A stretch of 64,000 nucleotides of DNA from Acidobacteriota bacterium (lineage in GTDB: Bacteria > Acidobacteriota > Vicinamibacteria > Vicinamibacterales > CAVVIG01), in NCBI GenBank assembly GCA_025463215.1, contig JAOBWF010000085.1, forward strand, positions 1-64,000. Reading direction: 5' to 3'. The notes beneath the pieces are model-generated. The model worked only from the letters and a program-made list of their open reading frames with translations, was not told the DNA's origin and searched no databases. Below, piece by piece: positions 1 to 64,000 of the stretch. Positions within the stretch are counted from its first letter, which is position 1. Each line of letters starts with the position of its first letter. Both the position numbers and the translations under genes were made by a program.

Positions 1-1629
1 CGGCGCGCCGGCCGGAGCCGACGCCGCGGGTGCTGCCGGCGCATCGTTGCGCGCCGGACCGGCGCTCTCCGTCTGCGTCTGGACCGGCGGCGCGTTGGCG
101 CGCGCGACGCCGAGGACGTAGCCGAAATCCGACTTGCCCGGATCCGGCTGCACGAGTCCGAGCGCCGACGGCGCCGTCACCGAATAGACATACAGCTTGT
201 TCGTTTCCGGATCGAGCGACCCCCCCTGCCAGTTCGCCCCGCCGGTGACCGACGGCAGGATGAGCGTGCCGAGCGGTCCCTCGACCTTGCTGACCACCGG
301 CGGCGTGAAGATCGGGCCGATCTTGTAGCGCGATACCAGCTTCAGCGCCTCGTCGTGCAGCGCCGGCGTGAAGTCGATCAGATCGTCCTTCGACACGCCC
401 TGGCGATCGAACGGCGGCGGTTTGGTCACGAACGGCTGGGTCGGCGAATACCACTCGCCGGGCACGTTGCCCTTCTCGACCGGCCGCTCTTCAATCGGCC
501 ACACCGGTTTGCCATTGGTCCGATCGAACACGTAGACCCAGCCCTGCTTGGTGATCTGCGCGATCGCCTTGATCTTCTTGCCGTCGACGGTGATGTCGGC
601 GAGGATCGGCGCGCATGGGATGTCCATGTCCCAGATGCCGTGATGGACGGTCTGGAAATGCCACTTGCGCACGCCGGTCTTCAGGTCGAGCGCCACGACG
701 CTTTCGCCGAACAGCCCGTCGCCGGGACGGTTGCCGCCGTAGTAGTCACCGGTCGGGAGCTCCACCGGCAGGTAGACCATGCCGAGCTCCTCGTCGATCG
801 TCATCTGTGCCCAGACGCCGGCGTTGCCGGTGTAGGCCCACGAGTCTTTCTCCCACGTGTTGTTGCCGAACTCACCCGGCGACGGAATCGTGTGGAAGAT
901 CCACAGGCGCTTGCCCGTGCGCGCGTCGTAGCCGCGGATGAAGCCCTTCTCGTGCGTCTTGCTCTTCGGCGCGCTGCCTTCGAGGTGCGCGGCGCCGACC
1001 ACGATGACGTCCTTCGCGATGATCGGCGTCGCGTGCAGGCCGATCTCGCCGGTGACCGGATCGACCGGCTGGTCGTCGTCCATCTTCAAGTCGACGATGC
1101 CGTTCTTGCCGAAGCCCGCCGCGGGGGCGCCGGTCTTGGCGTCGAGCGCGACCATCTGATAGCCGGGCGTCACGTAGACGATGCGCGCGCCCTGGCCGCC
1201 GGAGCCGGGCCAGTAGGCGAGGCCGCGTCCCGAGAGCAGCCGCGGCGCCGATTCGCCGCGCTTGCCCTCGTTCTCGCTGTGCATCCACTTCATCTCACCG
1301 GTCACGGCATCGAGCGCCACGACGGCGCGCCGGGTGCCGGCGGTGGTGTAGACGATGCCGTCGACCATCAGCGGCGTGACCTGGAAGTTGAACTCGGGGC
1401 GCGGGCCCATCGAATCGGTCTTGAAGCGCCACGCAATCTCGAGCGTGTTGAAGTTGTCTTTGGTGATCTGGTCGAGCGGCGAGTACCGTGTGCTGGCGAG
1501 ATCGCCGCCGTAGGTCGTCCACTCGGCGCCGGCCGGCTTGGACTGGCCACGCAGCGCCTTCGTCGTCCATGCGACGACGAGCGCCAGCATCAGCAGCGGC
1601 ACAATCAGACGGAGTCTTCGCTGAATCAT
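1..1629 (-). CDS. PQQ-dependent quinoprotein dehydrogenase (beta-propeller), C-terminus truncated by window edge
   Basis: Reverse-complement reading frame open from ATG at 1629 to base 1 (543 codons, absent from ORF track because it has no stop). Starts MIQRRLRLIVPLLMLALVVAWTTKALRGQ...EWTTYGGDLASTRYSPLDQITKDNFNTLEIAWRFKTD...VDGIVYTTAGTRRAVVALDAVTGEMKW, typical of PQQ quinoproteins. Confidence 0.88.
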   Translation of the reverse strand, partial: MIQRRLRLIVPLLMLALVVAWTTKALRGQSKPAGAEWTTYGGDLASTRYSPLDQITKDNFNTLEIAWRFKTDSMGPRPEFNFQVTPLMVDGIVYTTAGTRRAVVALDAVTGEMKWMHSENEGKRGESAPRLLSGRGLAYWPGSGGQGARIVYVTPGYQMVALDAKTGAPAAGFGKNGIVDLKMDDDQPVDPVTGEIGLHATPIIAKDVIVVGAAHLEGSAPKSKTHEKGFIRGYDARTGKRLWIFHTIPSPGEFGNNTWEKDSWAYTGNAGVWAQMTIDEELGMVYLPVELPTGDYYGGNRPGDGLFGESVVALDLKTGVRKWHFQTVHHGIWDMDIPCAPILADITVDGKKIKAIAQITKQGWVYVFDRTNGKPVWPIEERPVEKGNVPGEWYSPTQPFVTKPPPFDRQGVSKDDLIDFTPALHDEALKLVSRYKIGPIFTPPVVSKVEGPLGTLILPSVTGGANWQGGSLDPETNKLYVYSVTAPSALGLVQPDPGKSDFGYVLGVARANAPPVQTQTESAGPARNDAPAAPAASAPAGAP

Positions 1630-2536
1630 GCGCGGCATCATATCGCGATTTGCGCCGGCGCCCACCGGCTTCCTGCACCTCGGGCATGTCGTCAACGCGG
1701 TGCACGTCTGGCGGGAAACCCGGACGCGTTCGGGGACGGTGCTGGTGCGGATCGAGGACCACGATCGACAGCGCAGCCGGCCCGAGTTCGAGGCGGCGAT
1801 TCTCGAGGACCTGGCGTGGCTGGGGTTCGAGGCCGATGCGCCGATGGTGCGCCAAAGCGAGCGGCATGACATCTATGCGCACGCGCTCGACCGCTTGAGG
1901 CGTCAGGGGCTCATCTACGCCTGTTCCTGTTCCCGCGCGCGGATCGAGGCGGCGCCGGCAGCCCAGACCGGCAGCGCGACGAACGCCGCCGGAGCCGCGG
2001 TCCCGCGCGCAATCCGGAAGGGCCCTGCTCCGATTGCAGGGGAAGCGGATGTGGCGCAGGCCTTCAGGCCTGCCGACGCCGAGCTCTGGTATCCGGGCAC
2101 GTGTCGACACCGCGGCCTCGCGGAAGGCGCGGGCATCGGCCTGCGCGTCCGGCTCGAGCCGTCGCTCGAACGGTTCGTCGATCTGCGGCTCGGCGCGCAG
2201 GAACAGCGGCCGTCCGATCAGTGCGGCGATCTGCTGGTCCGTGATCGCGGCGGCAACTGGACGTATCAATTCGCCGCCACCGTCGACGACATGGTGCAGG
2301 GTGTGACGCTGGTGATCCGCGGCCTCGATCTGCTCGCCTCCACCGGCCGGCAGATTCAGCTGGCACGTCTGCTGGGGCGCGCCGACCCGCCGGCGTTCCT
2401 GCACCATCCCTTGATCATGAGGAGCGCGGACCGGAAGCTCAGTAAGGCCGACGGCGACACGGGGATCCGCGAACTGCGGGCGGCCGGGTGGGCGCCCGCC
2501 GACGTGATCGCGCGCGCGCTGTCATTGGTCGACTAA
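1628..2536 (+). CDS. gluQ: Glutamyl-Q tRNA(Asp) synthetase (GluQRS) with unusual in-frame insertion
   Basis: RFAPAPTGFLHLGH class-I signature, KLSK motif, CSC...YPGTC zinc-ligand pattern, short length without an anticodon-binding domain. Confidence 0.9.
   Translation: MRGIISRFAPAPTGFLHLGHVVNAVHVWRETRTRSGTVLVRIEDHDRQRSRPEFEAAILEDLAWLGFEADAPMVRQSERHDIYAHALDRLRRQGLIYACSCSRARIEAAPAAQTGSATNAAGAAVPRAIRKGPAPIAGEADVAQAFRPADAELWYPGTCRHRGLAEGAGIGLRVRLEPSLERFVDLRLGAQEQRPSDQCGDLLVRDRGGNWTYQFAATVDDMVQGVTLVIRGLDLLASTGRQIQLARLLGRADPPAFLHHPLIMRSADRKLSKADGDTGIRELRAAGWAPADVIARALSLVD
2056..2073. repeat. REP-like palindrome GCAGGCCTTCAGGCCTGC inside gluQ
   Basis: 8-bp arms around TC; family copies elsewhere in window; translates as QAFRPA. 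Confidence 0.75.
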
Positions 2537-2556
2537 CCCGAGCGTTGATGCCGCTG

Positions 2557-2604
2557 CCTCCGTGCTCTCCGTTCCCGTTCCCTCCGTGCCCTCCGTTCCC
2601 GTAT
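2557..2604. repeat. Two tandem copies of a 24-bp pyrimidine-rich unit (CCTCCGTGYYCTCCGTTCCCGTTC-like)
   Basis: 2557-2580 and 2581-2604 match with few mismatches; just upstream of the tannase-family start. Confidence 0.7.
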
Positions 2605-2615
2605 CATTCGGAGTC

Positions 2616-4109
2616 ATGAAGACGCGGGTCCTCCTCGGCGTGGCCATCGCGATCGTGCTGAGCGGCGTGTCGCAGGACTTCCGCCCCGCCGCCCTGAGCG
2701 CGGCGGATCACGGTGACTGCGCGGCGTTGACGCAGTTGAAGCTGCCCGACATCACGATCACGGAGGCCGCGGCCGTCGCCGCGAGCGCCACGGGGATCAC
2801 GCGGCCGCACTGCCGCGTCGCCGGCGTGATCGGCACGGAGATCAAGTTCTCGCTGCTCATGCCCGACACGTGGAATCACAAGTTCCTGATGGGCGGCGGC
2901 GGCGGGTTCGTCGGCACGGTGCAGAACCAGGCGCAGTTCGTGGTCAACGCCGGCTATGCGACGGCGGGGACCGACACCGGCCACAGCGGCGGCACGACCG
3001 ACGCGACCTGGGCGCTGAACAATATCGAGCGACAGGTGAACTTCGGCTACCTCGGCGTGCACCGCACCGCCGAAGCGGCGAAGGCGATTCTGCGCCGCTA
3101 TTACGGATCGCCGGAGACGCGCGCCTACTTCTCCGGCTGCTCGAACGGCGGCCGCCAGGCGCTGATGGAAGCGCAGCGCTTCCCCGACGACTTCGACGGG
3201 ATCGTCGCCGGCGCCCCGGCCGCGGACTTCACCGGCATCGGCGCCCAGTTCATCAAGGACGTCCGCGCCCAGTTTCCGGATCCGAAAGACCTCACGCCGC
3301 TGCTCGCGCCGGAGACGATGCAGGCGGTCGCGGCGCAGATTCTCGACAAATGCGATGCGCTCGACGGGGTCAAGGACGGCGTGATGGAGGATCCGCGGCG
3401 GTGCACGGTCGACGTCTCGACGCTCACCGGCCTGAGCGCGGCGCAGATCGCGGCGCTGAAAACGATTTACGCGCCGACGCACGCCGGGAGCGAGACGGTG
3501 TTTCCCGGCCAGCCGTTCGGCGGGGAAGGCGAGGCCGCGGGATGGCCGGCGTGGATCTCGGGTCCGGCGCCCCGCCAGGGTCAGCCGGCTGCGGCGTCAC
3601 TGCGCTACGGCTTCGGCACGCAGCTCTTCAAGTACCTGGTGTTCAACGATCCCGATTGGGACTACACGAAATACGACCTGTCGACCTGGCGGAAGGACAC
3701 CGTGAAGACCGCGTCCTTCCTGAATGCGACCAGCCCCGATCTCGACGCGTTCAAGGCGAAAGGCCACAAGCTGCTGTTGTGGCACGGCTGGGCGGATGCC
3801 GGCCTGTCGCCGCTCGGCACGATCAAGTATTACGAGAGCGTGCAGGCGCGCGATCCGAAGCTGGACGAATACGTGAAGATGTTCCTGATGCCAGGCGTGC
3901 TGCATTGCGGCGGCGGCACCGGCCCGGACAACGCCGACTGGGCGGCCGCGATTGACGCCTGGGTCGAAAGCGGCCAGGCGCCGACCCGCCTCCTCGCGCA
4001 GAAGGGCGGCGCGACGCCGCGGACGCGCCCGCTGTGCGCGTACCCGCAGCACGCCGTCTACAACGGCAGCGGCAGCACCGATCAGGCCGAGAACTTCGTC
4101 TGCAAGTAA
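2616..4109 (+). CDS. Tannase/feruloyl esterase family alpha/beta hydrolase, secreted
   Basis: MKTRVLLGVAIAIVLS signal-like start; GHSGGTTDATWALN, YFSGCSNGGRQALMEAQRFPDDFDGIVAGAPA, HGWADAGLSPLGTIKYYE, GVLHCGGG motifs of the tannase family. Confidence 0.92.
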   Translation: MKTRVLLGVAIAIVLSGVSQDFRPAALSAADHGDCAALTQLKLPDITITEAAAVAASATGITRPHCRVAGVIGTEIKFSLLMPDTWNHKFLMGGGGGFVGTVQNQAQFVVNAGYATAGTDTGHSGGTTDATWALNNIERQVNFGYLGVHRTAEAAKAILRRYYGSPETRAYFSGCSNGGRQALMEAQRFPDDFDGIVAGAPAADFTGIGAQFIKDVRAQFPDPKDLTPLLAPETMQAVAAQILDKCDALDGVKDGVMEDPRRCTVDVSTLTGLSAAQIAALKTIYAPTHAGSETVFPGQPFGGEGEAAGWPAWISGPAPRQGQPAAASLRYGFGTQLFKYLVFNDPDWDYTKYDLSTWRKDTVKTASFLNATSPDLDAFKAKGHKLLLWHGWADAGLSPLGTIKYYESVQARDPKLDEYVKMFLMPGVLHCGGGTGPDNADWAAAIDAWVESGQAPTRLLAQKGGATPRTRPLCAYPQHAVYNGSGSTDQAENFVCK

Positions 4110-4141
4110 GCCACGCTGAGGCCACCCACCAGGAGCACGCA

Positions 4142-5419
4142 ATGACGTTGACACGGATGATGAGCGTTTCTGTCGCGGCCGGATCGGCCGCGCTGTTCCT
4201 GTCGTTGACCGCCGGCGCCGCCGGACCGGCGTGCGATCCGGACAACGGCGGCCTCAAGCTGCCGCAGGGCTTCTGCGCCGCGGTGGTCGCCGACAACATC
4301 GGCCAGGCGCGCCACCTGGTGGTCGCGCCCAACGGCGATCTGTACGTCTCGACCCGCAACGGCGGCCGCGGCGCGCTCGGCGGCATCGTCGCGCTGCACG
4401 ACAGGGATGGTGACGGCAAGATGGACGCGCGCGAGAAGTTCGGCGACACCGGCGCGACCGGCGTCGCGCTGCGCAACGGCTATCTCTACATGGCGACGAC
4501 CTCGTCGATCGTGCGCTACAAGATGACGCCCGGTCAGCTGACGCCGTCAGGACCGGCCGAGACGATCGTCGAAGGGCTGACCGATCGGCGTCAGCACGCG
4601 GACAAGGGCATCGCGTTCGACGGCAAGGGCAGCGTTTACGTCAACATCGGCGCGCCGTCCAATGCGTGTCAGGTCCCGGATCGCCAGCCCAAAGTGGCGG
4701 GACAGGATCCGTGTCAGCTGCTCGAGATCGCCGGCGGCGTGTGGCGCTTTGACGAGAACAAGCTCGGACAGAAACAGGCAGACGGCAAGCGCTACGCGAC
4801 CGGCCTCCGGCAGATGGTCGGCCTCACCTGGCACGACGATGCGCTCTGGCTGGTGATGCACAACCGCGACGGCCTCGATACGATGTGGCCGGGCCAGTTC
4901 ACGGCGGAGCAGAACGCGGAGTGGCCGGCGGAGTATCTCGTCAAGGTGACCGACGGCGCGAACTTCGGCTGGCCGTACTGCTTCTACAACAATGCCGAGG
5001 GCAAGCTGGTGACGAACCCGGAGTACGGCGGCGACGGCAAGAAGACCGATCGCTGCGCCGGCTTCACGCCGCCGGTGGTCGCGTTCCCCGGTCACTGGGC
5101 GCCGAACGACGTGCTGTTCTACGGCGGCACCCAGTTCCCGGCGAAATATCGCGGCGGCGCCTTCGTCGCCTTTCACGGATCGTGGAACCGCGCGCCGCTG
5201 CCGATGGCCGGCTACAACATCACATTCGTGCCGTTCACGGGTGGCAAGCCGGGCACGCGTGAAGTGTTCGCCGACGGCTTCGCCGGCAAGACGCCGCTGA
5301 TGGCGCCCAACGACGCGGTCGCGCGGCCTGGCGGACTCGCGGTCGGCCCCGACGGCTCGCTCTACATCACCGAGGATGTGAAGGGCAGAGTCTGGCGGGT
5401 CATGTATACGGGGAAATGA
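4142..5419 (+). CDS. PQQ-dependent sugar (sorbosone-type) dehydrogenase, secreted
   Basis: Signal peptide; LKLPQGFCAAVVADNIGQARHLVVAPNGDLYVSTR, FHGSWNRAPLPMAGYNITFVPF, GGLAVGPDGSLYITED. Confidence 0.88.
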   Translation: MTLTRMMSVSVAAGSAALFLSLTAGAAGPACDPDNGGLKLPQGFCAAVVADNIGQARHLVVAPNGDLYVSTRNGGRGALGGIVALHDRDGDGKMDAREKFGDTGATGVALRNGYLYMATTSSIVRYKMTPGQLTPSGPAETIVEGLTDRRQHADKGIAFDGKGSVYVNIGAPSNACQVPDRQPKVAGQDPCQLLEIAGGVWRFDENKLGQKQADGKRYATGLRQMVGLTWHDDALWLVMHNRDGLDTMWPGQFTAEQNAEWPAEYLVKVTDGANFGWPYCFYNNAEGKLVTNPEYGGDGKKTDRCAGFTPPVVAFPGHWAPNDVLFYGGTQFPAKYRGGAFVAFHGSWNRAPLPMAGYNITFVPFTGGKPGTREVFADGFAGKTPLMAPNDAVARPGGLAVGPDGSLYITEDVKGRVWRVMYTGK

Positions 5420-5436
5420 CGACAGGTGACTTTTCA

Positions 5437-5502
5437 GATTTCAGAGTCCAGCTTTCAGACTGGGCCTGAGCCTCTGAAGTCCGCATTCATAAAGCTGAAA
5501 TC
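5437..5502. repeat. AT-richer intergenic inverted repeat (GATTTCAG...AGCTTT / AAAGCT...GATTTCAG complement)
   Basis: GATTTCAG 5437-5444 pairs with CTGAAATC 5495-5502; AGCTTT near 5450 pairs with AAAGCT near 5491. Confidence 0.5.
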
Positions 5503-5517
5503 CTGAACGGGGCTCGA

Positions 5518-5754
5518 ATGTATTTGATTTGGGAAATCGCCATCGGCATTCTCGCGGGGTTTCTCGCCGGCAAGATCATGCGCGGCAGGGGCTACGGGGT
5601 CCTGATGGATCTCGTGCTCGGTCTCGTCGGCGCGATCCTCGGCGGGTTCGTCTTCGGGCTGCTCGGCCTCCACGGCTACGGGATCGTCGGTCAGCTGGTC
5701 ATCGCCACCGCCGGTGCGGTGATGCTGATCTGGCTCGTTCGTCGTCTGCGCTAG
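5518..5754 (+). CDS. GlsB/YeaQ/YmgE-type small membrane protein
   Basis: 78 aa; hydrophobic; WEIAIGILAGFLAGKIMRGRGYGVLMDLVLGLVGAILGGFVFGLLG. Confidence 0.85.
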   Translation: MYLIWEIAIGILAGFLAGKIMRGRGYGVLMDLVLGLVGAILGGFVFGLLGLHGYGIVGQLVIATAGAVMLIWLVRRLR

Positions 5755-5767
5755 CGCCGGAGTGAAG

Positions 5768-5816
5768 GCGGGCCTTCGGGCCTGCCGGTTCGTGGTGCGG
5801 GTCTTCGGGCCTGCGG
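5768..5816. repeat. Two copies of REP-like palindrome variant (GCGGGCCTTCGGGCCTGC / GCGGGTCTTCGGGCCTGC)
   Basis: 5768-5785 and about 5798-5815, in the gap before the S9 peptidase. Confidence 0.65.
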
Positions 5817-5825
5817 GGGGATCTC

Positions 5826-7910
<2,085 letters not shown>

Positions 7911-7913
<3 letters not shown>

Positions 7914-7925
7914 CGCGCGGCGCTA
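7911..7925. terminator. Small palindrome TAGCGC-GCG-GCGCTA spanning both convergent stop codons
   Basis: TAG at 7911-7913 (+) and 7923-7925 (- strand TAG) form the outer ends of a 6-bp-stem hairpin. Confidence 0.35.
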
Positions 7926-8513
7926 CGCGGACGGCGGCAGCTGCTGCCCCATCTCGCGATAGAGCCATGCCCGCGCCGCGTTCCAGTCGCGCTTGACCGT
8001 GGCGGCGGAGACGTCGAGGACCTCCGCGGTCTCGTCGATGGTGAGGGCGCTGAAGAACCGCAGCTCGACGATGCGCGCGCCGCGCGGGTCGATGCGCGCC
8101 AGCGCGGTGAGCGCATCGTCGAGCGCGAGCAGATCGACCTCGGACTCCGGAGCGGCGACGGCGAGCGCCTCGTCGAGCGACAGTTTCGGCGCCGGTCCCC
8201 CGCGCTTGTCGCGATGTTGATGCCGCGCATGGTCGACGAGAATGCGCCGCATCATCTGCGCGGCGATGCCGAAAAAATGAGCGCGGTTCTGCCATTGCAC
8301 CCGGCGCTGCCCGACCAGCCTGAAGTAGGCCTCGTGGACGAGCGCGGTGCTCTGCAGCGTATGGTCCACGGACTCGCGGGAGAGATAGCGCCTCGCGATC
8401 GTCCGCAACTCCGAGTAGACGAGCGGGATCAGTCGGTCGAGCGCCTGGGGGCTGCCGTTCTGCCACTCGACGAGCAGCTGCGTCACCCGCTGCGGTTCGG
8501 ACGCGTCAGACAT
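7923..8513 (-). CDS. ECF-family RNA polymerase sigma factor
   Basis: MSDASEPQRVTQLLVEWQNGSPQALDRLIPLVYSELRTIARRYLSRE...HEAYFRLV...RRILVDHAR...LRFFSALTIDETAEVLDVSAATVKRDWNAARAWLYRE. Confidence 0.92.
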   Translation of the reverse strand: MSDASEPQRVTQLLVEWQNGSPQALDRLIPLVYSELRTIARRYLSRESVDHTLQSTALVHEAYFRLVGQRRVQWQNRAHFFGIAAQMMRRILVDHARHQHRDKRGGPAPKLSLDEALAVAAPESEVDLLALDDALTALARIDPRGARIVELRFFSALTIDETAEVLDVSAATVKRDWNAARAWLYREMGQQLPPSA

Positions 8514-8525
8514 CTGCCGCCCGCA

Positions 8526-11090
8526 TCATCGTCGCGCTTTGCGGCCGAGCCGCGCGATTTCACGGTCGGACGTCGCCGCGAGCTCGGCGAGGGTGCGCAG
8601 CTCGGCGCCGCTGACCGCTGCCAGCGGGCCCGGCGTGCTGCCGGTACCGATGATGTCGATACTCTTCTTCGCGGCGACGCGCGTGTCCTGCCAGTATCGC
8701 AGCGCCTCGTCCCGGTCGGTCGCCGCGGCCGCCGTCCCGGCATACGCGGGCGCCACGGCGGCATAGATGCTCGCCAGGCGTTCGGCGGCGACGCGGTTCG
8801 ACGGATCGCTGACGTAGCGCGACGTCGCGATCTCGATCGCGCTGCGGAAATGCTGTATTGATTCCTGCAGCCGGCGCGCATCGCGCAGCACGCGGCCGAT
8901 GCTGAGATGCGCCCGCACCACGGCGTCCTGGGCGTTGACGTCGTGCGGATCGGACGCCGCGGCGCGCTGCCGCCAGGAGAGCGCCTGCTCGTAGTTCGCG
9001 AGCGAGCCGGCGACGTCGCCGGCGGTCGACAACGCATAGCCGATCGACGCGTAGCCGTAGGACAGATCGAGATGCGCGATGCGGTCGGTCGTGCTGGCGC
9101 GCGCCCGTACTTCGTCGAGCGCCACCGCCTTACGGTAGTTCGCCAGCGCCGCGGTGCGATCGCCCATCTTTTCGAGAATCGCGCCGAGCTTCTTGTAGGC
9201 GACCGCGACGTCGCGCTGCGCCCGTGCGCTGGCCGGTTCGGACGCGAGCAGCGTCTCGAACAGGTCGACTTCCCGCCTGAAGTTGTCGAGGGTGGCGGGC
9301 CAGTCGCCCAGCCCGGCGGTGATGTCGCCGGCGTTGTGGTACGCCGCGGCGAGCGAGCGGCGCTCGGCGACGCCGAGGGGATGGTTGACGTACAGCGCCT
9401 GCGCAATCGCCAGCCCTTTCCGCTGGTAGTCGCCGGCGGCGGCGGCGTCGCCCATCGCGCCGTGAATCGCGCTCAAGTGCTCGAACGTCGTCTTGAGCTC
9501 GCGCTGGATGCTTTCATCGGTCGGAACGGCGGCGGCGGCCGCGTCGCGCAATGCGGCGGCGCTGCGATGATTGCGCAGCGCCCCCGCGGTATCGCCAAGG
9601 TTCGAGGTCGCCGGCAGCCCCTGCAGGTCGCCGACCTTGTCGTAGGCGGCGGCGAGCTCGCGTTCGAGCGATGGGTCGTGCGCCGATTCGGTGGCGAGGC
9701 TGTCGAGGTATTCCGTCGCGCGCCTCACCACGAGCTCGCGCGCCCGCGTCGATCCCGGCAGGTGCTCGATCGCGTCGTGGAATTCGAACAGGAACGAATT
9801 GGCGAGGCGCCGCACCTCGTTGAACCGGTGCTCGGCGCGGGCGCGCTGCACGTCGGCGACGTAGGCTCCGCGCATCGTCGCCAGCGCGCCGGCGGCGAGC
9901 GAGCCGGCGACGATCGCCGCGGCCGCCGCGCTCGCCTTGTGCCGCCTGATGAACTTCGAGGCGCGGTAGCGCACCGTATCGGGCCGGGCGATCACCGGGC
10001 GTCCGGTGAGGTAGCGCGTGATGTCGTCGGCAAACTGTCCGACGGTGCCGTAGCGGCGCTGCGGATCCTTCTGCAGCGCCTTCAGGATGATCGTGTCCAG
10101 ATCGCCTTTCAACCGCCGTCCCATCCGGACGTCGATCGCCGCGTCGCTCGGCCGCCCTGGATCGTGGTCGCAGATCGCCCGCGCGAGATCGTGCGACGTT
10201 GTCGTGTCCGACGGATACGGCCCGCGGCCGGCGAGCAGCCGGTGCAGCAGGACGCCGAGCGCATACACGTCGGTCGCCGTCGTCACCGCTTCGCCGCGCA
10301 CCTGTTCCGGGCTGGCGCTTTCGAGCGTCATGACGCGCATGGCGGTCACGGTGCGGTGCTGCGGCGCCGCGACGTCGGCGCCGAGCAGCTTGGCGATGCC
10401 GAAATCGAGCAGCTTGGGGACGCCGTCGGCGGTGACCAGGATGTTGCTCGCCTTCAGGTCGCGGTGCACGACGAGGCGCTGATGCGCGTAGTTCACCGCG
10501 GCGCAGACACGGCAGAACAGCTCGAGCCGGGCGGTCAGCGACGACCGGTTGGTTTCGCAGTATCGGTCGATGGCGAGGCCGTCGACGTACTCCATCGCGA
10601 AGTACGGCGAGCCGTCGTCGGTGGCGCCGCCGTCGATCAGACGCGCGATGTTCGGGTGGTCCAGGGCGGCGAGAATCTGTCGCTCGGCGCGGAACCGCCG
10701 CTCGATGACCGCCGGCTCGAAGGTCGAGCGGACCACCTTGATCGCGACCTCTTTCTCGTACGCCGAGTCGGCGCGGACGCCGAGATAGACCGCGCCCATC
10801 CCGCCAAACCCGATCTCGCGGACCAGCCGATAGGCGCCGACGCGGCGCCCGGCCCATCTCGATGTCCGGTGCACCTGATCGACCAGGGCTGCTACGTCGG
10901 TGCCGGCAAGCGCCGGCGTCGCCATGAACCGGCCGGCTTCGTCATGCGCGGCGACGAGGGATTCGAACTCGCGGGCAAGCTCCGCATCGGCGAGACCGGC
11001 GCCGGCCACGAACGCGGCGCGCTCGGCAACGGGCCGTGCGAGCGCCTCGTCGAGGAGCCGCTTGATCTCTTCCCACTGGTCCGGCGTCAC
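8526..11090 (-). CDS. Ser/Thr protein kinase with TPR-like C-terminal region, membrane-anchored
   Basis: EIGFGGMGAVYLG, VHRDLKASNILV, DFGIAKLL motifs; TM-like segment ASAAAAAIVAGSLAAGALA; TPR-like helices. GTG at 11090 (VTPDQWEEIKRLLDEAL) chosen as the likely start although the ORF extends to 11258. Confidence 0.92.
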   Translation of the reverse strand: MTPDQWEEIKRLLDEALARPVAERAAFVAGAGLADAELAREFESLVAAHDEAGRFMATPALAGTDVAALVDQVHRTSRWAGRRVGAYRLVREIGFGGMGAVYLGVRADSAYEKEVAIKVVRSTFEPAVIERRFRAERQILAALDHPNIARLIDGGATDDGSPYFAMEYVDGLAIDRYCETNRSSLTARLELFCRVCAAVNYAHQRLVVHRDLKASNILVTADGVPKLLDFGIAKLLGADVAAPQHRTVTAMRVMTLESASPEQVRGEAVTTATDVYALGVLLHRLLAGRGPYPSDTTTSHDLARAICDHDPGRPSDAAIDVRMGRRLKGDLDTIILKALQKDPQRRYGTVGQFADDITRYLTGRPVIARPDTVRYRASKFIRRHKASAAAAAIVAGSLAAGALATMRGAYVADVQRARAEHRFNEVRRLANSFLFEFHDAIEHLPGSTRARELVVRRATEYLDSLATESAHDPSLERELAAAYDKVGDLQGLPATSNLGDTAGALRNHRSAAALRDAAAAAVPTDESIQRELKTTFEHLSAIHGAMGDAAAAGDYQRKGLAIAQALYVNHPLGVAERRSLAAAYHNAGDITAGLGDWPATLDNFRREVDLFETLLASEPASARAQRDVAVAYKKLGAILEKMGDRTAALANYRKAVALDEVRARASTTDRIAHLDLSYGYASIGYALSTAGDVAGSLANYEQALSWRQRAAASDPHDVNAQDAVVRAHLSIGRVLRDARRLQESIQHFRSAIEIATSRYVSDPSNRVAAERLASIYAAVAPAYAGTAAAATDRDEALRYWQDTRVAAKKSIDIIGTGSTPGPLAAVSGAELRTLAELAATSDREIARLGRKARR

Positions 11091-11122
11091 GGTGAGCTGT
11101 CCCCGCCTTCGTCCTGTTTTAA

Positions 11123-11143
11123 GGCCAATGATCCGGTTTGGCC
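11123..11143. promoter_or_regulatory. Inverted repeat GGCCAA-N9-TTGGCC in the divergent intergenic region
   Basis: GGCCAATGATCCGGTTTGGCC between the kinase start (11090) and the giant gene start (11241). Confidence 0.3.
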
Positions 11144-11240
11144 GTGGTTGGCGCGTTGAGATCAGGAGAAACGCTATCCGTGTCGGTCGCGGAGTCACCT
11201 TACCACGGTGGGGTCCCGGGCAGGCGCAGCCATCACACAT

Positions 11241-14200
11241 ATGCACGGCCGACCGCACCGACGGTACAGACCGTTCGGCCTCCTGGGCATTGTTGCTACC
11301 TTATTCCTGCTCGCCGGCCCGATGCCGCGCGCGGGCACCGTCACGCTCTTCGGCCCCCGCACTCTTACCCGCACGACCGGCGCTCCGAATGTCTTCACGT
11401 TCAATTTCGTAACCGGCGCCGCCGCCGCGCCATACGTTCTCCATATCGACAACCACGGCGTGACCAGCGGCGTCGTGACATTGAATGGCGTCCAGATCCT
11501 CGGTCCCAACGACTTCAAGGCGTCGGGCCGCGACGACTGGATGAAGGATCGCGACTGGGACGACGACGACTGGTACCGCGACGGGAGCTCGGGCCAGGAT
11601 CGCGGCGACAAGGACCGCAAGGCCGGCGACAGCAAGGATCGCCGGGACGGCGCCGACAACGATCGCAAGGACCGGGACGACGAGTGGCGCGGCGATCACG
11701 ACTGGAAGGCGGTAATCGAGCGCACCGTGTCACTTCGCCCGACCGGCGGCAACGTCCTGCGGATTGAACTGCGCAGCAAACCCGGGACCCATCTGTCGGT
11801 CCGGATCGACGGCACCGCGGCGGTCACCGATACGACGCCGCCGGTGATCACGGCGGTCGTGAGCCCCGCGCCGAACAGCGCCGCCTGGAACCGGACCGAC
11901 GTGCAGGTCAGCTTCGTCTGCAGCGACACCGGCTCCGGGATTGCGACCTGCCCGGCGGTGCAGACCCTGTCGACCGCCGGCGCGAATCAGATCGTGCGCG
12001 GGACCGCGACGGACAAGGCCGGCAACACGGCCGTCGCGACCGCGACGGTGTCGATCGACACGACGCCGCCGACGATCACGGCGGCGGTGTCCCCCGCGCC
12101 CAACGCGAGCGGCTGGATCGGCTCCGACGCCACCATCACGTTCACATGTCAGGACGCACTGTCGGGGATCGCCTCCTGTCCGCCGCCGATCGCGGTCACG
12201 GTCGACGGCGCCCAGACGTTTACCGGAACTGCGCGCGACCGCGCCGGCAACGACGCCACGGCCGCGATCACGGTCACCATCGTCAAGACCGGGCCATCGA
12301 TCGTCGCGGCTGCGGCGCCGCCGCCGAACGCGAACGGCTGGAACCGTACGCCGGTGATCGTGACGTTCATCTGCAGCAGCGCGGCGGGAACCGAGGCCTT
12401 GGCCTGCCCTGCGCCGGTATCGGTGACCGCGGAGGGCGCGAATCAGGTGATCACGCGGTCGGTGGTCGACGCCGCCGGCCGGAAGGCCGACGCGAGCGTC
12501 ACGCTCAATATCGACACGACCGCACCGGCAATCACCGCCGCCGTGTCGCCGCCGCCGAACGCCGGCGGCTTCGTCGACTCCGATGCGACGGTGACGTTCA
12601 CGTGCACGGACGCAGGATCCGGAATCGCCGCGTGTCCCGAGCCGATCACCATCACCACCGAGGGGCCGCAGACGCTGACTCGCGCGGCTATCGATCGCGC
12701 GGGCAACGAGGCCACCGCGACGGTCACGCTGCAGGTCGTCAAAACGCGGCCGTCGATCACGGCAACGACGGCTCCGGCGGCGAACGCGAATGGGTGGAAT
12801 CGGACGGCCGTCGTCGTCTCGTTCGCCTGCAGCGGGTCGCTCGCCTGTCCGTCGCCGGTCACCGTCACGACGGAAGGCGCCAATCAGGTGATTACGCGGT
12901 CGGTGGTCGACGCGGCCGGCCACACCGCTGCCGCGACGGCGACGCTGAACATCGACACGACCGCGCCGGCACTCACCGCCGCCGTGTCGCCGCCGCCGAA
13001 CGCCGGCGGCTTCGTCGATTCCGATGCGACGGTCACCTTCACGTGCACGGACGCAGGATCCGGAATCGCCGCGTGTCCCGAGCCGATCACGATCACCACC
13101 GAGGGTCCGCAGACGCTAACGCGCGCGGCGGTCGATCGCGCGGGCAACGAGGCGACGACGACGGTCACGCTGCAGGTGGTCAAGACGCGGCCGTCGATCA
13201 CCGCCACCATCACTCCGGCGGCGAACGCGAACGGGTGGAACCAGACGGCCGTCGTCGTCTCGTTCGTCTGCAGCGGCTCGCTCGCGTGCCCGTCGCCGGT
13301 GACGGTGACGACCGAAGGCGCGGATCAGGCGATCACCCGGTCGGTGGTCGACACCGCCGGCCACACCGCCGCCGCGACGGTGACGCTGAACATCGATACC
13401 ACGCGTCCGACGATCGCCGCCGCGGTTTCTCCGACGCCGCGTCCCGATGGAACGGTCGACGGCGGCGCGACGGTGACGTTCACGTGCAGCGATGCGCTGT
13501 CGGGAATCGCGTCCTGTCCGCCGCCGGTAACGATTGCCGCGGCAGGACCGTCGACGGTCGCGCGCACCGCCGTGGATCGCGCCGGCAACGAGGCGACGGC
13601 GACCGTCTCGGTGACGGTGAACACCGCCTCGGCGGCGCCGACGATCTCGGCGACGGTGACGCCGCCGGCCAATGCGGATGGCTGGCATCGCGGTGACGTG
13701 GTCGTCACCTTCGTCTGCGCCGGCGGATCGGGGGCGCTCTCGTGTCCCGCCCCGGTCACGGTGACGACGGAAGGTGCCAACCAGGTGATCGCGCGTTCGG
13801 TGACCGACGCGGCCGGCCACAGTGCGAGCGCCGCCGTCACGCTGAACATCGACAGGTCGGCGCCTGTGGTCACCGCCACCGCATCGCCGGCCGCCAACGC
13901 GGCAGGGTGGCATCGTGGCAACGTCGTGGTCAGCTTCGCGTGCCGCGACGCGCTGTCCGGGGTGGCGTCCTGTCCGGCGCCGATCACCGATTCGTCGGAA
14001 ACCGGCGGCCAGATTACCGGAACCGTGACCGATCGCGCCGGCAACACTGCGACGGCCGCGCTGCTGGTCAAGATCGACAGGGCACCGCCGACGATCGTCA
14101 TCACGACGCCAGCCGACGGTGCGAGCGTCGAGACCTCGTCCACCGTTGTGAGCGGCACGATCGTCGATTCGCTCTCCGGCATCGCCTCGGCCGCCTGCGG

Positions 14201-17200
14201 CGACGCGAGCGCCACGGTGACCGCGGGCGGCGCGTTTACGTGTCCGGCGGTGCTGATTGATGGACAGAATGCGCTGGCGGTGTCGGCGATCGATGCCGCC
14301 GGCAACGTCGCGACGTCGCAGCTCAGCGTCACCCTCACCGTGAATCATCCGCCCGTTGCCGACGCGGGGGCCGGATACAGCGGCGCCGTCGGCGCACCGC
14401 TGTCGTTCAGCGGCGCCGGTTCGGCCGACCCTGACCACGACTCCTTGTCCTACGCATGGAGCTTCGGCGACGGCGCCACGGGGTCCGGTGTCACCGTGAC
14501 GCACACCTACAGCCGCGTGGGCGCGTACGACGTGACGCTGACCGTCACCGACGCGAAAGGGCTGTCGCGCACGGCCACGACAAGCGCATCGATCGTGCAG
14601 CCGAACCGTGCGCCGGTGGCGACCGCGAACGGGCCGTATACGGGCATCACCGGGACGCCGTTGACCTTCAGCGGCTCGGCAATCGATCCGGACAACGATC
14701 CGCTGACGTATGTCTGGAGCTTCGCCGACGGCGGCACCGCATTCGGCAGCACCGTGTCGCATACGTATACGGCCGCGGGCGCATCGACGGCGACCCTGAC
14801 CGCGAGCGACGGTCAGTTGAGCGGCACGGCGACCGCATCCGTGCAGGTGTCGCTGGCCAATCGTCCGCCGACTGTTACTGCGGGCGGTCCGTACACCGGC
14901 GTCAGCGGCGCGGCGGTCGCCTTCGCCGCGACCGGGTCGGATCCTGATGGCGACGCATTGACCTACCGATGGGATTTCGGCGACGGCACGAGCGCCGCGG
15001 GCAGGACGGCCACGCACACGTTCGCGCAGCCTGGCACATTCGAAACTGTTGCGACAGTGAACGACGGCCGCGGCGGTTCGACGTCGGTCGCGGCGGCCGT
15101 GACGATTGCGCAGGCGAACCGCGCGCCGCACGCCGCGGCCGGCGGGCCGTACGCCGGCCAGGCGCGATCGCGACTGTTGTTCACGGCGGCATCCTCGTCC
15201 GATGCCGACGGCGACACCCTGACTTACGCCTGGACATTCGGCGACGGCTCGACCGGCACCGGCGTCGCGCCGAACCACGGCTACGCGGCCGCCGGCGTCT
15301 ACACCGCATCCGTGACGGTGGCCGACGGCCGCGGCGGACACGATTCGGCGTCAACGGAAGTCACGGTCGTCGCCCCGCCGGCTGTGGAGAACGGGCCGCC
15401 GATCGCGCGCCCCGGCGGGCCGTACTCGTCGGCAGCAGCGGTCGTCGTTGCGCTGAACGGCAGCGCCTCGTCCGATCCCGACGGCGACCCGCTCAGCTAT
15501 GTCTGGACGTTCGGAGACGGCAGTTCGGGGACGGGGCCGTCGCCCGCGCATGTGTACGCGAACGCAGGCACGTTCACGATTGCGCTGGCCGTCAGCGACG
15601 GCCACTCACACACCGTGGTCGCCGAGACATCGGCCACCGTGTCGGCGGCGACCGATCGCGCGCCGCCGAGCGTGTCGCTCAGTGCGCCCGCGCGGGTTCT
15701 GCCGGGCACCGAGGTGCTCGTCACCGCGACGGCGACGGACAATGTCGGCGTCGAGTCGGTCACCATCGAGGTCGACGGCGGATCGCCGGGCGCGATTACG
15801 ACGCCGCCGTATCAGCGCCTCGTCGTCATTCCGGCGGTTGCCGCCCCGGGCGCGACGATCCGGGTGCGTGCGACCGCGGTCGACGCCGGCGGCAACCGCG
15901 GCACCGCCGACGCGACGATCACGATCGATGCCGCACCCGATGGCGAGAAGCCGGTCGTCACGTTGAACGCGCCGGCGGAGGCGACACCGGGGTCGCAGAT
16001 TCATCTCACCGCGACCGCGGCGGACAACGTCGGCATCGCGTCGGTCGACTTCAGCGCCGACGGCGCGCCGATCGCGACGGTCCCCGCCGCGCCGTACGAA
16101 TCGACCTACAGCGTGCCGGCGACCGCGACGCCGGGCGCGCAGTTGACGTTCACCGCGCGCGCATCCGATTTCACCGGCAACGATGCGACGGCGACGGCCA
16201 CCGTCGCCGTCGTGCAGACGGCGGACACGACACCGCCGGTCGTGACCGTCTCCGCGCCGGCAGTGGTGGCCCCGGGCGCCGGCTTGAACATCACCGCCGA
16301 CGCGTTCGACAGCGGCGGCATCGCGAGCGTCGAGTTCTACGTTGACGGCGTCCGCATCGCCACGGTGGCGCAGCCGCCTTACCGCGCCGCGTTCGCGGTG
16401 CCGCCGACCGCAGTCCCCGGCTCGATTCTGCGCGTCGAGGCGCGCGTGTCGGACTTTGCCAACCTCGAGGGCCGCGCCGCGGCTCAGACGATCGTTGGCG
16501 CGGCGGCCGGTGCGCTGGTCATCGGCGAGGTGTTCGACGACAGCACCGGCCTGTTGCTCGCGGGCGCCGCCATCACGCTGAGCGGCGCCGATTCGAGCGG
16601 CGTCGCCTACACGGAGAGCGCGACAACCGATGCGCGTGGCAGGTTCATGCTTCGCGCCGCCGGCGGACACGGTATCGTCAGCGTCACCCGGAACGGCATG
16701 ACGCAGGTCGATCGCGCCGTCGATCTGCAGAACGGCGCGGTGGTCGAACTGCTCGACAGCCGGCTGACCCCGCTGGCGACGCCAATGACGCTGTCCGGCG
16801 TGCTGGGCGGCGCCGCGACGAGCGGCGCGGCGAGCATCAGCGTTCCCGCCGGCGCAGCGCCGGGCGCCGTCACGCTCACCTTGACGCCGGTGTCGGCGCA
16901 GGGGCTTCAGGGCCCATTGCCGCTCGGCTGGGCGCCATTGGCGGCACTCGACATCGCCCCGCACGCGATGGCTCTTCACGGCGCGATCGTCTCCGTGCCG
17001 AACGCGCGGCACGCGGCGGCCGGCACGCCGTTCGTACTCGCGCAGTGGGACGCGGCGGCGGCCGTCTGGCGCGCCGTCGGCGACGCTTCGGTCTCTGCCG
17101 ACGAGCGGACCGTTCAAGGCACGATCGAGCTCACCGGAGCGTTGGCAATCCTCGTCGCCGACACGCTGCCCTCGGCGCCGATCCATCCGAACAGCGGTGA

Positions 17201-20200
17201 CCTGCTCGCTGGTGTCGCCGCCGCGTCGATCGCCGCCGATGCGCTGTCGCTGGTGACGCCGACGCCGAAGGTCATCTTCTACAGCCCCGGGGTGAAGTCG
17301 GATGTGGTGGCCGCTTCGACTGCGGCGGCGCCGCTGCCGAGCGGCACCGTCGTGTGGTCACGGATTACCGAGTCCTACCGGTTCGTCGCCGGCGGCGAAA
17401 CCCATCCGGAGCCGTACACCGCCGACCTCGTCTTCTACCAGCGCCCGCTCGATGCCACGAGCCAGAGCGCCAGCTACGTGGTCTCGCCGTCGCTCGTGTT
17501 CGATCCGCTGACGCTTGCGGACGGTGTGATCAAGGTGGAGCTGTTCGCGAGGCCGGACGTCGCCACACCGATCGCGGCCATCGGGCCCGACGGCGGTCTG
17601 CTCACCGCGGCAACGGGTGAGTCGATCCAGGTTCCGTCCGGCGCCGCCGCGGGTGCGGTGCCGGTACAGATCGCCGGCCTCGAGGTCGACGAACTGGGCA
17701 TGCCGGTTCCCGATGGCCTCGAATGGCTCGGGGGCATGCGGCTGACGTTCACTGGCGCGCTCGCACAGCCGGCGATCGTGTCGGTGCCGGTGCCGCCGCT
17801 GCTCGGCGACGCGACCGGGATTCTCCTCGTCCGTCTTCAGGAACTGCAGGAACGCACCCGTCTCGTGCTCGTCGGCGGGGCGCACATTGTCGGCAACCGC
17901 ATCGTCTCGACCGTCAGCCTCGAGGGCGCGAGCCAGCAGTTCGAAGGCGTCCGCACCGCTGGACGCTACGCGTTCGTGCACACGACGGCGCTGGTCGGTT
18001 TCGCTGCCGGACTGGTGACCGGGGTCGACGACCTGCCGTTTGTCGGTGCACTTGTCACGACGCCGACGCTGCCGATCGTTTCACAATCGCGCGGCGCCGC
18101 GGGTTACATCGCCGCCGCCGCGGTAGGGTCTGCCGTCTTGACCGCGACCGATCTGGCGCGGGCTGACGCCTCGACCGGCGCGCTGACCTTGGCCAGGCAG
18201 GACGAGGTGCGCGCCCTGGATCTGCATCTCGTCGCGCAACCCCCGCGTGTGACATCGATCCTGCCGTCGAACGCATCGACGAACGTGTCGCCGACGACCG
18301 CCGTGGTGATCACGTTCTCCGAGGCGATCGATCCCGAATCGGTCTCGGGTGCGCGCGCTGCCAACATCGTGCTCGCCGGCGCCGACGGCGCGGTGGTGCC
18401 GGCGACGCTGGCGCTCTCGTCGGGCAACTCGGTCGCGACGCTGCGGCCGATCGCGACGCTGGAAGCGAACACCGCGTACACCGCCAGCGTGACGGCGGGC
18501 GTCAAGGACCTCTCCGGCTACGCGCTCGCTCCGCCGGCCTCCGCCGCCTTCACCACGCTCGACACGGTTCCGCCGCTGCCGCCGGCGGCCGGAGCGGTCA
18601 CCGCCGACATCCCGGTGAACGGCGCCACCACCGTGCGCGCATCGCAGGGCACCGCCGGTGCGCACGATCACGTCACCCTCGTCAACCTGACGACCGGCCA
18701 GATCTCGCCGGTCATTGTCCTCGGCAACGGCGCCTTCACCACGACCATTGCCGCTTCCGCCAAGGACAAGCTGCGCCTCCGCATCGTCGACGATGCCGGA
18801 AACGAGACCGCGGTCGATCTCGCGCGTTTTTCGCGGATCAACGCCGACGGCAGCGTGTCGGCAGCGGTGGGCACGGAGGGCGGTCACGTGAGTGGGCCCG
18901 GCGGCACGGCCGTCGACATCTCGCCGGGAACGTTCCCGGACGGCGCGATCGTGACGATCAATCCGGTGACCGAAGCCGAGTTCCCGGTGCAGCTCACCGC
19001 CGCGCAGAAAGCGTTTCTGAGTTACGCCGGCGGCGTCCGCGTCGATTTCGGCGGCGTCACGCCAGCCAAGTACGTCAACGTCTCGATTCCGGCCGGCCCC
19101 GACGATCATCCGGGCGAGCAGTGGGTGGTCAGCGCCGCGACCGAAGTCAACGGCCGCATGGTCCTCAACGTCGTCGACACGGCCAAGCTGATTGCCGGGC
19201 GGATCCAGACGTCGTCACCGCCGTGCCCGGGCGTCACCGGCAGCGCGGTCTACGGCATCCACAAGTCGAAGCGTGCCTTCGGCCTCAACTACGGGCAGAT
19301 GTACGCGAGCGGCTGGGGCGGGCTGCAGGTCGACACGCAGGTCACCGACGAGTCGATCTTCTTCATCGACCTGCCGTTCCTGTCGTACACGCCGTCGCTG
19401 CCGACGCCGATGTGCCTGCCGACCCTGTCGGGCAACGTCAGCGTCGGCGCCAATCGTCAGCGCGTGACGATTCCGGCGGCCGCACTGGCGCCCGCCGACC
19501 GTGAAGTCGTGATCACGAGCGAGGACGGCAACGGTCTGCCGACCGCTTCGCACTTTCCGAAGAACAGCGTCTACTACACGTTCGAAGTGCCGGGGAAGGA
19601 CACCGACTCCGTCTCGGTGTTCGTCACCGATTCGACGACGCCGCTCGGCAGCCCGACACCGGTGCCCAATGTCCGCGTCAGCCGCGCCACCGCGACCTCG
19701 GTGCTGGTCGCGTTCAGCCCGGACGTGCTGAAGAGCCCCGGCGTCACGCAGGTCACCATCCACAACGCCAGGACCGGCATCGACACCGCATTCCTGCAGG
19801 CGCAGGTCAATTACGTCGTGTCGGTGCCCGGCCCAGCCGGCTCGGTGTCGGCGGTGCGCGTCATCGACGTCGACGGCGCCGTCCGCCAAATTGCCAACTT
19901 CACCGTCTCGTCGCCGAGCGGACCCGAACGGCTGATGGTCAAAGCGGTCGCCGGCACCATCGATCCGACGTGGGCCCAGCTCGACGATCTGCCGCCGGCG
20001 GACGTTCCGTTCGGCGCCCGCGGCGTGGTCGACGTCGTGATCACCGTTGCGAGGCCGGGCCTCGGCCAGCACGATATCCATGTGCCGGCCGACGCGCGGG
20101 TCGACGGCGGCTTCAACATCGGCGTCGACGCGCTGCTGACGGACACCTTCTCGGTCAAGCAGGTCTACGCCAATCACGACGGGACCAACACCAGCGTCGA

Positions 20201-23200
20201 CTCGGTCAAGATCCCGACCTTCAGCGTCACGGTGTCGAACCCGGTCACCGGAACGGTGCTGCGCACCTTTGTCGTCCGGGCGCCGGGCGCGGGGGACGAG
20301 CTCAACCTCGGCACCATCACCGACGACGTGCAGGCGCCGTACATCACCGCCAGCCCGTCGCGTCCGCAGAGCTTCGACCCGGCCGCGCCGCTCGCATTCA
20401 CGTTCTCGGAGTCGATGGACGCGGCGAGCGTGCAGTTGAACATGACCGTGCAGCAGGTGGGCGGCGCCATGGTCGCCGGCCACTGGCGCATGTCGGACGG
20501 CGATCGGGTCGCGACGTTCAAGCCGGACGAGCCGCTGCGCATCGGCGAGTCGTATACGGTGACGTTCAACGGGCCGGCGTCCGGCAGCGGCGCCGCGCTC
20601 ACGTCCAATCCGGGCTGGATCACCGATCGCGCCGGCAACCCGCTGTCGAAATACACGCTGACGTTCAAGACGTTTCTGCCGCGGATCATCACGCACTTCC
20701 GCATCGACAACGACGATCCGGCCTACGCGGCCGCCGCCAGCAAGCCGGACATGCCGTTCCGCGACGCCGCCATTCGGCGCAAACGGCAGCCGAACGGCAC
20801 GCTGTCCACGTCGCTGGTCGCCGTCACCGGTTCGGCGCACGGCTCCAAGCTGGTGATGATCGATGCGTCGGACCCGGCGGCGATGTTCGTGACCGGCCGC
20901 ACGCCCGGCGGCAACTTCAAGCAGCAGGTCACCCTGGTGCCCGGCATCGGCACCGGCGGCATCCAGCCGCTGACGCTGAAAGCGCCGTTCCACTGCGGCA
21001 ACGGCCCGCAGTCGAGCACCTTCACCGGCGACCTCGCCGTGACGACGTCGTTCAATTCGTTCTTCAGCTACATCTCGTTCTTCGACGTCACGCGGCCGGA
21101 CGATCCGTGCCTCCTCAGCGACAAGCTGTTGAGCGCCACGCCGGATTTCATCTCCGACTTCTCGCGACGCGGCACCGTCAGGGCCGCGGGCTATGCGCGG
21201 GCCGTCGGCGTCATTCCCACCGCCACCGGATTCGAGGCCTACGTCAGCGTCGGCGAAGTCGGTGCGATGGCGGTCGACGCGGGCAAGAACATCCCTGAAG
21301 TGCTGCCGGACTCGCGGCAGCTGGAAGGGCTCCACTCGGGCGATTATCGCGACCTCGCGGTGTTCAACGATCGGATGCTCGCGGCCGACCAGGGCGGCAA
21401 CCGGCTCGACCTGCTCGACGCCAACCTGACGCTGCTGTCGTCGCTCGACGTCGCCGGCGGACCGCGACGCGTCACCGTCGCCGAAGGGTTCGCCGTCGAC
21501 GAGAACGGCGACGGCTCGATCGCCGCCGACGAGATCAAGGATATCGCCGTCGTCGGCGAGGACGATCCCGGCCTCCTCGCGTCGCACGTGGAGATCGTCG
21601 ATATCACCAACGTCGAGTCGCTCCATTCGATCGGTTCGGTCGCCGTCGACGGCGTGGTCCGGGACATCGAGGTCGACGCCGACCGTCACCGCGCCTTCGT
21701 CGCCACCTACACCAATGCCGGCGGCAAGCTGTACGTCCTCGACCTCGGGCATCTCGCGCAGCCTGCGGTTCAGTGGTCGATCGCGCTGACTTCGCCGGCC
21801 TACAACCTCACGCTCGACAAGGAACGCGGTCTGCTCTACGTCGCGACAGACGACGGCATCGACGCGTGGTCGGTGTACGACAACTGCTGCGATCTGGCGA
21901 TCGACTTCGTGCCGAAGCCCTCTCCCGATCCCACCGGCGATCGCGACACGCTGGTGGTCCGCGAGAAGGCCGCCCTCCAGCAGGGGATTGCCGCCGGCCT
22001 GGTCGCCGCCGCCGCGTGTCCGGGCGGCGTCTCCGGCGTGATGATGCTGGAGCAGGGAAGCGGCGCCTGTCTGTGGGATCCGGCCGGCCCCGCCGCCGGC
22101 TGCGGCAAGAATCCGAACTATCAGCCCGGGCTGAGCGACCACGACTTCGAGGTGTTCCTGACCGGCGGTGTGAACAGCTGCATCACCGGCAAGTTGACCG
22201 AACAGTTCGTCGACGCCTCCGGCGGGCGCAAGCTGATTCTGCTGCCCGACGGCTCGAAGATGAAGTTCGAGGACATCAGCTTCTTCCCGGTGTCGCAGGC
22301 GGCGTTCGTCAGCGGCGAGCTCGACCTCGATCTGCCGCCAAATTCCGGCGGTGACGACACCTACGGCGACCACGGCCTCGGTCGTCAGCAGCTGCTGCTG
22401 AAATGGCTGCTCGAGGGCGAGTGGGTGTCGGTGATCCCGTACAACCTCGGCGGCGCCGACCTGAACAGCATCCTCAAGAAGGTGAAGGTGCCGGCGCTCG
22501 AAGGCTATGAGTGGTCGAAGCTTCAGGAGTACGCCTTCGTCAAGTCCACCGCGCTCGTCCGCATCAAAGGCGCCGCCGATCCCGCGACCGCGCTGCACAA
22601 GCTGTTCATCAAGCAGCTGCACGGGGCCGGCAAAGCGGGCATCCGCGCGGCCCTGGCGCGAATGGTTGCCGACGATGCGGCACGGACGCGGATCCTCACC
22701 GACCTCGATCGCGGCCGATACCGCACCGACGGCTGCATCGCCGTCGACCCGCTGAACCAGGATCCCTCGGCGTGGCGCACGGTTCCGTGCAGTTCCTTCG
22801 AGGAATGGGTCGCCTCGGCCGCCGCCCTCACGCTGCGCGGCACCAGGCTGCCGCTGTTCACCGTGGCCGACGTGCAGAAGATTCATCGCTTCTATCGCGT
22901 CAAGGCGGACCGCGAGCACATCGTCGACGAAGTCAAGGCCGACGCCTTCGTCAAGGGCGTGTGGGATTTCATCACCGATGCCGAGATCCGGACGAAGGCG
23001 GCGTTCGTCGACGCGACCACCGGGCCGCACCCGGATCCGCGAGCGGCGGTGCGCCTTGGCAACATCACGACGGTCACCAGCCATACCGCGACCGAACGGG
23101 GCGCGACCCGTCTGCAGCTGGTGCCGCACGTCTCGAACCGCGGCTTCGTCACCGCGCAGGCGGTCGAAGTAACGATGTGGACCGGCGTGACCGCCGCCGG

Positions 23201-26200
23201 CACAGGCACGCGAGGCACCCCGGTACGGGACACGCTGATGGGAGGCGACGACCACTGGTTCGACTACGTCCGCACGCCCGCCGGTGAGATTGCCCCGGGT
23301 CCGGGCGGGAAGCCGCAGCCGCGCTTCGAGCTCACCGTCGACACCTTCGTCGCCGCCGCTCCTCAGGGGGTCGCCTTTACCGTCGATCTCGAAGAGCGCA
23401 AGGTCAAGGAAGCGTTCCGGCAGAACAACTTCAACGGGTTCTACTACTACCTGCTGCCGGCGACGCCGCCGTCCGCCTTCGTGCCGCCGGCGCCGGTGCC
23501 TGCCGACAAGCTCGATCCCGACGCCGAGTGCGACGAAGCGCCGCTGGTGCAGATCTCGCAGGGCATCCTGGTGAACGGCGTCGAGCAGAGAGACCTGGTC
23601 ACCGTCGGCTTCGGCGCGCACCTGATGATCCGCATCACGGTGCGCAACCTGACTGCCAAGGCGCAGTCCGGCATTACCGTCTGTTCCAGTTTCAGTCCGG
23701 ACTGCTATCCGTTTCCCGATCTGGCCCCGGGTGCGGAAGCGCACAAGGACGTGCCGTACACGGTGCCGAGCGGCCAGACGGTGGTGCTCGACGGCGTCGC
23801 CACCGTGCGTTCCGATTCGCTCGGCATCGTCAGCGGGCCGACGACCAGGATCGTGTCGGTGCCGTCGCTCTACGCCGTCGTGGCGGCCGATGCATCGGTG
23901 CACCCGACCTGCCTGCCCGCCGATGCCGGGTGCAACAACCCCTCGCAGATCATGCAGGGCGGCCGCGCGCTGCGCTACTTCCGCGTCATCGATACGACGA
24001 CGCTCGACAAAGTGCCTGGTGCGGTGGTGACGACGAAATTCGAGGGGCCCGGGCTGGCGACGCCGCGCGTCGACACGTTCATTACCGACGCCGACGGCAT
24101 CGTCGGCACGGCCACCGAGCCGGGCATGCCGATGCTGTACACCGCGCAGATGGACGGCACCTATACGGTGACCGCCGCGTCGGTCAACGGATCGCCGATG
24201 ACCGCGCCGGATCTGCGGCCGCTGTACGTCATCGCCACCAAGCCGCTGGAGTACACCGAAGGATTGAAAACCGGCGTCAGCATGAAAATCGGCGGCAAGG
24301 TGCTCGGCGGCGCCGGCACGCTCGGCGCGGGCGGTGGACTCAGCTTCGGGCTGAGCGTGACGAAGAAGACGACGCCGATCTTCACGGGCCTGACGATCGG
24401 GCGCAGCCTGAGCGCGAAGGCGAGCCTCGCGTTCGAACCCGACGTCGCCAAGTTCAACGTCAGCGCCGGGTTCAGCTTCAAGGCGCAAGGACCGAGTGCC
24501 AGCGCGTCGATCGGCGTCGGCGTGCAGATCGGCGACAAGTACAAGTTCCCGACGTTTCCGCTGCCGGCGGAGGATCGGCTGCGGCTGGCCGGCCTCGCGA
24601 TCGAAACGGTCACCGCCGAGACATCGATCGGGCTGCCCGGCGGCCCGATCTTCGCGCACATCCTCGGCGCGCTGAACAACAAGGTGACCGACTTCCGCGC
24701 CCGGAAGACGTCCGACTCGGCGACCTTGTCGATCACCGGCGCCGTCGGGCTGACCGCGTTCAGGCTGAACGGCGGCTTCGGCAGCAGCGGCACCGCCCTG
24801 ACTGACTACACGCAGGAGTACCGCGCCAGCTTCGGTCTCGAGGGGGCAGGCAGCGTCACCGGTACGATCGGCGCCGAGCGCCTGGTCCAGGCGAACCAGC
24901 TGGTCGCCAGCGCCGGCATCAGCGGCGACATCTCGGCCTCCGCCGGATTGACCCTCGGCCGGACGCGCGAATCGAACAACGCGACCAGCACCGGCAACTT
25001 CGGCGAGATCGAGTTCGTGAAGAAAGAGGTCGAGGGGATGCTCGGCTTCTCGGCCGGCATCTCGGGCGGCCTCGATTACAGCGTCACGCTCGACGCGGCG
25101 CACTCCTACAATCCGGTCAAGCTCGAGATCGCCTTCTCCGGCAAGAAGAATTTCGGCTGGAACTACTCCGGCCCGGGCATGTTCGGGACCAACCTCGCCA
25201 ACGGCGATCAGTTTACCCGCACGTATACGGTCACCGATCCCGACACCATCCTGCCGATGCTGTCGACGACCGCCAACATCGCGATGCTGCTGCCGCAGGG
25301 ATTCAGCGGCGTCGTCCTGGATTCGACCGGCAGCTTCGGCATGTCGCCGACCAACATGTACGACCAGCTGGTCGATCTGATCGCGCTGCTCGGCCGCAAC
25401 TCGGCCTTCACCGACTCGATTGAGAAGGGCAATGGGATCGCGCTGCCGCTCGGCTTCGACGTCTCGCTGCTTGGCGAAGGCGCGAAAGCGGGCATAGAGC
25501 TGAACGCCGATCATTCGCTCGGCTTCACGCTGGCGTCCGGCGTCCTGCGCAACAACAAGCACTACAAGCTGGAGGACTACCCGAACAACCTGCTGTCCCT
25601 CAGCAGCGCGTCGAGCGTGTTGTCGCTTTATTACGATGCGCTGAGCAGCACGAGCGAGACCAGCGACACGTTCCGCGGCGTGGTGAAGACGCCGCCCGGC
25701 ACCGGTACGCCGGGGTCGATCAAGAGCAACGGGTCGGCCGAGATCCAGCCAGCCAGCGAAAGCGATTATGCCGCCGTCACCGGGCTGCTGTCGTTCGACT
25801 TCTCCGCGGTCCCTGGCCCGGTGCGGACGCTGCCGTACCGTCCGGCCAGCGTCTTCGGGCCTGCGGACAAGCCACACTACGGCCTTGGCGGCTTCCACCA
25901 GTTCGTGCCGTTCGATCAGACGCTCGGCGCGCCGGCGAAATTGATTCTCGACTATCACGACGAAGAGCTGATCCCCGGCATCGACAAGCGGACGATCGCG
26001 CTCTACCAGTGGAACAAGGATCGCAGCGACTGGGATTCGGTCCCGGCCACCATCGACACGGCGACCAATACCGTGCGGACCACAATCACCAAACTCGGGC
26101 TGTTCACGCTCGGGCCGGCGATGCCGGCCGGCGAGATCACCTGGTCGGTCGAGTCGACCGGCGCCGTCGACCCGAACGCGCCGCAAGCGATGCGGCACGT

Positions 26201-26498
26201 GGTCTTCGTCAGCAATCCGATGTCGATGAACAACGGCTCGCCGGTTCCCGCCGGCACCGTCTATCACGTCATCAGCACGTCGGCCGCGGCCTCGCTCGAC
26301 AGCTACGCGGTGATCGGCACGGTGACCACGCCGGACGCGAGACCGGATCTCGAGGGCGCGCAGATCACGGTGGGCGCCGACGGGCTCCTGCGGGTCGCCG
26401 TCGACTACCCCGCCGCGGTCGGCAACATTCAGCTGATCACGTTCTCCGACGTCGGCACGGCCTTCGGTTCGCCGGTGCTGGCGGTGGCGCCGCAATGA
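11241..26498 (+). CDS. Giant secreted multidomain protein 1 (~5085 aa): ~10 Cys-containing Ig/HYR-like repeats, 5 PKD, 3 further Ig-like repeats, CarboxypepD_reg-like, SbsA/Big_5-like, propeller-like and beta-rich C-terminal regions
   Basis: Single uninterrupted ORF (listed from 11208). MHGRPHRRYRPFGLLGIVATLFLLAGPM is signal-like, so ATG 11241 is preferred. Repeats such as DTTPPTITAAVSP..TFTCxD..SGIASCP, NRPPTVTAGGPYTG...YRWDFGDG, VTSILPSNASTNVSPTTAVVITFSEAIDP. Confidence 0.9.
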   Translation: MHGRPHRRYRPFGLLGIVATLFLLAGPMPRAGTVTLFGPRTLTRTTGAPNVFTFNFVTGAAAAPYVLHIDNHGVTSGVVTLNGVQILGPNDFKASGRDDWMKDRDWDDDDWYRDGSSGQDRGDKDRKAGDSKDRRDGADNDRKDRDDEWRGDHDWKAVIERTVSLRPTGGNVLRIELRSKPGTHLSVRIDGTAAVTDTTPPVITAVVSPAPNSAAWNRTDVQVSFVCSDTGSGIATCPAVQTLSTAGANQIVRGTATDKAGNTAVATATVSIDTTPPTITAAVSPAPNASGWIGSDATITFTCQDALSGIASCPPPIAVTVDGAQTFTGTARDRAGNDATAAITVTIVKTGPSIVAAAAPPPNANGWNRTPVIVTFICSSAAGTEALACPAPVSVTAEGANQVITRSVVDAAGRKADASVTLNIDTTAPAITAAVSPPPNAGGFVDSDATVTFTCTDAGSGIAACPEPITITTEGPQTLTRAAIDRAGNEATATVTLQVVKTRPSITATTAPAANANGWNRTAVVVSFACSGSLACPSPVTVTTEGANQVITRSVVDAAGHTAAATATLNIDTTAPALTAAVSPPPNAGGFVDSDATVTFTCTDAGSGIAACPEPITITTEGPQTLTRAAVDRAGNEATTTVTLQVVKTRPSITATITPAANANGWNQTAVVVSFVCSGSLACPSPVTVTTEGADQAITRSVVDTAGHTAAATVTLNIDTTRPTIAAAVSPTPRPDGTVDGGATVTFTCSDALSGIASCPPPVTIAAAGPSTVARTAVDRAGNEATATVSVTVNTASAAPTISATVTPPANADGWHRGDVVVTFVCAGGSGALSCPAPVTVTTEGANQVIARSVTDAAGHSASAAVTLNIDRSAPVVTATASPAANAAGWHRGNVVVSFACRDALSGVASCPAPITDSSETGGQITGTVTDRAGNTATAALLVKIDRAPPTIVITTPADGASVETSSTVVSGTIVDSLSGIASAACGDASATVTAGGAFTCPAVLIDGQNALAVSAIDAAGNVATSQLSVTLTVNHPPVADAGAGYSGAVGAPLSFSGAGSADPDHDSLSYAWSFGDGATGSGVTVTHTYSRVGAYDVTLTVTDAKGLSRTATTSASIVQPNRAPVATANGPYTGITGTPLTFSGSAIDPDNDPLTYVWSFADGGTAFGSTVSHTYTAAGASTATLTASDGQLSGTATASVQVSLANRPPTVTAGGPYTGVSGAAVAFAATGSDPDGDALTYRWDFGDGTSAAGRTATHTFAQPGTFETVATVNDGRGGSTSVAAAVTIAQANRAPHAAAGGPYAGQARSRLLFTAASSSDADGDTLTYAWTFGDGSTGTGVAPNHGYAAAGVYTASVTVADGRGGHDSASTEVTVVAPPAVENGPPIARPGGPYSSAAAVVVALNGSASSDPDGDPLSYVWTFGDGSSGTGPSPAHVYANAGTFTIALAVSDGHSHTVVAETSATVSAATDRAPPSVSLSAPARVLPGTEVLVTATATDNVGVESVTIEVDGGSPGAITTPPYQRLVVIPAVAAPGATIRVRATAVDAGGNRGTADATITIDAAPDGEKPVVTLNAPAEATPGSQIHLTATAADNVGIASVDFSADGAPIATVPAAPYESTYSVPATATPGAQLTFTARASDFTGNDATATATVAVVQTADTTPPVVTVSAPAVVAPGAGLNITADAFDSGGIASVEFYVDGVRIATVAQPPYRAAFAVPPTAVPGSILRVEARVSDFANLEGRAAAQTIVGAAAGALVIGEVFDDSTGLLLAGAAITLSGADSSGVAYTESATTDARGRFMLRAAGGHGIVSVTRNGMTQVDRAVDLQNGAVVELLDSRLTPLATPMTLSGVLGGAATSGAASISVPAGAAPGAVTLTLTPVSAQGLQGPLPLGWAPLAALDIAPHAMALHGAIVSVPNARHAAAGTPFVLAQWDAAAAVWRAVGDASVSADERTVQGTIELTGALAILVADTLPSAPIHPNSGDLLAGVAAASIAADALSLVTPTPKVIFYSPGVKSDVVAASTAAAPLPSGTVVWSRITESYRFVAGGETHPEPYTADLVFYQRPLDATSQSASYVVSPSLVFDPLTLADGVIKVELFARPDVATPIAAIGPDGGLLTAATGESIQVPSGAAAGAVPVQIAGLEVDELGMPVPDGLEWLGGMRLTFTGALAQPAIVSVPVPPLLGDATGILLVRLQELQERTRLVLVGGAHIVGNRIVSTVSLEGASQQFEGVRTAGRYAFVHTTALVGFAAGLVTGVDDLPFVGALVTTPTLPIVSQSRGAAGYIAAAAVGSAVLTATDLARADASTGALTLARQDEVRALDLHLVAQPPRVTSILPSNASTNVSPTTAVVITFSEAIDPESVSGARAANIVLAGADGAVVPATLALSSGNSVATLRPIATLEANTAYTASVTAGVKDLSGYALAPPASAAFTTLDTVPPLPPAAGAVTADIPVNGATTVRASQGTAGAHDHVTLVNLTTGQISPVIVLGNGAFTTTIAASAKDKLRLRIVDDAGNETAVDLARFSRINADGSVSAAVGTEGGHVSGPGGTAVDISPGTFPDGAIVTINPVTEAEFPVQLTAAQKAFLSYAGGVRVDFGGVTPAKYVNVSIPAGPDDHPGEQWVVSAATEVNGRMVLNVVDTAKLIAGRIQTSSPPCPGVTGSAVYGIHKSKRAFGLNYGQMYASGWGGLQVDTQVTDESIFFIDLPFLSYTPSLPTPMCLPTLSGNVSVGANRQRVTIPAAALAPADREVVITSEDGNGLPTASHFPKNSVYYTFEVPGKDTDSVSVFVTDSTTPLGSPTPVPNVRVSRATATSVLVAFSPDVLKSPGVTQVTIHNARTGIDTAFLQAQVNYVVSVPGPAGSVSAVRVIDVDGAVRQIANFTVSSPSGPERLMVKAVAGTIDPTWAQLDDLPPADVPFGARGVVDVVITVARPGLGQHDIHVPADARVDGGFNIGVDALLTDTFSVKQVYANHDGTNTSVDSVKIPTFSVTVSNPVTGTVLRTFVVRAPGAGDELNLGTITDDVQAPYITASPSRPQSFDPAAPLAFTFSESMDAASVQLNMTVQQVGGAMVAGHWRMSDGDRVATFKPDEPLRIGESYTVTFNGPASGSGAALTSNPGWITDRAGNPLSKYTLTFKTFLPRIITHFRIDNDDPAYAAAASKPDMPFRDAAIRRKRQPNGTLSTSLVAVTGSAHGSKLVMIDASDPAAMFVTGRTPGGNFKQQVTLVPGIGTGGIQPLTLKAPFHCGNGPQSSTFTGDLAVTTSFNSFFSYISFFDVTRPDDPCLLSDKLLSATPDFISDFSRRGTVRAAGYARAVGVIPTATGFEAYVSVGEVGAMAVDAGKNIPEVLPDSRQLEGLHSGDYRDLAVFNDRMLAADQGGNRLDLLDANLTLLSSLDVAGGPRRVTVAEGFAVDENGDGSIAADEIKDIAVVGEDDPGLLASHVEIVDITNVESLHSIGSVAVDGVVRDIEVDADRHRAFVATYTNAGGKLYVLDLGHLAQPAVQWSIALTSPAYNLTLDKERGLLYVATDDGIDAWSVYDNCCDLAIDFVPKPSPDPTGDRDTLVVREKAALQQGIAAGLVAAAACPGGVSGVMMLEQGSGACLWDPAGPAAGCGKNPNYQPGLSDHDFEVFLTGGVNSCITGKLTEQFVDASGGRKLILLPDGSKMKFEDISFFPVSQAAFVSGELDLDLPPNSGGDDTYGDHGLGRQQLLLKWLLEGEWVSVIPYNLGGADLNSILKKVKVPALEGYEWSKLQEYAFVKSTALVRIKGAADPATALHKLFIKQLHGAGKAGIRAALARMVADDAARTRILTDLDRGRYRTDGCIAVDPLNQDPSAWRTVPCSSFEEWVASAAALTLRGTRLPLFTVADVQKIHRFYRVKADREHIVDEVKADAFVKGVWDFITDAEIRTKAAFVDATTGPHPDPRAAVRLGNITTVTSHTATERGATRLQLVPHVSNRGFVTAQAVEVTMWTGVTAAGTGTRGTPVRDTLMGGDDHWFDYVRTPAGEIAPGPGGKPQPRFELTVDTFVAAAPQGVAFTVDLEERKVKEAFRQNNFNGFYYYLLPATPPSAFVPPAPVPADKLDPDAECDEAPLVQISQGILVNGVEQRDLVTVGFGAHLMIRITVRNLTAKAQSGITVCSSFSPDCYPFPDLAPGAEAHKDVPYTVPSGQTVVLDGVATVRSDSLGIVSGPTTRIVSVPSLYAVVAADASVHPTCLPADAGCNNPSQIMQGGRALRYFRVIDTTTLDKVPGAVVTTKFEGPGLATPRVDTFITDADGIVGTATEPGMPMLYTAQMDGTYTVTAASVNGSPMTAPDLRPLYVIATKPLEYTEGLKTGVSMKIGGKVLGGAGTLGAGGGLSFGLSVTKKTTPIFTGLTIGRSLSAKASLAFEPDVAKFNVSAGFSFKAQGPSASASIGVGVQIGDKYKFPTFPLPAEDRLRLAGLAIETVTAETSIGLPGGPIFAHILGALNNKVTDFRARKTSDSATLSITGAVGLTAFRLNGGFGSSGTALTDYTQEYRASFGLEGAGSVTGTIGAERLVQANQLVASAGISGDISASAGLTLGRTRESNNATSTGNFGEIEFVKKEVEGMLGFSAGISGGLDYSVTLDAAHSYNPVKLEIAFSGKKNFGWNYSGPGMFGTNLANGDQFTRTYTVTDPDTILPMLSTTANIAMLLPQGFSGVVLDSTGSFGMSPTNMYDQLVDLIALLGRNSAFTDSIEKGNGIALPLGFDVSLLGEGAKAGIELNADHSLGFTLASGVLRNNKHYKLEDYPNNLLSLSSASSVLSLYYDALSSTSETSDTFRGVVKTPPGTGTPGSIKSNGSAEIQPASESDYAAVTGLLSFDFSAVPGPVRTLPYRPASVFGPADKPHYGLGGFHQFVPFDQTLGAPAKLILDYHDEELIPGIDKRTIALYQWNKDRSDWDSVPATIDTATNTVRTTITKLGLFTLGPAMPAGEITWSVESTGAVDPNAPQAMRHVVFVSNPMSMNNGSPVPAGTVYHVISTSAAASLDSYAVIGTVTTPDARPDLEGAQITVGADGLLRVAVDYPAAVGNIQLITFSDVGTAFGSPVLAVAPQ
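11532..11708 (+). other. Asp/Lys/Arg/Trp-rich charged low-complexity insert within the N-terminal domain of giant protein 1
   Basis: DDWMKDRDWDDDDWYRDGSSGQDRGDKDRKAGDSKDRRDGADNDRKDRDDEWRGDHDWK. Confidence 0.85.
12511..13392 (+). repeat. Tandem 441-bp (147-aa, two-domain) duplication in giant gene 1
   Basis: Anchors recur with an exact 441-nt offset: TCGACACGAC at 12511 and 12952, TCGATACC at 13393; AATCAGGTGAT at 12441 and 12882. Long near-identical stretches. Confidence 0.9.
14341..15647 (+). other. Five consecutive PKD domains in giant protein 1
   Basis: Five N(H/R/G)xPxA..GPY....DPDxDxLxYxWxFGDG units. Confidence 0.85.
21498..21533 (+). other. EF-hand-like calcium loop DENGDGSIAADE in giant protein 1
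   Basis: 12-residue DxNxDGxIxxxE pattern. Confidence 0.6.
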
Positions 26499-27325
26499 CG
26501 CGGACGATCGCCGCGCTGATCGTCTGCTGCTGGGCGTCCGCGGCCGCGGCCGGCCAGGCGCGTGGCGCCGACGCGGTGGCGCGCGTCGGCGATCGGACGG
26601 TGACCGTCGATGAGCTGCGGGATGTGATCATCGACCAGCGCCGCACCGGCGAGATGCCGAAGGTGGTCGAAGCGTTGACCCCGGAAGGGCAGCGCCGGAT
26701 CCTCCAGCAGATGATTGACACCCATCTGCTCGCTTTCGGCGCGCGCGACGCCCGGCTGGATCGCGACCCCGCCGTCCAGCGCGCGATCGCACGCGCGGTC
26801 GACCTCGTGCTCGCCGATCAACTCGCGCGCCGCGAAGCGGCGGCGCTCGATGACCGCGCGCTGCGCGATTATTACGACAGCCACGAAGCGCAGTTCCGCA
26901 TCGGCGAGCGCGTGCACGTCCGGCACATCGTTGTCGCCAGCGAAGCGGAGGCACGGCAGGCGCGCGACCTGCTCGACGCCGGCGGCGACTTCGCCGCCCT
27001 GGCCGCCGAGCGCAATGTCGACGCGTCGCGACGCGCGAGCGGCGATCTGGGCTGGGTCAAGCGCGGCGTGATGGTCAGGGCGTTCGAAGACGCGGCGTTC
27101 GCGCTCACCGCCGGCGAGACCAGCGCCATCGTCAAGACGTCGTTCGGCTTTCACCTGCTGCGCGCCGAAGCGATCGATCCCGGCACGCTGCCGCCGCTGG
27201 ATGCGGTTCGCGAACAGGTGCGGGAACGCGCTCTCGCCGAACGGATGGCGGCGCTGAAGCGTTTGCTCGCCGCGACGCACACCGTCACCGTGGACGAAAC
27301 GGCGCTGAAGGGGGCAGGACGGTAG
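26495..27325 (+). CDS. Parvulin/SurA-type peptidylprolyl isomerase, exported
   Basis: ATGA overlap with giant gene 1 stop. Signal-like MTRTIAALIVCCWASAAAAGQ; VRHIVVASEAEARQARDLLDAGGDFAALAAE..SGDLGWVKRGVMVRAFEDAAFALTAGETS..VKTSFGFHLLR. Confidence 0.93.
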   Translation: MTRTIAALIVCCWASAAAAGQARGADAVARVGDRTVTVDELRDVIIDQRRTGEMPKVVEALTPEGQRRILQQMIDTHLLAFGARDARLDRDPAVQRAIARAVDLVLADQLARREAAALDDRALRDYYDSHEAQFRIGERVHVRHIVVASEAEARQARDLLDAGGDFAALAAERNVDASRRASGDLGWVKRGVMVRAFEDAAFALTAGETSAIVKTSFGFHLLRAEAIDPGTLPPLDAVREQVRERALAERMAALKRLLAATHTVTVDETALKGAGR

Positions 27326-27330
27326 TCGCC

Positions 27331-30300
27331 ATGCGGCCTCTGGCGCGCCTGCGCTCGTTCCATTCGGCGATCGTTCTGGTCGCGGCGTTCGCCGTCGCGG
27401 TTTCGACGCCTGCGGCCGCCGCCGGGCAGGGGCCCGCCCGTTTCCTGGCGAAGGAGGACATCCTCCTGTACGGTCTGGGCCTCAAAGTCGAGCCCGCGCA
27501 GCAGACCGTGCCGAAGGACATCGCGACGATCGTCGGCACGTTCCTGCAGGCGCCGCAGCTGCCGGACAACCTGCCGGCATTCGCCGCCGACGCCGAAGTC
27601 GTCGCCACGCTGCGCGGCCCGAGCCTGCCGCAGCCGATCGAGCTGCACGTCAAGCCGAACTCGCCGTTCCACATCCCACCGCTCGGCGTCGCCGGCACCC
27701 ACACGCTCGACAACATCCGCCTGGTCAGCAACGGTGTCGTCCTGCTGCGCGGCATCCCGGAGAGCACGCGCATCGATGTCATCGACAAGCTGCTGGTGAC
27801 GCAGGTGACCGCGCGTGCGCTCAGCGCGCAGGAAATCCGCGAGAAGGGCATCGTCTTCGACAAGGCGAACTTCCAGGCGTACAACTTCGCCGCCGCCTTC
27901 GCGATCGAGGACCACCCGATCAACATCAACTTCACCGTGGTGCTGCCATCGGTGCTCGGCGCGGAGGACGTCGGCGTCAGCAAAGCGACGCTGGCGACGG
28001 TAGCGTCGGTGCCGTCGATCGCGAGCCTGAAGACGATCATCCCGGACACGTTGAAGCTGCAGACGCAGATTCCGAACCTGACCGTCGTCGGCTTCGCGCT
28101 GACGGTTCCCGAGCTGAGCGGCCAGAGTTTCAGCGTGCCGCCGATCCCTGGCGTGATTGTGATCCCGGGCGACATCGGCTTCCTCAACCAGTACTTCAGC
28201 GTCATGCTGATGGTGTCCAACGCGGCGCCCGGTGGATCGCACCTGGTCGTCACCGGTTTGCGGGCGACGATCGTGCTGCCGCCGGGGCGCGACGGCGTGG
28301 TCGGCACCCCGGACGATCCGCTGGCGATGGCCCGCGTCGGCACCGGCGAGAGCCCCCGCATTCAGCCGGTCGTGCAACTCGGCGCCGACGGCATCCGCGG
28401 CACGTCGGATGACGTCGACCAGCTGGCGCCGCAGGAGAGCGGCAACGCCGAGTACCTCGTCGAGGGGCGCCGGGAAGGCAGCCATGTCGTCGAGATGCAG
28501 ATTACCGGCACGCTGGAGGGGCTGCCGATCGGGCCGGTGACGGTGACCGGCCGCGCCGCCGGTTCGGTGCTCGTGCGCCACCCGAAGTTCACGCTGACCT
28601 TCACGCACCCCGAGGTCGTCAACGCCGGCGAGCCGTATTCGCTCGACGTCACCGTGACCAACACGTCCGAGGCGCCGGCGAACTTCGTGTCGGTGTCGCT
28701 GCACGGCCAGCACATCAGCGGCGCTACTCTGATCGGCGACGCGACCAAGGAGATCGAGAGCATCCCGCCCGGGGACTCGGCGACGATCGCGTTCGACCTG
28801 ATTTCGAAGCTGACCGGCAGGGTCACCGCGGCGACGCTCGACGCCGACGAGAATATCGGCGGCCGCTTCGAGTTGAAGACCTCCGTCGGCGAGCTCGGGG
28901 TGCCGTTATCGCCCGATTCGCTGGTCCTGCCGCCGGAAGCCAACGGCCTGCCGAAGCCGCTGCGCACCGCCGCGATCGGACTGCTGGGAAAGGCCTACGC
29001 GGTGGCGACCGCGCCGGCCGCCGCGCTGCCGCCGGACATCCGCCGGTTCTCCCGCCAGATCGTCATCGACGGCGCCGTGCAGGTCGCGGAGGCCGGCCTG
29101 CGGGTGACGCTGCACGAGCCGATCCCGGACTCGGCGCTGCAACTCGAAATGGATTTCGCTGGCAGCGACTACGCGCGCCTGCCTGCGTTCAATCCGAAGG
29201 CCGAGGATCTCGCGTTCGCGCAGAACGATCGGATCGGATTCGACGAGCTCCGCCGCAAGAGCGTGCGCGGTGATGCCTTCGCCGGCGCGGTGGCGGCGGT
29301 TCTCGCCGACAGCGTCGGTGCGCTCGGCGTTTCGGGATTCCATCGGCAGATGGCGGAGAAGATTGCCTATCGGCCCGGGCACGTGTCGGTGATCGCCGGC
29401 GGGGCCGGTCCGATGCCGTTCACACTGACGCTGCGCGACGGCGCGGGACGACTGCTCGGCGGAACGGACCCCGCCGGCAAGGTGCTGAAGCAGATTCCGT
29501 TCAGCGATCTGATGACCTTTTCGACCGGCGGCGCCGCGACCGCGGCGCTCGCCCTGGTCACGACGCCCGACCCCGGTGACTATCTGATCACGCTGGACCC
29601 GATCGCCGGCGCGGCCCCGGCCGCGATTACGCTGAGCGTCGTCGTGCCGGGCGCCGACGGCGTTACGCTGCGCCACATCGTGTTCGAGAACGTCGGCGTC
29701 GGATCGACACCGGCCGCGTCCTTCGCTGCCGGCGATCCGATCCGGTTCACCGTCCAGGTCGGCGGAGCCGACGCACCGTCGACCGCCCTTGCGGCGTCGA
29801 GCGACGCGCCGATCGTCGAGCCCCCGCCGGCCATCGTCAGCGTCGTTCAGCAGCCGTTTGCCGATGCGCTTAAATGCGACGCCGGCGAGAAATCCGGCGT
29901 GCCGGTCGGGCGCATCGTCGCCGTGCTGTTCAGCAAGGAAGTCACGCCCGACAGCGCCCAGGACAAGGCGAGGGCCGAAGACATCACCAACTACACCTTG
30001 GCCACCAATCGCGTGGTCGGCGCCGCCCTGCAGCCCGGCCGCCGCATCGTCTATCTCGCCCTGCGCGACCCTGTCGGCCCCTACGTGCCGGAGGATCTGA
30101 CGATCGCCGGTCTGTCGGACGTGCACGGACACGCGATGCCGGCGCAGACACTGCCGATCGAAACGACTGTCGACGCCGGCGGCGTGGTATCGGGCCGCGT
30201 CCTCAAAGCCGACGGCACGCCTGTGCCGAACGCCAACGTGCGGCTGTTCTACCTGCTGACGTGCGACATCCCGCACTGGGTGGGGATCAGCTCGAAGTGG

Positions 30301-33300
30301 GCCGACGCCGATGGGCGCTATTCGTGGAACCTCGTCGGCAACGTGCTGCCCGATCGGATTGTGGCCGTAGACGAGGAGACCGGCGAGTTCCGCGACGTGC
30401 GGTTCTCGCTTCAGCGGAGCGGACAGCGGTTGACCGTGGATATCGTCCTGCTCGGCCGCGGCACGCTGCAGGGGCGGACGCTGTCTGAAACCGGCGCGCC
30501 GCTGCGAGACTCGGCGGTGCGGGTCACCAGCCTCACCGACCAGAGCCAATACGCCGCGACCACCGACGCGGACGGACGGTTCTCGATTGCGCGGATTCCG
30601 GTGGGCAACATCCTGATTGAAGCGGTCAACGTCGCGGCGAAGGCGCGGACGTTCGTCAGCCAGGCGATTCCCACCGCGGGCTCGACCACCTTCGCCGAGT
30701 TCGTGCTGCTGACCGTCGAGACGACGCAGGTCACCCTGAAGACCGGCACGATCACCGGCACCACGCTCGCGGCCGACGGCGTCACCCCGATTACCGGCGT
30801 GCCGGTGATTGCCTGGTACCAGTCGAACAGCCAACCGCAGATTCTGTGCCCGCCCGGTCAGGGGGAGTGCGCCGTCGCCGTCGTCAACAGCGATCGGCTG
30901 ACTGGCGCGTATCGCCTCGACGGGGTGACCGCCGGCACCATCCGGCTGCAGACGTTCGATCAGGCCTCGCTGCAGCAGGGGGAAGCACGCGTCATCCTGC
31001 CGCTCGACGGCACCGCCGCCGCGAACATCCTGCTCAGCGGCGGTGTCGGCACGGTGCGCGGCTCCGTGCTCGACGCGCTCGGTCAACCGGTCGCCGGTGC
31101 GCGGGTCGGCGGCGGACTGAGCCTCGCCACGTCCGACGCGGCGGGGCGGTTCACGCTTGCCGACGTTCCGGTGGGTCATCGCGAGATCGTCGCGGTCAGC
31201 GATGCGCTCGGCGTGCAGGGGACGGTCGGCATCGACGTGCTGCTGGCCGGCGAAACGATTGGCGCGACGATCGTGCTGCCGTCGACGGCGAGCGTCGCCG
31301 GCACGGTGTTCGAAGCCGATCGGACCACGGCTGTCGCTGGTGTGGCCGTCTACCTGTTCGCGCGCGCCGGCAGCTCGATCAACGTCGTCGGCACCGCGGT
31401 GACTGACGCCGGCGGCCACTATCGACTCGACAACATTCCGGTCGGCGACTACCAGGCCTCCGCATTCCGCGCTGACTTCAGCGACGGCAACATCCGCGCG
31501 GTCCCGTTGAAGTTCTTCAGGCAGGTGGCCAGGGGCGACATCGTGTTCCGCGGCGGCGGCGGCCGCATCACCGGCGCCGCGCTCGACGCCGACGGCCACA
31601 CGCCGCTCAAGGCGGCCGTCAGCATCTCCGGCGACCAGCTGGTGATTGCCGGCGGCCGCGTCGGCGTCGAGTTCAAGTACGTCCAGAACTACAAGGTCAC
31701 CCAGACCGACTTCACCACCGGCCGGTATCAGTTCGGCGGGATTTGGGTCGGCAAGGCGACGATCAGCGCCGCCGGTCAGTTCAGCCCCGATCCGGTGTCG
31801 CTCGACGCGACCATTCCCGCGGCGAACGCCCTCGTCACGCTCGACATCCGCCTGAGGGCGACGAGCCGGCTCACCGGCACCGTCTACCTGCCGGACGGCG
31901 CGACGCCAGCCGGCCAGAACCTGATTGTGACCTTCAGATCAGACGAAGTGCGCGTCGTCTGCTCCGAGGGCTCGAGCGGCGAACCGCAGTGCACGTCGAT
32001 CCCGCAAGGCATCCAGCAGGAGAACGTCGTCACCGACGAGCACGGCGAGTTCGTGGTGCCGGTGGTCAATGCCGGCGTCTACACCGTATCGGTCGAGGAT
32101 CCGGTATCCGGGCAGATTGGCATCGCGCACGGCTCGGTGCGTGCCGCCGAAGAAGGGCACGTCACCGTGCGGCTTCTCGGGCGAGGCATCGTCACCGTGG
32201 TCGTCAGGGGCAGCGACGGCGTGACGCCGATCCCCGCCGCCAAGGTCGTGCTCGAGCAGACCGACTACCCGAAGACGGCCATGACCGTGATCACCGATGC
32301 CGCGGGCGCGACGGTGTTCAGCGGCGGCGATTCGCTGACGGAAGGATCGTTCACGGTGATCGCCACCGATCTACGCAACGGCTTTGCCGGGCGCGCATCG
32401 GGCAAGGTGACCCGCGACGGCGAACAGGTGACCGTCACCGTGTACCTGTACGACGCGTGGGGCACCGTGACCGGTCACGTGTTCCGTCCCGACGGCGTGA
32501 CGACCGTGCCGTTCTCCGACGTCGTCGTCAGCAATGCGGCGGGTGCGCTCGCCCTGGGCATTACTGACGCGACCGGCTCGTTCCTCGCCGACTTCATACC
32601 GATCGGTCCGGTCTTCATCGAGACATTCGAGGCGGCGACCGCCCGCGTCGGATCGGCCAGCGGCCGCGTCCAGTTCGCCCGGCAGACCGTGCCGGTCGAC
32701 GTGGTCGAGAGCGCGCTGGGAGTCGTGAAGGGGATCCTGCTGCAGAGCGGATCGCTGACGCCGCTGAAAGGCTGGGAGGTGTCGCTCAGCCAGGTGCTGC
32801 CGTCCGGCCGATCGCTGCCGACGCTGCGGACGACGACGAGCATCGACGGGTCGTTCTCGTTCCCTGGCGCGTCCGAGGGGCTGCTGTCGCTGCGGGCGGC
32901 GCGTGAAGGAATCAGCGGCACGGCATCGGCCCAGGTCCGCCTGACGCGCGAAGGGCAGGTCGTCGAGGTGCCGCTGCTCGTCACGCTGGCGACACCGTTG
33001 ACCGGCAGCGTGATTGGCAAGGTCTACAACGCCGATGGCACACCGGGAGCCGACACGCTGGTGCAGGTGTGCCAGGGCTTCGACTGCGGCCCGGCCAACG
33101 GCGTCACCGTCACCGCGGCAGCCGACGGCACGTTCGCCGTCGACAACCTGTCGCTCGGGCGGTTCCTGGTGCGCGCGCGATCGCAGGTGACGAGCAACAG
33201 CGGCACGGCGATCGGCGAGATCCGGTTCGATGGCGAAACCGCGGGCGTGACGGTTGCGCTCAAGGGGCTGTCGACGATTAGCGGCACGGTGCTCAACGGC

Positions 33301-36300
33301 GATGGCTCGGTCGCCGCGGGCGCGAGGCTCGAGTTGACCGGCGTGCCTTCGTCCGACTGCATCGGACCGTGCGTCCAGTTCGCGCTGCCCGATGGCTCGT
33401 TCCGATTCACCGGTGTGTCCGCCAGCAGCTTCTCGCTCGTCGCCACCGGCGCGGTGTCGGAATCGCGCGGAATTGCCGGCGATCGCCTGCTCCCGGGCGA
33501 AACCAAGGCTGTCGTCGTCCGCCTCGAGCCCTTCGGCCAGCTGGCGGGACGGGTGCTGCTGCCCGGCGGCGCGCCGGCTGCCAACATCGTCGCCGAGCTC
33601 GTGTTCGGGCTGCGGCACTTCTTCGCCCAGAGCGGCGCCGACGGCCGGTTCGCGTTCGCCGCGACGCCGCTCGGCGCCTACGCGCTGACGCTGCAGGATC
33701 CGATCGGCGAGGGGATCGTGTCGCGCACCGGTACGATTAGCGGCGCGACGGTGCTCGCCGACGCGGTCCTCGACACCGCGCCGCCGGCGGTGATCGGCGT
33801 CTCACCGGCGCCGGCAGCCGTCGGCGTGGCGCGCGCCGCGACTGTACAGATCACCTTCTCCGAGCCGATTGATCCGGGCACCGCGACGCAGGCGAACATC
33901 ACGGTCAGCGACGGCGTCCGCGCGATCGACGGCACGCTGCAGACCGGCAATGGCGACACCACCGTCACCTTCAGGCCGCTCGCCTTGCTGAAGGACGAGA
34001 CGCGCTTCACCGTGCGGGTCGCCGACATTCGCGATCGCGTCGGCAAGACGCTGACCGCTGCGTACGTCACCGCGTTCACCACCGTCGACATCACGCCGCC
34101 GCGCCCGCTCGCCCTCGATCCGGCCCCCTCGACCACCGGCGTCGCGGTCGACGCGGCGATCCGCGTCAAGTACTCCGAGGCGATCGATCCCGCACGGTTC
34201 CGCGTGCCGCCGATCGCGATCGCCGGCAGCGGCGGGGCGGTCGCCGGCCGCATCGACTATCTGTTCGGCAACACCACGGTCGTATTCACGCCGAATCGGC
34301 CGCTGGCCGACGGCGCGTCGTATCAGGTCCTCCGTGCCGCCGCCACCGACGCCGCCGGCAACGTCGAAGCGGCGCCGGCCGCGTACGCGTTCACGACGAC
34401 CGACCGCACGCCGCCCGCAATCGCCGCCCTGGCGGCACCGCCGTCGGTGATCGAGAACGGCCAGGCGATGGTCGTCGCCACCGTGGGCACGGCCAGCGAC
34501 ATCGCGGTGGTGGACTTCTACATCAACGGCGTGTTCGCGCTGGCGGCGCGGACGGCGCCGTTCACGCTGACCTTCCAGGCGATTCCGACGTACGGAAAGC
34601 CGGGCGACGTGATCAGGATTACGGCGCTGGCGACGGACACGTCCGGCAACCGCTCGACCGCACCGGCGGCGGCGACGATTGCGGTCACCGCCGATGCGCC
34701 GCCGGCGGTCGCAGTGACGGTGGTCACCCCGACCAATGCGCTGAGCGCCCATAACAACGACTTCGTCACTGTCACGGTTCACGCGAAGGACGATCTCGGC
34801 GTCGTCCAGGTCGGCTACAAGGCGCTCACCGGCAATCCGCTCGACGCCGGTACCCGGACCGCGGCGGCCGCTCTCGACCGCACCGCGTCGTTCTCCTTCC
34901 ATGTGCCTGCCGATGCCGCGCCGGGGTCGACCGTCCGCGTGCAGGCGTCGGCGTCCGACACCAAGGGGCAGATCGGCGAAGCGGTGCCCGTCGACATCCT
35001 GGTCCTCGATGCCATCGCGCCGACCGTGACGATTACCGGCGCGACGACCGGCACGATGGTCAACCCGGGGCAGCAGACCACGATCGCCGTCCTGGTGCGG
35101 GACTCCGGCGGTGTCGCGTCGATCACGTTGAACGTGACCGGCGTCGCGCAATTCACCCAGACGCGCAGCGTCGATCCGCCGCAGACGGCGGCGATCACGT
35201 CCTTCACGATCACCATACCGTCGACCGCCAAGACCGGCGATTCGATCTCGATCGTCGCCACCGCGGTCGACCGCGCGGGCAACATCGGCACGTCCGGCAA
35301 CGTCGTGATGCCGGTGGCGGACCGCACGCCGCCGACGGTCCATCTGCACACCGACAACTTCCTGACCGAGGTCGGCGCGGGCACGCCGCTGGTGATCGTC
35401 GCCGATGCCGACGACGATCTGGCGGTCGCCGTGATCGACCTGACGGTCAGCGGCGCGTTCACCCTCGCGCAGTCGCGGACGCCGGCGCAGGCCGTGGCCA
35501 ACGCGCACGAAGAGTTCCGGTTCGACGTGCCGGCCAGCGTGCCGGACGGCGCGACCATCACGCTGGTGGCGCGGGCGACGGATCACGCCGGCAATGTCAG
35601 TCCGCCGGCGACCCTGACGCTCACCGTCCGCTCCGCGCAGACCGTCGTGCTGCCTGGATCGGTGCTGCTCAAGGCGGGTGAATCCGCAATCGTGTCGGTC
35701 GACATCCCGGGTGGCGCACGCTCGCCGGTCCGCGTCGACTTCACGACCGACAACGCGGACGTCGCGACCGTCACCCCGTCGGTGCAGTTTGCCGCTGGCG
35801 AGATCTCGAAAACATTCGTCGTCACCGGCCAGGCGGGCGGCACCGTGCAGATTGGCGCGTCGCTGCGCGGCGTCCCCAGCGCGACGATGACCGTCGTCGT
35901 GCGGGGCGGCATCATTACCGGATTCGTCGTGGACGACCGACTGCGTCCGGTCGGCGGCGCCGACGTCATCGTGAGCGGCGGCGCGACGGTCGCGACGGTG
36001 TCGGCGGCGAACGGCAGCTACACCGTCGAAGGTATCAACGGCCCGGATGTGACGGTGCGAGCCACCGACCCGGCGACGCATCTGTACGGCTTCACCACCG
36101 GAACGATGAGCCGGTACCAGGGCTTCGCGGACATCAGCGTCGTCATGACGACGGCCGCGTCGATTTCCGGCACCGTCTTCGAAAGCGATGCGCAGACCCC
36201 CGCCGGCGGCGGCGTCCGCGTCGACATCTACGAATCGACCGACATGTCGGCGCCGCGGTCGACGGTGTTCACAGACGCTGCGGGCGCCTACACATTCCCG

Positions 36301-39300
36301 TTCGTCCAACTCGGACAGTACGTGCTCGACGCGACCGGCCACAACGGCGAGCGTGCGCGCGCGACGATCCAGCTCGAGGTCAGCGCCCAGCAGGCGACCG
36401 TGCCACTCAGCTTCCTCGGCCACGGCGTCGTCGTCGGCACGGTGATCGGCGGCCTCGGCCAGCCGGTCAACGCCGCCGCCGTCGAGTTCCACGCGTGGAG
36501 CGTCGTCGGCTCAGCCCCCGACGTGCTGGTGACGACCGACGGCACCGGGACGTTCCGGATCGAGGGCGTGCTGGTCGGGCAGTTCTGGCTGACCGCACGC
36601 GACGCGACCACCGGCCAGGCCGGCAGCATTTCAGGCGTCATGAACCGCGCCGGCGACACGGTCACCGCGAATGTGCATCTCGCGGCGTACGCGACGCTCG
36701 CCGGCACCGTCTATCGCGCCGATCGGACGACGACGGTCGCCGGCGCCACGGTGACCACGTCCACGTATCGCCGAACGACAACCGACGAGGCCGGGCGGTA
36801 TCAGTTCGATCTGCTGCCGCTCGGCGCGGTCAGCCTGCGGGTCGACGATGGCAGCGCGCGCGGCGTCGGCGTAGCGTCGACGACGATGACGACAGCCGGC
36901 GGCACACAGGCGCTCGACGTCGTGCTGTTCGCGCAGGGGTCGGTGGTCGTCACGGTGCTCGATGCCAGCGGCGTCATCGTGCCGAATGCGAACGTCTATC
37001 TGACCGTCTCGAACGGCGTCGTGACCGACGGCCTGTATGTCCGTGCCGGCGTCAACGGCGTCGCCGTCATCGACCACGTGCTGGCCGGCACGTTCGACAT
37101 CAGGGCGGACAACGGCGTCCTCAAGGGTTCCACCCTCAACCGGCATGTCGCGGCAGGCGAGGTCCAGCAGGTCACGGTCCGGTTGCAGCCGACCGGCGGC
37201 ATCGCCGGTATCGTCGCCGAGTCCGACGGCCTGACGCCCGCGAGCGGCGGCCATGTCGACATCCGATTCAGCGATTTCAACGTGCTGAGCACGCCGATCG
37301 CCGACGACGGCACCTATCACTTCGATCTGATGCCGCTCGACGCGTACGGCTACGAGCTCAACGTCTACGACGCCGCCGGCCGCTTCCGCGCCTTCGCGAA
37401 GGCTGTCCCCGTGACGCACAACGGCGTGGTCGTGACCAAGAACTTCACGTTCGTCGGGCTCGGCCAGGTGCGCGGGCAGGTGAAGTACGCGGCGACCGGC
37501 GGCACCGCGGCCGATTTCAGTGTCACTGTCCAGACGCGCAATCCGGACTTCACGGCGGCGCACTCCGCGGTCACCAATGCCGCGGGCTTCTACGAGATCA
37601 ACGACGTGCCGGTCGGGCCGTTCACCGCGAGCACCGGCAACCTCGCCCAGCAGTTGTGGGGCGAAGGCGACGGCGCGCTGGCGCACGGCGGCGACGTCGC
37701 CGAAATCAACATCCTGCTGCAGAACAACGCCATCGCCCTGCCGGCGACGCGCAGCGATGCGAACAACTTCTCTGTCGATGTCCAGCCGGACGGCACGCTC
37801 GGTTCGTCGATCGTGTTCAACGAAGCGCTGGCGCTCGACATCGTCGTCTCCGGCGCGCCGCATCGCTTCACCGGCGGTGAAGTGCCGACGGCCGAACAGA
37901 GCGGCCGGGAGATCGTCACACGGCAGAACGGCCTGGCAGGCCTCAACGTGACGCGGAAACTGTTCGTGCCGCTCACCGGCTATTTCGCGCGGGCGCTCGA
38001 CTTCTTCAGCAATCCGACCGCGGATCCGATCACGGTCGACGTCCAGCTGACGACGGAGCTGGCAAACGGGATGATCGTCCGCTCGACATCGAGCGGCGAC
38101 GTGGCGGTCAGTGTCGCAGATGCGGCGAATCCGGATCGGTGGGTCGCATTCGACGATTCACTCGACGGCGATCCCGCGCTCGTCGGCGGCCGTCCCGCCG
38201 CCGCGTTCGTATTCGACGGCGCCGGCGCCCGGACACGCGCCGCCACCGTGTCGGTTGCCGGCACGCCGTCGCGGCTGCAGCTCGGGTGGACCCAGATCGT
38301 GGTGCCGCCTGGCGGCGCCGTCGCCCTGCTGCATTTCGCCGTCCAGCAGACGTCGCGCTTCGCCACCGCGGCGTCGACCGATCGCCTGGTCCGGCTGGCG
38401 CCGGAAGCGCTCGAAGGCATGACGCCGGACGAGATCGCGGCCATCGTGAACTTCGCCGTACCGGCGGACGGCCACAGCATCGTCGCCGCCCTGCCCGCGC
38501 TCACCGGTTCGGTGAGCGGGCACGTGTTCGAGGCGGACGGGTCGACGCCGGCGCCGTTCACTCGGCTGACGTTCAAGAGCGGCGTTCCAGTGTTCGGCCG
38601 GACGCAACACGTGGGAGCCGACGCCATCGGCGCGTTCAGCTTCACGTCGGCGGCGGACGATGGCGCGTCGCATCCGATTCCCCTCGACACCTTCACGCTG
38701 GCCGCCCAGCACCCGCTGACGGGCGTGGCGAGTCCATCGATCGCGGGCGGCTTCGGCGTGGATGATGCCACGGCGCAACTGGACGTCGTCTTCAACAACA
38801 CCGCGATGGTCAGCGGAACCGTGCGCCGCCACAACGGAGTCGCGGTCACCACCGGCTTCGTGCGTGTCAGCCTCGTATTGAACGGACCGGTGATCGCATC
38901 CGCCGCGATCGGCAGCGACGCGCGGTATCGCGTCGCCGGCCTGCTGCCCGGCACCTACGTGCTGTCCGCGTCAATCGCGCAGCAGGGCTCCGCGCTCCTC
39001 GGCATCGGTTCGGTGACCGTCACCGCGGGCGCGGTTGCGACCGCCGATGTGACGATTGAGGCGACCGGCAGCATCGCCGGCACGCTCTCGACGGCGAACG
39101 GTACGCCGGTTCCCGGCGTCGTCGTCAATCTCGGCAACAGTGTCGGCAGCGTTTCGCGGGAAGCGCGCACCGATACCGGCGGCGTGTTCACGTTCAGTGA
39201 CGTGCCGGCCGGCGTGGTGTCGTTGAGCGTGACCGACCCGACAACCGGGCTCAGAATGTCGGCGCCGGCGACGGTCGTCGTGGACGCGGCGACGCCGGTC

Positions 39301-42300
39301 GCGCTCAAGTTCCCCGCCGTCGGCCGGCTCGAGGTGCAGGTGAACTTCCAGCGCGGCGTCGGCGCCGCAAGCGTGGCACTGCAGCTGCAGGAAGCGGTCC
39401 GCGGACCGGACTTCCGCGGCATTGGCGCCACCGATGCCGCCGGGCACAAGACAATGACCGGGCTGAGCGCCGGCACGTTCGTCGTGCGCGCCGCGCATCC
39501 GAATAACACGCGCATCGTCGTCACCGCTTCCGGCACGCTCACCGACGACGGCAGCGCAGTGCCGGTGGCAATCACGCTGCCCGCGGCAGGTACCGTGAGC
39601 GGCCTCGTGACCGATGCGCACGGCGCCGTCGCCGGCATCGCGGTGACGATCCGCAGCACGAACGCCGCCTTCGGCGGCTTCCAGACGGCAACGACCGATG
39701 CCGCCGGCGCTTATGTCATTGCCGGCGTCCCTGACGGCGGCTTCACGGCGACGGTCCAGGAGTTCGGTCGGCAACTGTTCGGCGAGGCGTCCGGCCGCGT
39801 GGACGCCGACGGCCAGAACGTTACCGTCAGCATTTCGCTGACCAACAACGCCGTGTCGCTGCCCGCCGACCGACACGACGCCAACGGGCTGCTCTACCAC
39901 ATTGAGCCGGATGGTCGCATCAGCCAGGCGACCAACGGCACGTTCGGTTACTACTGGATGACCGGCGCCGGCGCCTCGCGCCTCGAGATCGTGTCGAACG
40001 GGGTTGCGACCGCGTTTACCGGATCGAACGTCGGGACGGTCGAGCAGGACGGCCGCGAAATCGTGGTGCGCCAGGCGGGCATCGCGGGGTTGTCGGTCAC
40101 CCGCAAGGTGTTCGTGCCGCGGGCGGGCTACTTCGCGCGGTATGTCGAGCTGCTCACCAATCCGGGCACGACGCCGGTCACGGTCGACCTTCGCGTCAAC
40201 AACACGGTGATCGGTCTCTCCTCGGCGAGTCAGTCGATCAGCGGGACGTCGAGCGGTGACGCCACGCTGGACCTGACAGACGCCGCCAACCCCGATCGCT
40301 GGGTGACGTTCGACGATGTCGACCACGTCGATGCGTTCCGCTACGGGCGGCCGATGCCGACGGCGTTCGTGTTCGACGGGATGGGCGCGGCGCGCCGTGT
40401 CTCGTCGGCGACCACGACCGCAACCGTGGAACAATCGCTCGCCTATGTGTGGCGCGGCATCACCGTCCCGGCCGGACAAACGGTCGGGGTGATGCACTAC
40501 ATCGTGGAGCAGCCGACCGCTGCCGGCGCGACCGCGGCGGCGACGCGGCTGTCACTGGCGCCGCCCGAAGCGCTCGACGGCCTGTCGCCCGAAGAGCTCG
40601 CCGCGATTCAGAATTTCGCGCTGCCCGCCGATGGCGCGAGCACGCTCGACCCGTTGCCGTCGTTGACCGGCAGCGTTGCTGGCCGCGTGCTCGGCAGCGA
40701 CAAGGCCACGCCCATCCCGTACGCGCGCATGACGTTCACGAGTCAGCATCCGTTGTTCGGCCGCACGTGGCCGCTGCAGGCCGGTGAGGACGCGGCGTTT
40801 TCGATCAAGGGGCGCCTCGACGACAACGAACCGATGGCGGTGCCGGTCGCGCCGTTCACGCTGCACGCGTCCCACCCGCAGACCTACGTGGAGATCGACC
40901 AGCCGGGCGATTTCTCCGGCACGGTGACCGGCAATCTGGCCTTCGCGCTCGGTGAGGCTACCGCGAGCTCGTCGACGTACAGCGCCTACTACCCGCCGCA
41001 GAACGCGATCGACGACGATACCAACTCGTTCTGGTACACCGAAACGATCGAAGACGCGCACTGGTTCGACGTGAGCTTCCCCACGGACGTGACGGTGTCG
41101 AGCGTCACGATGCTGACGGACAACCTGCTGTCGGCGGACATCGACCTGCTCGACGCCGCCGGCGGCATCGTCGCGACCGTCGCCAGCGTCGACACGTCGA
41201 CGGGGACGACGACCGTCTCGATTGACGGCGAGGGTGTTCGCCGAGTGAGGGTGACCGATCCGTCGCACCGCAGCGGGATCAGGATCAGAGACCTCCGCAT
41301 CTTCGGCTCCGCGCCGGCATCGGCGGGCGCGGCGCGGCAGGACGTCGTCTTCAGTAACACGGGGACGCTGGTGGTGACGATTCACAAGTCCAGCGGCGCA
41401 CTGGCGGCCTACGGCGACGTCCAGGTCAACGGCGGCCCACCGCTCTACGTCGGCGTCAACGGATCGGTGACTGGCGGCGAAGGCCGCATGACCGGCCTGC
41501 CGACCGGTTCCTACTCGGTGGCGGCACAGGTCACCGCCAACGCCGCGTATTCCCTGAGGGGTTCCGCGACCGCCAGCGTCACCGCCGGGGCAACGTCGAC
41601 CGTGGACGTTACCCTCGAGCCGACCGGCACGGTCCGCGGGCGGGTGACGCGTGCGAACGGCGCGCCGTCGGCCGGGTCCTTCGTGCGCCTCGAACGCAGT
41701 TACCCGTTCTTTGCCGTTCAGAAACAGACCGACACCGACGGGCGCTACGTGTTCGAGGACGTCCCACTCAACTACTACACGCTGACCGCGTACGAGCCTG
41801 CGACCAATTACCGGACCTACGGGTATGCGTACCTGACGACGCCGAACCAGGTCTTCACGCAGGACTTCACGCTCATCGGTCTCGGCACCATCCGTCTGCA
41901 CGTGCAGTACGCGAATGGCGCGCCGGCTGCCGGTTCCTCGGTGCTCGTCAGTCCGGCGTGGAGCGAGTTCCTGGTGACCGCCGACATGAACGGCGATGCG
42001 ACCGCCGTGAATGTGGTCGAGGGAGCGTTCCGCGTGCGGGCGCGGCACCCGCTCAACGACAAGCTCGCGACCGAGATCAGCGGCGTCATCGCAGGCGATG
42101 GCGATTCGCAGCAATTCACGATCGTGTTGCCGCCGGCCGGCGCGATCACCGGCACCGTAACGCGGCCCGACGGCACGCCGGTTCAGTATCCCGACGTGAC
42201 CGTTGACGTTGCCGGAGTCCCGTGGGGGCCGGATTCGATCGACTTCAACGGCCAGTTCGGCTTCAACGCCTTGCCCGCGGGACAGCCGCTGACGGTTCGC

Positions 42301-44745
42301 GCCTACTGGCCGTATCCGTACCCCCGTCGCCTGTTCTATGGCGAGACGCCGTTCACGGCGACCGATGGCGCCTCTGAGGTCGTCGACGTGCGGCTGCCAG
42401 GGTTCGCGACGATCACCGTTCATGTGACGCGAGGCGACGGCGTGACCCCATGGGCGGGCGCCGCGATCTTCTCGTCGGACAAGTTCCGGCCGTTCTTCCA
42501 GGTGCGCGGCAGAACCGATGCGAACGGCAATTTGACGCTGCAGCGTTCGCTGTCCGACGCGACGCCGGAGCAGTTCGCCGAAGGGGACGTCACGATCCGG
42601 GTCTACGACGCGAACACCGGCGTGGCGCTGTTCGACCAGCCCGCCACCGTCCGCTACGCCGACATCAACGGCAACGTCGACGTCGCGATGGGCGCCACCA
42701 TCATCGGCGGCAATATCACCGGTCACGTGTATGCGCGTGACGGCACGACGCCGATTCCCGATGCGTACGTGGAACTGGTGAACGCCGTTGATGCCCAGCG
42801 CATCACCTCCGTCTACGCCGGCCCGGATGGAGCGTTCGAATTCCCGAATGTCCTGCCCGGCCAGCAGGGGGTCGTGGTCCGCGCGACTGCGCCGATCGGG
42901 TGGGCGGTCGTCGAGGAGGCGCGCACCTTCACGACCGCGGGCGAGACGCTGACCGTCGATCTGCTGCTGCCGGTCACGCCGGCCACCGTCTCGGGGCATG
43001 TGTTTGCCGGAGATGGACTGACGCCGCTCACGACGGTGGAGGTGCTGCTCATCGATTCGCAGGGCAACGGGCTGCAGTACGCGTATCCGGACGCGATCGG
43101 CGCGTACAGCTTCGGCCTGTGGTATTTCGACGCCCCGGGCTTTTCGGTACGCGGCACGGAATACTCGGTCTCGGGCATTTCCGCGACCGTGTCAGGCACG
43201 ATCCCCTCGTCCAACGCGCAGGTGACCGTCGATCTCATCATCCCGATTTCGATCGTCTCCGGCCGCGTGCGGTTCGCCGATGGCACGAATGTGCGCCGCG
43301 CCAGCATGTTCGTCACCGACAGCACGGGCGTGACGCGCAATTTCCGATCGAACACCGATGGCACGTATAACATCCTGAATCTCGCGCCGGGCGAGGTGGT
43401 CGTGACGGCGCAGGACAACAACTCCGGGTTGAACGCGACCGCCACCGGGACACTGCAGTCGGTCGCCGCGGCGCTGGCGCTCGACGTGCGGCTGCCGGCG
43501 TCGGGCACCGTCACCGGCTTCGTCACCGACGCGAGCGGTGCCCCGGTGCGCGGCGCCAGCGTCATTCTGGTGAGCCCGAACCTGGAATTCCAGCGATTCG
43601 CCAGCTCCTCGTCCAACGGCAGCTTCACGTTCACGCGCGTCCCGGTGGGCAGCGTCTACGTCCAGACGGCCTTCTACGACGGCACCGACTACCGCTACGT
43701 CGCCGCCACGGGCGAGGTGATCGCCGATGCGACGCTGACGCTCGGGCTCGCGTGGCATGGCGGCGGCACGGTTGCCGGTGTCGCCACCGCCGCGGACGGC
43801 GGTCCGGCGGGCGAGGTGCTCGTCGCGATCCGCGCCTTCGCCGGCATGGGCCCGAACGGGCTGTCCACCGCGTACGTCTTCAGCGACAGCTATTCGTTCG
43901 CCGACATTCCACCCGGCCGCGTGCAAGTCGCCGTCTACGCGATGCACGACGGAGCCATCACCGGCTCGATAGGCCTCGTCGATGGCGAGGTCACCGCGGG
44001 CAGCACGCTTACGCTGAATGTGGCGCTCGGCAATGCCGTCGACTCGACGGCGATTCTCGACGGCGACGACGGTTTCCGGTACGACGTGTCGTCCAACGGC
44101 ATCCTGTCGTCGGGTGGCACCGCCGATGGACGGTTGCGCGACGCCTTTTCCGGAGCCGACTACCTGCAGGTCAACGGGCTGGACTTCCCGACGGTCGACG
44201 CCGCGCGTCCCTCCGGCAGCGGGCGCGCGTTGACCTATGGGCCCGTCCCGATGCCAACCGTGCTGGCGACGCGCTCGGTGTACGTGCCGCAAACCGGCGG
44301 CTTCGCCCGCTATCTCGAGACGTTGACGAATCCGACGACGGCGCCGCAGACGATCACCGTCGGCATAACCGGGGACACCGGCGGGTTGCCGAGAGTTCTC
44401 GTCGCCGCGTCAACCACCGGGAACACCTTCACCGTGACAGACTTCCCCGACTGCGATTGCACCACGTCGACCCTCGGAAGGGTGTTCCAGGGCGCCGGCA
44501 CGCCGCCGCTGCCGGTCGCGACGTCGAAGATGACCGGCTCGCATTTTGTGTATACCTACCAGCTGACGCTCGCGCCCGGCGCAGCCGCGACCATCATGCA
44601 CTTCGAGGTGCAGCGCGATACCAGCGGCGCGGCGGCCGCCGAAGCGCAGGCGCGGGCGCTGGTCGATTTGTCCGATCCTCACGCGCTCGACGGCATGACC
44701 GACGCCGAGCGCGCGCAGGTGGTGAACTTCGTGATTCCGAGGTGA
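27331..44745 (+). CDS. Giant secreted multidomain protein 2 (~5804 aa): many carboxypeptidase-regulatory-like modules, SbsA/Ig-like domains, one F5/8C-like domain, three copies of an unassigned ~250-aa domain
   Basis: Signal-like MRPLARLRSFHSAIVLVAAFAVAVSTPAAAAGQ; dozens of G.V...DG.P..GA.V......T.DA.G.Y....V..G modules; uninterrupted ORF. Confidence 0.92.
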   Translation: MRPLARLRSFHSAIVLVAAFAVAVSTPAAAAGQGPARFLAKEDILLYGLGLKVEPAQQTVPKDIATIVGTFLQAPQLPDNLPAFAADAEVVATLRGPSLPQPIELHVKPNSPFHIPPLGVAGTHTLDNIRLVSNGVVLLRGIPESTRIDVIDKLLVTQVTARALSAQEIREKGIVFDKANFQAYNFAAAFAIEDHPININFTVVLPSVLGAEDVGVSKATLATVASVPSIASLKTIIPDTLKLQTQIPNLTVVGFALTVPELSGQSFSVPPIPGVIVIPGDIGFLNQYFSVMLMVSNAAPGGSHLVVTGLRATIVLPPGRDGVVGTPDDPLAMARVGTGESPRIQPVVQLGADGIRGTSDDVDQLAPQESGNAEYLVEGRREGSHVVEMQITGTLEGLPIGPVTVTGRAAGSVLVRHPKFTLTFTHPEVVNAGEPYSLDVTVTNTSEAPANFVSVSLHGQHISGATLIGDATKEIESIPPGDSATIAFDLISKLTGRVTAATLDADENIGGRFELKTSVGELGVPLSPDSLVLPPEANGLPKPLRTAAIGLLGKAYAVATAPAAALPPDIRRFSRQIVIDGAVQVAEAGLRVTLHEPIPDSALQLEMDFAGSDYARLPAFNPKAEDLAFAQNDRIGFDELRRKSVRGDAFAGAVAAVLADSVGALGVSGFHRQMAEKIAYRPGHVSVIAGGAGPMPFTLTLRDGAGRLLGGTDPAGKVLKQIPFSDLMTFSTGGAATAALALVTTPDPGDYLITLDPIAGAAPAAITLSVVVPGADGVTLRHIVFENVGVGSTPAASFAAGDPIRFTVQVGGADAPSTALAASSDAPIVEPPPAIVSVVQQPFADALKCDAGEKSGVPVGRIVAVLFSKEVTPDSAQDKARAEDITNYTLATNRVVGAALQPGRRIVYLALRDPVGPYVPEDLTIAGLSDVHGHAMPAQTLPIETTVDAGGVVSGRVLKADGTPVPNANVRLFYLLTCDIPHWVGISSKWADADGRYSWNLVGNVLPDRIVAVDEETGEFRDVRFSLQRSGQRLTVDIVLLGRGTLQGRTLSETGAPLRDSAVRVTSLTDQSQYAATTDADGRFSIARIPVGNILIEAVNVAAKARTFVSQAIPTAGSTTFAEFVLLTVETTQVTLKTGTITGTTLAADGVTPITGVPVIAWYQSNSQPQILCPPGQGECAVAVVNSDRLTGAYRLDGVTAGTIRLQTFDQASLQQGEARVILPLDGTAAANILLSGGVGTVRGSVLDALGQPVAGARVGGGLSLATSDAAGRFTLADVPVGHREIVAVSDALGVQGTVGIDVLLAGETIGATIVLPSTASVAGTVFEADRTTAVAGVAVYLFARAGSSINVVGTAVTDAGGHYRLDNIPVGDYQASAFRADFSDGNIRAVPLKFFRQVARGDIVFRGGGGRITGAALDADGHTPLKAAVSISGDQLVIAGGRVGVEFKYVQNYKVTQTDFTTGRYQFGGIWVGKATISAAGQFSPDPVSLDATIPAANALVTLDIRLRATSRLTGTVYLPDGATPAGQNLIVTFRSDEVRVVCSEGSSGEPQCTSIPQGIQQENVVTDEHGEFVVPVVNAGVYTVSVEDPVSGQIGIAHGSVRAAEEGHVTVRLLGRGIVTVVVRGSDGVTPIPAAKVVLEQTDYPKTAMTVITDAAGATVFSGGDSLTEGSFTVIATDLRNGFAGRASGKVTRDGEQVTVTVYLYDAWGTVTGHVFRPDGVTTVPFSDVVVSNAAGALALGITDATGSFLADFIPIGPVFIETFEAATARVGSASGRVQFARQTVPVDVVESALGVVKGILLQSGSLTPLKGWEVSLSQVLPSGRSLPTLRTTTSIDGSFSFPGASEGLLSLRAAREGISGTASAQVRLTREGQVVEVPLLVTLATPLTGSVIGKVYNADGTPGADTLVQVCQGFDCGPANGVTVTAAADGTFAVDNLSLGRFLVRARSQVTSNSGTAIGEIRFDGETAGVTVALKGLSTISGTVLNGDGSVAAGARLELTGVPSSDCIGPCVQFALPDGSFRFTGVSASSFSLVATGAVSESRGIAGDRLLPGETKAVVVRLEPFGQLAGRVLLPGGAPAANIVAELVFGLRHFFAQSGADGRFAFAATPLGAYALTLQDPIGEGIVSRTGTISGATVLADAVLDTAPPAVIGVSPAPAAVGVARAATVQITFSEPIDPGTATQANITVSDGVRAIDGTLQTGNGDTTVTFRPLALLKDETRFTVRVADIRDRVGKTLTAAYVTAFTTVDITPPRPLALDPAPSTTGVAVDAAIRVKYSEAIDPARFRVPPIAIAGSGGAVAGRIDYLFGNTTVVFTPNRPLADGASYQVLRAAATDAAGNVEAAPAAYAFTTTDRTPPAIAALAAPPSVIENGQAMVVATVGTASDIAVVDFYINGVFALAARTAPFTLTFQAIPTYGKPGDVIRITALATDTSGNRSTAPAAATIAVTADAPPAVAVTVVTPTNALSAHNNDFVTVTVHAKDDLGVVQVGYKALTGNPLDAGTRTAAAALDRTASFSFHVPADAAPGSTVRVQASASDTKGQIGEAVPVDILVLDAIAPTVTITGATTGTMVNPGQQTTIAVLVRDSGGVASITLNVTGVAQFTQTRSVDPPQTAAITSFTITIPSTAKTGDSISIVATAVDRAGNIGTSGNVVMPVADRTPPTVHLHTDNFLTEVGAGTPLVIVADADDDLAVAVIDLTVSGAFTLAQSRTPAQAVANAHEEFRFDVPASVPDGATITLVARATDHAGNVSPPATLTLTVRSAQTVVLPGSVLLKAGESAIVSVDIPGGARSPVRVDFTTDNADVATVTPSVQFAAGEISKTFVVTGQAGGTVQIGASLRGVPSATMTVVVRGGIITGFVVDDRLRPVGGADVIVSGGATVATVSAANGSYTVEGINGPDVTVRATDPATHLYGFTTGTMSRYQGFADISVVMTTAASISGTVFESDAQTPAGGGVRVDIYESTDMSAPRSTVFTDAAGAYTFPFVQLGQYVLDATGHNGERARATIQLEVSAQQATVPLSFLGHGVVVGTVIGGLGQPVNAAAVEFHAWSVVGSAPDVLVTTDGTGTFRIEGVLVGQFWLTARDATTGQAGSISGVMNRAGDTVTANVHLAAYATLAGTVYRADRTTTVAGATVTTSTYRRTTTDEAGRYQFDLLPLGAVSLRVDDGSARGVGVASTTMTTAGGTQALDVVLFAQGSVVVTVLDASGVIVPNANVYLTVSNGVVTDGLYVRAGVNGVAVIDHVLAGTFDIRADNGVLKGSTLNRHVAAGEVQQVTVRLQPTGGIAGIVAESDGLTPASGGHVDIRFSDFNVLSTPIADDGTYHFDLMPLDAYGYELNVYDAAGRFRAFAKAVPVTHNGVVVTKNFTFVGLGQVRGQVKYAATGGTAADFSVTVQTRNPDFTAAHSAVTNAAGFYEINDVPVGPFTASTGNLAQQLWGEGDGALAHGGDVAEINILLQNNAIALPATRSDANNFSVDVQPDGTLGSSIVFNEALALDIVVSGAPHRFTGGEVPTAEQSGREIVTRQNGLAGLNVTRKLFVPLTGYFARALDFFSNPTADPITVDVQLTTELANGMIVRSTSSGDVAVSVADAANPDRWVAFDDSLDGDPALVGGRPAAAFVFDGAGARTRAATVSVAGTPSRLQLGWTQIVVPPGGAVALLHFAVQQTSRFATAASTDRLVRLAPEALEGMTPDEIAAIVNFAVPADGHSIVAALPALTGSVSGHVFEADGSTPAPFTRLTFKSGVPVFGRTQHVGADAIGAFSFTSAADDGASHPIPLDTFTLAAQHPLTGVASPSIAGGFGVDDATAQLDVVFNNTAMVSGTVRRHNGVAVTTGFVRVSLVLNGPVIASAAIGSDARYRVAGLLPGTYVLSASIAQQGSALLGIGSVTVTAGAVATADVTIEATGSIAGTLSTANGTPVPGVVVNLGNSVGSVSREARTDTGGVFTFSDVPAGVVSLSVTDPTTGLRMSAPATVVVDAATPVALKFPAVGRLEVQVNFQRGVGAASVALQLQEAVRGPDFRGIGATDAAGHKTMTGLSAGTFVVRAAHPNNTRIVVTASGTLTDDGSAVPVAITLPAAGTVSGLVTDAHGAVAGIAVTIRSTNAAFGGFQTATTDAAGAYVIAGVPDGGFTATVQEFGRQLFGEASGRVDADGQNVTVSISLTNNAVSLPADRHDANGLLYHIEPDGRISQATNGTFGYYWMTGAGASRLEIVSNGVATAFTGSNVGTVEQDGREIVVRQAGIAGLSVTRKVFVPRAGYFARYVELLTNPGTTPVTVDLRVNNTVIGLSSASQSISGTSSGDATLDLTDAANPDRWVTFDDVDHVDAFRYGRPMPTAFVFDGMGAARRVSSATTTATVEQSLAYVWRGITVPAGQTVGVMHYIVEQPTAAGATAAATRLSLAPPEALDGLSPEELAAIQNFALPADGASTLDPLPSLTGSVAGRVLGSDKATPIPYARMTFTSQHPLFGRTWPLQAGEDAAFSIKGRLDDNEPMAVPVAPFTLHASHPQTYVEIDQPGDFSGTVTGNLAFALGEATASSSTYSAYYPPQNAIDDDTNSFWYTETIEDAHWFDVSFPTDVTVSSVTMLTDNLLSADIDLLDAAGGIVATVASVDTSTGTTTVSIDGEGVRRVRVTDPSHRSGIRIRDLRIFGSAPASAGAARQDVVFSNTGTLVVTIHKSSGALAAYGDVQVNGGPPLYVGVNGSVTGGEGRMTGLPTGSYSVAAQVTANAAYSLRGSATASVTAGATSTVDVTLEPTGTVRGRVTRANGAPSAGSFVRLERSYPFFAVQKQTDTDGRYVFEDVPLNYYTLTAYEPATNYRTYGYAYLTTPNQVFTQDFTLIGLGTIRLHVQYANGAPAAGSSVLVSPAWSEFLVTADMNGDATAVNVVEGAFRVRARHPLNDKLATEISGVIAGDGDSQQFTIVLPPAGAITGTVTRPDGTPVQYPDVTVDVAGVPWGPDSIDFNGQFGFNALPAGQPLTVRAYWPYPYPRRLFYGETPFTATDGASEVVDVRLPGFATITVHVTRGDGVTPWAGAAIFSSDKFRPFFQVRGRTDANGNLTLQRSLSDATPEQFAEGDVTIRVYDANTGVALFDQPATVRYADINGNVDVAMGATIIGGNITGHVYARDGTTPIPDAYVELVNAVDAQRITSVYAGPDGAFEFPNVLPGQQGVVVRATAPIGWAVVEEARTFTTAGETLTVDLLLPVTPATVSGHVFAGDGLTPLTTVEVLLIDSQGNGLQYAYPDAIGAYSFGLWYFDAPGFSVRGTEYSVSGISATVSGTIPSSNAQVTVDLIIPISIVSGRVRFADGTNVRRASMFVTDSTGVTRNFRSNTDGTYNILNLAPGEVVVTAQDNNSGLNATATGTLQSVAAALALDVRLPASGTVTGFVTDASGAPVRGASVILVSPNLEFQRFASSSSNGSFTFTRVPVGSVYVQTAFYDGTDYRYVAATGEVIADATLTLGLAWHGGGTVAGVATAADGGPAGEVLVAIRAFAGMGPNGLSTAYVFSDSYSFADIPPGRVQVAVYAMHDGAITGSIGLVDGEVTAGSTLTLNVALGNAVDSTAILDGDDGFRYDVSSNGILSSGGTADGRLRDAFSGADYLQVNGLDFPTVDAARPSGSGRALTYGPVPMPTVLATRSVYVPQTGGFARYLETLTNPTTAPQTITVGITGDTGGLPRVLVAASTTGNTFTVTDFPDCDCTTSTLGRVFQGAGTPPLPVATSKMTGSHFVYTYQLTLAPGAAATIMHFEVQRDTSGAAAAEAQARALVDLSDPHALDGMTDAERAQVVNFVIPR
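37723..38472 (+). other. Unassigned ~250-aa repeated domain, copy 1
   Basis: NNAIALPATRSDANNFSVDVQPDG...EQSGREIVTRQNGLAGLNVTRKLFVPLTGYFARALDFFSNPT...ALEGMTPDEIAAIVNFAVPADG. Confidence 0.75.
39843..40636 (+). other. Unassigned ~250-aa repeated domain, copy 2
   Basis: NNAVSLPADRHDANGLLYHIEPDG...EQDGREIVVRQAGIAGLSVTRKVFVPRAGYFARYVELLTNPG...ALDGLSPEELAAIQNFALPADG. Confidence 0.75.
40940..41320 (+). other. F5/8 type C (discoidin)-like domain in giant protein 2
   Basis: GEATASSSTYSAYYPPQNAIDDDTNSFWYTETIEDAHWFDVSFPTDVTVSSVTMLTDN...RVRVTDPSHRSGIRIRDLRIFG. Confidence 0.6.
44025..44742 (+). other. Unassigned ~250-aa repeated domain, copy 3 (extreme C-terminus of giant protein 2)
   Basis: GNAVDSTAILDGDDGFRYDVSSNG...LATRSVYVPQTGGFARYLETLTNPT...ALDGMTDAERAQVVNFVIPR. 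Confidence 0.7.
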
Positions 44746-44749
44746 TGCG

Positions 44750-45256
44750 GTGATCAAGAGCGCGATACGTATCGCACAGGCCGCCGTGATGGCCACGCTG
44801 CTCGTCAGTTCATGTCAACCGGTCGCGGCCGTGGAAAGGGGACCGCTGCCGGCGTTCACCGTCACGACGCTGGACGGCACCCCGATCGACAGCACGCACA
44901 TGACCCCGGAGTCGCAGTACGTGTTGCTGTATGTCAGGCCCGACTGCCGGCCGTGCGATCGCCTGCTGGCGCTGCTCAGGAGCGTGAACGCACCGCACTT
45001 CACCAGCCGTGTCATCGTCATCGTCAACGGCGACCCGCGCGCCGCCGCCGCCTATGTCGGCCGCCACATCCCGGCATCCGCCGGACCTGTGACGTGGTAC
45101 GCGGACAGCGACAGCAACGGATTTCGCGCCTTGCGCCTCACGGGGATGCCCGAACTGATCGGCGTCAAGGACGGCGAGATGATGTGGTCGATTGCCGGCG
45201 TGCTGAATGACGCGGCGACGGTCGAATCGGTGGTGCGCACGTGGGTGGCGTACTGA
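44750..45256 (+). CDS. Thioredoxin/TlpA-like redox protein, probable lipoprotein
   Basis: GTG start 4 nt after giant gene 2 stop. ATLLVSSC lipobox-like; LPAFTVTTLDGTPI; LLYVRPDCRPCDRLLALL (CxxC). Confidence 0.8.
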   Translation: MIKSAIRIAQAAVMATLLVSSCQPVAAVERGPLPAFTVTTLDGTPIDSTHMTPESQYVLLYVRPDCRPCDRLLALLRSVNAPHFTSRVIVIVNGDPRAAAAYVGRHIPASAGPVTWYADSDSNGFRALRLTGMPELIGVKDGEMMWSIAGVLNDAATVESVVRTWVAY

Positions 45257-45843
45257 TGGGCGTCGACCGGTTGCGCGCCGGCGCGGGCAGCGCCGTACTG
45301 CTGGTCGTGCTCGGTGGTGCCGCTGTGGCGTCGGCGCAGGCGCCGAAGCGGCCGGTCAACGAGCGCGGCCCCGCCGACGCGCCGATCACCGTCGAGGAGT
45401 TCTGCACCTACGACTCGGAGCCGTGCAGCCGTCTGCACGTCGTGCTCGAGACCGTGCTCGCCGAGTTCGGCGACCGCGTACGGCTGGTGTTCCGGCACGT
45501 GCCGGTCGACGACACGCCCGCCGCATCGCTGCGCTATCGCGCCGCCCTGGCCGCCGGGGCGCAGGGACAATTCTGGCCGATGCACGACCTGCTGATGGCG
45601 AACCGCCAGCATGCGACAGCAGCCGAGATCCCGCTGATGGCGCATCAGCTCGGACTCGACCCGGATCGATTCCGCGCGGACATCGACAGCGCCGACGTCG
45701 CGGCGGCGGCCGCTGCCGATCGCGACGCCGCGCGCGAGCACGACGTGACGACCGCGCCGGCGGTGATCGTGAACGGGCGCCCGGCTGCCGCCGATGTCAG
45801 GGGGCTGCGCGCAGCCATCCGGGCCGCGGCGCCGGCGCGATAA
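45256..45843 (+). CDS. DsbA/DsbG-like thioredoxin-fold protein (Thioredoxin_4-like) with degenerate active site
   Basis: TGATG overlap with previous stop. GPADAPITVEEFCTYDSEPCSRL...RLVFRHVPV...GQFWPMHDLLMANRQ...LGLDPDRFRADID...TTAPAVIVNGRP. Confidence 0.85.
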   Translation: MGVDRLRAGAGSAVLLVVLGGAAVASAQAPKRPVNERGPADAPITVEEFCTYDSEPCSRLHVVLETVLAEFGDRVRLVFRHVPVDDTPAASLRYRAALAAGAQGQFWPMHDLLMANRQHATAAEIPLMAHQLGLDPDRFRADIDSADVAAAAAADRDAAREHDVTTAPAVIVNGRPAAADVRGLRAAIRAAAPAR

Positions 45844-45922
45844 GCGACACGTCGCGCCTCCGGGAACGGTCCAGTCGTCGGCGGCGGTCCGACTGTTGCA
45901 CCGCTTCGTGTTCATTGGAGGA

Positions 45923-46504
45923 ATGATGAACCGAAGAGTCTGGACAGGAACGTGCGCGGCGATTGTCAGCGTCGCGACCGCGGGCATGCTCGCGCAAACA
46001 GCGGGGCAACCACCGGCGTCTCCGCAAAGTACGCCGTCGAGCTCGGACAAGAAGGTCACGGTCACCGGCTGCCTGAAAGCGGCGCCGTCGACCCCCAGTG
46101 ACACCGCCAGTGCAGCAAACCCGAACCCGACAGGAACACCAGGAGCGACCGGCACCGGCGGCTCGACGACGCCCGCAACGGCTGGCACCGGCGGCACCGC
46201 CGGCGCGCCGACCACGCCCACGGCGGCGCCTGATGCGAGGTTCATCCTGACCGCCGCGATCGCGGCCCCCGCCGACGCTGCCGGCGGCGCGAGCACCGCG
46301 AACAATGCAAGTGCCGCGGACACGGCGCAGACGTACCGGCTGATCGCCAATCCGAACGCGCTCAGCGAACACGTCGGCAAGAAACTGGAGCTGACCGGCA
46401 CCATCGATCCCACGAGCACGGCCGACCCGAAGGATCCGTCCACCGCGGCGCCGGCCCTGCGGGTCGAATCGGGCAAGATCATCGCCGCCTCCTGCTCCGA
46501 GTAG
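45923..46504 (+). CDS. Secreted hypothetical protein, Pro/Ala/Thr/Gly-rich linker
   Basis: MMNRRVWTGTCAAIVSVATAGMLAQ signal; KKVTVTGCLKAAP...YRLIANPNALSEHVGKKLELTGTI. Confidence 0.7.
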   Translation: MMNRRVWTGTCAAIVSVATAGMLAQTAGQPPASPQSTPSSSDKKVTVTGCLKAAPSTPSDTASAANPNPTGTPGATGTGGSTTPATAGTGGTAGAPTTPTAAPDARFILTAAIAAPADAAGGASTANNASAADTAQTYRLIANPNALSEHVGKKLELTGTIDPTSTADPKDPSTAAPALRVESGKIIAASCSE

Positions 46505-46526
46505 CGCGTTTTTACTCGAGCGGGTA

Positions 46527-46557
46527 TCCGCCGCGTCGACGAGGTCGATGCGGCGGA
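46527..46557. terminator. 14-bp-stem/3-nt-loop hairpin downstream of the 45923-46504 gene
   Basis: TCCGCCGCGTCGAC-GAG-GTCGATGCGGCGGA (one G-T wobble); no following T tract. Confidence 0.45.
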
Positions 46558-46626
46558 CCTGCCCACCCCTCACCCCATCGAAATCGCTTCGTCGCGCTGA
46601 TGTCTGCCGTCGGCTAGGATCTCGTC

Positions 46627-47373
46627 GTGGACAACGTGCTCATCGTCACCGGCGGCGGCCGTGGCATCGGCGCCGAGACCGCGCGGCTGGCCGCTGCGCG
46701 CGGCTATGCGGTCTGCGTCAACTATCGGAACAATCGTGAGGCGGCCAACGGAGTCGTCGCCGCCATCCGCGCCGGCGGCGGCACGGCGGTGGCGGTGGGC
46801 GCCGACGTCGCGGTGGAGTCCGAGGTGGTGCGGCTGTTCGAAGCGGTCGACGCGCAGCTCGGCCCGCTGACGGCGCTGGTGAACAACGCCGGGATCCTCG
46901 AAACCCAGGCGCGGGTCGAGCAGATCGATGCGGCGCGGGTCGATCGCGTGTTCGCGACCAACGTCCGGGGACCCTTCATCTGTGCGCGCGAGGCGGTGCG
47001 GCGGATGTCGACCAGACACGGCGGCGCCGGCGGCGCGATCGTCAACGTCTCGTCGCGCGCGGCGCAGCTCGGCGCGCCGGGAGAATATGTCGACTACGCG
47101 GCGTCGAAGGCGGCGCTCGACGCGCTGACGATCGGCCTGGCGCGCGAGGTGGCGGCGGAAGGGATTCGCGTCAATGGAGTCCGTGCCGGGATCATCTACA
47201 CCGAGATTCATGCCGCCGGCGGCGAGCCGGACCGCGTCGATCGGCTCGGCCCGACGCTGCCGATGCAGCGCGGCGGCGACCCGATTGAAGTCGCGCGCGC
47301 GATTCTGTGGCTGCTCTCCGACGAGGCGTCCTACTCGACGGCGTCGTTCATCGACGTCGCCGGCGGCCGGTAG
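46627..47373 (+). CDS. SDR family oxidoreductase
   Basis: VTGGGRGIGAETARLAA, LVNNAG, YVDYAASKAALD. Confidence 0.93.
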   Translation: MDNVLIVTGGGRGIGAETARLAAARGYAVCVNYRNNREAANGVVAAIRAGGGTAVAVGADVAVESEVVRLFEAVDAQLGPLTALVNNAGILETQARVEQIDAARVDRVFATNVRGPFICAREAVRRMSTRHGGAGGAIVNVSSRAAQLGAPGEYVDYAASKAALDALTIGLAREVAAEGIRVNGVRAGIIYTEIHAAGGEPDRVDRLGPTLPMQRGGDPIEVARAILWLLSDEASYSTASFIDVAGGR

Positions 47374-47376
47374 GCA

Positions 47377-47748
47377 CTAATTCGCATTGCCATCGCGGTG
47401 GACGGTATCCGCAGAAAACGCGGGGAGACAGACCGCGACGTACTCGGCCCCTTCGATCCCGGGCGTGCTGTAGCGGACCCATTCCCCCGGTGCGGTAACG
47501 ACCGCCTGGCCGGCGTGCACCTCGAGGACGCCGCCGTCGTGTTCGACGCGGACCATGCCCTTCAGGACGACCGTAATCTCCTCGAACTCGGGGCGCTGCC
47601 CCGGCTCGAGCCAGCCTGACGGCGAGGTCATCCTCGCGACGCTGACCTGCGCGTGGCCGGAGTTGACGCGGCCGGTGAACTCTTCGATCTTTTTCGGTTT
47701 CGTGCCGGCGGCGGCGATGACGGTCGGCGCGGCGATGAGCTTCGGCAT
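47377..47748 (-). CDS. Cupin domain protein
   Basis: PGQRPEFEEITVVLKGMVRVEHDGGVLEVHAGQAVVTAPGEWVRYSTP; MPKLIAAP start at 47748. Confidence 0.82.
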   Translation of the reverse strand: MPKLIAAPTVIAAAGTKPKKIEEFTGRVNSGHAQVSVARMTSPSGWLEPGQRPEFEEITVVLKGMVRVEHDGGVLEVHAGQAVVTAPGEWVRYSTPGIEGAEYVAVCLPAFSADTVHRDGNAN

Positions 47749-47773
47749 GGGGGCCTCAGTATAAACTTGGGTC

Positions 47774-49141
47774 GTGAAGAAAGTCTGCGACACCATCCTC
47801 GACGCCGTCGGCCATACACCGATGGTGCGCATCAACCGCATCACCAAAGGCGTGGTGAAGGGCACCGTCTACGCCAAGGTGGAAACCTTCAATCCGGGCA
47901 ACTCGGCCAAGGATCGCATGGCGATCAAGATGATCGAGGACGCCGAGCGCGCCGGCAAGCTGAAACCGGGCGGCACGATCATCGAAGGCACCTCCGGCAA
48001 CACCGGCATGGGCCTCGCCATGGCTGCGGTCATCAAGGGCTACAAGTGTATCTTCACGACGACCGACAAGCAGTCGAAGGAAAAGGTCGACGCGCTGAAG
48101 GCGTTCGGCGCGGAAGTGATCGTCTGTCCGACCAACGTCGAGCCGGAGGATCCGCGCTCGTACTACTCGGTGTCGTCGCGCCTCGAGCGTGACGTGCCGA
48201 ACTCGTGGAAGGCGAACCAGTACGACAACCTGTCGAACTCGCAGGCGAACTACGAGCAGACCGGCCCGGAGATCTGGGACCAGACCGATGGCCGCATCAC
48301 CCACCTCGTCTCCGGCGTCGGCACCGGCGGCACGATCTCCGGCGCGGGGCGGTTCCTGAAGGAGAAGAACCCGAAGATCAAGACGTGGGGGATCGACACC
48401 TACGGTTCGGTGTTCAAGAAGTACAAGGAGACCGGGATCTTCGACAAGCACGAGATCTATCCGTACATCACCGAAGGGATCGGTGAGGACTTCCTGCCCA
48501 AGAACGTCGACTTCGACGTCATCGACGCGTTCGAGAAGGTGACCGACAAGGACGCGGCGATGATGACGCGGCGGATCGCGCGCGAAGAGGGGATCTTCGC
48601 CGGCAACTCCGCCGGATCGGCGATGGCCGGCCTCCTCCAGCTGCGCGAGCATTTCACCGACGAGGATGTGATCGTCGTCGTCTTTCACGATCACGGCACG
48701 CGCTATCTCGGCAAGATGTTCAACGACGAGTGGATGCGCGAGAAGGGGTTCATCGAGAAGCACGGCATGAAGGCGCGCGATCTCGTCGCGATGAAGCTGT
48801 CGGGCGAGCTCTGCTCGCTGGAGTCGGAGGAGCCGGTCGAGCACGCGATCCGGCTGATGAGCGAGCACGATTTTTCGCAGCTCTCGGTGATGCGCGACAA
48901 CCGCCTGGTCGGCTCGCTCAACGAGACGCATCTCTACAACGAGTTAGTGCGTAACCCCGACGTCAAGCGGCAGCCGGTCGACAGCATCATGCAGCCGGCG
49001 TTCCCGTTCGTCGACGTCTCGACCCCGGTGGACCTGCTGCAGACGATGATCACGCCGCAGAACCCGGCGGTGCTGGTGCGCGATTTCAAGACCGATAAGA
49101 CGTTCATCATCACCAGGTCCGATCTCATACGGGTGCTGTGA
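47774..49141 (+). CDS. Cystathionine beta-synthase-type PLP enzyme with C-terminal CBS domains
   Basis: NPGNSAKDRMAIKMIEDAE, IEGTSGNTGMGLAM, GVGTGGTISGAGRFLKEKNP, paired CBS-domain C-terminus. Confidence 0.93.
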   Translation: MKKVCDTILDAVGHTPMVRINRITKGVVKGTVYAKVETFNPGNSAKDRMAIKMIEDAERAGKLKPGGTIIEGTSGNTGMGLAMAAVIKGYKCIFTTTDKQSKEKVDALKAFGAEVIVCPTNVEPEDPRSYYSVSSRLERDVPNSWKANQYDNLSNSQANYEQTGPEIWDQTDGRITHLVSGVGTGGTISGAGRFLKEKNPKIKTWGIDTYGSVFKKYKETGIFDKHEIYPYITEGIGEDFLPKNVDFDVIDAFEKVTDKDAAMMTRRIAREEGIFAGNSAGSAMAGLLQLREHFTDEDVIVVVFHDHGTRYLGKMFNDEWMREKGFIEKHGMKARDLVAMKLSGELCSLESEEPVEHAIRLMSEHDFSQLSVMRDNRLVGSLNETHLYNELVRNPDVKRQPVDSIMQPAFPFVDVSTPVDLLQTMITPQNPAVLVRDFKTDKTFIITRSDLIRVL

Positions 49142-49142
49142 A

Positions 49143-49182
49143 GATTTGAGGATTTCAGGATTTCAGGATCTTGGGATTTGAG
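49143..49182. repeat. Octameric tandem repeat (GATTTSAG)x~5 directly after the CBS gene stop
   Basis: gatttgag gatttcag gatttcag gatcttgg gatttgag. Confidence 0.8.
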
Positions 49183-49193
49183 GATGTGCGCTG

Positions 49194-49670
49194 ATGGCTG
49201 ACGACAAGCGGTTGCGTGCGCAGCTGGTGAAGCTGCTGGATTTCAAGGAAGCGCACGTCGATTTCGATCGGGCGGTGAAGGGGATTCCGGCGCGGCTGCG
49301 CGGGCAGCTGCCGCAGGGGACCGAGCATTCGCTCTGGCAGCTGGTCGAGCACCTGCGGATCGCGCAGAACGACATCCTCGAGTTCTGCCGGACCGCGAAG
49401 TACAAGGAGAAGAAGTGGCCGGACGACTACTGGCCAAAGACGCCCGGGCCGCGCCGCGCCGCCGACTGGAACGACGCGATTGCCGGCTACCGGCGCGATC
49501 GCAAGGCGCTGCAGCAGCTCGCCGCCAACCCCAGGCTCGATGTGCTCGCGGCGATTCCACATGGCACCGGCCAGACCTACCTGCGCGAGATCCTGCTCGT
49601 CGCCGACCACAACGCGTATCACATCGGCCAGATCGTCTCGCTCCGGCGCCGCCTCGGAATCTGGTCGTAG
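49194..49670 (+). CDS. DinB-like family protein
   Basis: LPQGTEHSLWQLVEHLRIAQNDILEF...LLVADHNAYHIGQIVSLRRRLGIW. Confidence 0.88.
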   Translation: MADDKRLRAQLVKLLDFKEAHVDFDRAVKGIPARLRGQLPQGTEHSLWQLVEHLRIAQNDILEFCRTAKYKEKKWPDDYWPKTPGPRRAADWNDAIAGYRRDRKALQQLAANPRLDVLAAIPHGTGQTYLREILLVADHNAYHIGQIVSLRRRLGIWS

Positions 49671-49690
49671 CGCACGCCTTCAGGCCTGCC
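49671..49690. repeat. REP-like palindrome copy
   Basis: CGCACGCCTTCAGGCCTGCC right after the DinB stop. Confidence 0.6.
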
Positions 49691-49954
49691 GCCGCCTGAA
49701 CGTCGCGGCGCAGCGGGTGACATCGGCCCGAATCTGGGCCCGGTTTTAGGGTAAGGTTCTCCGGCATGACGGCTGTCCTTGAACGCGGCGGTCGCGACGC
49801 GCGCAAAGCATTCTCAATCGTTGTGTGTGCGGCCTTCGCGGACTTTGCGTAGCGGATCCTCGACGTCACCATCGGCTGTCGTCTCCTCGCGGGTCGACGC
49901 CGGTGCCCGCATCGCGTCGTTCGGCACGGACGGCATCGTCGATCACCGCGCGAG

Positions 49955-49972
49955 GCAGGCCTGAACGCCTGC
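49955..49972. repeat. REP-like palindrome copy
   Basis: GCAGGCCTGAACGCCTGC upstream of the cupin gene. Confidence 0.6.
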
Positions 49973-50028
49973 ACGATGGCGATGGCGGCAACCGTAGCGC
50001 AGCCTCGGGGTTGCGCGAGGAGGCGGAT

Positions 50029-50628
50029 ATGCGACGAATCGTGATTGGTCTGGCTGGTGTGATCTGCGCGGCCGGCGCGCTGGCGGCGCAGGGCGATCCG
50101 CAGCCGACGTGCAAGATGTGTCCGGGCACGTATATCGCGAAGTCGGAAGTGGACGCGTACATCGCGAAGGCGGTCGCGGAGAACCTGCTCGATCAGCAGG
50201 CGCGCGACGTCGACGTCGGCAAGGCGCACATCGGCATCGGCGTCGTCCATCGCGGCAGGTTGCCGGCGCCGGCGCCGGAATCGGTCGCCGAGCACGACCT
50301 CGTCAGCGAGGTCTATCACATCATCGACGGCACGGCGACGCTCGTCACCAGCCCGGACGTCATCGGCATGAAGCGGCGGCCGGCCACCCTCGAAACCGTG
50401 CGGCTGTTCAACGGGCCCGGCAACAACGGTTCGTCGGTGCGCGGCGGCGTCGCGCACGAGCTGAAGGCGGGGGACGTCATCGTGATCCCGGCCGGCACCG
50501 GGCACTGGTTCACCAAGATCGACGATCACATCAACTACCTGATGATCCGCATCGATCCGGACAAGGTGACGCCGCTCAAGGACGAAGCGGCGTCGAACGC
50601 GTACCTGTCGAAGCCGCGGCAGCCGTAG
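50029..50628 (+). CDS. Secreted cupin-domain protein
   Basis: MRRIVIGLAGVICAAGALAAQG signal; EVYHIIDGTATLVT...HELKAGDVIVIPAGTGHWFTKI. Confidence 0.85.
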   Translation: MRRIVIGLAGVICAAGALAAQGDPQPTCKMCPGTYIAKSEVDAYIAKAVAENLLDQQARDVDVGKAHIGIGVVHRGRLPAPAPESVAEHDLVSEVYHIIDGTATLVTSPDVIGMKRRPATLETVRLFNGPGNNGSSVRGGVAHELKAGDVIVIPAGTGHWFTKIDDHINYLMIRIDPDKVTPLKDEAASNAYLSKPRQP

Positions 50629-50639
50629 GGAGCCCACAC

Positions 50640-51941
50640 ATGAAACGACAGTTCGTGATCGGTGCGTTGTTCCTCGCCGCGATCGCGGCGCTCACCGCCG
50701 GCTCGCGCGCGCTCGACCGCCGCGCCGCGGTCGAGGCCGCCGGCGCCGCGGTGCAGGCTCCGCGCTTCGAAGTCGATCCGCTGTGGCCGAAGCCGCTGCC
50801 GAACAAGTGGATTCTCGGCCAGACGATCGGTGTGTCGGTCGACGCGCAGGACCACGTGTGGATCATCCATCGCGCCGGCTCGCTCGAGCCTGGCGAAGTG
50901 CACGCGACGACGATGCCGGCGACCGCGCAGTGCTGCGCGCCGGCGCCTCCGGTGCTCGAATTCGACGCCGCGGGGAATCTGATCGGCCATTGGGGCGGGC
51001 CGGGCGACGGGTACGACTGGCCCGACTCGAACCACGGCATCACGGTCGACTACGAGGGCAACGTCTGGATCGGCGGCAACGGCCGCGGATCGCCGCCAGC
51101 GGGTCGAGGCCGCGGCCCATCCGCCCGCTCGGGGCAGCCGCCGGCTGCGGGACTCAATCGCGAGCAGGACGAGAGCCAGACGGCGGGCACCCAGTCCTTC
51201 AACGACAACATGGTCCTGAAGTTCACGCAGCAGGGCAAGTTCCTGATGCAGATTGGCAAGCCGAAGACCAGCAAGGGCAGCAACGACACCGAAAATCTGC
51301 GGCTGCCGGCCAAGACGTTTCTCGACAAGCAGACCAACGAGCTCTACGTCGCCGATGGCTACGGCAACCACCGCGTGATCGTGTTCGACGCGGTCACCGG
51401 CAAGTACAAACGCCACTGGGGCGCGTATGGCCACAAGCCGGACGATGTCGATCTGGGGCGGTACGATCCGAAGGCGCCGCCGGCGCAGCAGTTCCGTAAC
51501 CCGGTGCACTGCGCGGATCTGTCGGTGGATCGGCTGCTCTACGTCTGCGATCGCGTCAACGATCGGCTGCAGGTCTTCCAGCCGGACGGCACCTTCGTCA
51601 AGGAGGCGTTCTTCAACAAAGAGACGCTCGGTTCGGGCTCCGCCTGGGACATCGCCTTCTCGAAAGATCCGCAGCAGAAGTACCTGTATCTCGCCGACGG
51701 CGAGGACGACAAGGTGCTGGTGATTCTGCGCGACACGCTCGAAGTGCTCACCAGCTTCGGCGAAGGCGGCCGTCAGCCGGGTGAGTTCTACGGCGTCCAC
51801 AGCATCGCCACCGACTCGAAGGGGAACATCTACACGACCGAGACCTATCGCGGCCAGCGGGTGCAGAAGTTCACCTACAAGGGTCTCGCCCCGGTGACGA
51901 AGAAGGATCAGGGCGTCGTCTGGCCAGCGCGGAGGCCGTAG
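50640..51941 (+). CDS. Secreted NHL-repeat/6-bladed beta-propeller protein
   Basis: FEVDPLWPKPLPNKWILGQTIGVSVDAQDHVWIIHR, NHGITVDYEGNVWIGGNG, LYVADGYGNHRVIVFDAVTG, GVHSIATDSKGNIYTTET. Confidence 0.87.
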   Translation: MKRQFVIGALFLAAIAALTAGSRALDRRAAVEAAGAAVQAPRFEVDPLWPKPLPNKWILGQTIGVSVDAQDHVWIIHRAGSLEPGEVHATTMPATAQCCAPAPPVLEFDAAGNLIGHWGGPGDGYDWPDSNHGITVDYEGNVWIGGNGRGSPPAGRGRGPSARSGQPPAAGLNREQDESQTAGTQSFNDNMVLKFTQQGKFLMQIGKPKTSKGSNDTENLRLPAKTFLDKQTNELYVADGYGNHRVIVFDAVTGKYKRHWGAYGHKPDDVDLGRYDPKAPPAQQFRNPVHCADLSVDRLLYVCDRVNDRLQVFQPDGTFVKEAFFNKETLGSGSAWDIAFSKDPQQKYLYLADGEDDKVLVILRDTLEVLTSFGEGGRQPGEFYGVHSIATDSKGNIYTTETYRGQRVQKFTYKGLAPVTKKDQGVVWPARRP

Positions 51942-51986
51942 GGCAGCGGCCTCGCTTCGCGTGAGCGCGGCTCAGTGCTGGAGAAC

Positions 51987-52580
51987 ATGATGCGTCATCT
52001 CATTCTCGCGGCGCTGTCGGTATGCGCGTCGAGCGCAGCCGCACAGGGTCAAGCCCTCGACATCACCCTGAAGCAGGGAAGCCACGCCGAGGCGCAGACG
52101 CGCGAGCAACTGCAGCGATTGCTGAAGGCCTACGATGTCTCGCGATGGATCTTCACCACCTCCATCAGCATCGACGAGAAGTCCATCCCGCACAGCCATC
52201 CGGTGCTGACGTTGCATGCCCGGCATGTGCACGACGAAGAGCTTCTGTTGTCCACGTTTGTTCACGAGCAGTTGCATTGGTTTGTGGTGGCGCAGCAGCG
52301 CGTCGCAGACACCCAACAGGCGGTCAACGACCTGCAAGCGCTTTTTCCTGGGGCTCCCACGCGACCGCCGGAAGGATCGGACGGCGAATTCTCGACGTAT
52401 CAACATCTCCTCGTGTGCTATCTGGAATATCGCGCCGATCAGGAACTATTGGGTGAGCTCAAGGCGCGCCAGGTGATGGAATTCTGGACAGGCGATCACT
52501 ACACGTGGATCTACCAGACGGTCCTGCAGCATCCGCGCGAGATAGGGAACATCATCGCCAAATACAAGCTGATCCCATAA
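51987..52580 (+). CDS. Small secreted protein with HExxH (zincin-like) motif
   Basis: MMRHLILAALSVCASSAAAQG signal; STFVHEQLHWFVVAQQ; downstream YLEYRADQELL. Confidence 0.6.
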   Translation: MMRHLILAALSVCASSAAAQGQALDITLKQGSHAEAQTREQLQRLLKAYDVSRWIFTTSISIDEKSIPHSHPVLTLHARHVHDEELLLSTFVHEQLHWFVVAQQRVADTQQAVNDLQALFPGAPTRPPEGSDGEFSTYQHLLVCYLEYRADQELLGELKARQVMEFWTGDHYTWIYQTVLQHPREIGNIIAKYKLIP

Positions 52581-52608
52581 CGCGATCGCGGCCTCGCTCG
52601 CGCCCCTC

Positions 52609-52634
52609 GGCGTCGCGTGACGGGTCACGACGCC
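52609..52634. terminator. Hairpin GGCGTCGCGTGAC-GG-GTCACGACGCC (2-nt bulge) between convergent genes
   Basis: Inverted arms overlap the stop codon of the minus-strand greB gene. Confidence 0.4.
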
Positions 52635-53218
52635 GGTCGGGTCGCCGACTCGGCCCCTGGCGGCTCGCGGAACGGCTCCACGGGGATGCGCTCGTAGCGC
52701 ACTTCGAGAATGAGCAGTGTCTCCGTGCCGCCGGGCGCGTGAAGCACGACGCGGTCGCCTGGTCCGGCCTTCATCAACGTGCGCGCAAGGGGCGATACCC
52801 AGCTGATATGGTTGCGCTCGAGATCGACTTCGTCGGTGCCGACGATGCTGACCACGCGCTCGGTTCCGGCGGCGTTGGCGTAGCGCACCGTCGCGCCGAA
52901 GAAGACGCGCGTCGCCGCCGGCCCCCGTCTCGGCGTTTCCGGATCCACCACTTGCGCGGCGTCGATCCGCTTCGTGAGAAAGCGGATCCGCCCATCGATC
53001 TGCCGCAGCCGCCGTTTGCCGTACTGGTAATCGGCGTTTTCGCTGCGATCGCCGTTCCCGGCGGCCCAGGCGACGACGGCCGTTACCGCCGGCCTCTCTT
53101 TGGTCAGCAGGAATCGATGCTCGCCTTTCAAGCGCTGCAGGCCGCCCGGCGTGATGTAGTTCTTGAGTGTGGCGGCCGGTGCGTCGGCGTCGGAATCCGG
53201 CTTGGGTGCCCTGGTCAT
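52625..53218 (-). CDS. greB: Transcription elongation factor GreB
   Basis: NYITPGGLQRLKGEHRFLLTKERPAVTAVVAWAAGNGDRSENADYQYGKRRLRQIDGRIRFLTKRID...VDLERNHISWVSPLARTLMKAGPGD. Confidence 0.9.
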   Translation of the reverse strand: MTRAPKPDSDADAPAATLKNYITPGGLQRLKGEHRFLLTKERPAVTAVVAWAAGNGDRSENADYQYGKRRLRQIDGRIRFLTKRIDAAQVVDPETPRRGPAATRVFFGATVRYANAAGTERVVSIVGTDEVDLERNHISWVSPLARTLMKAGPGDRVVLHAPGGTETLLILEVRYERIPVEPFREPPGAESATRPAS

Positions 53219-53278
53219 GCGGCTCCACCGATTGAATCACGAGTCGGGTGCTTTGACGACGAGTGGTGGTTGGCCGGC

Positions 53279-53775
53279 GAGGCGCACGAGCGAGCCCGCG
53301 ATCGCAATCACGACGCGCGATATCGCGCCGGCGATTGCACCCTGAAGGCCTGCACTACTTGAGCGCCGCTCCGCTGAAAGCGGTCGCGCTGCGTACGCGA
53401 CCGCGGGCTCGGTCGGGCGCCGACTTCTGAGCGTGCCGCTTCACGGCGAAGCGGGAAGTGGGTTGCAGCGAGGAGTCGCGTCGCCTTCGGTCCGCGCGAT
53501 CACTGGCGTGCGAATCATCCGTGGCTGTGTATCCGCGTGTACGGTTGTCGTTGACGATACGTCCTAAGCGACGCGGGATCGGCAGGGTTCGAGCGGAGGC
53601 CAACTTCCCGGCACGCGAGGCGGAGGCGCACGAGCGAGCGCGCGATCGCAGGGACCACACAACGCTTTTCGCGCCATCGATCGCAGACCTGAACGCCTGC
53701 ACGACTGCAGCGCCGCGCGGCTGAGGCTGTCGCGCCATGCGATCGCGCCACATTGACGGCCTGAAGGCCTGCACT
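53279..53775. repeat. Cluster of composite intergenic repeats ending in the REP-like palindrome (three tails, two heads)
   Basis: Heads GAGGCGCACGAGCGAGCSCGCGATCGCA at 53279-53306 and 53623-53650 (27/28 identical); tails CTGAAGGCCTGCACTACT at 53342, CTGAACGCCTGCACGACT at 53689, CTGAAGGCCTGCACTACT at 53761. Confidence 0.75.
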
Positions 53776-53777
53776 AC

Positions 53778-54797
53778 TCAGCGCCGGCTGGCACGCGGCG
53801 GGGCGGTGCTCGACCGGATCGTCAGCGTGTGCGGCAAGGTGATCGACTCCGGCGCCTTGGCGTCGCTCGCCAGGATCGCCAGCAGCAGCCCCACCGTGCC
53901 CTCGCCGATCGCCCGCATCGGCTGCGCGACCGTCGTCAGCGGCGGATCGATGCAGCGCGCGAAGCGGATGTCGTCGAAGCCGACAATCGAGACGTCGAGC
54001 GGCACGCGCAGGCCGCGGCGCTTCGCGGTCTCGACCGCCCCCATCGCCATCTCGTCGTTGAAGCAGAAGATCGCGGTCGGCGGGGTGTTTCGCCCCAGCA
54101 GGCGCTCGGCGCCGACGGCACCCGATTCGATCGAAAAGTCGCCGCTCATGACGATGAAGTCGCGGGCGGCTTTCTGCTGTTTGGCGCGGGCAGTCGCGCC
54201 GCGCAGGCGATCGCGGCTGAGCGGGCTGACGAGTGGACCGGTGATCACGCCGATGTGCCGGTGCCCGAGGCGGTAAAGATAGTCCATCGCCTCGGCCGCC
54301 GCCTTGGCGTTGTCGATGTGGACGCTGGGGATGCCCAGCTTCGGCGTGAACTCGCAGCCGTTGACGACCGGCGCGCAGCGCGGCGCCATCGCGCGGACGA
54401 GCGCGGTCGCCTCCTTCGGCAGGCGGTGCCCGAGGACGATCAGGCCGTCGGCTTCCTTGCGCTTCAGCATCAGTGCGTAGCGCTCCTCGCGCTCCTCGTC
54501 GTGCTGGGTGTCGCCGAGCAGGACGGCGTAGCCGTCACGCTGCGCCGCATCTTCAATGCCTTGGAGGATGAGGGCGAAAAACGGATTGGAGATGTCGGGG
54601 ACCGTCACGAGCAGCTTGCCGGTGCGCAGCGTTCGCAGGTTCTTGGCCGCGGAATTCGGCGCGTAATCGAGGAATTCAACCGCCTGGATCACTTTGCGGC
54701 GGGTCTCCGGCGCCACCCGATCGGGCTGGCTGAGGACGCGGGAGACGGTTGCCGTCGACACCCCCGCCCGCTTCGCGACCTGGTAAATATTGGACAC
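53778..54797 (-). CDS. LacI-family transcriptional regulator
   Basis: MSNIYQVAKRAGVSTATVSRVLSQPDRVAPETRRKVIQAVEFLDYAPNSAAKNLRT; periplasmic-binding-like sensor domain. Confidence 0.95.
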   Translation of the reverse strand: MSNIYQVAKRAGVSTATVSRVLSQPDRVAPETRRKVIQAVEFLDYAPNSAAKNLRTLRTGKLLVTVPDISNPFFALILQGIEDAAQRDGYAVLLGDTQHDEEREERYALMLKRKEADGLIVLGHRLPKEATALVRAMAPRCAPVVNGCEFTPKLGIPSVHIDNAKAAAEAMDYLYRLGHRHIGVITGPLVSPLSRDRLRGATARAKQQKAARDFIVMSGDFSIESGAVGAERLLGRNTPPTAIFCFNDEMAMGAVETAKRRGLRVPLDVSIVGFDDIRFARCIDPPLTTVAQPMRAIGEGTVGLLLAILASDAKAPESITLPHTLTIRSSTAPPRASRR

Positions 54798-54873
54798 GGC
54801 TCGCGTCCATCATACCGGCTGCGACATTTTTGTGACATTTCGCTTGCCCGTCCCCCCGCCTTCTGTTACCGTC

Positions 54874-54909
54874 TGCAACCGATTACATCGCCGCATGCAA
54901 TCGGTTACG
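54874..54909. promoter_or_regulatory. Two LacI-type operator-like palindromes
   Basis: TGCAACCGATTACA (54874-54887) and TGCAATCGGTTACG (54896-54909), 22 nt apart start to start, in the lacI/TonB-receptor intergenic region. Confidence 0.65.
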
Positions 54910-54944
54910 CGGTTCCGTCCCGTCCACGGGGAGAAGGAGAGGAC

Positions 54945-57900
54945 ATGTGCTCTGCTCGCACCGTCACCGCCGCCGTCGCGTTCTGCGTGATCCTTCAGAC
55001 CGCGCTCTTCGCCCAGGTCACCACCGGCGACATCGTCGGCCGCGTCACCGATTCGAGCGGCGGCGTCCTGCCGGGGGCGACGGTGACGATCGAACACGTC
55101 AGCACCCATGACAGCCGCACCGTGCCCTCCAACAGCACCGGGGACTTCGTGTTCAACCTGCTGCCGATCGGCGCCTACACCGTCAAGGTCGAGATGCAGG
55201 GGTTCATCACGCAGACCGCGCGCGTCAACCTGTCGACCGGCGATCGCGCGCGCTTCGATGCGAAGCTGCAACTCGGACAGGTGGCCGAAAACGTGACGGT
55301 CACCGCGGAATCACCGCTGGTCCAGACCGACTCGGCGACGATCAGCGCGCTGGTCACTGAGAAGGCGGTTCAGGACCTGCCGGTCAGCGGCCGCAACGTG
55401 GTGCGGCTGGTGCAGCTCGTGCCCGGCGCCTTCGAAGGGCAGCAGAACTCGCTGGCCAGCGGCAACCGCCCCGACGACCGCCGCCAGACGTCGGCGGTAT
55501 CGATCAACGGCTCGATGGACAACCAGAACAACCACCTGATCGACGGCATCGACAACAACGAGCGGGCGATCGGCACGGTTGGCGTCAAGCCGTCGATCGA
55601 CGCGATCGCCGAAATCAAGGTGCAGACCAGCATGTACACCGCCGAGGTCGGCCGCACCGCCGGCGGCGTCGTCAACATCATCACGAAGTCGGGCAGCAAC
55701 GACTACCATGGGTCGGCGTTCGAGTTCATTCGCAACGATCGGTTCGACGCACGGAATTTCTTCGCGACCGGCGTCGACAAGCCGAAGCTGACCCAGAACC
55801 AGTACGGCGGCAGCGTCGGCGGTCCGGTCGTGCGCAACAAGACCTTCTTCTTCGCTGATTACGAAGGGTTCAACGTCAACCAGGGCGTGACCGCGGTGGC
55901 GACGGTGCCGACCGCGAAAATGCGCGCCGGCGATTTTTCCGAGCTGTCCGTGGCGATCTTCGATCCGACCAAGACGCCGCGCACGGTATTTGCCGGCAAC
56001 GTGATCCCATCCGGTCGCCTCGACCCGGCGGCGCTCAACGTGCTGGCGCTCTACCCGCTGCCGACCGGGCCCGGTCTGGCCAACAACTACACTGGCGTCC
56101 GGCAGCGGACGCAGGACAACTCGGCGACCGATGTCCGCGCCGACCAGATTGTGAACGGCAACAACCGCGTCTTCGCCCGCTACTCGTACAACAAAGTCAG
56201 CACGTTCACGCCGCCGGTGTTCCCGGCGGTGAACGGCATCGAGCCGGGCGGCGGCGGGTCGTTCCCCGGCAGCAACGATACCAGCGCGCACAATCTCGGC
56301 GTCAGCTACTCGCGTGTGGTCAACCCGACGCTGATCACCGAGCTGCGCGGCGGCTACCTGAACGTCAGCATCGCCTCCTACGGCCTCAACTACGGCAACA
56401 ATGTCGCCCAGTCGCTCGGCATCCCCGGCGTCAATACCGCGGATCCGCTGACGTCGGGGCTCACGCCGATCACGCTCACCGGCTATGCCGGGGCCGGCGA
56501 CGCGACGTTCCTGCCACTGATCCAGGTGGATCACACCTGGCAGGGCAGCGGCTCGGTGACCAAGATCGCCGGCGCCCACTCGATCAAGGGGGGCGGCGGG
56601 GTGATCAATCGGACGTTCACCGTCTCGCAGAGCAACCAGCCGCTCGGCGCGATGACGTTCAACACGACGTTGACCGACAACGGCGGCGGCGCCGGCGGCA
56701 ACAGCATCGCCTCGTTCCTGCTCGGGTATCCGCAGCAGGAGTCGCGCATCGTGTCGTTGTTCTATCCGCACTACAACACCAAGGAGCCGTTCGTCTTCGT
56801 GCAGGACGACTGGCGCGCGACCTCGAATCTGACGCTGAACCTCGGTCTGCGCTACGACGTCTTCACGCCCTATACCGAGCAGGACAACCATCTCGTCAAC
56901 GTCAACCTCGCGACGTCGACGATTCTCGTCGCCGGGCAGAACGGCGTATCGCGGACCGCCAACATCACGACCGATCGCTCGAACCTGGCGCCGCGCGCCG
57001 GTTTCTCGGCGACGCTGCCGCACCAGGTCGTGCTGCGCGGCGGCTACGGGATCTCGTACTTCCCGGGCAACTACATGTCGCAGTCCTTCCTCAAGAGCGC
57101 GCCGTTCACCAGTACCTTCGGTCCGGTGATCAGCACGGGCGCGTCGGGAGGCGTGCCCAACCTGCTCCTGAGCAACGGCCTGCCGGCGCCGGTCGCGACC
57201 GACATCACCGTGCCGACCGGCACCTTCCAGGCCGAGGCGCTCGACTTCAGGAACACCCGCACGCAGCAGTACAACCTGTTCGCGGAAAAGGAATTCGCCG
57301 GCAACGTGATCGGCGGCGGCTATCTTGGGTGGCGGCAGGATCACCTCGCGCAGTACCTCGGCAACGTCGACCTCGCGCCGGCGGCCCCGGGGGCGATCCA
57401 GCAACGCCGCGCCTTCGTCTCGACGCTGCCGAACGTCAGCGCGATTCCGTTGATCGCCAGCGACTACGAGGGCACCTACGACGCGATGCAGGTCGTCTTT
57501 CAGCGGCGGCAGCGCCGCGGCCTCACCGTCTCGGCCAACTACACGCTGGCGCACGCCCAGGTCACCAACGCGTCGCCGTGGGATGTGAGCATCGTCGAAC
57601 GCTACGATTCGGACTTCGACGTCCGCCATCGCGCGGTCCTGTCCGCCAACTACGAGCTGCCGTCGCTCGGCACCGCGGATCCGGTGATGCGGGGCGTGCT
57701 CGGCGGCTGGCAGATCAACACCGTCGCCTACTGGCAGACCGGCACCGCCTTCACCATCGCCAACGGCACCGCGCGCAGCAACACCGGCGGCACCGATCGG
57801 CCGAATCAGGTCGGCGATCCGCAGCTCAGCAACCCGACGGTCGAGCAATGGTTCAACGTCGCGGCGTACGCCGCGCAGCCGATCAACACCGCCGGCAACA

Positions 57901-58139
57901 CCGGCCGCAACACGCTGCACGGTCCGCCGCAACGGCGCGTCGACCTGTCGCTGTTCAAGAACGTGGCGCTCCACAACACGGCGCGGCTGCAGCTACGCGC
58001 GGAGGTGTTCAACGTCACCAATACGCCGAGCTTCGCAACGCCGAACGCGAACTTCGGGACCGCCGGCTTCGGCAGCATCACCAGCACCGGCAACGCGATC
58101 CCGCGGCAGATGCAGTTCGCGGCCAAGCTCCTGTTCTAG
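54945..58139 (+). CDS. TonB-dependent receptor with N-terminal carboxypeptidase-regulatory-like domain (Oar-like)
   Basis: GDIVGRVTDSSGGVLPGATVTIEH, plug-like NVVRLVQLVPGAFEGQQNS...IDGIDNNERAIGTVGVKPSIDAIAEIKVQTSMYTAEVGRTAGGVVNIITKSGSNDYHGSAFEF, C-terminal Phe. Confidence 0.93.
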   Translation: MCSARTVTAAVAFCVILQTALFAQVTTGDIVGRVTDSSGGVLPGATVTIEHVSTHDSRTVPSNSTGDFVFNLLPIGAYTVKVEMQGFITQTARVNLSTGDRARFDAKLQLGQVAENVTVTAESPLVQTDSATISALVTEKAVQDLPVSGRNVVRLVQLVPGAFEGQQNSLASGNRPDDRRQTSAVSINGSMDNQNNHLIDGIDNNERAIGTVGVKPSIDAIAEIKVQTSMYTAEVGRTAGGVVNIITKSGSNDYHGSAFEFIRNDRFDARNFFATGVDKPKLTQNQYGGSVGGPVVRNKTFFFADYEGFNVNQGVTAVATVPTAKMRAGDFSELSVAIFDPTKTPRTVFAGNVIPSGRLDPAALNVLALYPLPTGPGLANNYTGVRQRTQDNSATDVRADQIVNGNNRVFARYSYNKVSTFTPPVFPAVNGIEPGGGGSFPGSNDTSAHNLGVSYSRVVNPTLITELRGGYLNVSIASYGLNYGNNVAQSLGIPGVNTADPLTSGLTPITLTGYAGAGDATFLPLIQVDHTWQGSGSVTKIAGAHSIKGGGGVINRTFTVSQSNQPLGAMTFNTTLTDNGGGAGGNSIASFLLGYPQQESRIVSLFYPHYNTKEPFVFVQDDWRATSNLTLNLGLRYDVFTPYTEQDNHLVNVNLATSTILVAGQNGVSRTANITTDRSNLAPRAGFSATLPHQVVLRGGYGISYFPGNYMSQSFLKSAPFTSTFGPVISTGASGGVPNLLLSNGLPAPVATDITVPTGTFQAEALDFRNTRTQQYNLFAEKEFAGNVIGGGYLGWRQDHLAQYLGNVDLAPAAPGAIQQRRAFVSTLPNVSAIPLIASDYEGTYDAMQVVFQRRQRRGLTVSANYTLAHAQVTNASPWDVSIVERYDSDFDVRHRAVLSANYELPSLGTADPVMRGVLGGWQINTVAYWQTGTAFTIANGTARSNTGGTDRPNQVGDPQLSNPTVEQWFNVAAYAAQPINTAGNTGRNTLHGPPQRRVDLSLFKNVALHNTARLQLRAEVFNVTNTPSFATPNANFGTAGFGSITSTGNAIPRQMQFAAKLLF

Positions 58140-58194
58140 GCGCGGCGCTGAGGGGCGGCATCGACGTCGCGTATGCTTTACCAGCGAGGTGACC

Positions 58195-59028
58195 ATGAGC
58201 GTCGACCGTGAACGCGAAGGCCTCAGAGGATATGCCGGCTTCGCGACCTTTGCGTTCCTGATCGCCCTGAGTGCCGCCGGTCCTCTGGCGCAGCGCCGCG
58301 ATTATCCCACCCGTCCGCCCGCCGATCCCGCGGCGGTCGAGCGCGGCAAGGCCCTCTACGGGGTCAACTGCCAGTTCTGCCACGGCGCGGATACCCGCGG
58401 CGGCGACAGCGGCCCGAGCCTGTTGCGCTCCGGCATCGTGCTCGACGATCAGCACGGCGAGCTGATGGCGCCGGTCGTCCGCGGCGGGCGTCCGGGGATG
58501 CCGAAGTTCGCGCTCACCGACGATCAGATCGCCGACGTCGCCGCCTTCGTCCACACCTTCCGCGCCGCCGGCTATGACGAGTCGCGCCTCAAACCGCCGA
58601 GCATTGTGGTCGGCGACGCGACCGCGGGCGAGAGGTTCTTCACCGCAAAGTGCGCCGCGTGCCACTCGGCGACGGGCGACCTGCGCGGTCTCGCGACGAA
58701 GATCGCGGATCCGCGGCTGTTGCAGCAGACGTGGCTGCTGCCCGGCAGCGGCGCCGGCCGCGGCGGGCCGCCGCCCGTGCAGGTCAAGCCGGCGACCGTT
58801 ACCGTCACGCTCCCGTCCGGCGACAAAATCGAAGGCCGCCTCGATCGCGTCGACGACTTCCTCGTCGCGCTGACGATGGCCGACGGGACGCGGCGGTCGG
58901 TGGCGACCAGCGGCGACTCGCCGAAAGTGGAGATTCACGATCCGCTGCAGCCGCACAAGGATCTGCTGCGCACCTATACCGACGCGGACATCCACAACGT
59001 GACCGCCTACCTGGTGACCCTGAAATGA
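58195..59028 (+). CDS. Di-heme c-type cytochrome
   Basis: GVNCQFCHGAD and KCAACHSATGD heme motifs; signal-like N-terminus. ATG at 58195 or 58189. Confidence 0.88.
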   Translation: MSVDREREGLRGYAGFATFAFLIALSAAGPLAQRRDYPTRPPADPAAVERGKALYGVNCQFCHGADTRGGDSGPSLLRSGIVLDDQHGELMAPVVRGGRPGMPKFALTDDQIADVAAFVHTFRAAGYDESRLKPPSIVVGDATAGERFFTAKCAACHSATGDLRGLATKIADPRLLQQTWLLPGSGAGRGGPPPVQVKPATVTVTLPSGDKIEGRLDRVDDFLVALTMADGTRRSVATSGDSPKVEIHDPLQPHKDLLRTYTDADIHNVTAYLVTLK

Positions 59029-60782
59029 TCAACAGCCGAGATGTCCGCAGCGCAGCCCTTCAGGGCTGCCCGCCGGCCGCCCGCAGGAGTGACGCCCTGC
59101 GCTACCTGCTGTCGATGATCGTCGTGTGCTGTGCATCGCTGGTGCTCGCCGCCCAGAGCGGCGGCGGGCTCGATCCCGCGTCGCTGCTGAAGCCGCTCGC
59201 CGATTCGTGGCCGAGCTATTCGGGCGACTACACTGGCCGCCGCTACAGCGCGCTGACGCAGGTCAATCAGGCGAACGTGAAGAACCTGACCCTCGCGTTT
59301 GCCGCCCGGGTGACCGGCGGCCCCGGCAGCGGCGCCGTCAACCCGAACGGACCGCAGACGTTCGTCGGCGGCGAGGGGGACGGCAGCGTCACCGTCGCCG
59401 GCGCGACGCAGATCAAGGGCGCGGTGCTGTCGGTCGACGGCGTCCTGTACGTGACCGCGCCCGACAACGTCTGGGCGCTCGACGCCCACGACGGCAAGGA
59501 AATCTGGCACTACTTCTGGAAGACGAAGGGCGGCACTCACATCGGCAACCGCGGCGTCGCGATGTGGCGCAACTATCTCTACTTCGTCACGCCCGACGAT
59601 TACTTCGTGTCGCTCGACGCGCGCACCGGCCAGGAGCGCTGGCACAAGGAAGCGGCGCCCTTCAGCCAGCAGTACTTCATGACCTCGGCGCCGATGACCG
59701 TCGGCGACCACATCATCGTCGGTACCGGCAACGATCTCGATTCGCCGGGCTATCTGATGTCGTTCGATCCGGAAACCGGCGCGCAGCAGTGGCGCTTCTA
59801 CACCGTGCCGATGAACCCCGGCGATCCGGGGCTCGACACCTGGAAGAGCCTCGACGCGGCGCGGCACGGCGGCGGCCATCCGTGGCTGCCGGGCGTGTAC
59901 GATCCGGAATCCCATCTCTACATCTTCGGCACCGGCAACCCGACACCGGCGTACATGTCGACGCCGCGCGGCGAGGGCATGGACAACCTCTTCACCTGCG
60001 CGATTGTCGCGGTCAACGTCGACAGCGGCAAGATGGAGTGGTACTACCAGACGTCGCCGCACGACACGCACGACTGGGACTCGGCGCAGACCCCGGTGCT
60101 GGTCGACGGCGACTTCCGCGGCAGCGGCCCGCGCAAGATGGTGCTGACGGCGAGCCGCAACGGCTACTACTTCACGCTCGATCGCCGGACCGGCGAGCAC
60201 ATGGTGACGAGCACCTTCTCCGACACGGTGAACTGGGCGAAGCCGGGGCTGAACGCGAAGGGGCAGCCGGTGCGGGATCCGTCGAAGGACAATCACATCG
60301 CCGGCGCGCTGGTGTCGGCGGCGAACGGCGGCTCGACCAACTGGCCGCCGCCGGCCTACAGCCCGGACACCAGCCTGCTCTACGTGCCGACGTCGGAAAC
60401 GTACGCGATGTACTACCTGACGGAAACCGATCCGCGCGGCGCGATGGGGCTGGGCGGGAAGGACGAGGTCAGCGTCGGCACCATGGGCAGCTATATCAGC
60501 GCCATCGACTACAAGACCGGCAAGACCGTCTGGAAGCACAAGTTCCGCACCGCCGGCAATCCGCGCGGCGCGCCGGGGCTGCTGACCACCGCCGGCAGGC
60601 TGCTGTTCGGCGGCGACGTGTCGGGCAACGTCATCGCCTTCGATCCGGCGAACGGCAACCCGCTGTGGCACTCGCAGATCGGGCAGGTCACGAACGCGCC
60701 CGAGACCTACATGGTCGACGGCCGCCAGCACGTGCTGGTCGCCGCCGGCGATACGCTCTACTCGTTCACGCTCTATCGGTAG
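59025..60782 (+). CDS. PQQ-dependent quinoprotein dehydrogenase
   Basis: ATGA overlap with the cytochrome gene; WPSYSGDYTGRRYSALTQVNQANVKNLTLAF, VLSVDGVLYVTAPDNVWALDAHDGKEIW, SPHDTHDWDSAQTPVLVDG. Confidence 0.93.
   Translation: MINSRDVRSAALQGCPPAARRSDALRYLLSMIVVCCASLVLAAQSGGGLDPASLLKPLADSWPSYSGDYTGRRYSALTQVNQANVKNLTLAFAARVTGGPGSGAVNPNGPQTFVGGEGDGSVTVAGATQIKGAVLSVDGVLYVTAPDNVWALDAHDGKEIWHYFWKTKGGTHIGNRGVAMWRNYLYFVTPDDYFVSLDARTGQERWHKEAAPFSQQYFMTSAPMTVGDHIIVGTGNDLDSPGYLMSFDPETGAQQWRFYTVPMNPGDPGLDTWKSLDAARHGGGHPWLPGVYDPESHLYIFGTGNPTPAYMSTPRGEGMDNLFTCAIVAVNVDSGKMEWYYQTSPHDTHDWDSAQTPVLVDGDFRGSGPRKMVLTASRNGYYFTLDRRTGEHMVTSTFSDTVNWAKPGLNAKGQPVRDPSKDNHIAGALVSAANGGSTNWPPPAYSPDTSLLYVPTSETYAMYYLTETDPRGAMGLGGKDEVSVGTMGSYISAIDYKTGKTVWKHKFRTAGNPRGAPGLLTTAGRLLFGGDVSGNVIAFDPANGNPLWHSQIGQVTNAPETYMVDGRQHVLVAAGDTLYSFTLYR
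59052..59069. repeat. REP-like palindrome variant GCAGCCCTTCAGGGCTGC inside the 5' end of the quinoprotein gene
   Basis: Perfect 8-bp arms around TC; encodes part of SAALQGCPPAA. Confidence 0.6.
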
Positions 60783-60815
60783 CGTCAGGGCTTCAGCCGA
60801 GCAGGGGAGGCAGAG

Positions 60816-61742
60816 ATGCTCACACGACGTGAATTCGGAACGATGGCGATTGCCGGTCTGGCGTTCCCGCGCATCGCGAGCGCCTTCGACTCGATCGTCA
60901 ACGGCGTGCACATCGGCGTCCAGACCTACAGCTACCGCGATCTGGCGCGGCCGGCCGGTGCCGCCGACTCCGTGGACGTCGTCATCGACGCGATGAAGAC
61001 GAGCGGGCTCACCGAGTGCGAGCTGTTTTCGCCGCAGCTCGAACCGCAGTTCGGGTCGGGGGCGCGCGGTGCGCGCGGCGCGCCGCCGTCGGCCGACGCG
61101 ATCAAGGCGCGCGAGGACCTCCGCAGGTGGCGGCTGGAGACCCCGCTCGATCACTTCAGGAACGCGCGCCGGAAGTTCGACGCGGCGGGCATCACGATTA
61201 CCGCCTACTGCTACAACATGAACGCGAGCTTCACCGACGCGGAGCTCGAACGCGGATTCGAGATGACCAAGGCGCTCGGCGCACCGGTGATGACGACCTC
61301 GACGCAGATGGAGGTCGCGAAGCGCCTGGCACCGCTCGCCGACAAGCACACGCTCGTCGTCGGTCTGCACGGCCACTCGAACGTCAGCGATCCGAACGAG
61401 TTCGCGACGCCGGAGAGCTTCGCCGCGGCGATGACGATGTCGAAATACCTGAAGGTGAACCTCGACGTCGGCCATTTCGTGTCCGCGGACTACGATCCGG
61501 TCGCCTACATCCGCGAGCACCACGCCGACATCACCAACCTGCACCTGAAGGATCGCAAGAAGCACCAGGGGGACAACACACCGTGGGGCCAGGGCGATAC
61601 GCCGATCAAGGAAGTGCTGCAGCTGCTCAAGCAGGAGCGCTGGGCGATCCCGGTCGACATCGAATACGAATACCGCGGCACCGGCACCTCGCCTGAAGAA
61701 GTGAAGAAGTGCTACGAGTACGCGAAGCAGGCGCTGGCGTGA
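60816..61742 (+). CDS. Sugar phosphate isomerase/epimerase (AP-endonuclease-2-like TIM barrel), possible Tat signal
   Basis: MLTRREFGTMAIAGLAFPRIASA; HIGVQTYSYRDLARP; LKVNLDVGHFVSADYDPVAYIREHHADITNLHLKDRKK. Confidence 0.9.
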   Translation: MLTRREFGTMAIAGLAFPRIASAFDSIVNGVHIGVQTYSYRDLARPAGAADSVDVVIDAMKTSGLTECELFSPQLEPQFGSGARGARGAPPSADAIKAREDLRRWRLETPLDHFRNARRKFDAAGITITAYCYNMNASFTDAELERGFEMTKALGAPVMTTSTQMEVAKRLAPLADKHTLVVGLHGHSNVSDPNEFATPESFAAAMTMSKYLKVNLDVGHFVSADYDPVAYIREHHADITNLHLKDRKKHQGDNTPWGQGDTPIKEVLQLLKQERWAIPVDIEYEYRGTGTSPEEVKKCYEYAKQALA

Positions 61743-62914
61743 AGCGTCTCGGCATGGGGCTCGTCGGCCCGGGCTTCGTCGGCGCCCACCACATCGACGC
61801 CGTCCGCCGGCTCGGGTTCGTCGACGTCGTCGCGATCGCCGCCAGCAGCGATGCGTCCGCGCGCCGCAAGGCCGACGCGCTGGGAGTGCCGAGGGCGTAC
61901 GGCAGCTTCGAGGCGCTCATCGCCGATCCGGATGTTCACGTCGTGCACAATACGACGCCCAACTATCTCCACGTCCCGGTGATCCTCGCGGCGCTGGGGC
62001 GCGGCAAACACGTGATCTCCGACAAGCCGCTGGCGATCACCGCCGCCGACGCGCGCATGCTGCTCGACGCCGCCACCAGAGCCGGCGTCGTCCACGCCGT
62101 GACCTTCAACTACCGGGGCAACCCGCTGGTGCAGCAGGCGCGCGAGATGATTGCGGCCGGCGAGCTCGGACCTGTCCACTTCGTCCACGGCGCGTATCTT
62201 CAGGACTGGCTGCTCGAGGCGACCGATTTCTCCTGGCGGCTCGAGCCGGACAAGGGCGGCGAGAGCTCCGCGGTCGGCGACATCGGATCGCACTGGTGCG
62301 ACCTGGCGCAGCACGTCACCGGACAACGCATCGTCGAGGTCCTCGCCGATCTGACGACCGTGGTCGAGACGCGGCTGAAGCCGTCGGCGGCGTCGGTGGA
62401 CGCCTTCGCGCGGAGCGGCGATGCGGCGCGCGAGCCCGTCCAGGTGCGCAGCGAAGATCTCGCGACGATCCTGCTGCGCTTCGACGGCGGCGCGAAAGGG
62501 ACCGTCTCAATCGGGCAGGTCTGCGCCGGCCACAAGAACGGGTTGTGGTTCGAGGCCAACGGACGCCGGGCGTCTCTCCGCTGGGAGCAGGAAAAGCAGA
62601 ATGAGCTGTGGATTGGCCGGCGCGACGCCGCGAACAGCGTGCTCGCGAAGGATCCGTCGCTGCTGGCACCGGGGGCGAGGCGCTACGCGCATCTGCCCGG
62701 CGGCCATCAGGAAGGCTGGGCCGACGCGTTCTGCAACGTGATGCGCGACATCTACGGCGTCATCGCCGCCGGCCACGGGCCGGGCGGTGCGCATCCGCCG
62801 GCGTTCGCCACCTTCGAAGACGGGTATCATTCCGCGTGCATCGTCGACGCCATTCTCGACAGCCACAGGCGCGGCGCCGTCTGGACGCGCGTCGGCGAGG
62901 CGGTGACGGCATGA
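61739..62914 (+). CDS. Gfo/Idh/MocA-family oxidoreductase
   Basis: GTG start overlapping the previous stop; GLVGPGFVGAHHIDAVRRLGFVDVVAIAAS, VHNTTPNYLHVPVILAALGRGKHVISDKPLAIT. Confidence 0.93.
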   Translation: MKRLGMGLVGPGFVGAHHIDAVRRLGFVDVVAIAASSDASARRKADALGVPRAYGSFEALIADPDVHVVHNTTPNYLHVPVILAALGRGKHVISDKPLAITAADARMLLDAATRAGVVHAVTFNYRGNPLVQQAREMIAAGELGPVHFVHGAYLQDWLLEATDFSWRLEPDKGGESSAVGDIGSHWCDLAQHVTGQRIVEVLADLTTVVETRLKPSAASVDAFARSGDAAREPVQVRSEDLATILLRFDGGAKGTVSIGQVCAGHKNGLWFEANGRRASLRWEQEKQNELWIGRRDAANSVLAKDPSLLAPGARRYAHLPGGHQEGWADAFCNVMRDIYGVIAAGHGPGGAHPPAFATFEDGYHSACIVDAILDSHRRGAVWTRVGEAVTA

Positions 62915-62963
62915 ACGGCCGCGTCCGCATCGGCGCCGCATCCGTCGCCTTCAAGGGAAACCG

Positions 62964-63929
62964 ATGAAGCTAGGTGTGTTCACGCCGGTGTTCGGGACCA
63001 TGACACTCGACGAAGTCCTGGTCAAGGTGCGCGCGCTGCCGCATGTGCAGGCCCTCGAAATCGGCACCGGCGGCTGGCCGGGGCGCGATCATCTCGACAT
63101 CGATGCGCTCCTCGACAAGAAGCCCTGCGCCGACGCGTATCGCAAGAAGATCGAAGACGCCGGCCTGACGATCAGCGCGCTGTCGTGCCACGCGAACCCG
63201 CTCCACCCCGATGCCGCGGTTGCCAAGGCCGCCGACGATCTGTTTCGCAAGACCGTCCGGCTCGCCGATCAGCTCGACGTCCGGGTCGTCGTCACGTTCT
63301 CGGGCTGTCCCGGCGACTCCGACACCGCGATGCACCCGAACTGGATCACCACGCCGTGGCCGCCGGAGTTTCTCGACATCCTCGAGTGGCAGTGGGAGAA
63401 GAAGGCGATCCCGTACTGGAGCCGCACCGCGCAGTTCGCCGCCGACCACGGCGTCAAGGTCGCGCTCGAAGCGCATCCCGGCTTCATCGTCTACAACGTC
63501 GACAGCGCGCTGCGGCTGCGCGCCGCCGCGGGTCCGAATCTGGGCGTCAACTTCGATCCGAGCCATTTCTTCTGGCAGGGGGTCGACGTGCCGGCCGCGA
63601 TCCGCGCGCTCGGGCCGTCGATCTTTCACGTCCACGCCAAGGACGTCGCGATCGATCCGCACAACGTCGCGGTCAACGGCGTGATCGACACCAAGACCTA
63701 CCGCCGCATGGCGGAGCGGTCGTGGCTCTTCCGCAGCGTCGGCTGGGGGCACGACGAGCTCGAATGGAAGCGCATCGTCAGCGCGCTGCGGCTCGCCGGC
63801 TACGACTACGTGATGAGCATCGAGCACGAGGACGCGCTCGCCTCGGTCGACGAAGGGCTCCGCGCCGCGGTCGATTGCCTGTCCCGCGTGATGCTGACCG
63901 AGCCGCCGGTGCAAGCGTGGTGGACTTAG
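62964..63929 (+). CDS. Sugar phosphate isomerase/epimerase (TIM barrel)
   Basis: MKLGVFTPVFGTMTLDEVLVKVRALPHVQALEIGTGGWPG; VKVALEAHPGFIVYN; LGVNFDPSHFFWQGVD; IFHVHAKDVAI. Confidence 0.93.
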   Translation: MKLGVFTPVFGTMTLDEVLVKVRALPHVQALEIGTGGWPGRDHLDIDALLDKKPCADAYRKKIEDAGLTISALSCHANPLHPDAAVAKAADDLFRKTVRLADQLDVRVVVTFSGCPGDSDTAMHPNWITTPWPPEFLDILEWQWEKKAIPYWSRTAQFAADHGVKVALEAHPGFIVYNVDSALRLRAAAGPNLGVNFDPSHFFWQGVDVPAAIRALGPSIFHVHAKDVAIDPHNVAVNGVIDTKTYRRMAERSWLFRSVGWGHDELEWKRIVSALRLAGYDYVMSIEHEDALASVDEGLRAAVDCLSRVMLTEPPVQAWWT

Positions 63930-63930
63930 G

Positions 63931-63972
63931 AATTAAGAATTAAGAATTAAGAACTAAGAATTAAGAATTAGG
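63931..63972. repeat. Heptameric tandem repeat (AATTAAG)x6 directly after a stop codon
   Basis: aattaag aattaag aattaag aactaag aattaag aattagg; strikingly AT-rich for this genome. Confidence 0.9.
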
Positions 63973-64000
63973 CATTCATGACACCGAGCGTGCGCGTGAA

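Follow-up and report, generated by a model that had tools for sequence, protein, structure and literature searches.

We found that a soil-type Acidobacteriota genome carries, in one block, the genes of two giant exported proteins and of small folding helpers, and that this block is real and conserved, a largely undescribed operon of a giant pair and the helper genes dedicated to it. A search of the literature available to us retrieved no precedent for it. The block lies in a window of 64,000 nucleotides (the whole stretch of DNA analysed here), and the term operon stands for a predicted co-transcription, based on gene overlaps and conserved gene order. We have moderate confidence in a reading where the two giants would form an exported pair at the cell surface, assisted by dedicated periplasmic folding factors, and where one of them would bear an alternative to the head found in related loci. 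As the preliminary description had proposed, five tightly packed genes are present on the same strand:

11241 to 26498, plus strand: G1, a giant of 5085 aa with an ATG start, containing Ig, PKD, CarboxypepD_reg/ZU5-like, Big_5 and beta-propeller domains, a cysteine domain and a beta-rich tail.
26495 to 27325, plus strand: PPI, an exported parvulin of the PEB4/SurA-like type, belonging to a cluster-specific subfamily.
27331 to 44745, plus strand: G2, a giant of 5804 aa with CarboxypepD_reg repeats.
44750 to 45256, plus strand: TLP, a TlpA-like thioredoxin-fold protein of a dedicated family, with CRPC at 44945-44956.
45256 to 45843, plus strand: DSB, a DsbA/Thioredoxin_4-like protein, with C-x6-C at 45403-45426 in place of CxxC.

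The junctions are of -4 nt (ATGA) between G1 and PPI, +5 between PPI and G2, +4 between G2 and TLP, and -1 (TGATG) between TLP and DSB, the latter starting with an ATG and having a possible alternative GTG 15 nt upstream. Export signal peptides of the five proteins were assessed by eye. The five reading frames are real genes because long homologues align over most of their length in other genomes; for G1 and G2 these are of 3600-5850 aa with 30-63% identity, and the giants are therefore not chance reading frames. Pfam confirmed the parvulin and Thioredoxin_4/DsbA domains that had been proposed, while the domain assignment of the giants turned out to have been swapped in the synteny search suggested at the time, G1 being the Ig/PKD giant and G2 the one with many CarboxypepD_reg repeats. 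Antisense to G1 lies an open frame of 2426 aa (19215-26495, minus strand), which probably results from GC-rich codon use. Further along the window, 53829-58139 encodes an OMP_b-brl_4 outer-membrane barrel protein of 1436 aa that also has a CarboxypepD_reg domain.

A search with the C-terminal half of G1 recovered homologues in eight of 149 relatives. The gene order G1-(PPI)-G2-TLP is found in the window, G049, G007 (two loci), G031, G000 C73, G069 and G052, and partially in G062, with further loci in G000 (C415), G031 (C1 and C36), G050, G051 and G062. Junctions of -4 nt also recur, at G1/PPI (window, G007 C8, G052), G1/G2 (G007 C4, G000 C73) and PPI/G2 (G007 C8). Among genomes of the same order the identity of the block is about 30-60%, with up to three copies per genome. 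The window's own genome holds two further giant-pair clusters (C73 and C415), which have diverged from that of the window as much as the clusters of other genomes. Distances of G1 and G2 covary (Mantel r up to 0.86), as expected from linkage alone. The closest loci, G049 and G007 C4 (63% in G1, 58% in G2), belong to different families, while loci inside one genome are far apart in sequence, which implies that the block has been transferred as a unit, being mobile and co-inherited. A viral origin of the block was tested and not found.

Along G1, we could delimit the following regions:

11919 to 14243, plus strand: array of Ig-like repeats, every repeat having two Cys spaced by about 10 residues.
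14343 to 15647, plus strand: PKD domains (Pfam).
16518 to 19220, plus strand: stalk region with CarboxypepD_reg-like, ZU5-like (by eye) and Big_5 domains, common to RHS giants of other Acidobacteriota.
20688 to 21830, plus strand: beta-propeller (structure model and Foldseek).
21828 to 22940, plus strand: cysteine domain with 8 invariant Cys and the motif NYQPGLSDHDFEVF, of no known family and present in this order only.

G1 has 39 Cys in total, one pair falling in each N-terminal Ig-like repeat, and the eight located at residues 3549-3850 are invariant in the alignment of all nine G1 homologues (9/9). The cysteine domain, conserved with its invariant polar motif, was found in five of 396 sampled Acidobacteriota genomes, all within the order of the source genome. 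AlphaFold2 modelled the propeller and the cysteine domain mostly at low confidence, Foldseek backed only a propeller, and a comparison of the G1 head with PDB profiles gave nothing credible. A scan for amphipathic strands revealed no clear outer-membrane barrel in G1, and a match bearing the name OmpL47 beta-barrel was not accepted as one, as it covers Ig-like repeats. Inside the Ig array lies a tandem repeat of 441 bp at the DNA level (window 12402-13607, 82% matches), suggestive of a recent expansion.

The regions of G2 that we distinguish are the following:

27421 to 29940, plus strand: N-terminal domain, a phylum-wide hallmark of no known family.
37732 to 38469, plus strand: FARY domain, copy 1, about 250 aa, of no known family.
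39856 to 40626, plus strand: FARY domain, copy 2, from direct alignment of the FARY copies.
43993 to 44742, plus strand: FARY domain, copy 3, which makes up the C-terminus.

All three FARY copies were compared by direct alignment. Eight cysteines of G2 are conserved in 8/8 sequences and two more in 7/7 where aligned, making ten that are essentially invariant. Searches of the N-terminus and the FARY domain against PDB profiles gave nothing credible, and a transglutaminase identity of the N-terminus was dropped, its Foldseek matches having very low TM scores. The AlphaFold2 model of the N-terminus was mostly of low confidence. Of 396 Acidobacteriota genomes, 44 encode the N-terminal domain, and most of the ORFs containing it are 3000-6800 aa long. 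Outside this order, the gene next downstream of a G2-family giant is usually another giant, and Pfam identified RHS repeats in six of these wider-locus partners (G196, G462, G494, G368, G329 and G478, the last being the second giant downstream of the G2-family gene), accompanied by PT-HINT in two of the six checked loci and by Tox-GHH in one. The G1 stalk (residues 1760-2660) matches such RHS partner giants from outside this order, and Pfam and profile searches gave no match to RHS/YD repeats in either G1 or G2. Because the stalk matches RHS partner giants while the cysteine domain is confined to this order, the preferred reading of G1 would be an alternative head without RHS, borne on the common stalk and paired with the same G2 scaffold.

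The giants might also be an adhesin or extracellular-matrix pair devoid of effector activity, similar to other Ig/PKD giants, with helpers that merely raise the yield; we regard this as possible, although we lean against it. Such a role would fit the predominance of Ig, PKD and CarboxypepD_reg domains in the giant pair, beside which one F5/8 type C domain occurs, as well as the PEP-CTERM proteins of about 240 aa whose genes immediately precede G1 in three loci (L037:470-1189, L029:4249-4962 and L068:15358-16080 on the minus strand). However, it leaves unexplained why the G2 family is associated with RHS giants and why the cysteine domain is strictly conserved. The preliminary description had likewise spoken of a cell-surface or extracellular matrix system; a matrix role would be one possibility, the RHS association of the wider family pointing equally to contact or competition.

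A role in contact-dependent competition or effector delivery, where G2 would carry RHS-type polymorphic toxin-like giants and the G1 cysteine domain would be a non-RHS effector of this order, appears unlikely to us. It is consistent with the RHS giants and their PT-HINT and Tox-GHH domains beside G2-family genes, with the stalk that these giants have in common with G1, and with the conserved polar motif of the cysteine domain. However, G1 has no RHS match; its C-terminus is alignable over nine homologues, with no sign of a hypervariable toxin type, and the cysteine domain is internal. Moreover, a comparison of the flanks at a similarity threshold of E<=1e-12, which variable immunity genes could escape, gave no recurring immunity-like gene. 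The same flanks yielded no conserved secretion or anchoring gene, and no family outside the block recurs in more than three loci. Together with the lack of type 1 secretion genes among the annotated ORFs of the window, this agrees with the earlier remark that no genes of a known secretion apparatus are visible here.

Returning to the favoured reading, in which an exported pair is served by its own folding factors, PPI contains a rotamase domain (PF00639/PF13145) above the curated Pfam cutoff, and its best solved relative is among the PEB4/HP_0175/SurA/PrsA parvulins. Cluster PPIs score 205-468 bits with a profile to which no other parvulin of ten genomes scores above about 100 bits, two of the five cluster parvulins not having been used in its building. 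The outcome that the preliminary description had named as refuting, small genes lying elsewhere and unlinked, was looked for and not observed: TLP occurs only with G2-type giants, and all five cluster-type parvulins (5/5) adjoin G2, immediately upstream. PPI, present in roughly a third of the loci, is a cluster-specific subfamily tied to G2.

TLP has no Pfam family match, and its thioredoxin fold was recognized by a PDB profile search (E 7.7e-6 to 2m72); TlpA-like structure matches, the CRPC motif and a lipobox-like LVSSC bear out the CxxC TlpA-like lipoprotein first proposed. Strong TLP matches (E below 1e-30; 17 copies) occur in nine of 149 relatives, all of which are among the 11 with strong matches to the G2 N-terminal profile (p about 7e-13); the TLP profile was trained on cluster members and is hence tuned to them, several of the 17 copies lying outside the training set. 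Strong matches are present in eight of 396 genomes across the phylum, and in the two from outside this order (G455 and G374) TLP again follows a giant with G2-type sequence. TLP is, as far as these profiles can tell, a dedicated family restricted to G2 genomes. A tandem pair of TLP genes follows a G2 in L144 (G062 C81, 11435-12572). The CxxC is kept in six of ten aligned loci and lost in G007b, G052, G069 and G031c, and because of these losses redox chemistry by TLP cannot, judging from the alignment, be a universal function. In G007b, G052 and G069, the cysteines of G2 are more numerous, not fewer.

The DSBA/Thioredoxin_4 domain of DSB scores above the Pfam cutoff, so that its description as DsbA-like stands for the domain but not for a standard active site: both linked copies of this order have C-x6-C, with SExC at the site and hence Ser in place of the first CxxC cysteine. 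A DSB gene comes after TLP in the window, G031 C1 and two loci of G374, a member of another Acidobacteriota class whose counterpart is a tandem DsbA-like protein including a normal CxxC. It is missing from nearly all loci and is rarer than PPI. Many DsbA-family ORFs of the relatives have one in-frame TGA (e.g. G000:C98, G017:C29, G088:C1) and are possible selenoproteins, with a match in NCBIfam to a thioredoxin-like (seleno)lipoprotein family. Since TLP has often lost its CxxC and DSB has C-x6-C, redox catalysis is likely in the window but is not the common denominator of the family.

The earlier view of the small proteins as dedicated folding/redox factors is therefore borne out in part. The linkage of TLP and PPI and the recurrence of Giant-TLP-DSB argue for it, and folding and redox helpers are sensible because both giants carry conserved cysteine pairs, which plausibly form disulfides and would hence make the giants helper substrates, the pairing being our inference. 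Against it stand the absence of PPI from most clusters and of DSB from nearly all, the CxxC losses in four of ten TLP loci, the lack of conserved secretion or anchoring genes in the flanks, and the poor structure models. It is very improbable that these are ordinary housekeeping neighbours set beside the giants by chance, for although most loci lack PPI, most lack DSB and the wider DsbA family is common (103 of 149 relatives), TLP is confined to genomes with a G2 and the PPI subfamily to loci with one, and Giant-TLP-DSB recurs in another class.

In our proposed mechanism, G1 and G2 would be a giant exported pair from a mobile, co-inherited operon, acting together at or just outside the cell surface. 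Both would probably be translocated unfolded by Sec, PPI would serve in the periplasm as a proline isomerase and holdase, and TLP and DSB would act in periplasmic disulfide formation or proofreading, or in holding where the cysteines have been lost. G2 would be the conserved scaffold partner, and G1 a long disulfide-stapled Ig/PKD stalk whose head (beta-propeller plus cysteine domain) would replace the RHS head of related loci.

Possible regulators are encoded upstream of G1:

7923 to 8513, minus strand: ECF sigma factor (PF07638), a probable regulator.
8526 to 11240, minus strand: Ser/Thr kinase carrying TPRs, which adjoins G1 and is divergently oriented.

In five of eight loci, the 7 kb upstream of G1 contain an ECF sigma factor gene, against about 0.07 expected, in genomes that hold few strong copies; the 7-kb limit was set after seeing the data, and the probability is indicative only. 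The kinase-TPR joins the sigma factor in four loci (the window and three others), and a CHAT-TPR is next to G1 in two, the loci with a sigma factor and either of these genes being the window, G007 C8, G031 C9, G049 C5 and G069 C1. This suggests a private regulatory module of the block. More tentatively, the whole may represent a previously undescribed two-component surface machine, with an invariant G2 scaffold, giant heads that can be exchanged (of RHS type in most lineages, and in this order the disulfide-rich one of G1), its own foldase set (a parvulin, the degenerate-thioredoxin chaperone TLP and the Cys-x6-Cys DSB) and its own ECF sigma/kinase switch.

Among known systems, the Giant1-5 cluster of Apilactobacillus kunkeei also consists of consecutive giant genes, coding for extracellular proteins of 3000-8000 aa with beta-solenoid N-termini, but in a Gram-positive host, and the parts of its description available to us name no folding-factor genes (PMC12863079). 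SiiE of Salmonella, of about 600 kDa, is likewise a giant built of bacterial Ig domains, but it is secreted by the type 1 route through an apparatus of its own (PMC5466336), none being seen at the window. The RHS/YD-repeat polymorphic toxin-like giants (PF05593, PT-HINT, Tox-GHH) resemble G1 in standing beside a G2-family giant and in their Ig/CarboxypepD_reg/Big_5 stalk, whereas G1 lacks RHS repeats and a toxin-type C-terminus, is upstream rather than downstream of G2, and is accompanied by dedicated TLP and PPI. The parvulin foldases PEB4, HP_0175, SurA and PrsA share the domain of PPI and include its best solved relative, but the PPI subfamily is tied to G2 genes and would not be a general chaperone. 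Finally, TLP and DSB have the fold of, and distant sequence similarity to, TlpA/MauD-type and DsbA/BdbD proteins, from which they differ by the frequent lack of CxxC in TLP and by the C-x6-C of DSB.

To our knowledge, the folding and export of bacterial proteins above 500 kDa are poorly understood. Two such proteins with co-inherited candidate foldases would provide a client-chaperone set defined by genetics, and the loss of catalytic cysteines in some clades of a thioredoxin-fold helper, TLP, may separate chaperone from redox roles. The G2 N-terminus, for its part, names a phylum-wide family of giants tied to RHS giants.
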